Assembly: GCA_030272155.1 (NCBI GenBank)
Contig: CP126201.1
Span: 3,942,501-4,006,500 of the forward strand
DNA length: 64,000 nucleotides
Direction: 5' to 3'
Origin: Tetradesmus obliquus
Lineage: Eukaryota > Chlorophyta > Chlorophyceae > Sphaeropleales > Scenedesmaceae
The position numbers and the translations under genes are program-made. The notes under the pieces are model-generated. The model saw only the letters and a program-made list of their open reading frames with translations. It was not told where the DNA came from and ran no database searches. Position 1 is the first letter of the stretch, and the number at the start of each line of letters is the position of its first letter. Shown here one piece after another: positions 1-64,000 of the stretch.

Positions 1-2053
1 CCAAACAGGCGCACTTTCTCGTGGCTGACGTTCTGCGCCAGAGCCTTGTTCATGCCAATCGACCACGTGCTGCGCACAGCCTTCTTGCGGTTGGCTGCAC
101 TGGCCTGCAGGTCACATCGCGCAGCACATTGCAACAAAATGCGCAACCCTTCGGTCTGACCTCTCGCATTTGGTCTGCACACACCTTGCAGGATACGCCC
201 TGATTGTGCCTCCCAGCAGCAAGCTGAGTACAGTTGGCATGCACTGCTGTGCATTTCTGCAACCTACAGCAGCACCGAGCAGGCAGCTTACCTCGCAGCT
301 CTTGAGCAGCTCGTGTGTGCGCCGCTCACGCTCAGCCATCTCATTCTGCCTGGCAGCCTCCCGCGCACGCCTGCAGGCCCCAGCGGCAGCCGTCACATGG
401 CACACATGACACACGAGAACCACCTTGTACATGCCATGCAGCTTCAAGAGTGTTTGGCTAAGCCAAACAACAACGAGCACTGTCGCTGGTTGCACGATGT
501 GCATGATGCTCAGCACAACGCTGCTACTGCCTTGTCCTGCAGCTTGACAGCTGGCACATGCCCAGTTCGTCTGTGAGCACTCAGCGCACCTGTCATCCTC
601 AATGATGTGGCTGAGCTGCCGCCACTCCTCCTCAAAGGCTGCATGCTCCTTCTCAGCTGCCAGCTTCAGCGCTGCCACCTCTGACAGCGCCTTCTCCTTG
701 GCAGCATGCGCCTCATTGGCAGCAGTGATGGTGTCTGCAGGCACGCACAGCATGGCGAGAGTCAGGTCAGGATTGCATTGCTGCGCGCCCTGTCATCCGC
801 AGACCAGAGCCGGCTACCGCCAAGCAGCTTGCAGCTGGTGGCACTGCTTCTCCCTGCTGTCTCCTGCTGTTCCTGCAACTGCAGCCACTGTGCACCTGCA
901 CAAGCACTGCTGCCTCCATCTCCTGCCCTCACCTGCAATGTTGCGCTTGATGCGTGCAAGGTCCTTGTCCAGGTTGCTGTTGATGGCCTCAAACATGAGC
1001 CTCTCCCGGCGCAGGTTGTCTATCTGCTCACGCAGCTGCTTGTTGTACGTGATGGCCTGTGCATGGCCAGGAAGGGATACAGAGTGCAACAGCTGGGGCA
1101 ACCCATGGTGTGCATGGTGCACTTTGAGGCCTGGCATTGCTGCCCACCACAAGCAGCATATGTGCCTGCTCTTTTGACTGCTTTTCCAATGTCTACTCAT
1201 GCCGTCATCATGCTGGGATGACTGTGCTGGACAGAGAGGTGTCAAAGAATGTCAAGCTGGTTGCATAGTGCTGCTGTCTGTGCCTCGAAGCATCAGCGAC
1301 TCTCACCTCGTTGTACTTGATGAACTGCTTCTCCAGCCTGTTCTCCAGAACCTTTATCTGCTTCTGCAAAGCCTGGGTTTTCTCCTTCGCGCTGAAGATG
1401 CCACCCATGGCTGTGCGGGTGCAGCCCAGCTTGCTCTGCAGCTGCTCCAGCTGCTGCTGCAGCATGAGCACCTTGCGCCGCTCAAGCTGGATCTGCAGGC
1501 ATATATAAAAGCTTGATGGTTACGAGCAGCTGACTGCCATGGGGCGGGGAAAGCATGTATGTGTGTGTAAGCAACATGGAAACCTGCAGGCATTTGTCCC
1601 GGTCTGCATTGCCTGCTGCAGGAGACAGTGACTGCAGCAGCGTGCTACTGCGCCTCACACCGGCCTTTTGCACACCTTGCGCGTGAACAGGTCTGCTTCA
1701 TCCTGCAGCTTGTTGATGAGCACCGTTGCCCCAGGGTTAGACGGTCGCACGCTGAACTTGTTTTCAAGCAGCAGGTCTTCCTTCAACCTGGCATTCTGCT
1801 GGCGCAACTTGTCAATCGCAGCCCTGTGGTACACAACGGAGCGCCAAATCAAGGAGGTATCATGGTATCCCATAAGTGTGCTGTTCTTTACATGATGTTG
1901 CTGCAGCATTGTGCATCAGTGCTTGCATGCATGAACCTGCTGTGACGCATCTTACCTCTGCTTCTCCACAACTGACTTATGAGACAAGGTCTCAGACAAG
2001 CTCGAACTCTTCAAAAGGGTTCCAGTCGCCCCAAACTTTGTTGTCTTCGACAT
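1..2053 (-). CDS. Outer dynein arm docking complex subunit DC2-like (CCDC114/CCDC63 family), 3' part beyond window
   Basis: Coiled-coil protein of the ODA-DC2 family (Chlamydomonas ODA1), which anchors outer dynein arms to axonemal doublet microtubules. Seven exons on the minus strand join in frame with GT-AG introns: 2053-1956, 1823-1676, 1492-1307, 1056-933, 734-590, 370-292 and 104 to beyond base 1. The ATG at 2053 opens with MSKTTKFGATGTLLK. The rest is charged heptad coiled coil, for example ITYNKQLREQIDNLRRERL and KQIKVLENRLEKQFIKYNEV, which matches the conserved N-terminal half of the family. Near the edge STWSIGMNKALAQNVSHEKV resembles the conserved W...K...EKV stretch. None of the six introns seen shows the exon-edge copies found in other genes here. 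It is divergent from the rhodanese gene. The family call is from remembered sequence; CCDC63 and CCDC114 cannot be told apart in algae. Confidence 0.82.
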
Positions 2054-2500
2054 GCTGGGCTCTGCTGGGGCAGCTGGCCCTGGTCAGCAACTTGGACTAC
2101 AGCAGCAAGTGTTCAGCCTGCCCTGAGTTGCATGGTGCCGCAGGTTGCTCAGCTACGACACCAGCAAGTATGATGTCGCGGTATAAACGTATTATATGAA
2201 CGCGCAAGTGGTCTCGTAGCGGGCTGCACGGGAGTGGAGCGTGGCTAGGTTCGAAGCTGCAATGTGTCGCACAGCGTGTTCACATGTATTTTAACGAAGC
2301 CCCATAAGGCGTTAAAGGCAACAACATTCGGAATCACGTACACCGTAACCAAGGTTGCTGATTTGACAAAGCCCCACACCGAGAATTGCCTAAAAGATTG
2401 CATCTTACTTCAATTTAATCACCTTTAAACGCTGAACGCATCACCAACGCGTCGTAGGCCGCCAGAACAGCCTTGCTGCTGTTGATTCGAGAGTAGCACG
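2054..2500. promoter_or_regulatory. Divergent 5' intergenic space, DC2-like / rhodanese
   Basis: About 450 bp separate the two divergent start codons, so both promoters and both 5' UTRs must lie here. The stretch is more AT-rich than the flanks and holds TATA-like words near 2183 (TATAAA) and 2193 (TTATAT). No coding exon was recognised in it. A shared bidirectional promoter is an inference from spacing only. Confidence 0.5.
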
Positions 2501-3115
2501 ATGGCACTGCAGCAGCGTACAGCCATCGCACGCAGGGCAGCCTTTAGCGGCAGGGTAGCTCCTTGCAGACCTGCAGCAGCCTCCAGGCGTGGCTCCGTCA
2601 AGGTGCAGTCGCTGCTCAGGGAGTGGTCCCCCAGCAACAAGGAGTTCATTGAGCTCGTGCTCAGCGAATTCCCAGACAAGGGAGTAGCAACAGTCGAGGA
2701 GGCTAGGGTAAGCAAGCGCAATTTGAGCAACTGCAGCCCCAATGTGGCTGGGCACTTGATGGCCAGTGACTATGGACTGGAGCGGGTCAGGCCATGGCAG
2801 TTGCAACCAGCTGCATTCAGCACTAGCTGTCTGCTTGATCTTCTGGCTAGTTCTTGAATAGTTGTCAGCTTCATTGACAGCAGATATGCTGCTGGCAAGG
2901 CACAACTGTGATGAGATGGTTGCTGTGGCAGCGCTTCCAGAAGCAGCTGTGCAGCAGCCCTGGAGCGGGCTGGGTGTAACAGCTGGTAACTGTGTTGCTG
3001 TCTGCCACTTCCACTTGCTTCCCACCAATGCATGTCAAGTTCACATGCTTTGTGGCTTCACTGCGAGCGTAATCTGTGGCAGTACTTGCTTGCCCCACAG
3101 CACCATGCTGCACCA

Positions 3116-3164
<49 letters not shown>

Positions 3165-5531
3165 CTCACAACCAGCATGTCAGCTACTGAGCAGCAGCAG
3201 CACCACCGCCTTCTGACTCCGCCACAAGAAACTCCAGCACACAGCATTTTACTTTTCTTCCCGACCTGACTTACAAGCCTCTGCAGCTGCCCCACCCAAC
3301 TGTGTAAGCAACACAGTTCTCCAGCACACAGCATTGCTTGAAGGTGCGTAGTCGTACCAATATTAATGTATAATCTCGTCCTTTTCCAACCGTCTGGTGC
3401 CATGTTCCGCTGCACCACACTTGCAGGCACTGTACAGCAACGGCGGCTACACCTACCTGGATGTGCGCAGCCAGCTGGAGGTGGAGGAGGTGGGCAAGGT
3501 GAAGGACGCAGTCAACATCCCCTTCATGCTGGTCAGCCGCAAGTATGACCCGGAGACCCGCGAGAGGAAGATGGTCAAGGAGCCCAACCCAGACTTCGTG
3601 CGCCAGGTGCGGCAGAAAAGATTGAAAGTAAATCAAACCAGGTTCCTGCGGCAGGGGAAGTGATGCAGCAGCACCTGTCCGGCAGTAGCAGTAGCAGCAG
3701 CAGCAGCAGCAGGTTTTTTTGAAAGATGGCAAGGAGTGCAATTCAGACTTTGTGCGCCAGGTGAGATAGCAGCAGGTGTGGTGCAGCAGCAGCACCTGTA
3801 TGGCAGCAGTAGCAGCAGCAGCAGCAGGCTTGCCGAGAAGATGGCAAGGATGCAATTCAGACTTCATGCGCCAGGTGGGGCAGACAGCAGGGGTAGTAAA
3901 GCAGCAGCACGTTTGCGGCAGCAGCAGCACGTGTAACGGCAGCAGCACATGTGCGTCAGCAGTCCAGCAATAGCAGCAGGCAGGCAGCCCGCCTGCAGGA
4001 GTGCCAGCAGTTCTGTCAAAGCTTGTTGTGCACAAGCTGCCTGGCCGTGGCGGCGGGGGGGGGGGGGGGGGGGGGGGGGGGCAGACGCCTTTGCTTCGCG
4101 CTGGTCGCAGCTGCTGCACAGTGCGTACAGTCGATGACTATCAAACAACACGATTGTTTGACATCTGCAGGTGGAGAAGCCATTCCCCAACAAGGGCGCT
4201 GCCTAGCTGCTGGTGGGGCTGGTCAAATGTTGCAGACAGTGCTGTGCATACAAACGACAAGATATACAACCCTTTTTCCATAACTGCCGCTGCAGGTGGA
4301 GAAGCGCTTCCCCAACAAGGACGCCGCCAAGCTGCTGATTGCGTGCGCTGACGGGCGTCAGTACAGCATTGACGTGCTGGAGGCGCTGGATGAGGCGGGC
4401 TACTCCAACCTGGTGGGCCTGCGCGGCGGCTACTACGCCTGGTTCAAGTGAGTGCGGTTACACTATCATTGGTTCTTGCGCCTTCTTGTATAGAAACTGC
4501 ACAAGGCAGACACTACTAACCTAGTGGGCCTGTGCTGCCGCTACTACGTCTGGTTCAAGTGAGTGGGCAAATTCATATCTGAATTTTGGCATGTCTAATA
4601 TATTTCAGACATAAAGCCACTTGGTGGGCCTGCGCGGCGGCTTCTACGCCTGGTTCAAGTGAGTGGGATTACACTATCATTGGTTGTTGCGCCTTCTTGT
4701 ATAGAAACTGCACAAGGCAGACACTACTAACCTGGTGGGCCTGTGCGGCCGCTACTACGTCTGGTTCAAGTGAGTGGGCAAATTCATATCTGAATTTTGG
4801 CATGTCTAATGCGTTTCAGACATAAAGCCACTTGGTGGGCCTGCGCGGCGGCTTCTACGCCTGGTTCAAGTGAGTGGGATTAAACTATCATTGGTTGTTG
4901 CGCCTTCTTGTATAGAAACTGCACAAGGCAGACACTACTAACCTAGTGGGCCTGTGCTGCCGCTACTACGTCTGGTTCAAGTGAGTGGGCAAATTCTTAT
5001 CTGAATTTTGGCATGTCTAATGCGTTTCAGACATAAAGCCACTTGGTGGGCCTGCGCGGCGGCTACTACGCCTGCTTCAAGTGAGTGGGCGCGCACATGT
5101 TGTGTCGTTCTTGGAGTGCATTGTGCATTTTTCTGCATTAACCCACCTGGTAGGGCAGCAGGGTCTATACCACGCCTGGTTCAGGTGTTCAGGAGGGCTC
5201 AACCAACCCTGTTGATGGAGCGCTGTTGCCGTGGCTCAATTGGTGAGAGTGCCAACAAATGAGGGCGATTGAAAGCACATTTGTGAAGTAGTGTGGCGGC
5301 TGCGCCGCCCGTCCTTTGTGGTATCAAAGCGCATCATATCACATAACATTTGCTGATGTCCTTGGTCGCTTGTTTGCTTGCAGGACGTTCGACAACAAGC
5401 TGGCGCGCCGCAGGTTTGGTGAGTACGCCGAGAACTACAGCCATGACGGCGACAGCGGTGGCATCCACGCCAGCGGCGCTGGCTTTGAGAAGATGGACCC
5501 TGCTGAGGCCTGGAGGCCCCCTGTGTACTGA
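2501..5531 (+). CDS. Plastid-targeted single-domain rhodanese (sulfurtransferase-like)
   Basis: Four exons (2501-2707, 3427-3606, 4296-4447, 5384-5531) encode 228 residues. The N-terminus MALQQRTAIARRAAFSGRV is Ser/Ala/Arg-rich like a chloroplast transit peptide. The rhodanese domain follows: YTYLDVRSQLE (strand 1 and the LDVR motif), AVNIPF, the active-site loop CADGRQYS with the candidate catalytic Cys, and NLVGLRGGYYAWF at the end. Rhodaneses transfer sulfane sulfur or act as persulfide carriers; plant STR proteins include many plastid members, but I cannot assign an STR number. The C-terminal tail after the domain (about 45 residues) is charged and unassigned. Introns 2 and 3 carry repeated copies of the neighbouring exon edges, so automatic exon calls here will be unreliable. 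The true junctions were chosen because only they keep the domain intact. Confidence 0.85.
3118..3162 (+). repeat. (CAG)15 microsatellite in rhodanese intron 1
   Basis: Uninterrupted CAG run of about 15 units inside the 2708-3426 intron, on the sense strand of the gene. The intron is otherwise unremarkable. Confidence 0.95.
3723..3874 (+). repeat. Two copies of the 3' edge of rhodanese exon 2 with donor sites
   Basis: The end of exon 2 (about 3567-3606, coding KMVKEPNPDFVRQ) recurs at 3723-3760 and 3838-3874 within intron 2. Each copy keeps the CGCCAG exon end (one with ATGCGCCAG) followed by a GT donor (GTGAGA and GTGGGG). The copies are diverged and lie about 115 bases apart, separated by CAG-rich sequence. 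Both are downstream of the authentic donor at 3607. Confidence 0.85.
4055..4081 (+). repeat. Poly(G) tract of 27 bases in rhodanese intron 2
   Basis: A run of 27 consecutive G residues, preceded by GGC. Such a run could form G-quadruplexes in the transcript and is hard to sequence, so its true length may differ. Confidence 0.9.
4161..4215 (+). repeat. Copy of the 5' edge of rhodanese exon 3 (with acceptor), containing a stop
   Basis: The acceptor plus first codons of exon 3 (CTGCAG then GTGGAGAAG...TTCCCCAACAAG, true site at 4296) are duplicated with the AG at 4169-4170. After about 11 codons this copy reads into TAG at 4204, so it cannot replace the true exon start in frame. It lies upstream of the authentic acceptor. 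Confidence 0.85.
4517..5080 (+). repeat. Six-copy tandem array of the 3' edge of rhodanese exon 3
   Basis: The last 40 bases of exon 3 (coding NLVGLRGGYYAWFK) and its GTGAGTG donor recur at about 4517-4558, 4619-4658, 4732-4769, 4830-4869, 4941-4980 and 5042-5080. Two sub-types alternate: one reads NLVGLCxRYYVWF, the other LVGLRGGFYAWF. The higher-order unit is therefore a dimer of about 210 bases that has been tandemly amplified. Every copy retains TTCAAGTGAGTG. The authentic edge is the first one (4447), joined to the full exon. Confidence 0.92.
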
Positions 5532-6899
5532 GCAGCCAGAAACCCACCTGCTCAAGCAATTGCAGCTGGTTTGGGTTGCCTTAGGCGTGGCAGCGACCTG
5601 CACGCAGAGCTTGAGCGTTGGCAGCACAGCTTGCTCGTTGATCAGCAAGTAGCGGCCCTTGAGCTTTGGTGCTGTGTACTGGCGAGGCGTATGTGATATT
5701 GGATGCTTCAGTTGCAGGATGTACAGCTGGCAATTGCCCCTCCCTTTGGAGGCATCCCTTGCAGGAGTTGTGCTGGGTGGAGCGGAGTACTTGGTGTATT
5801 CAAACCTGCGTTGTGACATCCGCTGTGGAAAGGCCGCCTGGGAGAGCCCGGCTTGCTCAGTAGCAAGCTGCACGCCTTCTAGAGTGGATGCCTGACCTGA
5901 TTTCATACCTGGGATGCTTGACAAAGCAGCATCCAAGGCGGCTTCTTGATGTGACAGTGCAGTTCAAGTGATTTGAAGCTGCCGTGTTGTGAGTGCGGTT
6001 GCGTGTAACTGCTGAGTGCGCAGATCTGGACCGTGCAAACGCATTCTATGGTCGAGAAGACCTGAAGATCAGCAGATGCTCATGAGTAACAGCCTTCTGT
6101 CAACTCTTACTTTGGGAAATGTTGCAGAATGCAACACCCGTCAGCAACATCTGCGGTGCATCACCACCAACATAGCGTCATGCAGACCCCTGGATGAAGG
6201 TCATCCACCAGCTACCAACTGCTGAGCTGAGGAAAGATAACCTTTAGCAGGTTGCTGGAGTGACACACGTCGACACAGAAAGTGACGTCACACAGAAATG
6301 GTTTGTACGGCTTGCGCACGTACACTTTTTGCAGGCTCGGACAGCCTAGGGGAGCACCCTGCACCCAAAATTTGGATGCAGGGCTGCTGTTGGCGTTGGT
6401 CACTAGGTGCTGCGCATACAAGCACCGACCGGCGCTGCCTCAACACTTGTGGTCCTGCCAGTGCTGCCATGCCTACTGGCACGAGGCTAACAGGCACTCA
6501 GCTGACTGCAGAGTTGGCCAACCTTGCACCACTGCGACTGTTCTGCGCGGCGCTCTACATCCCTGACTGCTAAACACTGAAACAACTCTGCAATGCGGCG
6601 TCACCTGGTTAAACATGAGTGGTTTGTATGCAGACCTTAAGTGCAAATTCTCCACGTGCAACCAGCGCAGCGAGAACTCCACACACATCTGGTTGCACAC
6701 CATGCAAGAGGCCTGCAAGTGTGCGTACAACACATACACCAACAACAAACATTGCCGAGACGTCAAGGCCTATACTGCCCCTGCAGCCAAGCTGCTGGCG
6801 ACAAACACATGCAAAGCATGCCGCTGCAGTGGGCAACACCGCGCTGCCACCAACTTGCAGTGCCAGTGCACCCACACACGCTGCAGCTGCTGCAGCAGA
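5532..6899. other. Convergent 3' intergenic space, rhodanese / TOC159-like
   Basis: About 1.37 kb between two stop codons on opposite strands. It should contain both 3' UTRs. A TGTAA word at 6004-6008, the usual chlorophycean polyadenylation signal, is a candidate for the rhodanese transcript. No exon, RNA gene or mobile element was recognised. Confidence 0.5.
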
Positions 6900-8577
6900 C
6901 TACTGCTGCCCTGCAGCAGCCGTCTGCTGCTCCCCACCCTGCTGCTGCTGCTGCTGCTGCTGCTCCTCATACTCACCCTCCCCAGCAGCACCTCCCCCTG
7001 CCAGCACACCTGCCAGCATCCCCCAGCCCAAATTGAACAGCGGCACCAGCCCAGCAAGCGCCCACCACTGCGAGCCATCGCTGCGCAGCTGCAGCCCCAA
7101 ACTTGCAATGCCCCTGCTGTTTAGCTGCAGCTTGCCACCCACGCCGCTGCGGCGGCCGCTCTGCACCTGCATCGCTGCTGACAGCGCACCCATTGTCTCC
7201 CCTCTGTGGCCCATCACGCTGCCTGACAGGCTGAGAGGGGTGGAGTATTTGCTGCCCAGCAGCTGCCGCGCGTCGGTGCGCATCTCTGCATTTGCGCCCC
7301 AAGCATCGTCAGGCTCCAGGCCAGGCCGGCAGAACAGCTGCAAAGGGCAACAAGGCAGGGCAGCATGCAGCAAGCAGCGCGCAACAGGATGGTAGTCAGT
7401 GCCAGGGCCCCATTCACCAGCAGCATGACTGTGCTGGCATGCATCGCTTCCATGCATCAAGCTTCAGGGGAGGCCGGCAGAACAGCTGCAAGGGGCAACA
7501 AGCCAGGGCACAATGTAAACAGGGCAACTTGTTCAGAGACAGGCCCCAAATCAAGGGAGATTGTTGGTGTTGGCAGAACAGCTGCAGAGCAGCAAGCCAG
7601 GTAAGCAGCATGCAGCGAGCAGCCAGCAATAGGGCGGTAAGTCAGTGCCAGGGCCCTAACCTACCGGCATCGATGAGCTTGCATGGCTGCACCTTCTTAT
7701 TCTCAGTGGCAATCAACACAGTCGAATCAAGGCTTGCCAGTCCGCTTCGCCAGCCAAGCACCTGACAGCAACGCTTCCTGCTCCCCACCCGCCACCACAC
7801 CAGCAGTACAGTTTGTAGTTGCTGTTGATTGCAGGACATTTCTGTTCAAAACTGCACATCATGTGCCGCACCACCTGCACCCACCTTGCCAAGTGCCACG
7901 TCCAGCTCCGCAGCCCAACACCACACCAAAAGCACAACAACAGTACAGCCCCCAAAACAAGACATCTGCGTCTCCGATCTGCCCAACAGCTGCTGCCTGT
8001 CTCGCATCCAACCTCACCTTGCCGAGTGCCACATCCAGCTCCACAGGTGCCCCCCCAGGCGCTGTCAGCCGCAGGCAGTCCTGCACCCGCACCCCCGTAG
8101 CTACAGGCCCCTGGTGCGGCCTGCACTCCTGCGCCAGCCTTGCCACCATGAGCCCCACACATGGATTGTTGGCACCTACACAGCAGCAGAAGCACGTTGA
8201 ATTGTCCGAGCCTGTACGATATATACCATGTGGTGAACTTGGTTGATCTGGTTGGTCTGGTTGAATCAGTTGAGGTTAAACTATCAATAGAGCAGGAGAA
8301 GCACATTGGATTATCAAAGCTTGAAGCACCCATGGTGGCTGAGGCCCCTTCCAGACATGTGAATAAGCATTATGCTGCATCCAGCTTGTGCAAAAGGCCT
8401 TCCTGCGACTTTTCTTACCTATGGGGAAGCCCCGCCGCTGACTGTCCAGCCGCAGCACCATGAGCATGTCAGGTGAGGCGGGGCCGGCGGCGCCTGAGGT
8501 CTGTACGTCTGCGGAGAGCGTGGTGGTGGCGAGACCGCGGAGGTCGTGGTAGACGCTGAGCTCGCCACGCGCCTGGT

Positions 8578-8644
<67 letters not shown>

Positions 8645-11600
8645 GCCGACATACAGACACATACAGACAGCAATCAGAGGCGCCAGTCAGGTTGCAAAAG
8701 GAGAGTGCAGGAGCTATGAGGTGTGAGAGCACAGCTTGACTGAGAAGGAAGCACAGGAGCAGCACAGGAGCAGGATACAGGGTAAGCACACAGGTTGAAC
8801 AGACGACCCCCAACATCCTGGCACAGCTGGGTGGCAGTTGTGAGCCAGCAGGGCATAGCTATGCACTCCAAGCACAGCAGGGGATGCCTCAAGCACCACA
8901 GCACACATCCGCATGCCTGCAGTGCAGAGCACGCCGCACCCACCTGTACAAGCAGCTGCTCTTTGCTGGCACTTGCGCTGCTGCTGATGCGGTACGGCAG
9001 CCCCCGCAGCAGCTGGTCTGCGCTGCTGCCGCTGCCGCTGCCGCTGCTGCTGCCGCTGCTGCTGCTGCTGGGCCTGGCCACGCCTGCCTTTTCTGCCATG
9101 AAGCCCTCCACGTTGTCGGCATTGTCCATGCCTGCAGTGCGTTATAACATGTCATTTTTGTTACACCACTGTTTGATCATCATGTCTTTGGCAACGTGTA
9201 CGTCATACAGCGGCATTTCAAGCTACAGCAGCAGCTTGTTTGCTGCCATGCAGGGTGAAGATCAGGCCCAGCACATGCTGTGCCTCAGCAGACTGTTAAA
9301 AAACTTGAACCAGGAACCAGACACCAGCATGCTGGCCCACACACGCTTTGCTCTCTGAGTGCTAAAGCGAGGGTTTGCACAAGGGCAGCGCATGGCTGTC
9401 ATACAGCAGCATTGGAAGCTACAGCAGCAGCTTGTCTGCTGCCATGCAGGGTGAAAATCAGGCGCACATGCTGTGCCCAAGCATACTGTTGCAGACTTCA
9501 ATCACCAACAGTATGACACCAGCATGCTGGCCCATACACGCATTGCTCTCTGAGTGCTGAAGTGGCATTCTGCACAAGGGCAGCGCATGGCTGCTGGCTG
9601 GTGCAAGCTTAATGCTGTTGCTGTCGCACACCCTCTCACCGTGTGGCTCTATGTGTGGCCGCACAATCCAGCCGGCGCCAGGCTCCAAGGCACGGTACCT
9701 GCAGGCACGCATGTCACAGCTGATAAAACAGACGCACAACTGCAGCCGATGGCAGCAGTAATCTGCAACGTGGGGGAACAGTTGCTGCCTGCATACTTGG
9801 CACTACACCATGCTGCAATGTGCTGACTATGGGCTACCTGAAGTAAGCTGTCGCATTCACAACAAGCACGGCTGCAGATGCCGTCACATGCACATCAATG
9901 AGTTTAACAGTACTGTGCCGCAACAGCTGCACCTGCCGTCCTTGCTCACCCTGCTAGAGCAAAGAGCAACCGTGCGAAGCGCAACACGGCAGGGCACAAC
10001 AAGATACAATAAGGATAACAGCTGCACGACAGGTGCCAAAGTGGCACAATCAAATCGCAGCCCGCCCACCTGTGCCCAACAGGCGGCTGCACGCTGGGCC
10101 GCACTTGTGCTGCTGTGCGCGGCTGTGCCAGCTGCATCTTGCCTCACACCCCAGAACACACCAGGACACACTGGAGCACACCAAAACACCTTGACGCAAC
10201 ATGACACAACAGGGAACCATGAAACATAGCAGGACTGACATGGCACAGCAAGCCATGACAGGACACGATAGGACGCACACAGAATCGCCCAAACTCGCGC
10301 ACCTGTGCCCAACAGGAGGCTGCACGCTGGGCCCCACGCGCGTGGCCGTGCGCGGCTGCGCCAGCTGCATCTTGCCTCACACCCCAGAACACACCGGAAC
10401 ACACCGGGACACAATGGGACATACCATAACACACTTCAGCACAACAGAACACTTCAAAACATAACAGGACACAACATGGCACGGCAAGGCATCACAGGAC
10501 ACAGCATGAGTCATACACACCCACATCCACAAACCCGCGCACCTGTGCCCCACTGGCGGCTGCACGCTGGGCCGCACGCGCGTGGCCGTGCGCGGCTGCG
10601 CCAGCTGCATCTTGCGTCACACCCCGGAACACACCATGGCACACCCCAGCACAACAGGGCAACATGCAACTATCACAGGACACAACATGGGCACAGCAAG
10701 GCATATAGGGCACGGCAGGACGCACACAGAACCGCTCACGTCTGCGCACCTGTGCCCCACTGGCGGCTGCACGCTGGGCCGCACGCGCGTGGCCGTGCGC
10801 GGCTGCGCCAGCTGCATCTTGCCTCACACCCCGGAACACACCAGGACACACTGGAGCAATCTGAAACACCTTGACACACCATGACACAACAGGGCACCAT
10901 GCAAACATAGCAGGACGGACATGGCACAGCAATCCATGACAGGACACGACAGGACACGCACAGAACCGCCCACACCCGCGCACCTATGCCCAACTGGCGG
11001 CTGCACGCTGGGCCGCACGCGCGTGGCTGTTCGCGGCTGCGCCAGCTGCATTTTGCCTCCTGCGCGCGTGGCCTTGCACAGCAGGTCGCTGGTGCGCTGC
11101 TGCCGCCGGTTCATCTGCTGCATCTGCAGCAGCCTGAAGCGAATCTGCCGCGACAGCTCCTTGCGGTCACGCCAGCCCTTCAGGCTGCGCAGCCTGTTAC
11201 ACGAAAAGATACACCATAGAAATGTGTGATTGGCCAAAGCAGATGGATGTATACAGACACGACGTAGATTTCATAAGCAGTGTGGATGGACAACTAGTGG
11301 CAGGCGCAACAGACAAACTAGCAACATAGGCGCAGGGGTGAGGAAAAGGAAAAGAGGACTGGTATGCAACAGAGTAAGCCTAGCAAGTTGGAAGCAACAA
11401 CAGGCGCTGTCGCCTAAGCAAGCATGCCGCGAAAGCACTTCCAGGGTACACTGTGCTCACAAACCCCGGATCTGTCACCTGTGCTTTGCGTTGCGCAGCT
11501 CCAGCACTCCGCCATGATCGGGGTAGGTCAGTGGCTGGTTGAAGCCTGTCAGCTGAGTCATCAGGTAGCGCACAGGCGGGCCATCAGGCCGCCCCATCAG

Positions 11601-14600
11601 CTGCCGCATGCTGGCCGCATCCAGCCCAGCGCCAGCAGCACCTCCCTTACCTGCAGGACAGCAACAAGAGCAGCAGCGCAAACAGATGGAGGGCACACAC
11701 TCTGTCAGAGAGACGGCAGCAGCACAGTTACAAAAGAGTGCTGTGGCAGTGCAATAGTGCACGCCCACAGAATGAGCAGAGACAGACAGGGGGACGAGCA
11801 CGGCACATGTCCATCACACGCTTAATATTGATTACAGTACTTCTTTAATGTCTTCAAGAGCATGAAGATGCATGCTTGCTGCGCACCTGAGCCGGCCGCG
11901 TCTGGCAGCATCTGCAGTGCCGCCTCTGCATCTGCCAGCAGCTGGGCGCTACATTGGAAGCACAACTGAGAGGCATATTTGCAAAGGACTGCTGTAGCAG
12001 TGCGCTGCTGTACACCACCCCAACAAGAATGGATAATGGGGACAGCACCGGCAGCGCGGATTTGGACGCACAACCTTCTGGAAACTATGTAACATAATAA
12101 ACGCACGTAACACAGCGATTCCAGCGCACCTGTGCCGGAGGCATCCGGCGTCATCTGTAGCGCCGCCTCTGCATCTGCCAGCAGCTTTGCGCTCATGATG
12201 AGCACCAGCATGTGCTGCTGCCACGCCATGCCTGAGGGGATCACCGCCTGGCCCTGCGCGCAGCAGCAGCAGCAGAGCGGAGCTGTAATGTATTAGCAAA
12301 CAGCAACAGATGTTAGCTGAAAAGCCAAGCAGCAGCAAAGGATGGTGCAAATGTCTGCAGTGACAGTTGCAACCACGCCGCGCTGTGCAGCAGTCCCCCC
12401 CCCCCCCAGATCTGCTATGGTTTTGCAATCAACACGCCTTGGGAAGCACCCAACCCTTCCACGCGTACCACACAAGGCCACAGCAGCATGCCACTGCAAA
12501 GGCTGGCCCTGCAACACCCACTCGACTCTGGTCTCTATCCAGCAGACAATGCAGCTTCAACCCACAATCCTGACACACCCCACACACCTGTGCGTTCCTC
12601 CTACAGCCTGGATGGCTCTCCGCAAAGGCAATAGGGTTCATCAGCCGCGCATCCCCGCTGGCACTGCGGATAATCAGCTGCAGCAGCTGGCTGCGCTGCT
12701 GACTGTACGCATCCCAGCTCATGTGCCCCTGCCCACTTGCAGGAGGCATTGCCCCGGCATGTGTCAGCGCCACTATGGTGTTGAGCCATATGTGGGGCCC
12801 GCATGCGTTCGTGACGGCTTGCAGGACAGGCACCTCGCCGCCGGCTCGCGACGGCTGGTCAAACCTGGTCAGCGGCAGCAGACAATGAGCTGAGTCAGAC
12901 CCGGTCACACTGGGTCAAAGTGAGACATGAGATGTGCATGTGTTGGTGACAGCTTGCAGGACAGGCACCTCGCCGCCGGCTCGCAACGGCTGGTCAAACC
13001 TGGTCAGCAGCAGCAGACAGTGAGCCAAGTCAGATCTAGTCAAACTTGGTCAAAGTGCGGCATGAAAGACAGAGAAGGGTAGAGATTGAGCTGTCACACC
13101 CGCCAAGCAAAAGCAGTAATACAACCGGGGACATCATGGCACATCCAGCCAATGGCAAAGCAACGCAGCAGCAAGATCAACAGAATCAGCACACGTGTCC
13201 ATTGTGCACGCATGCAGTGCACCCATGCACACAACACCACCAAGCACACCAACCGCCCACCTGTCCACACACAGCACCATGTCTATCTCACGCTGCTGTA
13301 AGATGAACAATTCATCCACGGCAACATTGCGATTCCAACAAACGAACCTTGCTTTCAGCAGCTGCTGCTTGCGCCCACCTGTCCACATAAAGCACCGAGT
13401 CTGGCTCATGCTGCTGGAAGATGCACAGACTGTCCTTGGCAACTGTGATGTTCAAACAAACAAAAACTCTTGCCTTATTGCACCGTACCTGTCCACGTAC
13501 AGCACCAGGTCTGGCTCATGCTGCTGGAAGGCCTTGCGCAGCTTGCGCAGCACCGCAGCATTCGCAGCAGCGCCAGCAGCACTCGCTGTCAGCCCCGGTG
13601 TGTCGATCAGCGTCAGTGTCACACCCAGCACCTGACCCTGGCTCACTTCCACGCGCTTCGTGCCTCCTGAAAAGGCATCCAGCGGCAGGCTGGCTGCACT
13701 GCTGCTGCTGCTGCTGCTGCCCATGGCAAGGAGGCTGCGGATGAGCTGCGTCTTGCCGGTGCCGCGTAGGCCGATTACTAGGATCTTCACGTTCAGGTTC
13801 AGCGACGAGTTGGGGCCCTGTGAACCCATTGTATGCAGCCATACAGGCAGCAAAACTGAGTACCAGTTAAACATGCATAATGCGTACATGAGTTTGAGAT
13901 TACGGCACCGTTATGTGTGTGCTTCCGATTGCTTGCTTCACAACATCAGTGGTTCCACAGTAGCCCAAGCAGCATCAATGGCACACATGGCACCTCCAAT
14001 CGCCCAATTGCATGAGAGCATGCATGTAATTGCACCTAAATCACATTGTTCAACTGACATGTGACGTGTCACATGCTGCAACAGCTGTCGAAGCCGCAAG
14101 GTGGCTCACCTCTGCTGCTTCCAGCTGCTCCGCCTCGCGTGCCGCCAGCAGTGCTGCATCGGGCCGCAATGCAGCTGCCAAAACAACAAATTGCATGAGA
14201 ATGCATGATGTCATGGGACAGCAATTCACAGCTCGCACAGCTACATAGAAATTGCAATCTCTGTGAAACACTGCTCACCTCTGCAGCTTCCAGCTGCTCC
14301 GCCTCCCGTGCCGCCAGCAGTGCTGCATCGGGCCGCCTCGTGCCCTTCCTGAACGGCTCCTTGAGCTTCTCAGCCAGGTACAGCCGGTACAGCACCTGTG
14401 ATCGTGTTTAACAATGCAGCCAACTGTCAATAACAAGCAACGTACGAGACACACACTAAATGGAGCACGAAGCAAGGGGAAGCTGTCAGCTTGCACTGCT
14501 TTGCACATGTGCAACTGTATCTGAAGGGGAAATGGGTGCCTGTTTCTGCTTCCATCACAACTGTGCTTCCTCCTGCTGCTCTGCTGCTCTGCCGAAATCA

Positions 14601-15945
14601 GGCGGTGAGGTGCTGCACCTGCACTTGCCAACACACTGCTGCACAGGGCAAGTACAGAAAGCATTGCACCGCACTGCGATAGGCAGGGTAAGCAAGCGAC
14701 ATGCAGAAGCCAGCAGGCGCTGCTGCTGCTCTGCTGCCCACTGGGCACCAGCTGGCCGCCTACGCCTCCTCCTGTTGCACAGCACCCTTGCTGCTGCTCA
14801 ACAGTAGCAAAACCAACCGTTCTGCCGCAACCCTGCCGCTGCCGCTAGCGCTCCAACGCATGGCAGCAGATTGTGCTGCACACCCCACTTCAACCTCCTA
14901 CTTTACCCTTTTTCAATACACGCAGCATGCACCCACCTGCTTCACCAGGCCATTGTCATGCGCATAGCCCAGCCTGCTAGTTGCCCCGATGAAGTTAAAA
15001 GCACCCATCTGCTTCGCATCCCGCTACAACCTCCTACTTCACCCTTTTCCCATACATGCTGCATGCCGCACCCGCCCACCTGCTTCACCAGCCCGGTGTC
15101 GTGTGCATAGCCCAGCCTGCTGGCCGCCCTGATGAGCCGCACGCGTATGCTGTGCACGTTGGCTCGCAGCTTCTGCGTAGCTTCAGACTCCTCTGGGTCA
15201 ATCACACCCACCACTGGGCTGCTGCTGGAGGCTGCAGCAGCAGAATAACAGCACACAAACCTTTTAGGGTGTGGAAAATCAGGTTTGAAAGGCAGGATTT
15301 GTGTGGCTTCAGACTCCTCTGGGTCAATCACACCCACCACTAGGCCGTTGCTGGAGGCTGCAGCAGCACAAGAATGGCACGAAAACACTTGACATCACAG
15401 TTTGAAGGGCAGGGTTTGCAGTGCAGTTGATTGATCACAACGCAACGTCCAAGAAAAGGTCTTGCCACCAAAAAGTAAGGACTCTGCATGTGCTTGCGTT
15501 GCACGTTGCGTAATCAAAGCAGCAAAAAGTGCCTGCCTGGTAAGTTGCCATCAGCGCAGCTCTCACCTGCTGCCCTGGCTGGCAGAGCAGGCATGCCCCT
15601 GGGGCCTGCAGCAGCACCTGCATTGCCTGCTGTGATCTTGCCGCTGCTGTTGGGCCGCACTAAAGTTGGCCCTCTGCTGCTGCTACTGCTGCTTGTAACA
15701 GGCGTTGCTGCTGCATCGCTGCTGCTTCCTGCCGCCTTGGGTGCTGACGCTGCAGTGCCATTGCCTGCAGTGCGTGCATTTCTTGGCGGCAGTGTGGGGG
15801 TTGCCTTTGCCTTGGAGGCAGCTGACTGCTGACTAGCTACTGCTGATGTAACATCCTTACTAACTGCTGCCAGCCCATTGCTGCTGGGAGTTGGAGCTGC
15901 TACTGCTGCTGCTGCTGAGTCTGACGAGGTGCTGCTGCTGTGCAT
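6900..15945 (-). CDS. TOC159-type chloroplast outer-membrane preprotein receptor GTPase
   Basis: Fourteen exons join in frame to 941 residues: 15945-15567, 15231-15080, 14395-14279, 13817-13489, 12864-12588, 12253-12130, 11650-11479, 11193-10984, 9698-9640, 9131-8944, 8572-8419, 8175-8018, 7761-7693 and 7337-6900. The GTPase domain has the P-loop GLRGTGKT (about 232-239), LIDTPG (about 286-291), DLVLYVDR and LTHAGAMPP, the TOC159/TOC34 signature. The preceding SIRVRLIRAASRLGYAHDTG and YRLYLAEKL match the pre-GTPase helices of TOC159. The C-terminal half matches the membrane-anchoring M domain, including GWIVRPHIEPHG and the ending LVPLFNLGWG. The N-terminal A domain is short (about 125 residues), Ser/Ala-rich and not strongly acidic. 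The protein should recognise transit peptides at the TOC translocon. Exon 13 is the least certain exon. At least eight exons have edge copies in the flanking introns. Confidence 0.88.
7471..7581 (-). repeat. Two upstream copies of the acceptor and 5' edge of TOC159-like exon 14
   Basis: The junction TGCAG|CTGTTCTGCCGGCCT used at 7337 is repeated with acceptors just above 7485 and 7581 on the minus strand. The nearer copy runs past GCCGGCC before diverging; the farther one keeps only CTGTTCTGCC. Both sit upstream, in the sense direction, of the authentic acceptor. Confidence 0.75.
7885..7910 (-). repeat. Copy of the 3' edge of TOC159-like exon 12 with donor
   Basis: The end of exon 12, coding ELDVALGK followed by a GTGAGG donor at 8018, is repeated at 7910-7885 followed by GTGGGT. 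It lies downstream of the real donor in the next intron. Confidence 0.7.
8578..8644 (-). repeat. CTG-rich tract immediately before TOC159-like exon 11
   Basis: About 67 bases of near-perfect CTG (sense strand), broken by a few TTG units. It ends a few bases before the acceptor CACCAG| at 8573, where a polypyrimidine tract would be expected. Confidence 0.85.
10070..10826 (-). repeat. Four-copy tandem array of the 3' edge of TOC159-like exon 8
   Basis: The last 75 or so bases of exon 8 (coding MQLAQPRTATRVRPSVQPPV plus GH) and its GTGCGC-type donor recur with exon ends at 10750, 10543, 10303 and 10070; the authentic donor is at 10984. Spacing is 207-240 bases. The intervening intron sequence, rich in CACAGGACA words, is repeated too, so the whole unit was duplicated. 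The copies are highly similar, which suggests recent or ongoing turnover. Confidence 0.93.
11887..11945 (-). repeat. Copy of the 3' edge of TOC159-like exon 6 with donor
   Basis: The end of exon 6 (LLADAEAALQM.PDA.G, donor at 12130) recurs at 11945-11887 with the sequence LLADAEAALQMLPDAAGSG and an intact GTGCGC donor. It lies downstream of the authentic donor. Confidence 0.88.
12945..13008 (-). repeat. Copy of the 5' edge of TOC159-like exon 5 with acceptor
   Basis: The exon 5 start (acceptor GACCAG|, then coding FDQPSRAGGEVPVLQAVT, true start 12864) is repeated about 140 bases upstream with few substitutions. The copy then continues into unrelated intron sequence. Confidence 0.88.
13261..13432 (-). 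repeat. Two copies of the 3' edge of TOC159-like exon 4 with donors
   Basis: The end of exon 4 (AFQQHEPDLVLYVDR, donor at 13489) recurs with exon ends at 13379 and 13261. Both copies keep the GGACAG|GTGGGC or GGACAG|GTGGGCGG type donor. The nearer copy is the better preserved; the farther one has lost the EPD portion. Confidence 0.88.
14110..14168 (-). repeat. Copy of the 3' edge of TOC159-like exon 3 with donor
   Basis: RPDAALLAAREAEQLEAAE plus the GTGAGC donor (true exon end 14279) is repeated almost exactly at 14168-14110, about 170 bases downstream in the sense direction. Confidence 0.9.
14937..14996 (-). repeat. Copy of the 3' edge of TOC159-like exon 2 with donor
   Basis: The exon 2 end coding ASRLGYAHDTGLVKQ (true donor at 15080) recurs at 14996-14937 as SRLGYAHDNGLVKQ-like sequence with an intact GTGGGT donor. 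The following intron sequence is repeated as well. Confidence 0.88.
15299..15362 (-). repeat. Copy of the 5' edge of TOC159-like exon 2 with acceptor
   Basis: CTGCAG| followed by sequence coding SSNGLVVGVIDPEESEAT is repeated upstream of the true exon start at 15231, whose sequence codes SSSPVVGVIDPEESEATQ. The upstream copy has no obvious donor and runs into intron sequence. Confidence 0.88.
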
Positions 15946-16909
15946 ATTCTTTGAGTGACCTCAGCACATGGGCAGCTCGAAGCTGCTGTATGTTGTATTG
16001 TAAAGCAGCTAAACCATCCAACTGCATGCAACACGCCGCTTGCTGCCGAACGAGGCAACGGGTTTGGACAATGGAACAGCTGTGATGCAACACAGCCAAT
16101 GCGGCGATATGTTGTTCGTTGAATCGGAAAAAAGCTTTTTGTTTGACGTATGTCGGGATCGAGTGCGCAAATCGAAAGCAAACGCGAGAGTTTGGCGGCA
16201 CAGACAGTTGTTAAGACAGCGTGGACATGCTGTGAACGGCTCAAAACAAAACAATGATGCGACCTGCGAGCTAGACAACGTTGTGTGAATCCATGCACGC
16301 TCCTTACGCTGATGTGTCACTGGTACTGCAGTTGTCTGCCAAACTTCTGCAGCACAAAAATAGATGCACTGCTCCACCTCTGTCAGCAACAGCGTAGAGA
16401 TGATCACCTCATACAACTTGCGCTTCGCAAGAATTGGACAACTGCAAAGCAGCCTCAGGCAGCTGCTGCGCTAGTGGCATCCCAGCCATGCCAACTAGGC
16501 TGGATACCAGCGTTCACTAAAAGCAAGCTACCTGTCCACCATAGTTACTGTTAACATGGAGTTTGCAGTGCACACTGTGCACATAATGTTCTTCAGCCCA
16601 GCTTCCGACCAAGTCAACAACCTATATCTTCGCAAGGGTGCACATCAGCCAGAACTGCTCTTGCAGCAGTACTGTCCACACCAGACACAGCTGCTGCGTC
16701 ACTGTCATACACACCGTCAGAACACCCTACATATCCATTGACACAACCTGCTAGCGGTGCTGAAGGTATTCTGATCTCTGCCAGCAGAGCCTCCCCAGTG
16801 GGCTGGAACATGCAATGCTGCCACCACTCAATCACCCAGCAACAGCAGCTGCCGCTACCCGCTTTCTTTGTTACAGGGCGGTAAGCTACGTGCTGCTGCC
16901 TTGGTGTTG
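15946..16909. other. Intergenic space, TOC159-like 5' / HEP2-like 3'
   Basis: About 0.96 kb between the TOC159-like start and the HEP2-like stop, both on the minus strand. It must hold the TOC159-like promoter and 5' UTR and the HEP2-like 3' UTR. TTACA at 16871-16875 (TGTAA on the minus strand) is a candidate polyadenylation signal for the HEP2-like gene. No coding exon was recognised. Confidence 0.45.
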
Positions 16910-18409
16910 CTATTGCTGCACGCCAGGTGCTGCTGCTGCTGCTGCTGCTGCTGAAGAGACCTCCTCCTGGCTGCTGTCACTGCCTGCTGCCAAGCCCAGC
17001 ACAGTCCCTGCAGAGTGCTGGGAATCCTCCTGCAAGCTGCTGCCACCTGCAGCCACTACAGCAGGACAACCACCGCGAAACCACATGCAGCACGTTGCAA
17101 AACCTTTTAATGTGAAGCAGCACAGCACAGCATAAGCCAGTTCCTGGCAGCACCAGACACCGAGGCTGCTGGCTGCTGTCCCTGGTGCTCCCTGCAGCAA
17201 TCTGCGGGCTGTTGGGTGCTGCTGCATGCAGGGCATCACACTGCACCACACATTCAGAGCAGGCACGCCACAAACTTGAGACCCAACACTCACCAGCCGC
17301 TGCTGTGCTGCTGACTACCTGCTGCTGTTGCTGCTGCTGCCACTCTGGGTCGTTGTACCGGATCTCTTCGATGATGCTGGGGTGTGCAGCCAGGGTGTGC
17401 CACACCTCGCAATGCTGGCACTGCGCAAACACAGCACCCTTCTCCCATGCAACGGGGTTCACCAAGCGCGCTGACCGGCCACCTACACGAGACAGCAGTA
17501 GTAACAGCAGGCAGCAGCAGCAGCCGTGTGATCCACTGCCACTACCTAAGGCACAGAGATGCACAACGGGTATGCCGAAGGCCGTGTGTGCATAAAGCTC
17601 CACCCGCGAACCTTGGACTGCAGCTGCCAGAGCAGTTTGCGATGCTGCCAGGAGACCAAACACGAGCGGAATAAGAGTGACAGCTTGACTGCCGCAACAG
17701 ATGACGCACAGCCTGCACAATAAGCAGCTGCTGCCAGCACACCACATACCGCACTTGTTGCAGGTGAACATGACCATCTTGGTCCGCCGCTGCCCCTCAT
17801 TTACTGCTGCCAAAGGTATCCGAACGGTCTTTGTTGCTTCGTCATATGTTACTTGTTTTGCTGCAGTATCCGGATTGAGCTCCAGCTGAAGGTCTGCAGA
17901 AGACAAAGGTGCTGTGACGCCTGAGCTTGCAATGGCTGAGTATGTGCTTGGCATTCTCATAGCATTACTGCTAGCATGCGGCACCGCTTCTCAGCCCATT
18001 TACAAAACTGCAGGCTAATCTCTGTTGGCTATGCAATATCTTTCAGGACAACTTCAGTGCACACTCCTGGCTGCAGAAGGCACCAGATGCAGCAATATGC
18101 ATGCATGACCTGCTGCTGCGTGCAGAGCTGTGCAGCTGTGCAACGGCAGCATAGATACGCACCTTCCGGCAGTGGATCAGTGTACGTTGTGCTCCTGCAA
18201 ACATACGACTGCTGCGTTCTGAAGGCGCGGGGTGCACTGACAGTGCACGGAACAACTGGCGAGGCGCACTCGACTACCACCCTCTGGTGGCTTGAATTAT
18301 TGAAGCTTCTAGGTACAAAGCGAGCTGCTACGTTCGGCAAGCGTGCGGCGGACCACGCACTGCCTCTGCTGCTGGCAGCACTGTGCCGAGCTGGGTGCTG
18401 GAGCAACAT
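16910..18409 (-). CDS. DNL-type zinc-ribbon Hsp70-escort protein, plastid (HEP2/ZR3-like)
   Basis: Four exons (18409-18163, 17893-17750, 17482-17294, 17046-16910) join in frame to 238 residues. The first ATG in frame is at 18409 and opens with MLLQHPARHSAASSRGSAW, a Ser/Ala/Arg-rich plastid-type presequence. The DNL zinc ribbon has Cys pairs CNKC (127-130) and CQHC (152-155), separated by GGRSARLVNPVAWEKGAVFA, as in Zim17/Tim15/HEP proteins. Algal HEP2 keeps the stromal Hsp70 (HSP70B) soluble and active. The region after the ribbon (SIIEEIRYNDPEW, then a Gln run and a Ser/Ala tail) is typical of plant plastid members, while the poly-Gln and poly-Ala runs come from CAG/CTG expansion. Plastid rather than mitochondrial location is inferred. 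Confidence 0.85.
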
Positions 18410-20002
18410 CTGGGCCAGCTGCTGAGCACGAAGACTGCAAAGGTATGCCGGCACGAAATTCACAGCAAATGATGTTCAAGAATGCGACTTTGTGGACGCT
18501 TGCACCCGTGTGTGCCTACAAATGGCAGGGCTGATGCACTGTGGCACCACAAGCGTCAGTAACGCACCACATGTAACTGACACTGACGCTGGCAACATGG
18601 CACGGCATTTTGGCGACCTGATGCAAGTTACATCTGGTTGCAGCAACTTGCAATCCGATATTTGGTGGATGTTCAGCTGGCAACTTGTCGGAACACTAAA
18701 CTCACTACCAATCACATGCCGCACCCAACACACTGTGACAAGAATGGGAGGCCCAATCAGGAGCCAACCATGCAGCAGTGCAATTGCAAGGGCCCTTGCA
18801 AGGGCTGCAAAGCTTATCACATCACTCACACACCACCAGAGCTGAACCTATATGAAAATTAGCCTAGATTCCTGCAAGTGTGCTGCTTGTCAGCAGTCGT
18901 GCAAGCTCCCAGCACCTTTTCTACAACTACTTGAGGCAAAGCTGGCACATGATGCATGCGCGCTGTCACCAAAACCTTAAAGCACTCTCACATGCATGGC
19001 TGCCTCTGCTGCCGTCCCATTCAAATAGGGCATAGCAGGCCTTATGCGAAGCCCAACAAACATGCTGCTGCGGAAGGCGGTAAGTTTCCATGATAATCAT
19101 ATTTGCATTGCTGCAGCAGGAGCAGCAGCAGCAGTACAGTATCTTGCTAAGGTAAGGACCACTAACTGACAGCACTAGCTGAGTGTAAGCTGCCGTGGGT
19201 CCACACTGGGTCACTCTAGGGTTCAGGTAGGGGCAGACCAACCCTAAACCCTCCTGCTCACAACCGTTGGTCATAAAACGGAACCAACACCCTGCAGGGA
19301 ACATACCTCAGCACACTGCAGGTTTCCAGGATTGCACTGATCATCAGTGCTAGCGCATGCCTTGAAATGCGCTGCAAGAGCACACTGTCTAACAACTCTC
19401 ACACACACCCGGGGCAGTATGCGCAAGCGCACACCATACACAGCCACAGGCACCAGCGGCACAGCAATGATCGCATATGACGCCTTGTAGTCAGCCGCCA
19501 GGCACTCAAAGCAGCCACACCAGGTCACACCGCATGTTGTGCTGCGGTGCTGCTCCTGATTTCATCTAGTGCTTAACAGAACAATGCTGCCACAGATACT
19601 CTACAGAGGCACTTCAACTAACGACATGCTGCGTTGGGGAATTGCTTGAACGCCGTCACGACAGGCGATGCTGCTGGCATTGAAACAGCACGACGCGCAA
19701 CACAACTGAAACCTTGCCCCCGCAGCCACCCTTCCAGATGTGTCATCACACCATTGGTACAGCCCACATGTGGGTACACGCCCAGCACTGCAGCACAGCT
19801 CACAACTACTGCGAGGCTTGCTACAGCCCCAGCCCACCACAGCCTGTACCTGTGCCTGTATGCAGCTGCTCCACTGACTCTGCAGAGCGCCCAGCAGCTT
19901 GCTGCAGCTGCCACACTCGGCCTGCATGTGCCCAACCAGCATACGTGCTTGCCTCCAAATCGCCTGCTCCGCACGTGTCACTGTTGTTACTTTGCAGCTG
20001 CT
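18410..20002. other. Intergenic space, HEP2-like 5' / FAR 3'
   Basis: About 1.6 kb with no supported exon. Minus-strand open frames at 19271-19528 and 19601-19981 exist, but they lack linkable splice sites and start inside the 3' flank of the reductase gene. The HEP2-like promoter and the reductase 3' UTR must be in this stretch. Confidence 0.4.
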
Positions 20003-20800
20003 TCACTTGATGCGGCGGAAGTCATGCTCCACAAAGCACTCCTCCTGCATCTCCTGGCCATCCTGCCCTGCTGCTGCTGCTGCCGCTGACGCAGACGGCA
20101 GCATCCTGCGCTGCTCAGGCACGCTGCCAAACAGCATGCGGTAGATCCCAGCCATCTGCGTGTGCAGAAACCTGCGCCAGATCACATCTCCGTCAACCGG
20201 CGCCAGCTGAACCTCGGACCGCCCGGCCCACTGCTGCTGCTGCTGCTTGGTCTTGCCGCTGCCGCTGCCGCTGCTGCTGCTGCTGCTGCTGCTGCTGCGC
20301 TTGGTGATTGGCCGCCACACGAGCAGGAACTCAGCCGCCTCTGCAGGTGCCAGTGCGGCCTCGAGTGCCACCAACGCATGTGTGGAAAACACCAGATCCC
20401 GGTCTGTCTTGCTGTTGTTGTGCACGCAGAAGGTATCATAGCCCACCACCAGCTTCTTTGCCTCTTTTTCTTTGCCCAGCATGCGCAGCAGTGTGGAGAT
20501 GGCCCACACCTTCCACCACACGCGGCGGCGGCACGCCATCACGTTGGCGTCTGTTGGCACAAAGTCGGGGCCCATCTTGGGCGCGGGGCCAAAGCTGATC
20601 CTGCAGGGGAAGCAGCAGTGCAGACGAACCCATGCGCAGCTGTTGAGGAGGTGCATTGATATGTGCAGTGCTACGTACTGTCATTGAGAAACCAATTGCA
20701 TGGTCGCAGCAGCTTTGTCAGAACATAAGTAGCAGAGGTGCCAGGTGGGCACAAAGTCGGGGCCCATCTTGGGCGCGGGACCAAAGCTGATCCTGCAGGG

Positions 20801-20844
<44 letters not shown>

Positions 20845-22588
20845 TGCAGCGGCAGACTGAGCAGCGGCAGCGCTGACGTTGCAGAGCTGGGCAAGACAGA
20901 CGGCAGTCACAAGCCTGCACATCAAGCAGCACTCTCACCGAGTGTCATCACAGTGAACGGTAGTAATCCCTGCATGTGATTACTCACCTGAAGGGCGGCG
21001 GGTGCGCCTCAAAGAAGTCCAGGTTGTAGTTCCAGCCCTCCATGAGCACCAGCGGGTAGGTGCTGCTGGTTGCCGCATGCACGATCAGCAGCGGCAACCG
21101 CGGCTCGCCATCACTTAAACCCTCAGATGCCAGCTCATCACTGTTGCTGTTGGAGTCCTCTGTTGAACTCGCCACATTCACGGCAGCCAGCAGCTGCTGC
21201 GTCAGCTTGGAGGTCTGGGGCGAGCGGCCTGCAGGAATGCTGCTGCGCATCTTCGGGCTGCTGCTGCTGCTGCTGCTGCTGCTGTCACCGGCGCTGTCCA
21301 CCATCGCTGCCAAGTCAGCTAGGCTGGACACTCGGCCGCCAGGATACATCGCTGTATCGTCTGAAGCAGCAGACATGGCGCGTCCTGCACCTGCCGCAGG
21401 CTTGTGGCCTCCAGCTGCTGCTGCCTGGATTGGCTTCAGCGCATGCTCAACAGCAGCAACCTTGATTGTGGATGTGATGTCAGCGCTACAGCCGTCAGCT
21501 AGCCCGGCGTGCTGCTCCGCAACATGCGCCGCATGCGCTGCATGTGCTGCAGGGCTGAATGGATGCGGCTGGCCCAGTACCACGGCTGCATCAGCCGCAC
21601 ACCCTGCGATGCTACCTGAGCGCGTAGCGCGGCTTATCGAAGCCGCCACGCCTGCTGAGATTGCTGCTGCTGCTGCAATGATGGAGGATGCCACCAGGTC
21701 AGCCGGCACAATGTCCCAGACGCCCATGGGCTGGCTGGCAACTGATTCAAGGCAGTCAAAGAGGCCGATGGCCATGGCTGCGCCTGCGCCGATGGGGCCA
21801 GCCCAGTTGCCCACGTAGCCAGGGTAGGGCTCGCCTGCAGCAGCAGCAGCAGCAGCAGCAGCAGCGGCAGCAGCAGCGGCAGCAGCAGCAGCAGCAGCAG
21901 CAGCAAAAGGCTTACAAGAGGTGGTGGAAACACTGCAAAGGGCATGCCGAGACGTGTATGTGCAACAGCGGGGTGCTGTACGCCAGCGCTGACAGCAGAC
22001 GATAGTTTCAGCAGGTCTGTTGTTCACATTTTTGTGCAGCACTACAAAAAGAGCCTAAATCGCAGGGAAACAGCTGGGAGTGTGTTAGGCAGCCCCACCT
22101 GCAATGGCTGACACCAGGCTGGGCCGCACAATAGCCACAGGCAGCTGCTGCTTGGCCTGGTAGCGGGTGACCAGCTGCTCCGACATGTGCTTGCCCTGCA
22201 GGCGGCGGCAGCAGCAGCACCGGAAGAGCAATCAGCAGTCAAAGTTAGGATTGCTGACCGCACGTATGCTCACCTGCCTTTGGACAGGTCATGTATGCTT
22301 ATGCACAAACTGCAGCCTGTAGGCTCAGATAAGTCGGGGTGGACCAGCAGCAGCGCAAACGCAGCTGCTGTGAGCAAGTCAGCTCAGCAGCATTACCATC
22401 ATCACACCAGGCCCTGGGCTCGCCATCCATACCATCATGCTTATCAGCGCAGGACACAGCAATCAGCCATACACAGTGAAGCTTTGCCGCACCATGGTGT
22501 AGGTGTTGGGGAACTTCCAGCGCCTCAGCAGTATGTCTGCCCGTAGGTTAGCGTCACGCTTGGGCATCGTCAGCAGCTCCTGATTGGT

Positions 22589-22631
<43 letters not shown>

Positions 22632-24299
22632 GTCAATGTGGGGTAAGGTCTGCATTTGACTTATGTCTGGTTGTCATCAACATGGCCTTGACTGTGCAGC
22701 CTGCTTCTCCAACAGTCTCAACCATCAGGGCTGTTTTCTGCAAGTCACACACACCATTGCTGACACAATCATGCACATTGGCGACCAGTTGCCTCAATGA
22801 ATGCTGCATCACCAGGCTCAGCACTATTGATGCTGACTCTGCACCACCTGGCCCTCTCACCTGAGCCAGCTCCTCCACATCCAACGATGCAAAGGGAGTA
22901 CAAACAACAACAGCTGCTGCCGGAGTACCAGCAGCAGCAGCAGCAGCAGCAGCCACACACCGCCCACCTGAGCCAGCTCCTCCACATCAACCGCCTGGGT
23001 GCCAAACTTGAGCGGGTACACCTGCTCGTCCACGATGCTGCTGCGCGGCTGGTTCATGTTGACAAACGCGGAGCTGACGTGCACCAGCGCCTTCAGGTGG
23101 CCCGCTGCTGCTGCCAACTCCAGCACCGTGCGCGTGCCCTCAAAGTTGGCAGTCAGCGTCTCCTGCAGACATACGTACACATTTTTGTTGCAGCAACTTT
23201 AGCAATGATGAAGCGCTTAGTTTACTTGCGCGGGTGATGTGCAACTGGCAGGCCGGAGGCTCAACTTGATGCGACTTGTGTGCCGGTCTGACTGCCATCT
23301 ACGGCTGGCTGGCCCAGGGGTCCTGCTCAGCGTCTGCCATGTGGCTGTTGCTGCATGTGTCATTGCTAAAACACATGCAGGAAGGGACCATATATCACAG
23401 GCCCGCTGCTGCTAAGCGGGGTAGATGCCTTTCTGCTTCAATGGCCATGGCAGAGCTGAGCTGCCCAGCTGCTGCGTATAAGACTGCTGCTGCTGTTGCT
23501 GCTGCTGCTGTTCACCGTCGGTTTACTGCTGCTGAGGCAGGCAGCCCCACCTACAGCTGAGCTGCTAAGCTGCTGGGTATGCGACTGCTGCTGCTGCTGC
23601 TGCTCCCACCTGGATGTCTGCCTCCAGCCGTATGTCTGCTGCGCAGTGCACAATGAAGTCCACACTGCTCAGCAGCGCTGTGCGGTCTGCCGGGCTCAGG
23701 CCCAGCCCTGGCAGGCTCATGTCGCCGCCCATGACCTGCACCTTCTGCAGCAGCTTGGTGCTGTCCCGCACCTGCAGGCCAGCAGCAGCAAAGTTGATGA
23801 TGGATGTTGCAGGGTGGCGCTAGCATTTTATGCTCTTGCACTTGCTTTGATAACATCAGCTGTGTGCTGCTTGTCCAAGTGCAGCAGCTGCTGCTGCTCA
23901 GGATGACCGTGCAACTGGCACGCAGAGCACCCGCGCATCTGAGTGCTATTGCTTTACCAGTTGTTTACAACACTGCTACTGCTTGCTGTTCATAGCGGCA
24001 GTTAACGGGAAGCCTGCAGGCTTGCTGCCGCGCACCTTGTGGAACAGCGCTCCCTGCAGCAATGCATCTGCCCTGGCCTGAATGCTCTGGCCCCTCCGCG
24101 GCCTCAGCAGCAGGTACACTTTGGCCACGTTTGTAGTGCGCAGCAGCTGCTCCAGTACCACGCTGCCGATATAGCCTGATGCTCCGGTAATAAACACCAC
24201 TGCGCCATCAAACTCCTGCTTGATGCTGTATGAGCTGCAGCCTGGCGGGCACTCGTTCGGGGGGTGCCCGCCTCTCTGCCACACGGAAAGAGGGTTCAT
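20003..24299 (-). CDS. Alcohol-forming fatty acyl-CoA reductase (FAR)
   Basis: Seven exons (24299-24036, 23771-23610, 23162-22968, 22579-22493, 22195-22099, 21834-20988, 20600-20003) give 749 residues. The NAD(P)-binding Rossmann motif TGASGYIG is at 38-45 and is followed by LEQLLRTTNVAKVYLLLRP, typical of FAR. The catalytic YxxxK is YTMGK (234-238), split by an intron, then PVAIVRPSLVSAI and GNWAGPIG. FARs reduce fatty acyl-CoA to fatty alcohol with two NADPH, usually at the ER, feeding wax esters or ether lipids. Between the Rossmann part and the C-terminal domain lies about 150 residues of Ala/Ser-rich low complexity, so the protein is longer than plant FARs (about 500). The C-terminal part contains FVPTDANVMACRRRVWW and FCVHNNSKTDRDLVF. 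An upstream exon cannot be excluded. Confidence 0.83.
20746..20800 (-). repeat. Copy of the 5' edge of FAR exon 7 with acceptor
   Basis: CTGCAG| plus sequence coding ISFGPAPKMGPDFVPT (true exon start 20600) is repeated about 200 bases upstream nearly perfectly, with its acceptor just above 20800. The copy is followed by a frame-altering divergence after VPT. Confidence 0.9.
21836..21905 (-). repeat. CTG/CCG-rich tract abutting the FAR exon 6 acceptor
   Basis: About 70 bases of CTG with some CCG units in the sense strand, ending directly in the acceptor CTGCAG| of exon 6 at 21834. Confidence 0.85.
22590..22631 (-). repeat. CTG tract before FAR exon 4
   Basis: About 14 CTG units (sense strand) ending roughly ten bases before the acceptor AATCAG| of exon 4 at 22579. 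Confidence 0.85.
22861..22885 (-). repeat. Copy of the 3' edge of FAR exon 3 with donor
   Basis: The exon end coding VDVEELAQ and its GTG donor (true end 22968) recur at 22885-22861 followed by GTGAGA. The copy is downstream of the real donor and separated from it by a CTG run. Confidence 0.8.
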
Positions 24300-25270
24300 G
24301 CCTGCGTTCGATGAAAGGAAGAGAGCAGGGGTCATATGAGCTGCAGCAACCGACACTGTGCGGTGGCGCGCAGGAGGCTCCAACGTTGTGCATGCGCGCG
24401 GACCTGCGATGCTTGAATATTGTGCCCAAAATGGAAAGCTACAATAGAAGTGTCTGACCATATGCATGTGCGATTGATTGCTGGTGGACGTTGCTGCTGT
24501 CGTTGATCGCGCATGCTCACCTTCCTCCTCAAGCCCACGATCCGCCCCTGCACATGCAAAACGTTTGGATGAGTGATTTGAGTCTCCTGGATTTGTGTAG
24601 AACGTCTGTGTTGCTGTGCCTCGCTGGTGTCTGATGCTTTCCACAGCTGCCAAGCTGCAATGCTCTGTATCATTAGTGTCAAAGGATATCAACCTGGATT
24701 GGTAGTGCTTTCTTTCATACTGTCTGCCCATCCACTTTTGGCGCCTTTCAGGCAGCATCGCGGGCAATCGCCTACAAGCCCGGTACGAGAGCACCAGGCC
24801 AGGGTCTCACCTAGTAAAACTTTAGGATAGAATCTTCTGTATTTCAAAGCGCAGAGCAGACAGGCGGGGTCGGCTCCAATCACGCGCTGATGCCAACCTT
24901 GCGCTGTGCCCAATGCACCAAACTGAAAAGGCCAGCTTCCTGATAGGTGAAGTGGTGATCGATCAAATTGGAGTTGATCAGCAGTCGATACTGTCATGGT
25001 GCCAGGGTGGCAAAGCCCTGTTCGAACTCGTAGCCGGCTAGTGCGCAATGGCATCAACTCGCCCAGGCTCCACGTAGCTTAGCCGTTCTTCCACTCGTAG
25101 TGAAAGTGTAAAACGATAGTCCTTGCTGCTGCTTCAGGGCACCGTATAGTGACGTACTGTAGGACGACAAGGCTACTGCAGCACAGCGACCATCACTCGC
25201 ACAACCACTCTAGCACACACCACAGTCCAACCGAAGCAAAACTTCCAACGTCGCTTCTGCTGCTTCTGCA
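24300..25270. other. Intergenic space, FAR 5' / MCMDC2-like 3'
   Basis: About 0.97 kb between two minus-strand genes. It holds the reductase 5' region and the MCMDC2-like 3' UTR. A tRNA-like T-loop word (GTTCGAAC) near 25020 has no matching stem. No exon was recognised with confidence. Confidence 0.4.
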
Positions 25271-28200
25271 TCACGCACTGCTGCTGCAGCCTGGTGCTGG
25301 CCCGCTGCACCCTGAGTCCTCTGCTTGCCCCTGATACTGGTAGGCAGCCTCGTCATCATCCTGAGGCAGGCAGAAGTGCCTGAATGTTGTGGCCACGATG
25401 TCGTGCAGCAGGCCCACCTGCTCATCCAGGCTGCGGCCATTGCAGGGGTTGAGGTCTGCCGGCAGCTCCAGCACTGATTGGTACTCCTTGCCCAGCTGCA
25501 GCAGCAGCAGCAACAGCATCAGCAGCAGATGTTAGGTGCAGCCTGGTGTACAATGGGACATGCGTGAGCCGGTAGGTGGTTGAGCTGCATGCAAAAACAC
25601 ATCGTGCTGGGGCACAACAGGTCATTGATGCTTGCTGCCCGGCCCTGTCATAATAAATACGTTGTCAGCACATCATCAGCTGCGCACCTTGATGGCCAGT
25701 GTGTGCTCCATCAGCAGCACAGCCAGGCTCGCATCAGGCTGCTGCAGCACCTCGCTGCGCAGGTGCAGCCGCGCCACTGCTGAGGCCACCCGCACCAGCG
25801 TGGCCAGCAGCACAGGCTTCGACAGCTGCACGCACCAGCAGCACAGCAACAGCGCAAGACAGACAGACAAAGCTGATGCATTTCGTAAGCAGACTGCCAG
25901 TGGTCGTCCTGCTGCTGCTGTCTGCGTAAGCAGGCTACACTACAACACACAGCTGCAGGTGATGCGTGGGCAGGATGCAACGCACATGGCATGTCTGCCA
26001 CTGAGACGTGACTGCACCAAGCTGACAATCCACCAACGCCAGACGTCCTTGCTTACCTTGCCGCTGCTGCCTAGAGACTGCCTCAGCACCAGGAAGTACT
26101 GGCCTGCGCAAAGAAAACGAGCAGAGCAACAGCAACACATAACCCGCAAACACTATCAGTTGATCTTGGTGGGGAGGGCCAACCTGGGTAACATGCCAGG
26201 CTAGTGGTGGACATACTTTGACACACCAAAGTGCCCGGCAGCGGCGCATGTAGCAGGTGCGTCGGTGTCTACTCACGCGCGCTAGCGCTTGCATGCAGCA
26301 TGCGTCACAGCAGCGGCCACCTTTAGCCTGCACTCGGCCAAAAAGCAAGAGCACAGGTTCACCTTACAATCATAATGCATGTCATCGGCTTACCCAGGAA
26401 CTCCTGTGCCCCGGCAGACAGCACGGGTGCCTGGCAGGCCACTGCTGCTGCCAGCAGGTGGCGCAGCGCTGCTGCAGCCTGCTGCTGCGCTGCCTGCTGC
26501 GCCAGCTGCTGGGTGCATGGCGCCTCAAGGTCCTCAAGCATCCAGAACAGCTGGTCTGCGGGTGCATGCGAAGTCGTGGGGTGTAGGATGGTGTTGGGGC
26601 AGCATGCAGTATGCAGGGACGTAATACCCTGAGGTCCTCTAGCATCCAAAACAGCTGGTCTGCATGTGTATGCAAACCATGCGATGCAGCATGAGGCAGG
26701 CACCTAGAGATCGTATTGAGGCAGCATGCAGTATACAGAGACGTCATAGCGCCGCTGTTACAGAGCTCCTCAGCTGTGGACTACCTGACCAGTTGTAACA
26801 GGTTCAGGCCCCAAGCACGTTCAGCACAAAAGTGCATGGCAGATGGCAAAGCGCCTCACAGAATGCACCAGCCCAGCTGGGGGCCTGCATCAAGCGCAGC
26901 TGCCGCGCAGCAGCCCACCTTCATGCACCGTGCCGTCAGCAACCAGCAGATCAAAAGCCTGCGCAGCTGTGGCAGCTGCTGCCGCCTGCCCTCTCTGCTT
27001 GCCATGACCGTGCACATACGCATCTGCTGTGCCGGCACCGCCAGGCAGGTCTTGCCAAGCAGTAGATGCCCAGCAGGTGGCAGTGAGGGGCACAGGCAGC
27101 TGCTGCTGCAGGCCCTTGGGAAGTGGCGTGGCGCGTTGGTGCAGTGCTGTCAGCAGCTGCTGCTTAGCCTTGGCTGGCATGGTAGGCAGGTCCGCAACAG
27201 CTATGCCTGCGCACAGCGGCCGGGCAAATGGTTGTAGTCTTGATGTTGTAATCTGAACGCCACGTGGCGCCTGTGCCTGTCAGGTTTCTCTGACACCACA
27301 TGCCACATGAGCTGCTTCCAAAAACCCACGGAGCAGCAGGAGCGGCCATGCATAAGTTGGCATTAAGGTGAATAGACAGGTCCAACTACCCAACCCACTG
27401 CTGAATACAGCTGAACAAATGGTGTCGCCTCATGCCATGCGCAGAAACAAGCCCCCTCACCTGCATTGGCCAGGTGCAGGGTGCTGGCAAACACCGGCCT
27501 CACTGCTGCATCATCAGCTCCCTCAAAGCCACTGCCAGTGGTGATGCGTGTGATGTGCTCCGCCAGCGCTGCTGCCCCGATTGCCATGCTCTGAGGGCAC
27601 AGCAGGTCGGCCGCCTGCCTGAGCAGCCGGGGTGTTGCAGGCGCAAACGCATCATGCAGCACTAGCAGGCTGACCTGGAGGTTGGGTGCAGTGCAGCAGT
27701 GCAAGCAAACATCATCATCAGCAACACGGGCAGTATTTGGCACGTCAGGCAACACATGGCAACACTGTGCCTGCTACACACATAGATGCAGTGGCTGCGT
27801 ATTGACGCAGCCTAGCATAATGGGCACCTGCATACCCAGTTGCCAGGACATCACGTGGATCCCTGCATCGTTCAAATGCTGGGACACAGCAAGTGCTGCT
27901 GAGCATATTTCCAAGCATAATATGTTGCATCGCTGAACACATACGAAGTACGCACTTAAACAGGCCGCACCTGCTCTGCTGCGGCGCCAGGCTGCTGCTG
28001 CTGCCCTTTGCCACCCACGCCAGCAGCACTCAGCAGCAGCGCCATTGCCAGGTGAGGGTCCACAGGCTGCTCCTGGAAGCCAAGTGCTGTGCTCAGCAGC
28101 TGCCAGAGCGAGTGCAGGGGCTGCTGCTGGTGGCTGTTTAAAACACTGGCACAGCCGGCAGGCGGCAGGGCCCATTGGAAGTGAGGCAGCACCTGCTGCA

Positions 28201-29149
28201 GGCTGTTTGCATGAACCTGCAGTCAGCAGTGCAGATGTGTTGAAGTTGCTGGCCTTTCCTGCACTCATGGCTGCTGCTTCTGTTCCATGCAAGCACGGCT
28301 GCGGTCGTAAGCGCAGCATGAGGCACCAGTTTCACTGTGCAAAGCAGCAGTGGAGCTGCTGCTGTCATTGGCCTACTGCTGCATGTACATGGATGGCTGC
28401 TGCTGCATGTACGGCTGCTGCTGCTGCATGTACAGCTTCTGAATCACTCACATGGATGCTGCATGTGCTGCCTGAGCTGAAGATGAGCTCTGCGTGGCCT
28501 ATGATGTGCAGCACAGCCCCGAGCGAGTGGCAGCCCACTGCTGCCTCCGGCACATGCACCAGCAGCGGCGCAACAGATGTGCCGTAGGATAGAGGGCCTG
28601 CGGCGCTGTTGAGAGCAGTCACCCATAGCTGCTGCGCTGGCACCATCACCCTGCGTAGCGTCAGCGGCATGTACGTGCACAGTCATGGTTGACTGCTGAT
28701 CTCATCCCATAACTCGTATGATTGCCAAACAGACAGCAGCCAGAGCACGTGGAGCTTGCACGATGACGCACACTATGTTGCTGTGGGTAGAATGCTGTGC
28801 CAAGCAGCTTGCAGAAAACATGCAAACAAAGCAAGCAGCTGCCCAAAGCACTGTTGTGCACTTTTACTGTGCTGCCAGCCATACAGCACGCTGTGTCCCC
28901 AAGACCTGTTGCTATACCGTATGTTTGTCTTCAGCCGCATGCAGCCCACCTGCCAGTAAGGTCTTCGCATGCAGGGCTCTTGCGCACGTTGCAGCAGGGC
29001 AGGTACTGCTGCGCAGCCAGCACATCAACACTGCTGCCACATGCAGGGCAGTTGTAGCGCGCGCTGTGTGTGACCTCCTGTGGCGCTGCAACACCTGCCA
29101 CCACAGCAAGCATGCTCACCAGGTGGCTGCTGCTGGGGGCCGTGGGAAA

Positions 29150-29181
<32 letters not shown>

Positions 29182-30212
29182 GGCTCAGCTGCACGAGCTG
29201 CTGCTGGACTTGATCAGTGCTGAGTAGAGGCAGCGGCACCTGCAGCCCGCACCAGCAGCGGCAGCAGTAAACAGCAAAGTTTCAAGCTTTAATTCAAGGC
29301 ATCCGAGCGCTATCATCCTGCCATAACCCTACGTGAACCGATGCACTGCACTTTTCCTGCAAGCAGCCTACATGCACAACAGGTTGCTCCTGCAAGCTGC
29401 TCTTGAACGCTGCTGCCTGCAAGTCGCTTGCACAGGTGAACTGTGCAAGCTGTGTATGCACAACATGAAGATGTGCAGCAACTGCAAGCAGTACGCACGT
29501 TCGTGTATGTACTGTTCGTACCTGAGTGAGCTGCAAGCTGAGGCGCACTGTTGGCGGTGACTCATCACTGTCCATGTCTATATCCAGGCCTCCTGCACCA
29601 GCTGCTGCACTTGCCGCTGCTGCTGCGCCTTCTGCTGCCTGCCTGGCTAGCTGCTGGTTGATTAGCGTCTCTGCCTGACTGGCAACACCGCCTGCAGGAA
29701 AGACACAAGGAGCTTGCTGATCACGCTGCATGTCTGCACAAGGCATATGCCATGCATGGCAAAAGCTGATGTATGTGCTGCATGCATGAATCATACGCAC
29801 TGAGCCCATTCACAGTTCGTCACTGAACATATCCTATGACAACGTTCATGCACAGCTGGCCATGTTCACCTGTGTTGTTCATGACCGCTGCTGCAAGCTC
29901 GACGTCATCACACATCAGTGCTGTTGCATCAACCTATGCAACATTTGGCAGCAACAGCAGTAGCACAAACAGGTTTCACATGCTTTCACTCGTTTGGAGC
30001 ATGCCGGGCAGGTCTGCATGTGGTGCTGGTTCTGTCTTCTGGTAACAAGGTTTGCAATCCACCTGAAGTGCCACTGGCACAGCTGCACCACTGGTTGGCT
30101 GGCCTCCAGCGCACAGGCAGCCCCCCACGTGCTCCAGGACCTGAGTCGTACCCGTGACGTCTAGCCATTGCAGAAGATCTGCTGCTGCGGTTGCAAGCTC
30201 TGGTAGTGCCAT
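25271..30212 (-). CDS. MCMDC2-like protein: MCM-fold, ATPase motifs degenerate
   Basis: Twelve exons join in frame to 704 residues, close to human MCMDC2 (681): 30212-30141, 29933-29870, 29691-29522, 29239-28950, 28650-28452, 28216-27971, 27674-27461, 27206-26919, 26555-26394, 26103-26057, 25825-25688, 25495-25271. An OB/zinc-ribbon part has Cys pairs CPAC (166-169) and CC (184-185). In the AAA+ core the Walker A position reads DAFAPATPRLL (about 355-365), with no GxxGxGKS. Walker B reads GIAVADLPTM (419-428) instead of GICCIDEFDKM, followed by LTATCWAST and AFDLL where MCMs have the sensor 1 region and SRFDL. The C-terminal winged/lid part VRVASAVARLHLRSEV matches MCM. In mice MCMDC2 promotes meiotic strand invasion and does not act in replication. 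ATPase loss is read from sequence; the meiotic role here is inferred. Confidence 0.72.
26622..26659 (-). repeat. Copy of the 5' edge of MCMDC2-like exon 9 with acceptor
   Basis: GCAG| followed by sequence coding DQLFWMLEDL (true exon start 26555) is duplicated about 105 bases upstream at 26659-26622. Confidence 0.85.
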
Positions 30213-30605
30213 GTTAGGTGTGTGCAGCAGTGGATCACAGCAGCCTGCTCCTGCTGTTTCTCGTCGCTGCTCTGCCACGTAGCGGGAGCTGACAGAAAGA
30301 TCTGGTACTTCTTGAACTACTGATGCCTTTTGGTCTGCAACACGACGACACCGTCACAGATGTCGAGGCAGGCCAGCTGAGAAAACCCTAAACGATGTTA
30401 CTGTCTGTTGCCATAATTTAACGTTGATTTAGCTTTGGAAAATTTTAAGCGAAACTATATATTCAGAGATTATGTAGCCTCGTCTTTTGTCTGACTTCAG
30501 ATTGAATGTGCAGCAACACTTTATCTGCTGTTACCTCCTGGCGTGAGCACTGCTCGACAGCTCGAGCACCGACTGCGATTCTTCGAAGCACGTACTCTTG
30601 GTAGA
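30213..30605. promoter_or_regulatory. Divergent 5' intergenic space, MCMDC2-like / FSIP1-like
   Basis: Only about 390 bp separate the two divergent ATGs. The middle is AT-rich, with a TATATAT word at 30456-30462 about 145 bp before the FSIP1-like ATG. A shared bidirectional promoter is likely from spacing alone. Confidence 0.5.
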
Positions 30606-33600
30606 ATGGCGTCTAAAGGACCTCCGGGCATGCTGACACGACGGTCAATATCCAGGCCTGACAGCTCAGGTATTTGCCATCACTGCTGATGCTGTTGTGC
30701 ATCCAGCAATCCAGCAATGCAGCACCCAGGTGCAAATTATGTACAACTACAGCCATTCTGCCTCTCTTGTGTTGCTGCAGGTGGTCGCAAGGAGATCCCG
30801 ATAACTTCCAACTCGCTAGACCTGCTGAAGCCAAGGCAAGCAACAGCTGCTATGCTTCGCTGCTGCTCTTGCTCACGCTACACCGCCACATGCTCCCATG
30901 CTCTCGAATCCTGTTGCAATCTAAGGCAATCACTGCTGCTGGTGTTGTGCTTTGCAGCCCTGAGCAGCCCACTGCAGGGGAGAGCAGGCCAAGCAGTGCA
31001 GGTGGGGTAGCAGGCTGGCAATGTGCGCTAACGCAGCGTGCGGACAGCTTGCTGCATGCAGTGGCAGGACTCGCCTATCCATGCTAAATAGCAGCACTCA
31101 CATGTGTTTACCTTGCGTGCAGGTCCACCAAGGTGCAAGACTCCTGTTGGCGGTGCAGCGCCGCCACGCAGGTGGGTTGTACTGCTGTGCAAGCGTCGCA
31201 CCAGCAGTGACGGCTCGTTCATGTGTCTAACGCATGTTGATGCTTTGCAGGAGCAGCAGTGCAAACCGCTATGCAAACATACAGGTGAGTCACAGTAGTC
31301 AGAGGCAAAGCGGCCACTATGCCCGGCATCCAACGCACAAAGCAGTTATCGCTCATTGTCAGGGCGCACTGGTTGCAGCAGCAAGCCTGCGCCTCACATC
31401 TGCCTCTCTTACATGACGCATCACTTTGCAGGTGTTGCAGCAGCCACAGCAGCAGCAGCAGCAGCAGGAGCAGCAGCATGGTGGCCTGCCTGATGATGAC
31501 AGCCTGGTGCTGTACAAGGACCCCAGTGGGCTCAGCATGCAGCAGTCAGTGGCGTCAGTGGCTTCAGGTGCGCAGCATGGCACAGCACAGTAGTTGGCTG
31601 GCTGGACCATCACCTTAGAGGTGTGATTGCGGCTGATCATCAACGCGGGCTGCCTGCTTCTGGCACAGCAGCTGCAACAGCACCAAGCAATGTAGCATCC
31701 CAGGCAGACTCACCTGCGCACGAAGGGCAGTGGTGCTGTCTGTCAATGCCCCTGTATGTCTGCTGTACTGCAGGGCGTCACCAGGAGGGTGAGACATTCT
31801 TCACAGCGCTGCGCCGCAGTTTCTCGTCAGGCTCAGAATCAGAGCTGGAGCTGCAACAGGTGCGCATAGGTGGTTAGCAAGTGAATACTTACCTGCCACT
31901 TGACTTGCCTATTGCTGTTGCGATTGGCGAGTGAGATTTGCACAGCTGTACAGGTGCTGCTGCTCACTGCTGGTTGCTGTTACCAGCATAGCTGCAACTG
32001 CTGCTGCTGTTTGTATGCCCATGCACTGCTGTTCAGCATGTGCTGCTGATGTGCTACCACTGCTACTGCTGCTGGTGCAGGCAGCTGCTGGCGGCCTGTC
32101 GTATGTTGACTCCCAGGCCAACCCCATATGCAGCCCCAGCACCTCTGCCTTCTTTTCTGCGCGTGACGAGCACAGCGGCTTGTGCTCTGCTGGCGGCAGC
32201 TTGCAGGATGAGTACAGCCAGGCAGCCAGCATGGCCACCTGCGAGTCCAGCAGCACCCTGGTGAGGCTTGAACTGCACACATCTTGATGCTTATCCTTTA
32301 CGTCCTCTATTCTGATGTGCTGCCAGCCAGCTGCTGTCTGACATGTGTTTGCACGCCACACTCACTCCTCAGCTTGACTCAACAATACCTTGCATCAACG
32401 TCTGCCCCGCAGTATCAGGAGGTATCGGCCGCTGCAGCAGGACCAGGCCTGGCACCTACTGCGTCAGTGCTGGACGTCATCAACAGCTTGTACTGCTCAC
32501 ACGCCACAGCAGGTGCAGCGGCTCACCAGCAGCGCAAGTGGCAAGAACTGGACCCAGATGGCAAGCCCTTGATGCAGCAGCACGGTAAAGCAGCCGCAGA
32601 AGCAAGCCGGGAGACGCAGCGCAGCAGCAGTGGTGATTTGGGTGCAATGGAAGCTGCAATGGCAGCTGCACATGCAGAGCAATCATGTGCTAGCAGTGTG
32701 GGCAGCTGGGACCCTACTGCTGCTGGGCAGGCTGCCTCACCAGCAGATGAGGCCGCAACAGAGCAGCAGCAGCAGCAACAGCGAGCATATACATCCAGCT
32801 TGTCTTTTGCTGCCTCTGCAACAAGTGATGCAGGCTTGGCGGAGCCAGAGGCCAGCTCATCAGGTGCATCAGCAACAGCAGATGCATGCAGCGCTGCTGA
32901 TGAACAGGAATGCGAGGCTGATGCAGATGCAACAGCAAGCGATGAGGCAGGTACAGAGGATGGGGCTGCAGAGCAGCCATGCGACCTGCAGCAGCAGCAG
33001 CAGGGTGGTGTCGCTGACATTGAAGCAGTTGATGGCGGCCAGGCAGGGGCTGCTGCCTGCCTGGCTGCGGTGCAGCAGCAGCTGGACAGTCGGCTGGCGC
33101 TGCAACAGGAGCTGAGCGGTTACGTGGCGGGGCTGGCTGCACGGCTGGGTGACGACGGGGAGCAGCTGGTCACGCTGCCTGCAGACTACCAGCTCATGGT
33201 GAGTGGCAGCGGTGTTGCTGCCGCGTGTCACGAGAGTGTTGCTGCTGTCTGCTGCGGCATTCAAAAATACATCTCGTTGCAATCAATCTGGGTTTGCTTT
33301 TGTTTGTGTTGAGGAAGCTGGTGGCGTTGCTGCTGCAGGTGGAGCGCCTGCTGCGCGAGCGCAGGTCGCAGTATAGGGCCCTGGAAGGCTGGGAGGGGCC
33401 GCGCAGGTGAGGCAGGGCTGCTGCATCAACACGTGTGCTGGCTGATTAGATGGGCTGTGTGATGCAGCCGGCACAGCAGGAGTCAGCATTTGCCACAGCA
33501 GTGCATCCAGCATCTGTGTGTACCAGCAGATTATCTTTCAAGGTGCGTGTGGGCTCTGGTGCTGCTGCAAAAGACCTGCTGCACAGATGGGTGAGCGGGG

Positions 33601-35725
33601 TGCATAATGCTTTGTCATTCTGTCCTGTCGCTGCTGCTGCTGCTGTGATGGTGCTGCCCTGCAGGTTTGACGACCTGCCTGTTGCGCAGCTGCCCGCCAG
33701 CCATGACGACCCAAAGATTGCTGCTGGCTTGGAGGTGATCAGGCAGCTGGATGAGCAGCTCAAGGAGGCGTGGATCAAGGTGGGGTTGTGTTCGGGCAAA
33801 AGGCCAACGTGCTTGTGCGGCTGTGCAGTTGTGGGCATGGAGAGCAGAGGCAGCAGGAGCTCAGCACGATACAGGGGTGCGGCTGGCGGAACATCCATGA
33901 TGGCACCACTTTTGCCTGCTGTCTTGTGTGCACACTTTCAATCCCTGTTTCCGTTGGTGCGTGTAGTGCAGCCCTGCATCCTGTGCTTCACGTAATCTGC
34001 AAATGCCATGCTGGGCTGCACCTGTGCCTGCTGCAGGCCCAGGTCTCTGCGCGAGGCAGCAACCCTGAGCACTGGGCGGCAGCAGAGCGCGAGCGCCTCG
34101 CCGCAAGAGCAGCACAGCTGGATGAGGCGCTGGCACGGGAGCGGCAGAAGCGGCTGCATGCTGCACGGCTGCTGAGGGCATTGCACAAGCTGGACGAGCA
34201 GCAGCAGGCGGATGATGCGCTGCTGCTGCCGGGGCCTTGCAAGGGTTTGAGCACGTGAGTGTGGTGTTCAGCAAATGCAGGCATGTGCATGACACTGCCG
34301 GTAGCATGCAGCACTCTTGATGCATAACAACAGACAAGGTGTGCTTCCTCTGCAGTAGTCCTGCAAGGACCGGGCGCTTTCAGCAGCTGATCTTCATGCA
34401 TCAAACTTGGTCCTGTTCGCAGACTGCAGCGCTGTAACGCAACTACTTCGCTGCACAAAACCTTGGAACCAGACTGTGCTGTGTATGCTGCGGTGCATGC
34501 TGACTTGGAGTGTTGACGTCTGGCTGCATGTGTTCACACGTGCAGCTACAGCTACTACAAGCTGCAGCCGCAAGAGGAGCAGCTGCTGGCAGCAGTGCTG
34601 GGCAGGGACGATGCAGCCCTGGAGCAGCACAACCCCTTTGACGCATTCGCAGCCTGCCCTGACGTTGAGGAGGGTAGTGTTGCGGCAGCAGCAGCAGATG
34701 ATGACTATGCGCAAGATGTCAGCAGCGGCAATGCTGCGCCTGCCGAACTGGAGGCGAGCTGCTGCACTGCACAGCCATGTGGTCGGGGGACTGGTGATGC
34801 AGCGGGGGCTGAGCAGCAAGGACCACCTGCAGCGCAAGAATGCTGTGGTAGCGGCAGGCCGAGCAGCGAAGGCAGCTCTCGCAGTGTAGCAAGCAGCAGC
34901 AGCAAGCCAAAGCACACGCTTGCAGAGATTGATGCGCTGCTGGAGGCGCTGCAGGCAGACCACTGCGCTGCAAATGGACCTGGGCTGGGCAGCAGCAGGC
35001 CAAGCATCGCCACACTGAGCAGTGCTCCAGGTGCGCCGAGGTCTGCTTGCACATCCCAGCACTGCAACAGCTGTTTGTTGCCAGCTCTCGCCTGTGTGCC
35101 TTGCATGTTGCCGAGCGCACGGCTGTTGCGCTGGTGTGCATGCACCGCAGCCAAGGGCATCAGGTTCTCAGAATGGTTGCGGACTGTGTGGGCGACAATG
35201 ATGGTGTGTTGCCGCTGTGTCTGTAGGCAGCCGGCGCTCAACCATCACCAAGGATGCAACGCCTGCCCAGGCAGTGGCAGCTGCTGCGCAACGGCCCTGC
35301 AGGAGCGGCGCGGGCAGCGCTAGCAGTGTATGCAGCGGCGCCTCCCTGCAGGCTCAGCAGCAGCAGCAGCAGCAGCAGCAGCGTGACTATGTGCGGGAGC
35401 AGCGTGAAGCCAAAGAGCTGCAACAGAGGTGCGCGTACAGTGTGTGGGTGGTGCCACCAGGCGCTTCCTTCTGCTTGATTAAATGCTGTGCACCCAGCTT
35501 GCTGGTCGATGTTCGATCATCGTGAATCGCAGTGAACTGACCTGTGTTTTTGCTGTTTGATGGCGGCTGGTGCTGTGCAGGGAGCAGGAGGTTGACGCGC
35601 AGCTGCGTGCGCTGCGCATCAGTGAGCTGCCAGCCACACTAGAGCCGGAGCAGCTGCAGGCGCTGCTGCAGCAGTGCAGGCAGATTCAGGCTGCTGCCTA
35701 CTCGTCAGCTGCTTCCCTGGGCTAA
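30606..35725 (+). CDS. FSIP1-like (fibrous sheath-interacting protein 1) ciliary coiled-coil protein
   Basis: Fourteen or so exons on the plus strand: 30606-30669, 30781-30835, 31123-31171, 31251-31284, 31432-31567, 31774-31859, 32081-32260, 32413-33198, 33339-33406, 33665-33779, 34037-34254, 34546-35030, 35227-35428, 35581-35725. From 31432 on all junctions close in frame. Exon 2 ends at an apparent GC donor (CCAAG|GCAAGC), and the phase through exons 2-4 does not close, so one small junction there is wrong. Landmarks parallel human FSIP1: a short coiled coil (GLEVIRQLDEQLKEAWIK, then ERERLAARAAQLDEALARE), a later KPKHTLAEIDALLEAL resembling the human QLAEIDIKLQEL, and a C-terminus with REQEVDAQLRAL then EPEQLQALLQQC resembling REIDEKLK...EEQLKCLLDEC. 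FSIP1 is linked to the axoneme and sperm tail; in algae it would be cilium-associated. Exon 8 is a 262-codon Ala/Gln/Ser-rich filler. Confidence 0.6.
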
Positions 35726-36944
35726 TCACCTTGGAGCTGGTGGATACATGGCTTTTGAGATGGGCCGTAAAGCACTCTGCAACTCGCGTCTTACTGTTTG
35801 ATCTGCATGTGATTAGGGACATCTGCAAGGATTGCATATTAGTTGATGCAGCCGTGCAATCCTGGCAAGCTGCAGTCTTGATAAAGGGAGGCGCTTACAT
35901 CAGCTGTGTTGGGTTTCCGCACAAAAAGACATGCTCCGCTCAACGTCCTTTGACAGTACCATAGTAGCGTAGCAAAAGCATTATGGAGCCGTCAACATCT
36001 TGCTGACCACACACCAGCAGAGCACACATGCCTGCTGCTTCGCGCTTATGCAGCGTAAAGCAGCCTGCTTTACCCGGGGTGCTGAGCCAACTTGTCACTG
36101 AAAGAGCAGCAGCAGTGCCTGCTGCCATGACAAGTTCCCTGTCAGCCCTTTTGGGGCAGATTCAACAGCAAGCTGCCTTGCGAAAGGCTGTAGAAGTCAA
36201 ACAGTTGGGCTTAATCTCCCCTAGACATCAGCAACACATGCATGTGCGCATATGCGACAGAGTTGCTGATGTCTGACGAACTAGCCTGGTTGCGGCAACC
36301 AGGCAGCTGCAATCATTGGCAGACTTTGCATGCTTGTTGGTGCATGCAGCACTCTATACTCAAGTAAGGGTATGGCAGGCTCTCTACTCACAGTACGAAG
36401 GGTAACGCTGGTGCAGCCTGTACTGCACACGCACAGCTTGCAAACTGCTACCCTGTCAACATACATATCAACACCCAAAACGACTATCAAACCCCAGGCA
36501 TGCATGCAGCATGCGTGAGCCAGCACCACAGCAGTGCTGGCCTTGAAACTGATCATGCAAGGCACGTGTCTCCAGTACTGCATTCGTTGCTTTACTGCTC
36601 ATGTTGCTTCCACTTCTTATAAAACAGACACCCAAACAACCGCCCATCCGGCAAGGGACAATGGCAAATCACGTTGTGCACACTCATGCAGCTGATGCGG
36701 CGATGCATCCAAATCAATACTGCTGCAGAACATGGCAAAATCCATGCAGCACCATTCCTACTGTTTAAACAGCCTTGCTTGGCGCAAGTCGATACGCCAA
36801 AGACAGGCAAGTGGCGCATGTACTGTTTGGGTTGCTCCGCATGCAGGCCACTACAACAGCATGCGCAGCAAGCAATAACACGTGATGGTGCAATGCAACA
36901 TGCCTCAACAGCTGCTGCTCGCCCAGAACTACTCAACTGCATGT
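35726..36944. other. Convergent 3' intergenic space, FSIP1-like / surface glycoprotein
   Basis: About 1.2 kb between opposing stop codons. It should consist of the two 3' UTRs. No exon, RNA gene or repeat array was recognised, and no clear TGTAA signal was found on the plus strand. Confidence 0.4.
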
Positions 36945-39900
36945 TTACAGTGCCAGCGCAGCGCCTAGCGCAGCAACAGCCAGTGTTGCAATCATGCTAG
37001 CGCAGCTGGTTCCAGCGCTGCTCTTGGCTGGTGCTGTCTCGTTGGCTGTGGCGTTGGCTGGCTCCACTGTGATGCCTGGGATGGGGATGTCTGCAGCAGG
37101 CTCGGCTGCGGCAGCAGCAGCAACAGCAGTAATGCACAGCAAAGTGTGTGGAGCACACTGGTCAGCAGTTTGCTTGGGTCATGTATCTCTAAGAAGCTTT
37201 GCAGCATCGCCTCTCTATTGGTCGAATCATTTTGCCACAGACCTATCAATACACATTCATTGTCCCCACAGCTTCTTGCTTGCAAACCTTTCCTGAAAAG
37301 GCTGCTGAACTTCCTTGCACTCACTCAGGTTTGCCTCCAGCTCTGGCTCCTCCGGCTTGGGCCACTCAAACTCCTTGGCAGGCTCCGCAATCTTCGTCAC
37401 GATGTCGTCAGTCATCGTCAAGTTCGTGGCTGTCAGCGTCTCTTTGAAGGTCTTAATAAAGTAGGGGCTACCTGTGGTGCCCAGCACCGACTGAGCCTCC
37501 TCCTCGGTGAGGGGCTGGATGGAAGTCATAACCTCAATCATGGGCTTGGGGCCCCCGGGCAGCTCCTCCACGACTGCTGCGGCGTCCAAAGATGGCGTCT
37601 CTGGCGCTGCGGGTGGCTCCTCTTCAGTTGCGTTGGTTGCTGGAGCTGCATCAGCTGCATCTGCTGCTGGCTCCTCCTTTGCTGGGGCCGCTGGGGCTTC
37701 CTTTGCTTGGAACAGCGCACGCAGCAGCTTTCGCAGGGGTGCGGACTCAGGCTTTGCCTTGGGGGCAGCTGCTGCTGCTGTGGCGTTAGCAGCAGGCTTG
37801 GCTGCTGGCGCCGCCTTGGCTGTTGCTGCTGCAGGCGCAATGACTGTTGCGTTGGGCTCTGCTGCTGCCGGCTCTGCTGCTGCTGGCTCGGCTGCTGGCT
37901 CAACTGCTGCTGCTGCTGCAGGGGGCGGGGAAGGCTTAGGGGTGTACAGCAGCTTCACTTGGGTGACCACCACCTGCAGGGGTGACACTGAGGCTGCCTT
38001 GGCCAGGCCTGCAACGAATGTGGCCTGCTGGGCCTGGAACTGCTCCGCGGTGTTTGCAAACTTGGTGAAGACGGTGACTGCTGTGTTGCCTGGGCAGGCC
38101 TTCTTTGTGTCTGGGCACTTGATCTGTGGGTGCCAGCAGCAGCAGCAGCAGCAGCAGCAGTTAGAAACAACGCCGGCTGTTGCACGCTGTTCTGCGCATG
38201 CTGGGCGTGGTGATGCAGTAATGCTTGCGGTGTGCAGCAGCAACGGCCACTGCTACAGTCAGCCAGGGTACTCGAATGACGTTACTACTAGCTGGAGGGC
38301 TGGGTGTCAGTTGCAACCTCACAAGCATTTTGCTGCGCGTACATCTGCAGCTGCGCAGGGAATCACTTCCACTCCCCAAAATCATTGCTGCAATAACATC
38401 GGCTTGATGCCGCATCTAATGCAGGTATTGGAAAGACCAAGTAGTGTGGTGATCATGCAACATCACTTGCGCAAATTAAAACATCACACAAACTCACTGG
38501 CTTAGCGCCCTTGATCTTCAGTGTGGCAGCCAGGTCGATAGTACCAGGCCCGCAGGTGATCATGTGATCCTTGTTGACCGACAGATACAGCCCTCCCTTT
38601 GCGTCACATACCCAGGCAAACGTGAAGCCCTTGGAAGCACCCTCAGGCAAGAGGATCTTTGCGGCCTTGAGTGCTGTTGCGTTTGCAGGAATCTGGTTTG
38701 TCAGCTCCTCACGCATGACCATGCCAGGGGGGTAGGGCGGGGGAGGGTTGGGGGGTGGTGGGCTAGGACGGGGAGGGGGAGGAGGGGGCGGGCTGCAGCA
38801 GTCAAGACAGGTGGACAGATGGACAGCAGCATGGGGGCGTCAGTGGATGGTATGTGATGCTGATGCAATGCGCTAACGCACGCAGCTGGAACTGCTGTTG
38901 CAACACCTGCGGAGGGTTGAGATGGTGGGCTGGGGCGGGGAGGAGGAGGGGGAGGCGGGCTGCAGCAGCAGAGACAGGTGGACAGCAGCATGGGGCTGGG
39001 TGAGTCAGGTGGCAGTATGTGATGTGATTGGTGTTGCAATGCGCTGAGACAAGCAGCTGGAACACGCGCTAGAGGACACCAGGCTGTGACAGCTACACAC
39101 TTCCTATGTGTGCCACAGGCCGCCTTCCGCAGCATGTTCCGCTTCACACCAAAGTCAAACGTGTGAATGGAAAATGTCAACTCACTTAGGGGGTGGTGGG
39201 GAGGGTGCCTCAGGGGGCGGGGATGAGACCTTCACTAATGCTGGCTTAGGGGCAGGAGCAGGTGCAGGAGCAGGTGCTGGTGCTGGCTCTGGCTCTGGCT
39301 CTGGTGCTGGCTCCGGTGCTGCTGCCACTGCTGCGGCAGGCGCTGCAGCTGCATTTGCTGCTGATGGTGCATACACTGGCTGCGTCATGTCTGCTCCGGG
39401 CATTGCTGCTGCAGGCGCAGCAGCTGCGGCAGGGAATGCGGCAGCGGTGGGCTCTGCAGGGAAAGCTGGCTGTGCAGCTGGCTGCGCAAAGGCCCCTGGC
39501 TGTGCAGCTGGCTGCGCAAAGGCCCCTGGCTGTGCAGCGAACCCTGTTGGTTGCGGGACGCCGAATGCAGCCTGCTGCTGCTGCTGCTGAGCCGCCAGTG
39601 CGGCTTGCTGCTGCTGCTGAGCGAGGATGGCTGCCTGCTGCTGCTGTGCAAGCGCAGCCTGCTGCTGCGGCGTGTATGCATAGCCAGCAGCTGGCTGCTG
39701 GAATGCTGAATAGGGGCTCCCCAGCACTGGCACCTGGGTGGCGCTAGTTGCTGCTGCTGGGATGCCGTTTGTGTTGACTGACGGGCCGTCAGTTGTGACT
39801 GGTGCGCCTGGTGTGCCTGGTGCAGCTGCAGGCACAAGCAGGTTTGCAGCACCGAACCAGGTGAAGTGGGTTTTAGCCTGTAGCTATCGATGGCCTCTGG

Positions 39901-40594
39901 CAGATGCCACCATACTCAGTAGTAGTGCTGGCGAAGCCTGCTGGTGCTGTTGGTCAACATGATCAGTTCCAGTAACGGTGTTCCTGCAGGTGTTCTGCTG
40001 CTGTCACTGCTGCTCACCTGGCGCCTCCATGAAGGATGAAAACGGATCTGCTTGGTGTAGCTGACGCTGTGCACCCTGCAGTCACGTAGCAGCAGCAGCC
40101 GATTGTGATGAAGATGGTGTATGCCGGACTGTTAATGGCTACCGATTGACCAACAAAGGCCTGCAAGACTTGGTTGTTGTTGCTGCTGCTGGTGCTGCTG
40201 CCAGGTCAACCACCTCGGTGTAGTTGCACAGACCGGGCACCTCGCGCTGTTAATTCGATACAGACTGGTGTAATTCGATGAGATATGGGTGAGACTGACA
40301 CATAGCATGTCCTATCGCGCCAGCGCATCGCGGGGGTGGATAACTGTCTTGCTCACCTGAGCTGCCACGCCGCTTGATGCCGCGGCTACGCTGGCATGAG
40401 CTGCAAGAATCAGCAACGATTACGTCGGATTGATACTACATTGAGTAAAGCAGCTGCTGACAACGTCAACAAACAAGCTTGGGTTGAAAGGAGTGCTCAG
40501 CGGCATGCGTGCAGCTCGCGAACTAGGATACGTGTCGAATCTCACCTATAATTGCACCAGCTAGCAATGCTAGCATAAGCGCACGGGTGGCCAT
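36945..40594 (-). CDS. Pro/Ala-rich surface glycoprotein with signal peptide and GPI-type tail
   Basis: Eight exons give about 692 residues: 40594-40546, 40400-40357, about 40246-40214, 40075-40018, 39825-39186, 38792-38498, 38123-37325 and 37105-36945. The N-terminus MATRALMLALLAGAIIAHAS is a signal peptide. A Gln/Ala/Pro-rich region (QPGAF repeats, PEPEP and PAPAPAP) leads to a poly-Pro stretch of hydroxyproline-rich-glycoprotein type. A Cys-containing module (TFAWVCDAKGGLYLSVNKD) follows, then a segment with NTAVTVFTKFANTAEQFQ and VSPLQVVVTQVKLLY that resembles modules of algal surface proteins. The C-terminus has N-glycosylation sequons (NAT, NET) and SAGTSCASMIATLAVAALGA plus ALAL, which fits a GPI-attachment signal. 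Probably extracellular matrix or plasma membrane. The family is not named; the exon 3 donor is uncertain. Confidence 0.68.
38895..38968 (-). repeat. Copy of the 5' edge of glycoprotein exon 6 (poly-Pro start) with acceptor
   Basis: CTGCTGCAG| followed by CCCGCCTCCCCC... and the AGCCCACCATC stretch is a diverged copy of the true exon 6 start at 38792. The flanking intron (GGTGGACAGCAGCATGGGG on the plus strand) is repeated as well. It lies upstream of the authentic acceptor. Confidence 0.82.
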
Positions 40595-41001
40595 GATGGC
40601 CCCTCACTCACAGCTGGACTTGCGAGCCTGCAATGGGTGACACACAACGAAGCAGCAATTCGGCCAACCCAAATTCCCTAGTGTCACTTGGCAAAGCTTT
40701 TGTCAATGCAGCAAGTACAGCCAGAGTCCACAACCTGGCAACCGGATCGACTCGTCTCAACTGTTCAGGACTCGAGAGGTTTTGCTGTTGAGTGACACGA
40801 TCTTCCAGCATCGTTACCATCACTAGTGTTTTTCGCTTGAAATAATAAGCATTTTGAAACACCATGGAAACGACAAGACGTGCACGCATAGGTTGACCCG
40901 CCTGATGCTGCGCGCGTGCATGCGCCAGTGCCAAGGCAGGTGCATGCACCCTTCTGATGATCGTGCAGTCATCGAAGACGTCACAGGGACACTTCACAAT
41001 T
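40595..41001. other. Intergenic space, glycoprotein 5' / BBS8 3'
   Basis: About 0.4 kb between two minus-strand genes; it must contain the glycoprotein promoter and the end of the BBS8 transcript. Nothing else was recognised. Confidence 0.4.
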
Positions 41002-44000
41002 CTATAGCTGCGCCTTCAGTAGTTTCTTCAGCTCAAGGCTGTCAGTGTGCTCTGGATAGAGAGCCAGAGCCTCCTTGACCTGCAGCAGGTGCCAACACCA
41101 AAGCCAGTTGAGCTAGCACACACAACTTTCTGAGACTAAACAAGCAGCATTGTAACGCATTTGCAATAGCTGCAGCACCAGCATGAACTGCCACTGAAAA
41201 AGGTCATGCACTTGGTCACTGTCGAGACAAGCAGCTCTACAGGACATCATGGCATGATGCACGCCGCCACCACATGTAGGCATGATGCATGCAGCGCCGC
41301 AGCCAGCTGCAGCCAGCACCTCACCTGACTGACAGACTCCTGCAGATCTCCCTGCCTGTGCGCCAGCAGCGCTGCATTGTAGTGCAGCTCAAACACGTGG
41401 TCAGCTGCCTTCATGCCCGCCCTGAAGCAGCTGGCAGCCTGGTGAAGAAAACAAGCACAACATCGGCAGCGGCAGGCGTTCAGATCCTCATCACGTCTTC
41501 AAGCCACAAGCCGTCCTCGACATACAATGACAACATTGAGCTGTATTAAATTCACAATGTACAAGGCATAGTGTACATTACATTCTGCGCCGGCAGCCTG
41601 CGTGCAAGCAGCTTGCAGCAGTGCGCTGCTGTTGTCACATGGCTGCACCTTCCTTCCCAGCAACCCACCTGCTGCGGCTGCCGCCGCTTCAGCTGCAGCA
41701 CGCCCAGGTTGTTCAGCGCCTCCGCATGGCCCGGGTCCAGCGCTGCAGCCAGCCTGAAGCATTGCTGCGCCCACGACAGGTCGCCGATGCCGATCGCCAC
41801 CTGCACACACACCAGCATACACACACTCACACACTCGAGCAGCCTTCACACAGCCCTTGACGGCTTCTTCAAGTCAAACAATCCTGCAAATTGCGTAATC
41901 TGCCTGGGTCATTGGCAGTTCAGGGTTGTTGTACGTGCAGCAGCTGCACAGTGGCCAGCACCTGACTAGTGTGCAGCCACTGACAGCTGCAGATGCATCC
42001 GCATGCACCACATGCACATGTGGGTGTACACCTCTAGCAAGATCGCCACAATGCCCAGCAGCTGTTGCCCCACCACGTACAGAGCAGATGTCAGGGCACC
42101 TTTCCATTCCCAGGGCATTGCCCTGGCACTGTCAACCAGCAGCGCGCCTGCATGCCAAACTGTGGCGCTGCCACTTGCACTCGCACCTCAGGTGCGGGCG
42201 TGCCTTGCTATCACACTCAAACACCCACTAACCTGAATCAAGCCATATTGACAGAAACACACCTGGCCGATGTTGTACCAGATGTCTGGCAGGGCAGCGT
42301 CGCCGGCCAGCGCCAGGGCTCGCTCAAAGCAGCTGAAGGTGAAGTCGTACTGGCCCGCGTAGAAGCAGCACAGGCCCAGGTTGGCCCACGTCTCAGCGCT
42401 GACCACGCCCATCTGCAGCGCGAGCTCAGCAGCAGCAGCAGCAGCAGCTGTCAGTACAGTCGTTCAGCAGCAGCAGCTACTGAGCTGATGTGGGCATTGC
42501 TGTGAGCTATGTCACGTCAGTTCTGCCTGCTGCAAGCTTGCGCCCAATGGAGGAAACCAGGCAAACAGGGCGCAAGAATATGAGATACTGCAGGTAGCAG
42601 CACCAGCGCTGCTGGCAGTTTGAACGCCAACAGCAGCGGCATCTGCGCAAGTATGGCAGCAACTTTCCTTGCCCTGGCATGTGCATGCTGCAAACATTTA
42701 CAACGCCCCACCTGCAGCAGCCTCCTGTAGTAGCGCAGCGCCAGCTCCGGCTGGTCGCTGTAGAAGTGGTCTGCAGCCAGGCAGGCGATGGCCTCCACAT
42801 TGCTGGCATCCAGCGCCAGCACCTGCAGCGCAGCGGTGCAAGAAGCAGGCCAGTATAAACAAAGTGGCGCTGGAATATCGAGGTGCCAGATGAGCATGGT
42901 GATTCCCACAGTGTTGTTGATCAACCGCAACTCTGCTGCTCATGACCTGCTGCTCATGACCTGCTGCTACAGCTGCAGTCCAACTCAAACCATCAGGTGA
43001 CTTTGGGCAGAAGTCTCCTGGTCCAGCATTGCTTGAAATTGCACAAACTATGTGTCCTTGATCTTATTAAAATTCATCTTCGGCATCCGGGGTTTGTGCA
43101 AGTTCGTCCCTTTTCAAGTGCATGCTGCTGCTCACCTGGTGGTACAGCGCCAGTGCCGCCTGCCTGTTGCCCAGGCCCTCCTGCAGCCGCGCCTGCCCCA
43201 GCAGCAGCCCGATGTCCCCGGGGTGCCGCCCCGCAGCCTCACTGAACAGCGACAGAGCAGCAAGTGGCTGGTCTAGGCGTGTACTGATTTTGGCTAGCTG
43301 GTGAGTCAGCACCAGCATGTCCTGCGGCAGCAGCAGGTGAGGCAGCAGGTGGACAGCAGGTGCACGTGAATTGGCTGCAGCTGATGGCGGGCGCACCAGA
43401 TCAGCCGCAGTAGTGGTGGTGCACAGTGCCAATGTGTAGGTTCTATAAGAGATGCAGCACATGCACGGCCTCGACCCATGAAAGTGAAAGTACGAGTCAC
43501 ACGTGATATGACTTCCATCCGCCCAGGGACAGCAACAGGCTCATTGAGCCCAACAATTCAGACCACAGCTCTCTGAAGCACAACATGAGTCATGTAAAAG
43601 GACACATTGTTACAGTATATCATGTACTGCTGGTTCTTTTCCGCGCTGGCCAGCTGCTGCTCTGCATCCCTCAGCAGCCCCAGCTGATAGTAGGTTGTCG
43701 CCAAAGCACAAGATGTGCCTGTGCATATGGCGCAACCCACCTGGTTCTTTGCTGCGCTGGCCAGCTGCTTCTCTGCATCCCGCATGCGTCCTTTCACAAC
43801 AGGTGTGTGTGCATACGGTGCATCTGCCGCAACCCACCTGGTTCTTAGCTGCGCTGGCCAGCTTCTTCTCCGCATCCCTCAGCAGCCCCAGCTGGTAGTA
43901 GGCCTGTAGTAGGCCTCTCGCCAAAGCACAAGGTGTGCCTGTGCATATGGCGCAATCCACCTGGTTCTTGCTTGCTGCGCTGGCCATCTGCTTCTCTGCA

Positions 44001-45466
44001 TCCCGCATTCATCCTTTCATAACAGGTGTGTGTGCATACTGTGCATCTGCCTCAACCCACCTGGTTCTTGGCTGCGCTGGCCAGCTGCTTCTCTGCGTCC
44101 CTCAGCAGCCCCAGCTGGTAGTAGGCCTCTTGCCAAAGCACAATATGTGCCTGTGTATATGCCGCAACCCACCTGGTTCTTGCTTGCTGCGCTGGCCAGC
44201 TGCTTCTCTGCAGCCCGCATGCATCCTTTCACAACATGTGTCTGTGCATACTGCGCATCTGCCGCAACGCACCTGGTTCTTTGCTGCGCTGGCCAGCTGC
44301 TTTTCCGCGTCCCTCAGCAGCCCCAGCTGGTAGTAGGCCTTGCCCAGCCGCTCCTTCCACCACCAGTCAGCAAAGCCCGCCTCAGCAGTGGCGTGTCCTG
44401 CAAGCTCCAGCACCTTCTGCATGTTGTGGTCCTGCAAGCAACGCAGCACAGCGTGCGATTAGTTGTGGTGTACATGTGGTGCAGCACCGTCTGCATGTTG
44501 TGGTCCTGCAGATGACGCGATTGGTGGGTAATGACATTGCAGTGTATACGCAATGTGGTGCAGCACCGTCTGCATGTTGTGGTCCTGCAGATGACGCGAT
44601 TGGTGGCTAATGACATTGCAGTGTATACGCAATGTGGTGCAGCACCGTCTGCATGTTGTGGTCCTGCAAGCAGCACAGCACAGCATGCGGCTACGTTGTG
44701 GTGTGCATGTGGTGCAGCACCGTCAGCATGTTGTGGTCCTGTAAGAGCAGTGCCGCGCAGTGGTCAACGGGCAGCAGAGGGCGGCGCGTTGTCTGTGTAC
44801 TCGTTACATGTGGTGCACTGACCAGACAATGGCACGTAGCGAGTTGTGAGTATAAGTGGTGCATGCCGCAGGTGCAGGCATGGGTGTGTACATGTGGTCA
44901 AGCAGAGGTGTGCTGACAAGTGACAGCCAGCAGGTGCTGTGGTGCCTCCTGTTACTGCGATACGTTCAAGTGAAAGTGCCACAGCATGCGCTCAGCTGTG
45001 CTCTATCAGCGACACCATCACCAACGTTTGTTACGGCCTGCTCACATTACATGCTGCTTGCACCAGGATATCATGAGCATGCGACTCACCACATACAGGA
45101 TGTAATCGCAGAGCACACGCGCCAGGTGCGGCCGCGCAGCATACTTGCGCAGGTCTAGCCGCTCAGCTGCTATGAAGGGGCCCCCATGGCCAGCAGCAGC
45201 CAGTGAGGCAGTGCCAAGCCGCACAAACCTGGCATGAGTTGACATGCGGCGACAACCACACATTATGTCAGCGCCTCCAACATACAAGCAAGGGTTACGG
45301 GCATGTTGTAGCAGCTGCAATATACTGCAGTTGGGATCTGTGGATACTACTAAGCATACCTACAGGCTCCCAGCGCCAGCCTTGACAAGGCTCTGCCCAG
45401 GTTCTGCGTTGCTGAAGCTACTGCTGCCAGACAGGCGTGCTGCCTTCAGTGCTGCTGCTGCTGCTG

Positions 45467-45525
<59 letters not shown>

Positions 45526-47011
45526 CTCATACTGCCACCCGGCATTTGGACATGAGCAGTACCACTGCTCTCCCATACCGCCTACAGCAAGCCAACCACC
45601 TGAAGTGCATCTGCGCTGCGGCACCAAACTGCCAGGACTAGCACACACCGCAACGCAAGCACGCCCACCTGCCAGACGTCGTCAGCGGCCTGCTGCTGCT
45701 GCTGCTGCCTGTGCCAGGCCGAGCTGCCTTGAGTGCTGCTGCCAGCGCTGTGCCTGGTTTGGTGCTGCCTGTGCCTGGCCGTGCTGCACTTGTGCCTGGC
45801 CTTACAAAGCCAGTCAGGGGCCGGCCACTGCCTGTCATGGGCCGCACCACAGGCGATTGCCCACTCTGCTTGCAGGACGGGAGCCAGCACAGCGCAGCAA
45901 AGGCGAAAGGGGAGTGTTTGCAAGCAAGTTTGAAGATGCAACTGGGTAGGGCAGGCAGATGTAATTGCGGCTTGCTGCACGCAAGCAGTGCCTAGTCTTG
46001 TGGCATGTGTTGCGTCGCATGTGGAAAGTTGGCACGCTGTCTGCAGAGGCTGCTGCACGTTTACAGGGACTGACAGCTGTTGTATCTGCCCGCCTGCCCG
46101 CCTGCACAGCTGCTGTGCCTGCATGCCTGCCTGCCATGACCTGTGGCTGCAGGGCTGGAACCAGAGGCCCTGCTGCTGCTGCCGCTGCTGCTGCTGCCGC
46201 TGCTGCTGCTCACCGCTGCTGCGCCAGTCATGGGCCGCGCCAGGGAAGTACCTGGCCGTGCAACCTGAGCCACATTGTGCTCATCCATCAGCAAGTCAGC
46301 AACGCCCTGTGCCAGGTTGCAGCAGGGTTAACAGCAGCACAGCAGCGGCAGCGGCAAAGTGTGCTGAGTTGGTCGCCAATGTTGAGGATGCTGTAGGTGA
46401 CTTGCAGTGGCACAAGAACTGGATGTGTAGTATAACATGTGCAGGTATGGAGAGTATCGTGTTGCTGCAAATATTTGCTGGAGCCAGGACATCTGAGGCA
46501 ACATGCAGCACGGACGACTATTGGCATCCAAGCGGCCGACTGGAAGGTCTTTAGGCTTTACATGCAGCACTGGGCTGGTCAGTTGCTGCATTGATGTTGC
46601 TGCTTTGTGGTTTAATCAAGCCCTGATGCTTGTTCATGTTGCTGCTTGGTGTGTGCTGCTGCAGCAGTTGATGCATAACGCACCTCCTCTTCTATTTCTG
46701 TATCATCAATCCAGCTCTTCAAAGTGATGGCTCGGCATTTCAGGTACCACGCGACCTGGCAGGCGGGGATGAGAAAGCGGAGTTTGGTTGCAGCAGCAGG
46801 CTGTAAGGCATCGTTCAGAGTTCATCCCTCAGGCCCATGCAAGTTCACGAACGAGCAGAAACCAGGCAGTTGCAGGTAGTAGCTGGGTGGCACTTACCTG
46901 GTCCAGAGGATTCCTTTGCAGCGCATCTGTGCACAGTTGTATGCACTCATCATAGCGACGCCGTCGTAGCTTGCTCTGCGCCAGCCAGATGGGATGCACG
47001 TCTGCCACCAT
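41002..47011 (-). CDS. BBS8: Bardet-Biedl syndrome protein 8 (TTC8), BBSome TPR subunit
   Basis: Twelve exons give 514 residues (human TTC8 about 540): 47011-46898, 46755-46684, 46306-46214, 45865-45669, 45228-45090, 44431-44273, 43321-43136, 42822-42712, 42412-42263, 41800-41669, 41438-41325, 41079-41002. The ATG at 47011 begins MVADVHPIWLAQSKLRRRRY. The RPMTG/RPGTG repeats and FVRLGTASL are hallmarks of BBS8. The TPR half includes ADWWWKERLGKAYYQLG, EAIACLAADHFYSDQPE, ANLGLCCFYAGQYDFT and NNLGVLQLKRRQP, all aligning with human TTC8. BBS8 is a core BBSome subunit that moves membrane proteins out of cilia with IFT. Both edges of exon 6 are multiplied in the adjoining introns. The exon 4 acceptor could be three bases earlier. 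Divergent from the F-box-like gene. Confidence 0.92.
43628..44220 (-). repeat. Six-copy tandem array of the 3' edge of BBS8 exon 6
   Basis: Copies of the exon 6 end (RDAEKQLASAAKNQ plus GT donor, true end 44273) finish at 44173, 44061, 43961, 43838, 43741 and 43630. Long copies, which include YYQLGLL, alternate with short ones that begin near AEKQ, so the amplified unit is a dimer of about 220 bases. The long copies ending at 44061 and 43838 begin right after an AG (44126 and 43903) and each span 66 bases. The last copy (43630) has lost its donor: AACCAG is followed by CAGTAC. Confidence 0.93.
44482..44740 (-). repeat. Four copies of the 5' edge of BBS8 exon 6 with acceptor
   Basis: CTGCAG|GACCACAACATGCAGA (true exon start 44431) is repeated with starts at 44505, 44584, 44663 and 44738. 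The two middle copies share long identical flanks. All lie upstream of the authentic acceptor; the farthest has CTTACAG in place of CTGCAG. Confidence 0.9.
45467..45525. repeat. (CCTG)n tetranucleotide repeat, about 14 units, in a BBS8 intron
   Basis: Perfect four-base repeat (CTGC on the plus strand, CAGG in the sense strand), adjoining a short CTG run on its left. It lies in the intron between exons 4 and 5. Confidence 0.95.
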
Positions 47012-47579
47012 TGCAGTAGGCCCTGGTGCAGGCAACTACGGCTGATCAGGCTGTGAAATACTTTACAGGTGCTATTGGAATTCACCGGCTGCTTTGCAGT
47101 GATCAGCGTCTTCGTCCAGCAGATGACTCAGGTCAAACTGATGGCAGAAGATGATGCATCATCGGCCGCCTGGTCTGCAAGGATCCTTGTGGTGATGCAT
47201 CGCACTCAAACATTCTAATTCAAGTATCTTGAAGTGTTGTGGTCAGCCGCGAGTTGTCCACCAAACCCCAGTTGTTCTGTTACAGAAGTGCTTCCATATA
47301 GGTTCCGAGCACACTGAGAAGGCGATGTTGCACTCTTTCATTTCCTTCAAACGCGTATTCAGTGCTAGAAGTCACACCCACCCTCATCAACAGCAGCGGT
47401 CTGCTTCAGTGCGCAACGCCTTGAAAGCATTAGAGGACAGCCACGCATGCATCGATAACCTTGGTATATATAACAGTCTGCGCCTGGGTCGACGCAGTTG
47501 CTCAACCAGGTGGACACGGCGAAACACAGCACCTGGCCAAGCAGGACCGGTGTCGGTCTCTGTAGCGTAGCTGAGGGTG
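47012..47579. promoter_or_regulatory. Divergent 5' intergenic space, BBS8 / F-box-like, with TATA candidate
   Basis: About 570 bp between divergent starts. TATATATAA at 47465-47473 lies about 107 bp before the F-box-like ATG and is a good core-promoter candidate for that gene. No equally clear element was seen for BBS8. Confidence 0.5.
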
Positions 47580-49822
47580 ATGACCTTTACTAGGTCCAAG
47601 AAAAAGCAGGTCAATCGCAGGAGTGAGTACAAGCCTGACGAGGCAGACTCCACCGTTGCTGGTTGGCCTTCAGCAGCACCACCCAAGCGCAGGCGCAATG
47701 TCGCGCCGTGGGAGCAGAACAACGGCGTGGACTGGCAGGATGGGCTGCCGGAGGGCCCGCTGCTTCGCATGTTTGAGCAGCTGCTTGCCGAGAACACCAA
47801 GGAGGCCAGGGAGACGGTGAGCACCTGCTGCTGTTGCTGCTAATGCTACTGCCGTTCTGTGCTGAACTATTTGCTCAGCCTCAGTGTGACACGCAGTGCA
47901 ATGTTGACACTATACTCTTTACGACTGACACCGTGCCGTCTCTTGCAGATGCACAATGCGGCAGCTACATGCACACAGTGGCGGGAAGCGTTCTATGAAG
48001 TGACATTGGGCGACACTGCTGCATCTCGGCCTGCAAGGTGAGCCTTTGGCAGTATGTGGCTGGACCTCTGACTCTTTAAACTGAACAGTGGGGTAGAGTT
48101 TCAAGACATGTGTATGCTTGCGGTACCCGCAAGGCGTTCCTTCATGGCGCCCTTTTCAGGATGCATTTGGCGGCGGGAGATGCATTCGGCGGAGATGCAT
48201 TAACAGCTCTGCATCGCTGCTGTCTTGAGCATATTGTGGGTGCTGTTGACGTCTGGTGTGAAACAATCACTGGACGATGGTGCTGCACTCTTTCACAGTT
48301 GTAAAATATATGCTGTGCAGGCCACCCATCACAAGGGATGAAGTGCAAGAGAAGAAGCCGCCAGCAACCACAGCAACCACCTGCGCGGCTGTCTGCGAGC
48401 CATCCAAGTCTGAGACCAACGGTGAGATAGGCAGCTGTGCCAAGCATTGCTGTATACAAGCTGTTGTAGGTTTGCTGGCTTCAATTTGTCTACGTGAAAA
48501 CTTCATTCTGGCTAGGTGGACACTCTCGCTACACACAACTCGCTCTGCACAATCAGTTGTCGCAAGCAGTATGGCTGAGCTGTGCCGCCGCCTTTATTCA
48601 TGCAGGCTTTGAGGCATGCAGCGGCAGGCGCTTGCCAACAGCTGGCGATGCAACAGCTCCTGGCCGCTTGGATCGCAGGCGCAGCAACCATCGCAACAAT
48701 GCAGCAGCACCAGTCCCAGGGCAGGCGGCAGCAGCAGCGGCAGCAGCTGCTGCACCAGCAGTGGCAGACGCATTTGCAGCCGCAGAAGAGCCAGCAGTAC
48801 AGCAGGGTGACCAGCAGCAGCAGCAGCAGCAGCAAGGTGAGCAGCAGCAGCAGCGGCGGGCCGGCCGGGCCATGCGATCTTGGCGGCAGCTGCCGCCGCT
48901 GCCGGAGTTGCCGCGCAGGGGCCGCGGATCTCACCCAGCAGCTGCAGCAGGCAACGAGCACATGGAGGCAGCTGCAGGGGCCCTGGGGGCCGCAGCATCA
49001 CCAGCAGCATCACCCGCATCATCACCTGCAGCATCACCCGCAGCAGGCAGGCGCATTGTTGATGCCCCTGGCAGCAACCGCCGCGTGCCCAGCCCAGCAG
49101 CCGCAGCAGCTGCTGCAGAGGCTGGAGCAGAGGCAGCACCACAGCAGCGGGGTGGCCAGCGCATGCGCGGCGCTGCTCACATCGCAGCAGCGCAGCACCT
49201 GGAGCAAGAGCAGGAGCAGCAGCAGCATACACAAGATGAGGGAGATGCGGCTGGTGCTGGTGAGCATCCTCGCCAGCGGCAGCCCAAGCGCAGGCGGCAG
49301 TCCGCGGCGGCAGCAGCAGCAGCAGCAGCACCAGCTGGCACAGTTGGTACAGCTGACACAGACGGCGATGGACAGCAGGAGGTGATGCAGCCAACCACAG
49401 CACAGAACAATGCTGCAGCGGCAGCAGCGGCAGCCCCAGCAAGGCGCGGTTCAGGACGGCGAGTGAGGAACAGTGGCACTGCAGCAGCGGCAGCAGAGGC
49501 AGCAGCAGCCTCGGATGGCAACACAGAGCAGCCGCAGCAGCGGCAGCAGCAGCAGCATGTTGATGGTGAGCCAAGCGCTCTTCAGCAGCTGTCTTCAGGC
49601 CAGCAGCGCCGGCGGCGCCAGCGGCAGCAGCAGCGTGAGCAGCCGAGCCACCAGGAGCAGCAGCCCCAGCAGCCTGCCGACTCCACAGAGGCGCAGCAGC
49701 TGGGCCTGCCTGTGGGGCAGGGGGCAGCTAGCAGCCAAGGCCGGCAGGGCAGTGGCAGCACTAGGCAGGAGGGCTGGCTGGGCAGGCTCACTCACTGGTT
49801 TGCTAGGGGTGGCAGCAGCTGA
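47580..49822 (+). CDS. F-box-like protein with long Ala/Gln-rich tail
   Basis: Four exons (47580-47816, 47949-48037, 48321-48421, 48606-49822) give 547 residues. After a basic N-terminus (MTFTRSKKKQVNRR) the stretch DGLPEGPLLRMFEQLLAENT, then MHNAAATCTQWREAFYE, has the LP..LL..F..L...A...C..WR pattern of an F-box, the part that would bind SKP1 in an SCF ubiquitin ligase. The last exon codes about 405 residues of low complexity (Ala, Gln, Arg, Pro-Ala-Ser), ending WLGRLTHWFARGGSS. No substrate-binding repeats are seen. The start is the first in-frame ATG; the F-box call rests on pattern only and is moderate. Confidence 0.6.
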
Positions 49823-51563
49823 ACAGGCACACAAGTGATGCTGTCGGGCACCGTTGCTCGTTGATACGTTGCTGCTCCAGCAGAGCGCGCCGCTGCTTGT
49901 CTGAGCTTGCTTGATTTCTGGATGATGACAGGCCTATGTACAACCACCTGGGGTAGAGCCGCAGTGTCTGTTGCAGTGTTCAAGACTGCCCATGCTGCAG
50001 CAGAAAACCATATCATTTGCTCTCAAGCCTGAGGGTGCTACTAGCCGGTGTGGTGGACAGTTGTGCATGCACGCTGAGCGGCACACACTGCAGTTGGTCA
50101 ACCAGCAATTTGGTGTTGCTTTGTGCAGCACTGTTGAGTGTCAAGTTGGCGGTGAAACAACAGGTGCATCGCATGCCTTTGTGTGTGCTGCTGCTTCGGC
50201 AGCGCTGCTGCAGGAGTTGTCTGTGCTGTACTATTGAGTGTTGTGTTAGTCTTGTTATGTTGAAGTGCGGTTACAGCAGCGGTGACATCTCATACTGTCG
50301 CCTATGTGCCCGCAGCCCGAGTCATATAATCTGAGGTCATTCAAACACAGTCCCATGCCTCAACACTGCCAAGTGCATGCCCAGAAGCGATGTGTATAGA
50401 TGGCCAAATTGGTGCGGCAGGTCCAGTTGTTCGGGAGTCACGAGCAGCTGGACCTCTTGGTGGCAGCCATTTGTATAGAGTGCACCCGGCTTGCAGCGTT
50501 GAGCAGGTGGTGCAATGCGGCCAGGTGTGTCCCGGGTCATTTTCTTGCTGCGCCTTTTGCACTGCGCCAACTGCCTTTGTGCAGCCTGCTGGCCCTCTGT
50601 GGGCTGCATTGTGTTCACATTGCAGCGCTTTCATGGTCTTCAGCACGGGGGCGCATGGTTGCTATTGCTTGCTTGGTGGTGTGACGATGATTATGATGAG
50701 TGGCACCGTGCCACTGACGTGTGACATGATCAGGTCGAGAAGTGTTTCCAGTCTGTGTGCAGCGCGTGTCGAACAGGGTTTTGGACGCTTGCGGCCAGCG
50801 TGAATGGGCATGGGGTGTTCGCGCGGCTATCTTTGCATGCATTGCTTCCCAATGCCAGTCCTTTTGGAGTGTGGTGGCTGTGATCTTGGCCTTGCGGGTC
50901 ATGCCATGACAGCATGGTTGTGCCATAATGCAGACTCTGCTGGGCGCACATTGCTGCTCCTAGTCCGGCCAGAAGTCTGCTTGATCTCTCATGCGTTGAG
51001 TGCCTTGCTTGTCGTAACTTCAAACACGTTTTTGTGCTTGAAATGTGTATGCAAAACGGCTGCTGTCATGTTGAGTGCAGCTGGACGTACAAATGTGGCA
51101 TCAGGTACAGGTAGGCAGCGTATTGGCAGCTAGGGACGCATGATGGCCTCTGTCGCTTGCGTAGAAGTTGCGGCAGCACCGCAGATCGTCAGTTCTGTAC
51201 TCTTACTGCTCTCCTTGTTTGTGGTTGGTGTTTGGCGCCATTTTTGTTGTTGCACCTGTAACATGCGCATCGGTTGAATTCTGTTGAATCGACCAGTGCC
51301 CATACGGCGCTCGCCGCTCGCAGATACATGCTCTAGTAACTTTTATTGATACCTAAATCACGTCGATTGTGCACGGCTGTCACAACACGCAGCGCATCAA
51401 GGAAAACAGCTGTGCGTTGAGAGCAACCGCTGCTGCTCGCACCTTGTTTGTGCGCTGAATTATAAACTTGAGTTTTAAGATCTATCATTGAATTGAACGC
51501 TCCCAGCAGCCGAGCGCCGATTGTCGCACTTGTACAAACTTGCAGCAGCACAGAGTCCATATC
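49823..51563. other. Intergenic space, F-box-like 3' / unknown gene 5'
   Basis: About 1.74 kb without a supported exon. Its left part should be the F-box-like 3' UTR. A TATAAA at 51461-51466, about 100 bp before the next ATG, is a plausible TATA box for the downstream gene. Short open frames here look non-coding (His/Cys-rich and without family resemblance). Confidence 0.45.
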
Positions 51564-54071
51564 ATGGATGCCAGCTGCAGCAGGACACGTGATGAAGTGT
51601 ACGATGATGAGCATGAGATAAGTCTTGCACTTGGCAGCAGCACGCTCCGGCTGGCGGGGCTGCTAAACTTTGGTCTTGCTAAGCCACGCCACAGGCAGTC
51701 AGCAGTGGACATTTTGACTGGCAGCAAGGGCCCAAAGACAGGTGCAAGCCCGGTTTTTCAGACAGCATCCTTGAACTGCAACAAAGCTGTTGCAGCTTAC
51801 AGGAAGAGCAGGCGTGCGCTGAGCAGCTTGGTTGGTGCAGACCAGCCAGTGCTGGGGAAGGACCCAGCAAGCAGCAGGGGTACAGGCAGCAGTGCGGTGC
51901 GATGGTCAAAGCGCAGCAGAAGCTACAGCAGTGACGACGAGATTTCCTGCAAGGATGCTGCACCTCTCAGCAGGCTCACCAGGGAGGGCAGCACCAGCAG
52001 CAATGGGAGTTTCCGCATCCCTGTTGCGCAGCATCCTCCTGGCTTGTCACCAGCCCACAGCTTGAGCAGCAGCAGCGCCCGCAGCAGCAGCGATGGTGGA
52101 AACAGGTGCCAATCATTGGAGCAGCCCGCTGCTGCTGAACCTTCCCGCAGCTGCAGCCAGGACAGCAGCGCTGAATGCCATGCTGAGCAACCGCTGCAGG
52201 ACAGAGCGCAGTCAGATGTCCTGCAAGCAGGCATGCCAGGGTCAGGTGCAGCACACACGGGCGGCAGCAGCGGCAGCTGCAGCGCCGAGCATCAAGACAA
52301 ACTACAAGGCAGCTGCTCAACGCTGCCTCCATTGTCACAGCCAGCAACCCAGTCAGCAGGCAGCAGGGAGCAGTCAGATGGCTACGCTGCAGCCTTGCAG
52401 CGGCGGCAGAAGGCCAAAGCTAAAGCACTGGAGCGCAAACAGCTGCAGCAGGACAAGAGGAAGGCACAGCCAGCACCAGCACACCTGCAGCAGCTGCTGC
52501 AGAAGCAGTTCCCTCTGCCTCGCAGGGTAGAAGCCAAACAAGTTGATGCAGCGCCACCTTCTGATGAGCAGCAGCAGCAGCAGCACAGTGCAGCAGTGCC
52601 AGCAGACGCGCTGTACGGGCTGCCCACAGGTGCACTGTCTGGATCCACCCCAGCCCAGAGCCCCCGCAGTGCAGCTCCCATTGCAGCTCCAAGTACTGCT
52701 GTACACTGCAGCCCCTGCAGCAGCAGCTGCAGCAGCATCCCTGGCCTGCATGTCAGCCACATGCGGCGTGTGTCATTGCCACTCCAGCCCACTTGCAGCA
52801 ATGCAGGGGCAAGCAAGCAGCACCAGCAGCAGCATCAGCAGCAGCGCTCTAGCAGTCCTGTTGATGGGCTCACCACCGTAGAAGGCGCTGGCTTTGCCAG
52901 CCTGCTACACAGGACCAGCAGCAGCAGCAGTGGCATCAGCATCGGCAGTGCCGACAGCGGCAGCAGCAGTGGTGCTGCTGCAGCACAGGGACTCAGCAAG
53001 TACGGCGTGCCAGCAGCAGCAGCAGTAGGCAGGTCCGTGCTGCTGTCAGCACTTGATGCGGCAACAGCAGCAAATGCAAGGGCCTTGAGTGCACTGCGTG
53101 CTGCTGCAAAGCGTGCGAGGCAGTCAGCCAAGACTTCCACAGGCACAGCTGCTGCTGCAACCGCGGCAGCAGCTGCAGGGCATAAAGGTCACGCCCCAGC
53201 AGCAGCAGCAGCAGCAGCAGCAGGTCTTGAGGCAGGCTGTGGCACTGAGGATGTGGCAGCAGCACCAGCAGCAGCAGCAGCAGCAGCGGCAGAGCCCATT
53301 GGGGAGCAGCAACACGAGCTTGCAGGCATTGTTATGAGCTGGTATTCTGACCCTGAAGATGCTGTGTGTCTTGTGGCGCATTCTGCTGGTGATAGCAAGG
53401 AGCAGCTGGAGCAGCCATGCAGTGCAGCAGCTGCTGCTGCAGCTTCAGCAGCTATGGCTGATGCGCCTTGCAAGGCCAAGTGCATCTGTGGTGTTGGTTA
53501 CTCAAGGCTGCAGCGCGGAGACAGCCTTCCGCAGCAGCAGCAGCAGCAGGAAGAAACAAAGGAGAGTGCTGCTGTGCTTGTTGGTGGCTCGCCAGCTCTT
53601 GAACTGGCAGATTTGCAGGCACAGCAGCAGTACCCTGATGAGGTGCTGCAGGCTGAAGCAGCGGCCATTGCTGATGCACAGCCCATGCCGACATGCATCC
53701 GCGTAAAGCCTGGCCACCTGCTGACTGACAGCAGCCTGCTGTCACCCTTCTGGGAGCCAGCCACAGCAGCAAAGGATGCAGCAGAAGCAGCAGCAGCAGC
53801 AGCAGCAGAGGTGCAAGAGCACCAGCCAGAGACGTCAGACACTGCAGCAGCCACAGCAGCAGCTGTGGCACCAGCTGTCTGTGCTGCAGCAGCAGCAGCA
53901 GCAGCGGCAGCAGCAGCAGCTGCTGCTGCTGCTCCAGTGACAGTTGAGGAGCTGGTGGCAGCCAGTGAGGCCATCATCGTGCAGCTGGAGGCAGCCTTTG
54001 CAGGAGTGCAGCAGACAGCAGCGCTGCTGAGGGAGGCGCAGGCGCCGCTGCGGCAGCTGTACCACAGCTGA
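51564..54071 (+). CDS. Intronless low-complexity protein of unknown function
   Basis: A single open frame from ATG 51564 to TGA 54071 codes 835 residues, unusual in a window where almost every other gene is cut by introns. The N-terminal third is the most sequence-like (ISLALGSSTLRLAGLLNFGL and QTASLNCNKAVAAYRKSRRA), followed by Ser-rich stretches, poly-Gln and poly-Ala blocks. A short ordered segment near the C-terminus (VEELVAASEAIIVQLEAAF, then QTAALLREAQAPLRQL) could form a helix or coiled coil. I recognise no family. The open frame across 2.5 kb, uniform composition and a TATA candidate upstream support a real gene, but CAG-rich DNA can stay open by chance, so some doubt remains. Confidence 0.6.
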   Translation: MDASCSRTRDEVYDDEHEISLALGSSTLRLAGLLNFGLAKPRHRQSAVDILTGSKGPKTGASPVFQTASLNCNKAVAAYRKSRRALSSLVGADQPVLGKDPASSRGTGSSAVRWSKRSRSYSSDDEISCKDAAPLSRLTREGSTSSNGSFRIPVAQHPPGLSPAHSLSSSSARSSSDGGNRCQSLEQPAAAEPSRSCSQDSSAECHAEQPLQDRAQSDVLQAGMPGSGAAHTGGSSGSCSAEHQDKLQGSCSTLPPLSQPATQSAGSREQSDGYAAALQRRQKAKAKALERKQLQQDKRKAQPAPAHLQQLLQKQFPLPRRVEAKQVDAAPPSDEQQQQQHSAAVPADALYGLPTGALSGSTPAQSPRSAAPIAAPSTAVHCSPCSSSCSSIPGLHVSHMRRVSLPLQPTCSNAGASKQHQQQHQQQRSSSPVDGLTTVEGAGFASLLHRTSSSSSGISIGSADSGSSSGAAAAQGLSKYGVPAAAAVGRSVLLSALDAATAANARALSALRAAAKRARQSAKTSTGTAAAATAAAAAGHKGHAPAAAAAAAAGLEAGCGTEDVAAAPAAAAAAAAEPIGEQQHELAGIVMSWYSDPEDAVCLVAHSAGDSKEQLEQPCSAAAAAAASAAMADAPCKAKCICGVGYSRLQRGDSLPQQQQQQEETKESAAVLVGGSPALELADLQAQQQYPDEVLQAEAAAIADAQPMPTCIRVKPGHLLTDSSLLSPFWEPATAAKDAAEAAAAAAAEVQEHQPETSDTAAATAAAVAPAVCAAAAAAAAAAAAAAAAAPVTVEELVAASEAIIVQLEAAFAGVQQTAALLREAQAPLRQLYHS

Positions 54072-55708
54072 GAATTGTGTTGTGCTTCAAGCCTGTTGAG
54101 CATGCTGTGTGGCTTGATGTGGGACATTCAATGAGGAGCTGTTCTGCTGCCGGCTGCTGGAGGTGTGGTGCAGCAACCTGGTGACGGATGTGCTGATGAT
54201 GCTGATGCTACTGCCTCTGCAATGTATCGGCTATGCTGCTGCTATTGGAGCATCTGCAGGCAGGCATGTGAGTGCTCTTTCAATGAAGTATTTGGTAATG
54301 ATAGATGGTTCTTGTGCGGCTGCGAAACAGTGAGTACTGCATGTTCATGGGACATCTTGGCAGCCTTTCAACAGTGATAGGATCCCTCGGTTGCAGGTGT
54401 AGCTGCCATACACAACGTGCTTGATTGCACCACTTCAACAACAGTAATAGATTAAGTTTTGGTTCTGCATGGGCATGACTTGCACATGGCAGCATTTCAT
54501 GAACCCTCTCCTAGTAGGCATCATCATCTGCATGTGTTGCTCACAGGTAGTATGGTCTTGTGCGTGTGTTTGTCCTGGTCAATTGATGTTGTAATGTTGC
54601 AGTTGGTATGTGGGCAGGCAGCATCAAATGCTGTTGTAGCTTGGTCAAAGATGCACATCGGCATCAAAGATGATGGCAATTTTTGTTTCAGGTCCAGTCG
54701 CCAACAGCCTTGAGCGCACACAGCACTCATAGGGGTTGTGCATCGGCGTCAATCATACGCACATAGAGTGTGAGTGGCATGCAAGTGGGGCGCTGACAGC
54801 GGGGATGGTATGCTTGTGCATGTGAGCAGCTGCTGCTGACCAGGTGGTTGCACAGCACTGCTGCTGGCAGATTGGCATGCACACTGGATGTTTACTACGG
54901 ACACCAAAGCTTGCGTCGCCTCTCCTTTGCATCAGTTGTGGCAAGCACACATTGCCGGTCTAAGAACACATACATTGGTGACATCAGCAGCTGTTGTGTG
55001 TTGAGTCTGCCAGAGCAGCGCTGATCACGGGCAACGGGTTGCACCTCTGCAGTGCATATGCACCATGCATGGCCAGACAAGAAGCTGACACTGGCACTGG
55101 CAGTCAACACTGTGTCTGCCTGAAACAGCTTCCATGCATTGCACGTGTTTCACGGCTGGAGCCCTTTGGATTACAGCAGCCGACTCAGTTTGGAGTGCTT
55201 CACACTTCATTGCATCCTCAGGTGTTCAGCATAGCAGAGCCTGTGCTCCAGTGTGAGAGCAACTGCACATGGAGCTTCAGGCGGAAGAAGCGTGGCCCAT
55301 CAGCGGGGTCAGACGGACCTTGCTTGGAGGGTAACTGACAGCAAATTTTAAAAGAATACGTTTGTCAAGTACAAGTTCTTCATGCAGATGTCATGTCCTT
55401 CTCCTCGGGCGTCACAGCCACTTCTTCTTTCGGGGCCAGCTAGAGGCAGATCAACGTAGAAAAATGTTTATTGTGAACTTCTGAAGATCTCACAGGTGAG
55501 TCGCCCGCTGATGCTTGCAACAATCAAATTAGCAATTTAGCAGCTGGCGTGGCTGTTACTTCTTGTCATGCGCCTCACTTTTCCCGTTCTGTAATTAAGG
55601 GCGCAAACCACACACTAACGATCGCCAGTGATCTTGAAGGCGCTGGACAGCTTAGCAGAACGTGTTTCCGCTCCCCGACCACAGCAATTCTTTGTGCGCA
55701 CAGCAAAC
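54072..55708. other. Intergenic space, unknown gene 3' / AAAP permease 5'
   Basis: About 1.64 kb. TGTAA at 54590-54594, roughly 520 bases after the stop, is a candidate polyadenylation signal for the intronless gene. The right part must hold the permease promoter and 5' UTR. No exon was recognised. Confidence 0.45.
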
Positions 55709-56542
55709 ATGGCACCAGCTGCAGTGGTCGATGATGGCAAGGTCACGATCGATAATACCGACGATACAATGGTCGTTGGAGACGCTCGACTGAAGCGACA
55801 TGCAGGATGGTGAGTACTGCAGCAATGGTAATGGTCATGTGTGTTTGCTGGCAGGCTGCTGTCGCTGCAGCTCTGTCCTGTGTCGCGTGAGTGCTGAAAC
55901 TTTACTGTCAATTGCTTGTAACTGTTTGGAATTACTCCAAGGAATCCTGCCTTCTCCATTAACTTTGGTAATCTGCCGCTGCATGTTGCTGCATGTCGTG
56001 CCCCGTGTCTTGGAGCAGGTCGGAAGTCGTTTACCACTCTATTACGGGCATGTTGGGTGCTGGAGTGCTGGGTAAGCACAGCTGGGCTGTTGCTCACTTG
56101 CAAGTCCGGGTCTGCCAGCTGTATCCCCATCAAATGTCTCCTCTGGCCATTGAGGTGTGCCAATGCTTTGGCAGCACACTTCTGATGCTCTGCAAGCCAA
56201 TGTTGTGCTTACATGCTGTTTGCGCAACTGACGCCTGACCTATCATAAATGTGTCACACATGTGCAGGCCTGCCATCTGTGTTCAGCCACCTGGGCTGGG
56301 CTGGCGGCATCATCATGCTGGTCTTCTCACTCTGGGTCAGGTAGGCACTGCTGCTGATGTAATTGCAAGGTGCAAGACGCTCACACATTGGACTGTCACG
56401 ACGAGTGACGTAAGTGCAACACTTGACAACGTGTGACAGGGCATGATGATAGGGCTTGCACAGTGAGCTCTGCCTCTTTCCTGTGAAGCCACACTCAATG
56501 CAGCATCTTTGAACAGGCTGTTTGTTTGCATGCACCAGCTCA

Positions 56543-56588
<46 letters not shown>

Positions 56589-57021
56589 CGTCTGCCGTAC
56601 AGCTGGTACACCTACCTGCTGCTGGCGCGCATGCACGAGGTGCCAGACCTGGACAACAAGGCAGGCAACGGCGTACGCAGGCTGGACAGGTGCGGCGCTG
56701 TCGTGTTCCGCATGCATGTTGTACACACTTTTGTATCGCTGTTCCAAGAGCAGCAATGCTGCACTTGCCGAAGAGCTTGCTGCACATGGCAGCTGCAGAT
56801 ATGAACAGGGCCCTCGCAAGGGCAAGCTGGTGCTGCTATATACAACATGACTTGTCAAGCCTGCGGTCAGTGCTTGAACATGGTCTGTAACATTTTGCCT
56901 GCAGGTACGACCAGCTGTCCTGTTACGTGCTGGGCCCCCGCAAAGGCAAGCTGGCGCTGCTGCCCTTCCAGCTGATCGTGCTGATTGGAGTGGCCATCAC
57001 TTACACAGTGGTGAGTGCTGG

Positions 57022-57065
<44 letters not shown>

Positions 57066-58159
57066 GGTACATTGGATTAATCATAGATGCCTCAGACAAG
57101 GGGTACCAGAAGCCCTGCAGCGTTCAAGTGTAATAAGCTGTTGCAGCTGGCACAGCCATGTGGGACGTCGGGGTCCTGGCAGCCAACTGGACAGTGTCTG
57201 GCAGCAGCTTCTGGACGTGTTTTGAGCAGAGCACATGTTGAAACACAAGGTGCATGCTGTGCTGCTGCAGGTTGGAGGGGACAGCCTGCGCGCGTTTGCA
57301 CACTTCATCACGCCCAACCTGGCTATGGGCAAGTGGAGCTTCTACATCATCTTTGGTGCCGTGCAGCTGATGCTGTCCATGGTGAGCAGGCTGCAGCGTT
57401 GCATGTCGTCATGTAGATGTTAGGCTTCCTACACAGCACACAGCATTTCTTCGCTGACCGCACCTCCTGCTGCGTCAGCTGCATCCTGGGACAGCATCTG
57501 GGCAGCTGTTTGACCGCTGAACCTTGCAGAGCATGTGTTCCGGCAACCTGCAGAGCACGTGTTCCTGGAAAGGCATATATATTGACGTTCCGGCAGGAAA
57601 CTGGCGCAAGCTCAGCAGTGCTGGGTGTGGTGCCTGACGTGCTGCTGCTGCTTGCTGCTGCTGCTGCTGCTGCTGCAGCTGCCCACCTTCAACGAGCTGA
57701 GCATGGTGTCGCTGCTGGGAGCAGTCATGAGCGTGGCTTACTGCGTCATTGCAATCGTGAGTATTTAGTTCAGTTTTGGCAGTCGATTGAGCTTTGGGGG
57801 ATGCGTTTATGAGTGTCGCAGATCACAGTTGTGTGGGTGCCAGCGCGCAGTGATGAACGTGGCCTGCTGCATCTTGGCAATTGTGAGTGTTGGTTGCGGC
57901 CATGCAGCTGCGTGATGTGCAGCTTGTACAGCAAGTTGCAAGTAACTTGCAGGCTGTCATGATTAACCGTGCGTGATGCAATTCCCCTGCACACACACAT
58001 TGGAACCTCGTGCAGGCGCTGACTATTGCATGTTGCAATGTTTTGTGCTCCTTTCTTTCAACTTCCAGGTGATGAGTGCGCGCGTGCACCCCGCCAAGGG
58101 CACCGTCAACTATGCACCAAACAGGCTACCCCTCCTGACAGCAGCTGCTGTGTGTCTGC

Positions 58160-58220
<61 letters not shown>

Positions 58221-60035
58221 ACTGCAGGTGGTGAGTGCGCGCGTGCACCCCGCCAAGGGCACAGTCAACTACGCACCCGAGGCAGTGGAGCGCACCCCAA
58301 TCGAGCGCACCATGGGCATCTTCAATGCACTCACCACGGTGCTGTTTGCATACGGTGAGTTGCGAAACTGAATAAGATTGCGGTTTGATGCATCAGCTGT
58401 GTGAGGGTTATGGGCATCTTCAATGCACTGACCACGGTGCTGTTCGCATACGGTGAGCTGGCAAGAGATCAGCAACCGCGCCAGCCTGTTGCAGCAGTGG
58501 CGTGTAGGCAGAAGAGCGCACCACGGTTGTAAGGGTGCCAGCAGCACAGTTGCAGCGCTTCTGGGGCGCCATACGAGACCGTCAGCGTGAACGGCATGTG
58601 ATTAGCAGCACTTGTGACATCGGTGACTTGGTCACCTGACGTCCGCATCCTCAAAACAACGCCTCTTCTACGTGCCCTGAAGCAAAGCGCTGAACTTGTG
58701 CTGCTGCTGCTGCTGCTGCTGCTGCTGCAGGCGGCCACAACATGGCGCTGGAGATCCAGGCCACACTGCCCATCAATGAGCAGCACAAGTCCAGCGTGCC
58801 TCGCATGGAGCGGGCCGTGCACATCACCTTTGTGGTGACTGCGCTAGCCTACCTGCTGGTGTCAATCTTTGGCTTCTATGCCTTTGGCACGAGCGTTGCT
58901 GACAACGTGCTGCTGACCTTCTCTCACGGGCCCACCAGCTGGGTGGTGGCCATGACAGGTGGGCTGCTGCTGCTGCTGTTTGTCTGTTGTGTGCTGCATT
59001 CGTGTTACCATAACCAGTGGTTGCCTCCAGCATGTCAGATCCTGCTGGGAATCCTGCTGGGCGGTGGCAATTACAGGTGGGCTGCTGCCGTCTTTGCTGC
59101 TGCTATTTGTGCACCTGTGTGCTGATCTCATTCAGCAATTGCGGATCATGTCTGATAACATGCCAGGTCATCAGATTTGATATGTTTCAATGTGCTGGAA
59201 TATGGCCGGCATGCTGCTGACCCTGGTGGCATGCAGCTCTGCTGCCAAACCAAAAGCCTCACCCGCTGCTGCTGCTGCTGCCGCAGACATGTTTGTGGTG
59301 GTGCACGTGCTGGCGGCCTACCAGGTGTACATCAACCCGGTCTTCATCATGTGCGAGGCCTCGCTGGCGCGCCGCACGCGTGGCGGCAGCGTGAATGTGA
59401 TCGTGCAGACGCTGCTGCGCATGTCTCTGGTGGTGGGCGTGACTGTGGTGGCGGTGCTGATCCCGTTCTTCGGCTCGCTCATGGTGAGTGGTTTGACAGC
59501 TCGAGATAGAGAAAAAGGGATTAGTGGATGTGTGTTGGTGCACGGTTGGTGTGGTGTGACTGTGGTGGCGGTGCTGATCCCCTTCTTTTGGTCCCTCATG
59601 GTGAGTGATGACTGAGATTGGGCTGTCAGCTTGAGGTAATGGAAGTACTGAATAATGGTTGTGTGCTGGTGCTGGGCGTGACTGTGGTGGCGGTGCTGAT
59701 CCCTTTCTTCGCCTCGTTCATGGTGAGTGGTTGACAGCTTGACTGGCTGCTTGAGGTTTGAAATCCGGATGTATCAGATGTATGGTGTGGCGTGTCTGTG
59801 GTGGCGGTGCTGATCCCCTTTTTCGGCTCCCTCATGGTGAGTGTGGAGGATATGCCGTCTCAAGAGTCAGCAGCAGCTGCACAAGTGACGCCGCAACATC
59901 ACTGGCTGTTGCTGTGTCTGCTGTGTTGCATTGAGACTGGCGGTGAGCGTCACTGTGCCTGCTGTCTGTGCCTCCTCAAGCTCAAGCTTGTAGCCCCTGC
60001 TGCTTCAACAGCCATCTTTAACAGCATTATTGGCA

Positions 60036-60079
<44 letters not shown>

Positions 60080-60294
60080 AGGGCCTGTTTGGAGCCATCG
60101 GCATCACCCCCACCACCTTCACGCTGCCACCCCTGCTGTGGCTGATGCTGAAGCAGCCCGCCAAGTGGAGCTTTGACTGGTGCCAGAACTGGTTCCTGGT
60201 CATTATTACTGGCCTGATGGGAGTGCTTGGCACGATCGGGGCACTGTATGGCATCATTAATGCTGCATCAACATACCACCTGTTTGCAAACTGA
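55709..60294 (+). CDS. AAAP-family amino-acid permease
   Basis: Eleven exons join in frame to 457 residues: 55709-55809, 56019-56071, 56268-56340, 56603-56689, 56905-57010, 57271-57381, 57679-57756, 58228-58354, 58731-58958, 59287-59483, 60082-60294. Membrane-protein composition with about ten or eleven hydrophobic segments. Family motifs include HSITGMLGAGVLGLP (TM1, the conserved GxGxLxLP), SWYTYLLLARMHE, NALTTVLFAYGGHN (the FA(Y)xGH signature), LEIQATLP, and AFGTSVADNVLLTF. AAAP permeases move amino acids, or auxin in some plant members, with protons across the plasma or vacuole membrane; substrate cannot be told from sequence. Several exon edges (exons 5, 7, 8, 9, 10) have extra copies in flanking introns, and CTG tracts precede several acceptors. 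Confidence 0.9.
56798..56845 (+). repeat. Copy of the 5' edge of permease exon 5 with acceptor
   Basis: CTGCAG| then ATATGA, shortly followed by GGGCCCTCGCAAGGGCAAGC coding GPRKGKL, is a shortened copy of the exon 5 start at 56905, where GPRKGKLALLP occurs. It lies upstream of the true acceptor and lacks the DQLSCYVL part. Confidence 0.78.
57641..57678 (+). repeat. CTG tract ending in the acceptor of permease exon 7
   Basis: CTG units broken by one CTTG run straight into CTGCAG| at 57678; the exon begins at 57679. Confidence 0.85.
57850..57882 (+). repeat. Copy of the 3' edge of permease exon 7 with donor
   Basis: Sequence coding VMNVACCILAI followed by GTGAGT is a diverged copy of VMSVAYCVIAI plus GTGAGT (true end 57756), about 126 bases downstream. 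Confidence 0.78.
58069..58117 (+). repeat. Copy of the 5' edge of permease exon 8 with acceptor
   Basis: CCAG| then sequence coding VMSARVHPAKGTVNYAP, the same as the true exon 8 start at 58228 (VVSARVHPAKGTVNYAP). The copy has a better pyrimidine tract than the true site but no donor behind it, so it cannot stand as an exon without retaining the CTG tract that follows. Confidence 0.88.
58157..58218 (+). repeat. (CTG) tract, about 20 units, before permease exon 8
   Basis: Uninterrupted CTG run separating the exon-edge copy at 58069 from the true exon 8. It ends about ten bases before the acceptor CTGCAG|. Confidence 0.92.
58409..58452 (+). repeat. Copy of the 3' edge of permease exon 8 with donor
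   Basis: MGIFNALTTVLFAYG plus GTGAGC recurs 98 bases after the true exon end (58354), nearly identical. Confidence 0.92.
58701..58730 (+). repeat. CTG tract forming the acceptor of permease exon 9
   Basis: Ten CTG units run directly into CAG|; exon 9 starts at 58731. Confidence 0.9.
59556..59836 (+). repeat. Three-copy array of the 3' edge of permease exon 10
   Basis: The exon 10 end (VTVVAVLIPFFGSLM plus GTGAGTG, true end 59483) recurs ending at 59600, 59721 and 59836, reading VLIPFFWSLM, VLIPFFASFM and VLIPFFGSLM. Spacing is 115-121 bases and all copies keep ATG|GTGAGTG. Confidence 0.93.
60038..60081 (+). repeat. CTG tract forming the acceptor of permease exon 11
   Basis: About 14 CTG units end in CAG| at 60081; the last exon begins at 60082. 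Confidence 0.92.
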
Positions 60295-63018
60295 GCTTGC
60301 TGTTGTGTGTGCAGCAGCAGATGCAGCTCCAGCTGCTGCACTGACGCAGCGGCATTGGTGTAGTGGACAGCAGTAGATGCTGTATGCTGAAGAAGGTGTG
60401 CAAGGCATTCAACCCAGATGTTGCAGAGATTGTTTCATCATAGTCGGACGAAGTGTGTTCTGAACTTGCCCAAAGTTTCCCCTGCATGTCTACTTTGCGT
60501 GCCTGGCCTAGCTGCCTTGTCTTTGCCCTGCGGTGACGCAGTGAGGCAGGCTCTGCCATGTTGCCACCATGCACAGCAGCTGTGCAGGTGTGACGAGTAC
60601 TGCAATTATTCATGCCTGCGCGTGCCCCCAGTGAGGCATACTGCAGCAGTGTGGATTCGCACATAAAACTGCACCTTTTTTTGCAGCGTGCTTGGAACTT
60701 GCAAGCAGTTATGCCTGAGTGACACAGCTTGTGTCACTACAGGAAGTGCAGCATGGTGAGGGGTGCGGGCGGCAGTAGCATCAGCGCCCATAAACTAGTT
60801 ATGGCTGTAGCGCACGAAACACGTTTTGTTTATGGCAGTGGCACACGCAACACGTTGTGCTGTATGATCCACTTCCGGTGGTGATATGAGTTGTTGAGCG
60901 CCTTCAGCGTCTGCTGGCAGGCCCTCAGAGTGCCGCATCTTGTGTGGTGCAGGTGGGCTCTGCAAATTTTTGCTGCCTAGCTTTTTTTCAACATAGGTTG
61001 TTACAGTTTCCGCGTCCTGCGTTGTATGTTTGTCAAGTTGTATGATGTTGGGATGATGCGGCATGCGCGGCATGCGCTGTGCTTTTGCTGATGCACAGCA
61101 GTAGATGGGGCAGGTTATAATGCTCCTTTTTGCCAACATGATCGTTGGGGCGCGATGGTAGGATGGCTCTCCGCCGCAATCTATGATAAGCTATCGTAAG
61201 CGTGTTGCAGCAAGGGTGGTGTCCAGACTTCAAACAGCGCATGCAGGCATGCTTGCATGCCCTGTGAAGAGAGGGGCTGTGTTGTTTTGGTGGAGCATAC
61301 TTGCACACGGCTTTTGTGCTGTGAGAGCCAACCCACTTGGGCAGGCCACAGACCTTAACAAGGTTGCAACTGTTGCTGTGCACAATCCATATCGTAGTAT
61401 GTTCACAGAGAGTTTGCATATAGCATGAAATGTATGTTTACGGTAGAGCAAAACGCCAATGGAGACTGATGCAAGATGTGGCAAGCACAAAACTTGGCAG
61501 GAGTGTGTGCATGCATGCTCGTGGTATGCAAGTTGCATGGTGAACTGCACACAGTCCATGAGTGTGCTGTACTGCATGGATCTGCTGTGGAGTGTGAGCG
61601 CTGCCGTACTGTACGGCTGTTGGCGACAGCCGTGTAGTGCATCAGGCTTATCGTCGATGACTCTGAACCCAGCGACTGAATGGAAACTTCACTCGGTGCT
61701 TTAGCATGGCGTTGATCTGGCCAAGAATTACAGTTTTCCGGCATATACTCCTGGAGCCATTATCAGTGTCTCCTACCAGCCCTTTACCAGTCTCGTCTAC
61801 CAGCCCTTCCCGCACAGTCAAAAACCCGGTAGTCAAAACCCCATTGATGGCCACTCATCGCATGCAAGTGCACTTGCAAGTGCAACGTGACCAACCAACC
61901 TGTAAGCACCCGCAAAGCAAAGCATCTCACGACTGCAGAGCCTGCAGTCAGTTGCCAGAGCAGCCACATGCCACTGGCCTGCCTGAATGTCGGGCCTGAC
62001 AACTTAGAAAGCCGGAGATCCGGAAGCACAGATACACGTACATCAATACAAAGGACGTAATCAAAGTTGCGTGCATACTATGCATACTATGTGGTGTGAC
62101 ACCACATGCACGCAGGTAGCCCTGTCCAGGTTCAAACCGCTGATATGGAAAACTGACAGGACACCATGCAATACTCTCCGCAACTTTCACACAACATGTG
62201 GTACTTCTGGTACATCCGGCCTGGTCAAACATACAGCGTGGTCAAAACACCAAAGCCTGCAGTTGACCAGCAATCAAGTCACACACTATGGCTGCGGTGT
62301 GCGCGCCAGCAACTCAGCCCATAAGCGCCTTCTTCCTCCAACTGAACACTGGACAAATGGCAAAACAACTTGGCAAGTTTAAACACGCAAAGAGAACCAT
62401 TGCAGTCGCAACATTCACAGACACAGTCAAAACCGCAATCAAGCGCATCGTGGGAACAGCCGCTGGTCCTGGCCCTTCCTGCAACAGCAGCGACCTGCAC
62501 AGTCATACCAGCAACCAGCGTCACAGCCTCACAGGGTGGAGCACTTGCGCCTGAACCCTGTCTCAAGCCATGTGAAAACAATGGACTTGGCGTGCTGCCT
62601 CAACGAATTGACCGCCACACACCCGCTGCCCTGGCGTGCATCCAACTCCAAAAACTGTAGTAGCTGTTGCGGCACGCCAAGCAGCTGCGACTGCAGCAGC
62701 TGTGATAGAGGCGCATACCTTTGACACCTGCCTGCGACCTAATACATGCTGCTGCTGCCACAGCAGCAGATGCAGCACAAAAAAACATCAGGCCCTAAGG
62801 CTTCTGTAGATGCTGCTGCTGCTGCTGCTGCTGCAGCACAAAAAACGTGTGTCAGCAGCATTCAATCACAAGCGACTCCATTCCACAGGCCCTCTTGTGA
62901 GGGCACGTCAAACCTCACCAGCTGCTGCTGCTGCTGCTCTTGGCCCGCCGCCTCCCTCTGTTTGCCTACCTGCGCTGAACATTGCAGACCCTCCAGCTGA
63001 GGCACCCCAGCGCACACC

Positions 63019-63053
<35 letters not shown>

Positions 63054-63278
63054 ACAGCCAGCCGCTGTACACTGTGCTGCTGGTACAGCACCTGCACCTC
63101 ACACGTCAGGCCTTGCAGCTGAGGCACCTATACACACCAGCTGCTGCTGCTACAGTCGCCTACTGGTACAGCACCTGCACCTCACACGTCAGGCCCTCCA
63201 GCTGAGGCACCTCAGCACATACCGCCTGCTGCTGCTGCTGCTACTACTAGCACCAGCTACTAGCTGTAGTACAGTCGC
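60295..63278. other. Convergent 3' intergenic space, permease / raffinose-synthase-like
   Basis: About 3 kb between opposing stops, the longest gene-free stretch here. The right end contains CTG runs and copies of the last coding segment of the neighbouring gene. A short perfect inverted word (GTGGTGTGACACCAC) lies near 62091-62105. Short open frames near 61650-62030 on the minus strand show no family resemblance. No RNA gene or transposon was recognised. Confidence 0.45.
62970..63215 (-). repeat. Copies of the terminal coding segment and stop of the raffinose-synthase-like gene
   Basis: The last coding bases (VPQLEGLQCEVQVLYQ and TAG, true stop 63279-63281) recur at about 63215-63162, where the TAG is also kept, and 63130-63066. 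A shorter fragment occurs near 63005-62970. The copies are separated by CTG/CAG runs. They lie beyond the stop codon, so they are in the presumed 3' UTR or flank. Confidence 0.88.
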
Positions 63279-64000
63279 CTACTGGTACAGCACCTGCACC
63301 TCGCACTGCAGACCCTCCAGCTGGGGCACCTCAAACTCAAGCCGGTTCGTGAACTCATCCCACTGAAAGTTGTGCGAGTTGAGGTTCACCAGAACCCTAG
63401 CAGGCCGCACAGACGAGTATGCAAGGAAACGCCCACAGCCCTTGAGCTGCAATGCAGCAACAGCACTCGGCGAGCCGCCCACAGCCGCCGCTGCTGCCGC
63501 CGCAACCACCGGGCTGCTGCTGCTGCCCCTGCTGCCGCCGTTACCACCCGCCGCTGCTGCTGCTGCTGTTTGCGCGTGTGCATGCGCAGGTGCCAGCTGG
63601 CAGCTGCCCACTGCGCCGCCGCCATTGAACATATCGACTAGCCCCAGTGGAGCGAACCTGACTGAGCCGCAGACCTGCAGGGGGCTCACCCACACTAAGT
63701 CTGAGCCTGAGGGCCCCAATGCTACACTAATGCTGCCACTGCTGGGTACCACTGCCAACTCCTCCGTATCATACCGATACATCGCAAACAGCTGCTGCTG
63801 CTGCTGCTGCTGCTGCTGGGGTGGAGCTGCTGCTGCTGCGGCGCCGTCCACGCCGGCCGCTGCCGCTGCGTCCGCCCACCTGCTGCTGCCCCCATCACCA
63901 TCAGCATCAGCGTCAGCAGCCGCACTGCTGTGTGCAGGCTGCCGCAGGGTTTCAACGTCGCCTGGCGTCACAGCTGTGGTGAGGGTGCTGCCGCGCTTGT
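63279..64000 (-). CDS. Raffinose synthase / seed-imbibition (SIP1)-like glycosyl hydrolase, C-terminal part
   Basis: Open to the right edge; only the last 240 codons are in the window, with no intron seen. LVWVSPLQVCGSVRFAPLGL and DMFNGGGAV match the conserved end of the raffinose-synthase/SIP1 family (GH36-like; FAPIGLxxMxNxGGA), and LKGCGRFLAYSSVRPARVLV matches GxGxFxAYSSxxP. The upstream TLTTAVTPGDVETL resembles the family's VxxxDV segment. Members transfer galactose from galactinol to sucrose or hydrolyse alpha-galactosides. The catalytic part lies outside the window, so the reaction cannot be judged. Gln, Ala and His-Ala inserts from triplet runs interrupt the domain. Confidence 0.8.
   Translation of the reverse strand, partial: KRGSTLTTAVTPGDVETLRQPAHSSAAADADADGDGGSSRWADAAAAAGVDGAAAAAAPPQQQQQQQQQLFAMYRYDTEELAVVPSSGSISVALGPSGSDLVWVSPLQVCGSVRFAPLGLVDMFNGGGAVGSCQLAPAHAHAQTAAAAAAGGNGGSRGSSSSPVVAAAAAAAVGGSPSAVAALQLKGCGRFLAYSSVRPARVLVNLNSHNFQWDEFTNRLEFEVPQLEGLQCEVQVLYQ

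Follow-up and report, generated by a model that had tools for sequence, protein, structure and literature searches.

Repeated exon edges in the window

The window, by which we mean the whole 64-kb stretch of DNA that was analysed, contains genes whose predicted proteins match rhodanese, AIG1/MMR_HSR1-type GTPase, NAD_binding_4 (fatty acyl reductase), TPR, Aa_trans permease and Raffinose_syn domains in Pfam. This check used parts of the predicted proteins and, for the TPR protein and the permease, omitted predicted exons lying on copies. The matches bear out these gene names from a first-pass annotation; its MCMDC2-like gene was not confirmed, one predicted protein from there having no Pfam match, and the repeat in that region is weak (26528-26626/26632-26748, 71%). 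BBS8 is the annotation's own label for a gene in which Pfam gives TPR repeats. All exon and junction positions used in this work are predictions of a home-made gene-model predictor.

The same annotation had proposed that exon edges are repeated in the window, in about 45 copies. Comparison of the window with itself shows that these repeats are real, with arrays in the genes named. Of 54 HSPs, 49 are direct and at most 914 bp apart; the other five (four inverted, one distant) join simple-repeat-like stretches. A search with the exon part alone gave 41 copies, or 32 once readings of the same array from its other side were removed, and the copies seen only as HSPs bring the number to about 43, close to that claimed. 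Matches of the rhodanese unit in the genome are local only. The features are as follows, with the source of most in brackets.

3427..3606, + strand: rhodanese exon, donor edge copied (gene model, Pfam)
3723..3763, + strand: rhodanese donor-edge copy, 86% (self-comparison, clean-pair list)
3837..3979, + strand: second, weaker rhodanese donor-edge copy including intron part, 71% (self-comparison)
4165..4212, + strand: acceptor-edge copy of exon 4296-4447, 90% (clean-pair list)
4296..4447, + strand: rhodanese exon, both edges copied (gene model, exon-only search, Pfam)
4513..5089, + strand: six rhodanese donor-edge copies (starts 4513, 4619, 4724, 4830, 4935, 5041), 211-bp double unit (self-comparison, exon-only search)
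7457..7656, - strand: acceptor-edge copies (7457-7510, 7572-7656) of TOC-type GTPase exon 6977-7337 (self-comparison)
10061..10850, - strand: four donor-edge copies (about 10062, 10296, 10535, 10744) of exon 10976-11193, 233-bp unit (self-comparison, exon-only search)
12936..13065, - strand: acceptor-edge copy of exon 12588-12864, 88% (self-comparison, clean-pair list)
13254..13420, - strand: donor-edge copies (about 13261, 13379) of exon 13489-13817 (self-comparison, exon-only search)
14104..14167, - strand: donor-edge copy of exon 14272-14395, 97%, called an exon by the gene finder
14874..14992, - strand: donor-edge copy of exon 15080-15231, 79% (self-comparison)
15292..15386, - strand: acceptor-edge copy of exon 15080-15231, 85% (self-comparison, exon-only search)
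20745..20816, - strand: acceptor-edge copy of fatty acyl reductase exon 20007-20600, 94% (clean-pair list)
22858..22881, - strand: exact 24-bp donor-edge copy of exon 22968-23162 (self-comparison)
38911..39063, - strand: acceptor-edge copy of exon 38498-38792, 76% (self-comparison, clean-pair list)
43630..44219, - strand: six donor-edge copies of TPR-protein (BBS8) exon 44273-44431, several called exons by the gene finder (self-comparison, exon-only search)
44482..44749, - strand: array of acceptor-edge copies of TPR-protein exon 44273-44431 (self-comparison)
58066..58118, + strand: acceptor-edge copy of permease exon edge 58225-58277, 94%
58410..58460, + strand: donor-edge copy, 94%, two silent differences
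59547..59843, + strand: three donor-edge copies (59547, 59666, 59783) of permease exon 59237-59483 (self-comparison, exon-only search)
62980..63214, - strand: donor-edge copies of raffinose-synthase-like exon 63294-64000 (self-comparison, exon-only search, Pfam)

Junction repeats across the sample

The survey sample comprised 314 kb, namely the window and five 50-kb blocks on other contigs; a gap check found no N in the first five sequence blocks. Predicted introns measure about 254 bp and repeat units about 125 bp. Of 113 local repeat pairs, counted without redundancy, 88 overlap a predicted splice junction. A stricter rule leaves 83 pairs on junctions against 43.8 ± 5.1 at random, and the excess reaches z = 7.8 for random placement, 7.0 for placement within genes and 5.2 for placement within genes with one copy intronic. 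Part of this pattern is expected anyway, since with introns and units of these sizes a junction would fall inside an estimated one half to two thirds of the duplications that do no harm. Copies accompany 82 of the 808 predicted junctions, some of these being the two ends of a single array, and junction repeats recur on the other contigs, so they are not special to the window. Spacing peaks at 95-160 bp (70/113 pairs), with no pair below 67 bp.

Direction was assessed in clean single-junction pairs, from which 37 multi-junction pairs, seven with an exonic second copy and two short pairs were excluded. As had been claimed for the window, copies of an acceptor edge lie upstream of the exon and those of a donor edge lie downstream of it; this holds for 42 of 43 clean pairs across the 314 kb. 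The lone exception is a pair in an array on contig C1. In the clean pairs the copy lies inside one predicted intron, the alignment crosses an already existing junction, and each copy has one splice edge; multi-junction arrays are ambiguous in this respect. It also holds that most copies keep GT or AG (36/39 mapped pairs). A search limited to the exon part finds 131 copies that reach the edge, and 120 of them retain GT or AG, compared with 84.9% exon dinucleotide identity (p = 0.017), a slight advantage of splice over exon dinucleotides.

The copies range from near-identical full-unit arrays to decayed edges. Identity shows no gradient with distance from the exon over 31 arrays, some read from both ends (p = 0.49), against a conveyor model in which young copies lie beside the exon. 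Exons flanked by copies of both their edges are no commoner than expected (6 of 356 internal exons, p = 0.28), against insertion of an exon into an older exon whose two halves would remain. One tandem repeat with four junctions (C4, 39-41 kb) was counted in the exon-only copy listing, set apart in the silent tally of intronic copies, and dropped from the overdispersion, array-gradient, splice-dinucleotide and modulo-three tests.

Exon and intron parts of the copies

Exon parts are often alignable where intron parts are not. Among 57 pairs whose exon parts diverge by 3-16%, 40 have intron flanks at the level of the null, which was not strand-matched, whereas simulation keeps 90-100% recognisable; seven of the 80 rows in this survey are a copy mapped onto itself and fall outside the bins cited. 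In 32 pairs homology ends within 12 bp of the junction. Their intron flanks are faintly similar as a set (p = 7e-4), six of the 32 singly exceeding the 99th percentile, and their exon-side flanks have no residual similarity (p = 0.95). Taken singly, most of these pairs cannot be told from copies that never held intron.

Young arrays are equally diverged in their exon and intron parts. Alignable introns persist in four of the six most diverged pairs, which argues against simple decay with exon divergence. Hypermutable introns were considered and rejected: in the coding and intron tandem repeat at C4 39163, intron divergence (0.16-0.19) equals that at third positions (0.18), although this repeat is a poor control because its first and second positions (0.10-0.15) are weakly constrained.

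Constraint on the copies

Changes on the copy branch were tallied in 22 arrays, hand-picked so that no array was read twice and including copies that the gene finder takes for exons. Of these changes, 69/152 are silent against 29% expected (p = 1e-5) and 83 are replacements, with no stop among them. The excess persists for changes private to one copy (51/126 silent, p = 0.004) and outside CpG (45/109, p = 3e-4); as it also remains in transversions alone, CpG or transition bias was rejected as its source. Gene conversion by the exon was rejected as sole cause by reasoning, in that it would not itself favour silent differences. In 62 intronic copies 54% of differences are silent against 38% expected, and intronic copies at least 94% identical have 23 silent differences, seven replacements and one stop. 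The most similar copies sit mainly in tandem arrays.

The rough omega of the copies, 0.5-0.6, indicates moderate constraint, which is uneven (overdispersion p = 0.004). Some copies look dead, such as that at C4 26934 (no silent change, seven replacements). At a ClpP-type gene (locus L036, on contig C15), two copies differ from the exon by 11 and 8 changes, and all 19, counted by eye, are silent. A paralogue as their source was rejected, the best scored genome match beyond the exon and its local copies having E = 0.12. From these substitution patterns, many copies look partly protected by selection, and it appears that some are either used or else derived from diverged functional alleles.

Origin of the copies

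Local tandem duplication or out-of-register joining, followed by tolerance and with copies that partly work, is probably the best explanation of these repeats. For the duplication step, its DNA mechanism and the cause of the apparent constraint, we infer the following course. A recurrent local process would tandemly duplicate segments some 95-160 bp long or, as an alternative start, homologous strands would be joined out of register by that length. A segment crossing a junction would be tolerated, since the complete exon retains the outermost splice site, acceptor or donor, and the copy would become intron. Once in place, the direct repeats would multiply some units, giving arrays with as many as six copies. 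Most likely, a fraction of the copies would have functioned as exon edges during much of their past, whether through out-of-register exchange between diverged alleles or through present use as splice edges. Weighing against this favoured explanation are the moderate and uneven constraint, the alignable introns in four of the six most diverged pairs, the lack of a gradient with distance and of an excess of exons copied at both edges, a spacing flat modulo three, and the difficulty of telling most pairs that end at the junction, taken singly, from copies that never held intron. The first-pass annotation had proposed tandem duplications that cross a junction and leave the outer edge in place, and this explains position, direction and array anatomy on this and other contigs. 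The corollary that only the complete exon is functional may suit the copies that look dead, but is doubtful as a general rule given the silent excess, the splice dinucleotides and L036.

Present use as the whole answer, with protein-level selection maintaining the copies as alternative splice edges (donor or acceptor) or as composite alternative exons, is rather unlikely. The silent bias, the lack of stops on the copy branch, the retained splice dinucleotides and L036 would all fit, as would the gene finder's calling 53 of 145 copies exons; since some array copies are so called, part of the constraint may come from real exons. However, the copies mostly have one splice edge, their spacing is flat modulo three (30:30:28), on which ground in-frame inclusion was rejected, the intronic copies contain five stops among 232 differences, near the neutral 2.6%, and identical peptides bring no obvious benefit.

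We give similarly low credence to exchange between diverged but functional alleles, or between hybrid parents, whereby a copy would have worked on another haplotype until joined out of register. In its favour are the silent-only differences, strongest in the most similar intronic copies, and the unrelated-looking introns observed beside similar exon edges. It would require very frequent events and alleles that had diverged very strongly (24 codons of L036 contain 11 silent changes), and the position of the most similar copies in arrays tells against it.

Plain neutral tandem duplication, in which copies are inert from birth and then decay, as was first supposed, seems to us unlikely. The equal divergence in young arrays, the many replacement changes, the dead copies and the geometry favouring junction-spanning segments are all consistent with it, but it is insufficient because exon parts outlast intron parts beyond what simulation gives, silent changes are in excess on the copy branch (and in the intronic copies), and the ClpP-type differences are entirely silent. 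False local duplications from merged haplotypes are very unlikely: homology does often stop at exon edges, where haplotypes would diverge, yet divergence is graded, arrays reach six copies and the blocks checked are free of N. Finally, mobile elements or introners inserted with target duplication would suit the unrelated spacer observed between two similar copies but are extremely improbable, for all 11 spacers tested matched themselves (one also a local partial repeat) and, like the rhodanese unit, showed no dispersed relatives in a DNA search that skips very common words.

Returning to duplication with partly working copies, it is possible, though we lean against it, that up to about one tenth of splice junctions have an intronic reserve exon edge still selected on its codons and splice site. 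If true, the genome would contain a concealed set of exon ends, alternative or replaceable, arising from duplication on a characteristic length scale. So far, intron growth by local duplication has been inferred mostly from isolated cases; a single genome here holds all stages, and the system allows the duplication spectrum to be measured. It raises the questions of how the spliceosome comes to choose the outer edge when near-identical ones compete with it, and whether, and for what reason, intronic sequence can remain subject to coding constraint; the hidden exon edges are open to tests of use.

Comparison with known systems

A search of the open-access literature, and hence a weak one, found nothing on exon-edge copies in green-algal introns. 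Tandemly duplicated mutually exclusive exons are whole exons with both splice sites. The repeats described here resemble them in having neighbouring copies with like coding content, but most are one edge with a truncated exon interior, and no complete exon copy with acceptor and donor was found in the 43 clean pairs.

Gao and Lynch reportedly described internal gene duplication in 2009, and the neighbouring direct repeats within genes seen here are of that kind. In Drosophila, a report on partial exonic tandem duplications gives 1901 duplications, with a median of 367 nt, 624 of which include exonic sequence (PMC2891723). Frequent partial duplication within genes is common to these systems and ours, although the copies here are fixed in one assembly, intronic, of a narrow size class and limited to one splice edge each.

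A DNA mechanism for short tandem duplications is offered by staggered breaks filled in by Pol alpha-primase, described for induced breaks (43- to 54-bp overhangs) in cells of mouse and human (PMC8355091), with no link to exon edges. Introners form dispersed families (PMC9860276). Both they and the present repeats change introns on a genome scale, but the spacers tested here are unique, and similar introns dispersed over many genes were not found for the 11 spacers and the rhodanese unit.

Another parallel is local tandem duplication that either turns a duplicated AGGT in an exon into a new intron or doubles an intron-exon structure (PMC3443670, PMC4974935). There, as here, gene segments with splice signals are duplicated locally; here, however, the duplication adds a partial exon edge to an intron already present and creates no new one.

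Exon-edge copies in the sampled sequence

Within the 104.66-Mb genome (17 contigs; GC 57%), 314 kb was analysed, comprising the window (C11:3942501-4006500) and one 50-kb block from each of contigs C1, C2, C3, C4 and C8. The sequence has a green-algal character, and genome size, GC and gene types would be in keeping with Sphaeropleales. Block positions (e.g. C1 19320) are converted by adding 1,000,000 for C1, 2,000,000 for C2, 3,000,000 for C3 and 1,500,000 for C4 and C8. Part of C8 is counted twice, as its block contains a ~20-kb unit repeated at 19.3-kb spacing (L028-L032, C8:1500001-1550000; units 99.8% identical, their 5.3-kb sub-repeats 98.6-99.0%), which is a recent segmental or tandem duplication. 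Gene models are predictions of a purpose-written two-strand gene finder (in C), self-trained on the sequence. Across the 314 kb it placed 808 splice junctions (404 introns); the median intron is 254 bp over the first 264 kb. The finder at times takes a copy for an exon, chiefly in arrays (53 of 145 copies). The window's predicted proteins matched the Rhodanese, AIG1/MMR_HSR1, NAD_binding_4, TPR, Aa_trans and Raffinose_syn families, with no domain match for one of the seven searched; when a single copy of each edge is kept, the Aa_trans match covers positions 23-408 of the 410-position profile.

Self-BLAST, from which simple repeats were excluded, gave 165 nearby direct HSPs, which came down to 113 pairs once only the nearest pair at each place was retained. 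A predicted junction is overlapped by 88 of them; the remainder are exon-only (8), intron-only (7), intergenic (6) or mixed (4). With overlap defined more strictly, the number at a junction is 83 of the 113, compared with 43.8 +/- 5.1 under random placement; the corresponding figures are 81 of 104 against 49.9 +/- 4.4 for placement within genes, and 55 of 69 against 36.3 +/- 3.6 when one copy must also be intronic. Such a repeat contains an edge of 114 of the 404 predicted introns. Searching with the exon part only, we found 145 copies, between one and six per junction, at 82 non-nested junctions (41 donors, 41 acceptors). Some of the 82 represent opposite ends of the same array, and a tandem repeat accounts for four.

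The first-pass annotation had described copied exon edges in eight genes of the window, donor copies lying downstream of the exon and acceptor copies upstream. This description is correct and also true of other contigs: among 43 clean single-junction pairs, the acceptor copy is upstream in 22 and the donor copy downstream in 20, the sole exception being an upstream donor copy within an array. Of four ClpP-family loci examined outside the blocks, three carry repeats across predicted junctions:

C1:10.09 Mb, repeats over predicted junction
C15:3.79 Mb, repeats over predicted junction
C2:3.72 Mb, repeats over predicted junction, 72-bp unit
C2:4.25 Mb, no such repeat

Size and geometry of the repeats

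Spacing is 95-160 bp in 70 of the 113 pairs and 240-257 bp in 10, with a minimum of 67 bp. A tandem-repeat finder gave 5 rows of period 40-89 and 20 of period 90-139, together with 59 of period 20-39; we interpret the last group as simple-repeat variants. With introns of ~250 bp and units of ~125 bp, simple arithmetic has a random harmless duplication crossing a junction in roughly half to two thirds of cases, and part of the junction pattern is therefore expected.

Other repeats were also seen. CAG/CTG runs are very frequent in the window (e.g. 3118-3163, 8578-8644, 21837-21905, 58144-58218 and 60037-60079), and some stand directly 5' of an acceptor, for instance at 60037-60081 (CTG...CTGCAG), as though they were the pre-splice-site tract. 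A run of 27 G (4055-4081) occurs in the intron that separates rhodanese exons 3427-3606 and 4296-4447. At L024 (block C4, 18925-18974 and 19050-19099), a 50-bp copy of 98% identity has its second member in the 3' flank, the homology stopping at the gene's predicted stop codon.

Signs of constraint on the copies

Comparison of 62 intronic copies with their exons gave 126 silent, 101 replacement and 5 stop changes, a silent share of 54% (bootstrap 46-62%), where a neutral copy next to a constrained exon would give 38%. This share drops with rising divergence (23:8, 57:45, 46:53). Taking one copy per junction (46 junctions), there were 100 silent versus 64 replacement changes, and the split is overdispersed (p = 0.004), with some loci at 5:0 and one at 0:7. 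The use of 22 arrays allowed changes to be assigned to branches: 69 silent, 83 replacement and 0 stop on the copy branch, and 19 silent and 5 replacement on the branch leading either to the exon or to the ancestor shared by the copies. After matching for type of base change and for CpG context, 29% of copy-branch changes should be silent; the actual share is 45% (p = 1e-5), and for changes private to a single copy it is 40% (p = 0.004). This silent excess is beyond plain duplication.

Splice sites are also retained, another feature that plain duplication leaves unaccounted for: GT or AG is kept in 120 of 131 edge-reaching copies, compared with 84.9% exon-dinucleotide identity (p = 0.017). Donor copies match at +1 (93%), +2 (94%), +3 (85%) and +5 (90%) and at only 42-62% from +8 to +12, a profile partly shaped by the constrained true site.

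Exchange may have joined diverged functional alleles, each copy having been a working edge until recently, which would account for the silent bias but requires high diversity or hybrid ancestry. Alternatively, the bias may reflect copies in use, serving as alternative edges or contributing to composite exons; however, the copies mostly carry a single edge, their spacing is flat modulo three, and dead copies are present.

Decay of the intron parts

In 32 pairs, homology ends 2-12 bp inside the intron; on the exon side it covers 27-77 bp in 30 of them and 110 and 230 bp in the other two. Beyond this end, the intron flanks are weakly similar as a set (local score 22.0 vs 17.7, p = 7e-4; above the null's 99th percentile in 6 of 32), whereas the exon-side flanks of the same pairs have no residual similarity (p = 0.95). 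Thus, at least some duplications took in intron sequence, with a breakpoint within the exon and faster decay of the intron. Under simulated neutral change every flank was still recognisable at exon divergences of 0.11 or less, as were 90% at 0.16. In the real pairs with 3-16% exon divergence, intron flanks are at null level in 40 of 57. Four of the six most diverged pairs still have alignable introns. This faster decay is a feature that plain duplication fails to explain. A 793-bp tandem duplication of predicted exons and introns (L026-L027, block C4 39163-41037; ~80% identity) served as divergence control.

A ClpP-type locus

At L036, a ClpP-type gene (C15:3784676-3787894), the exon LSTQIVGSLL...YSYSSLIL is flanked upstream by an acceptor copy whose 24 residues are identical despite 11 silent changes, and downstream by a donor copy whose 31 residues are identical despite 8 (differences counted by eye); a further donor copy is shorter by three bases and includes replacement changes. 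Elsewhere in the genome, the exon and its own copies excepted, the best scored place had E = 0.12. The pattern hardly fits a never-functional copy, at what is a single locus chosen for being striking. By eye, the acceptor copy stays open as far as a potential donor, and a potential acceptor in matching phase precedes the donor copy; the two could conceivably form a composite alternative exon surrounding the canonical one.

Discussion

We propose that the copies arose by local duplication or out-of-register exchange and are able to persist because splicing takes place at the outer edge. An assembly artefact is unlikely because divergence is graded and arrays are present.

Internal duplications are already known. 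Introns arising through tandem duplication have likewise been described (PMC3443670, PMC4974935, PMC2891723). Fill-in at staggered breaks can give short tandem duplications (PMC8355091), a mechanism that might conceivably operate in this alga. As far as searches of open-access literature reach, what is new is how dense the copies are, their size class, a position rule that holds on such a scale, and the indications that the copies are constrained.
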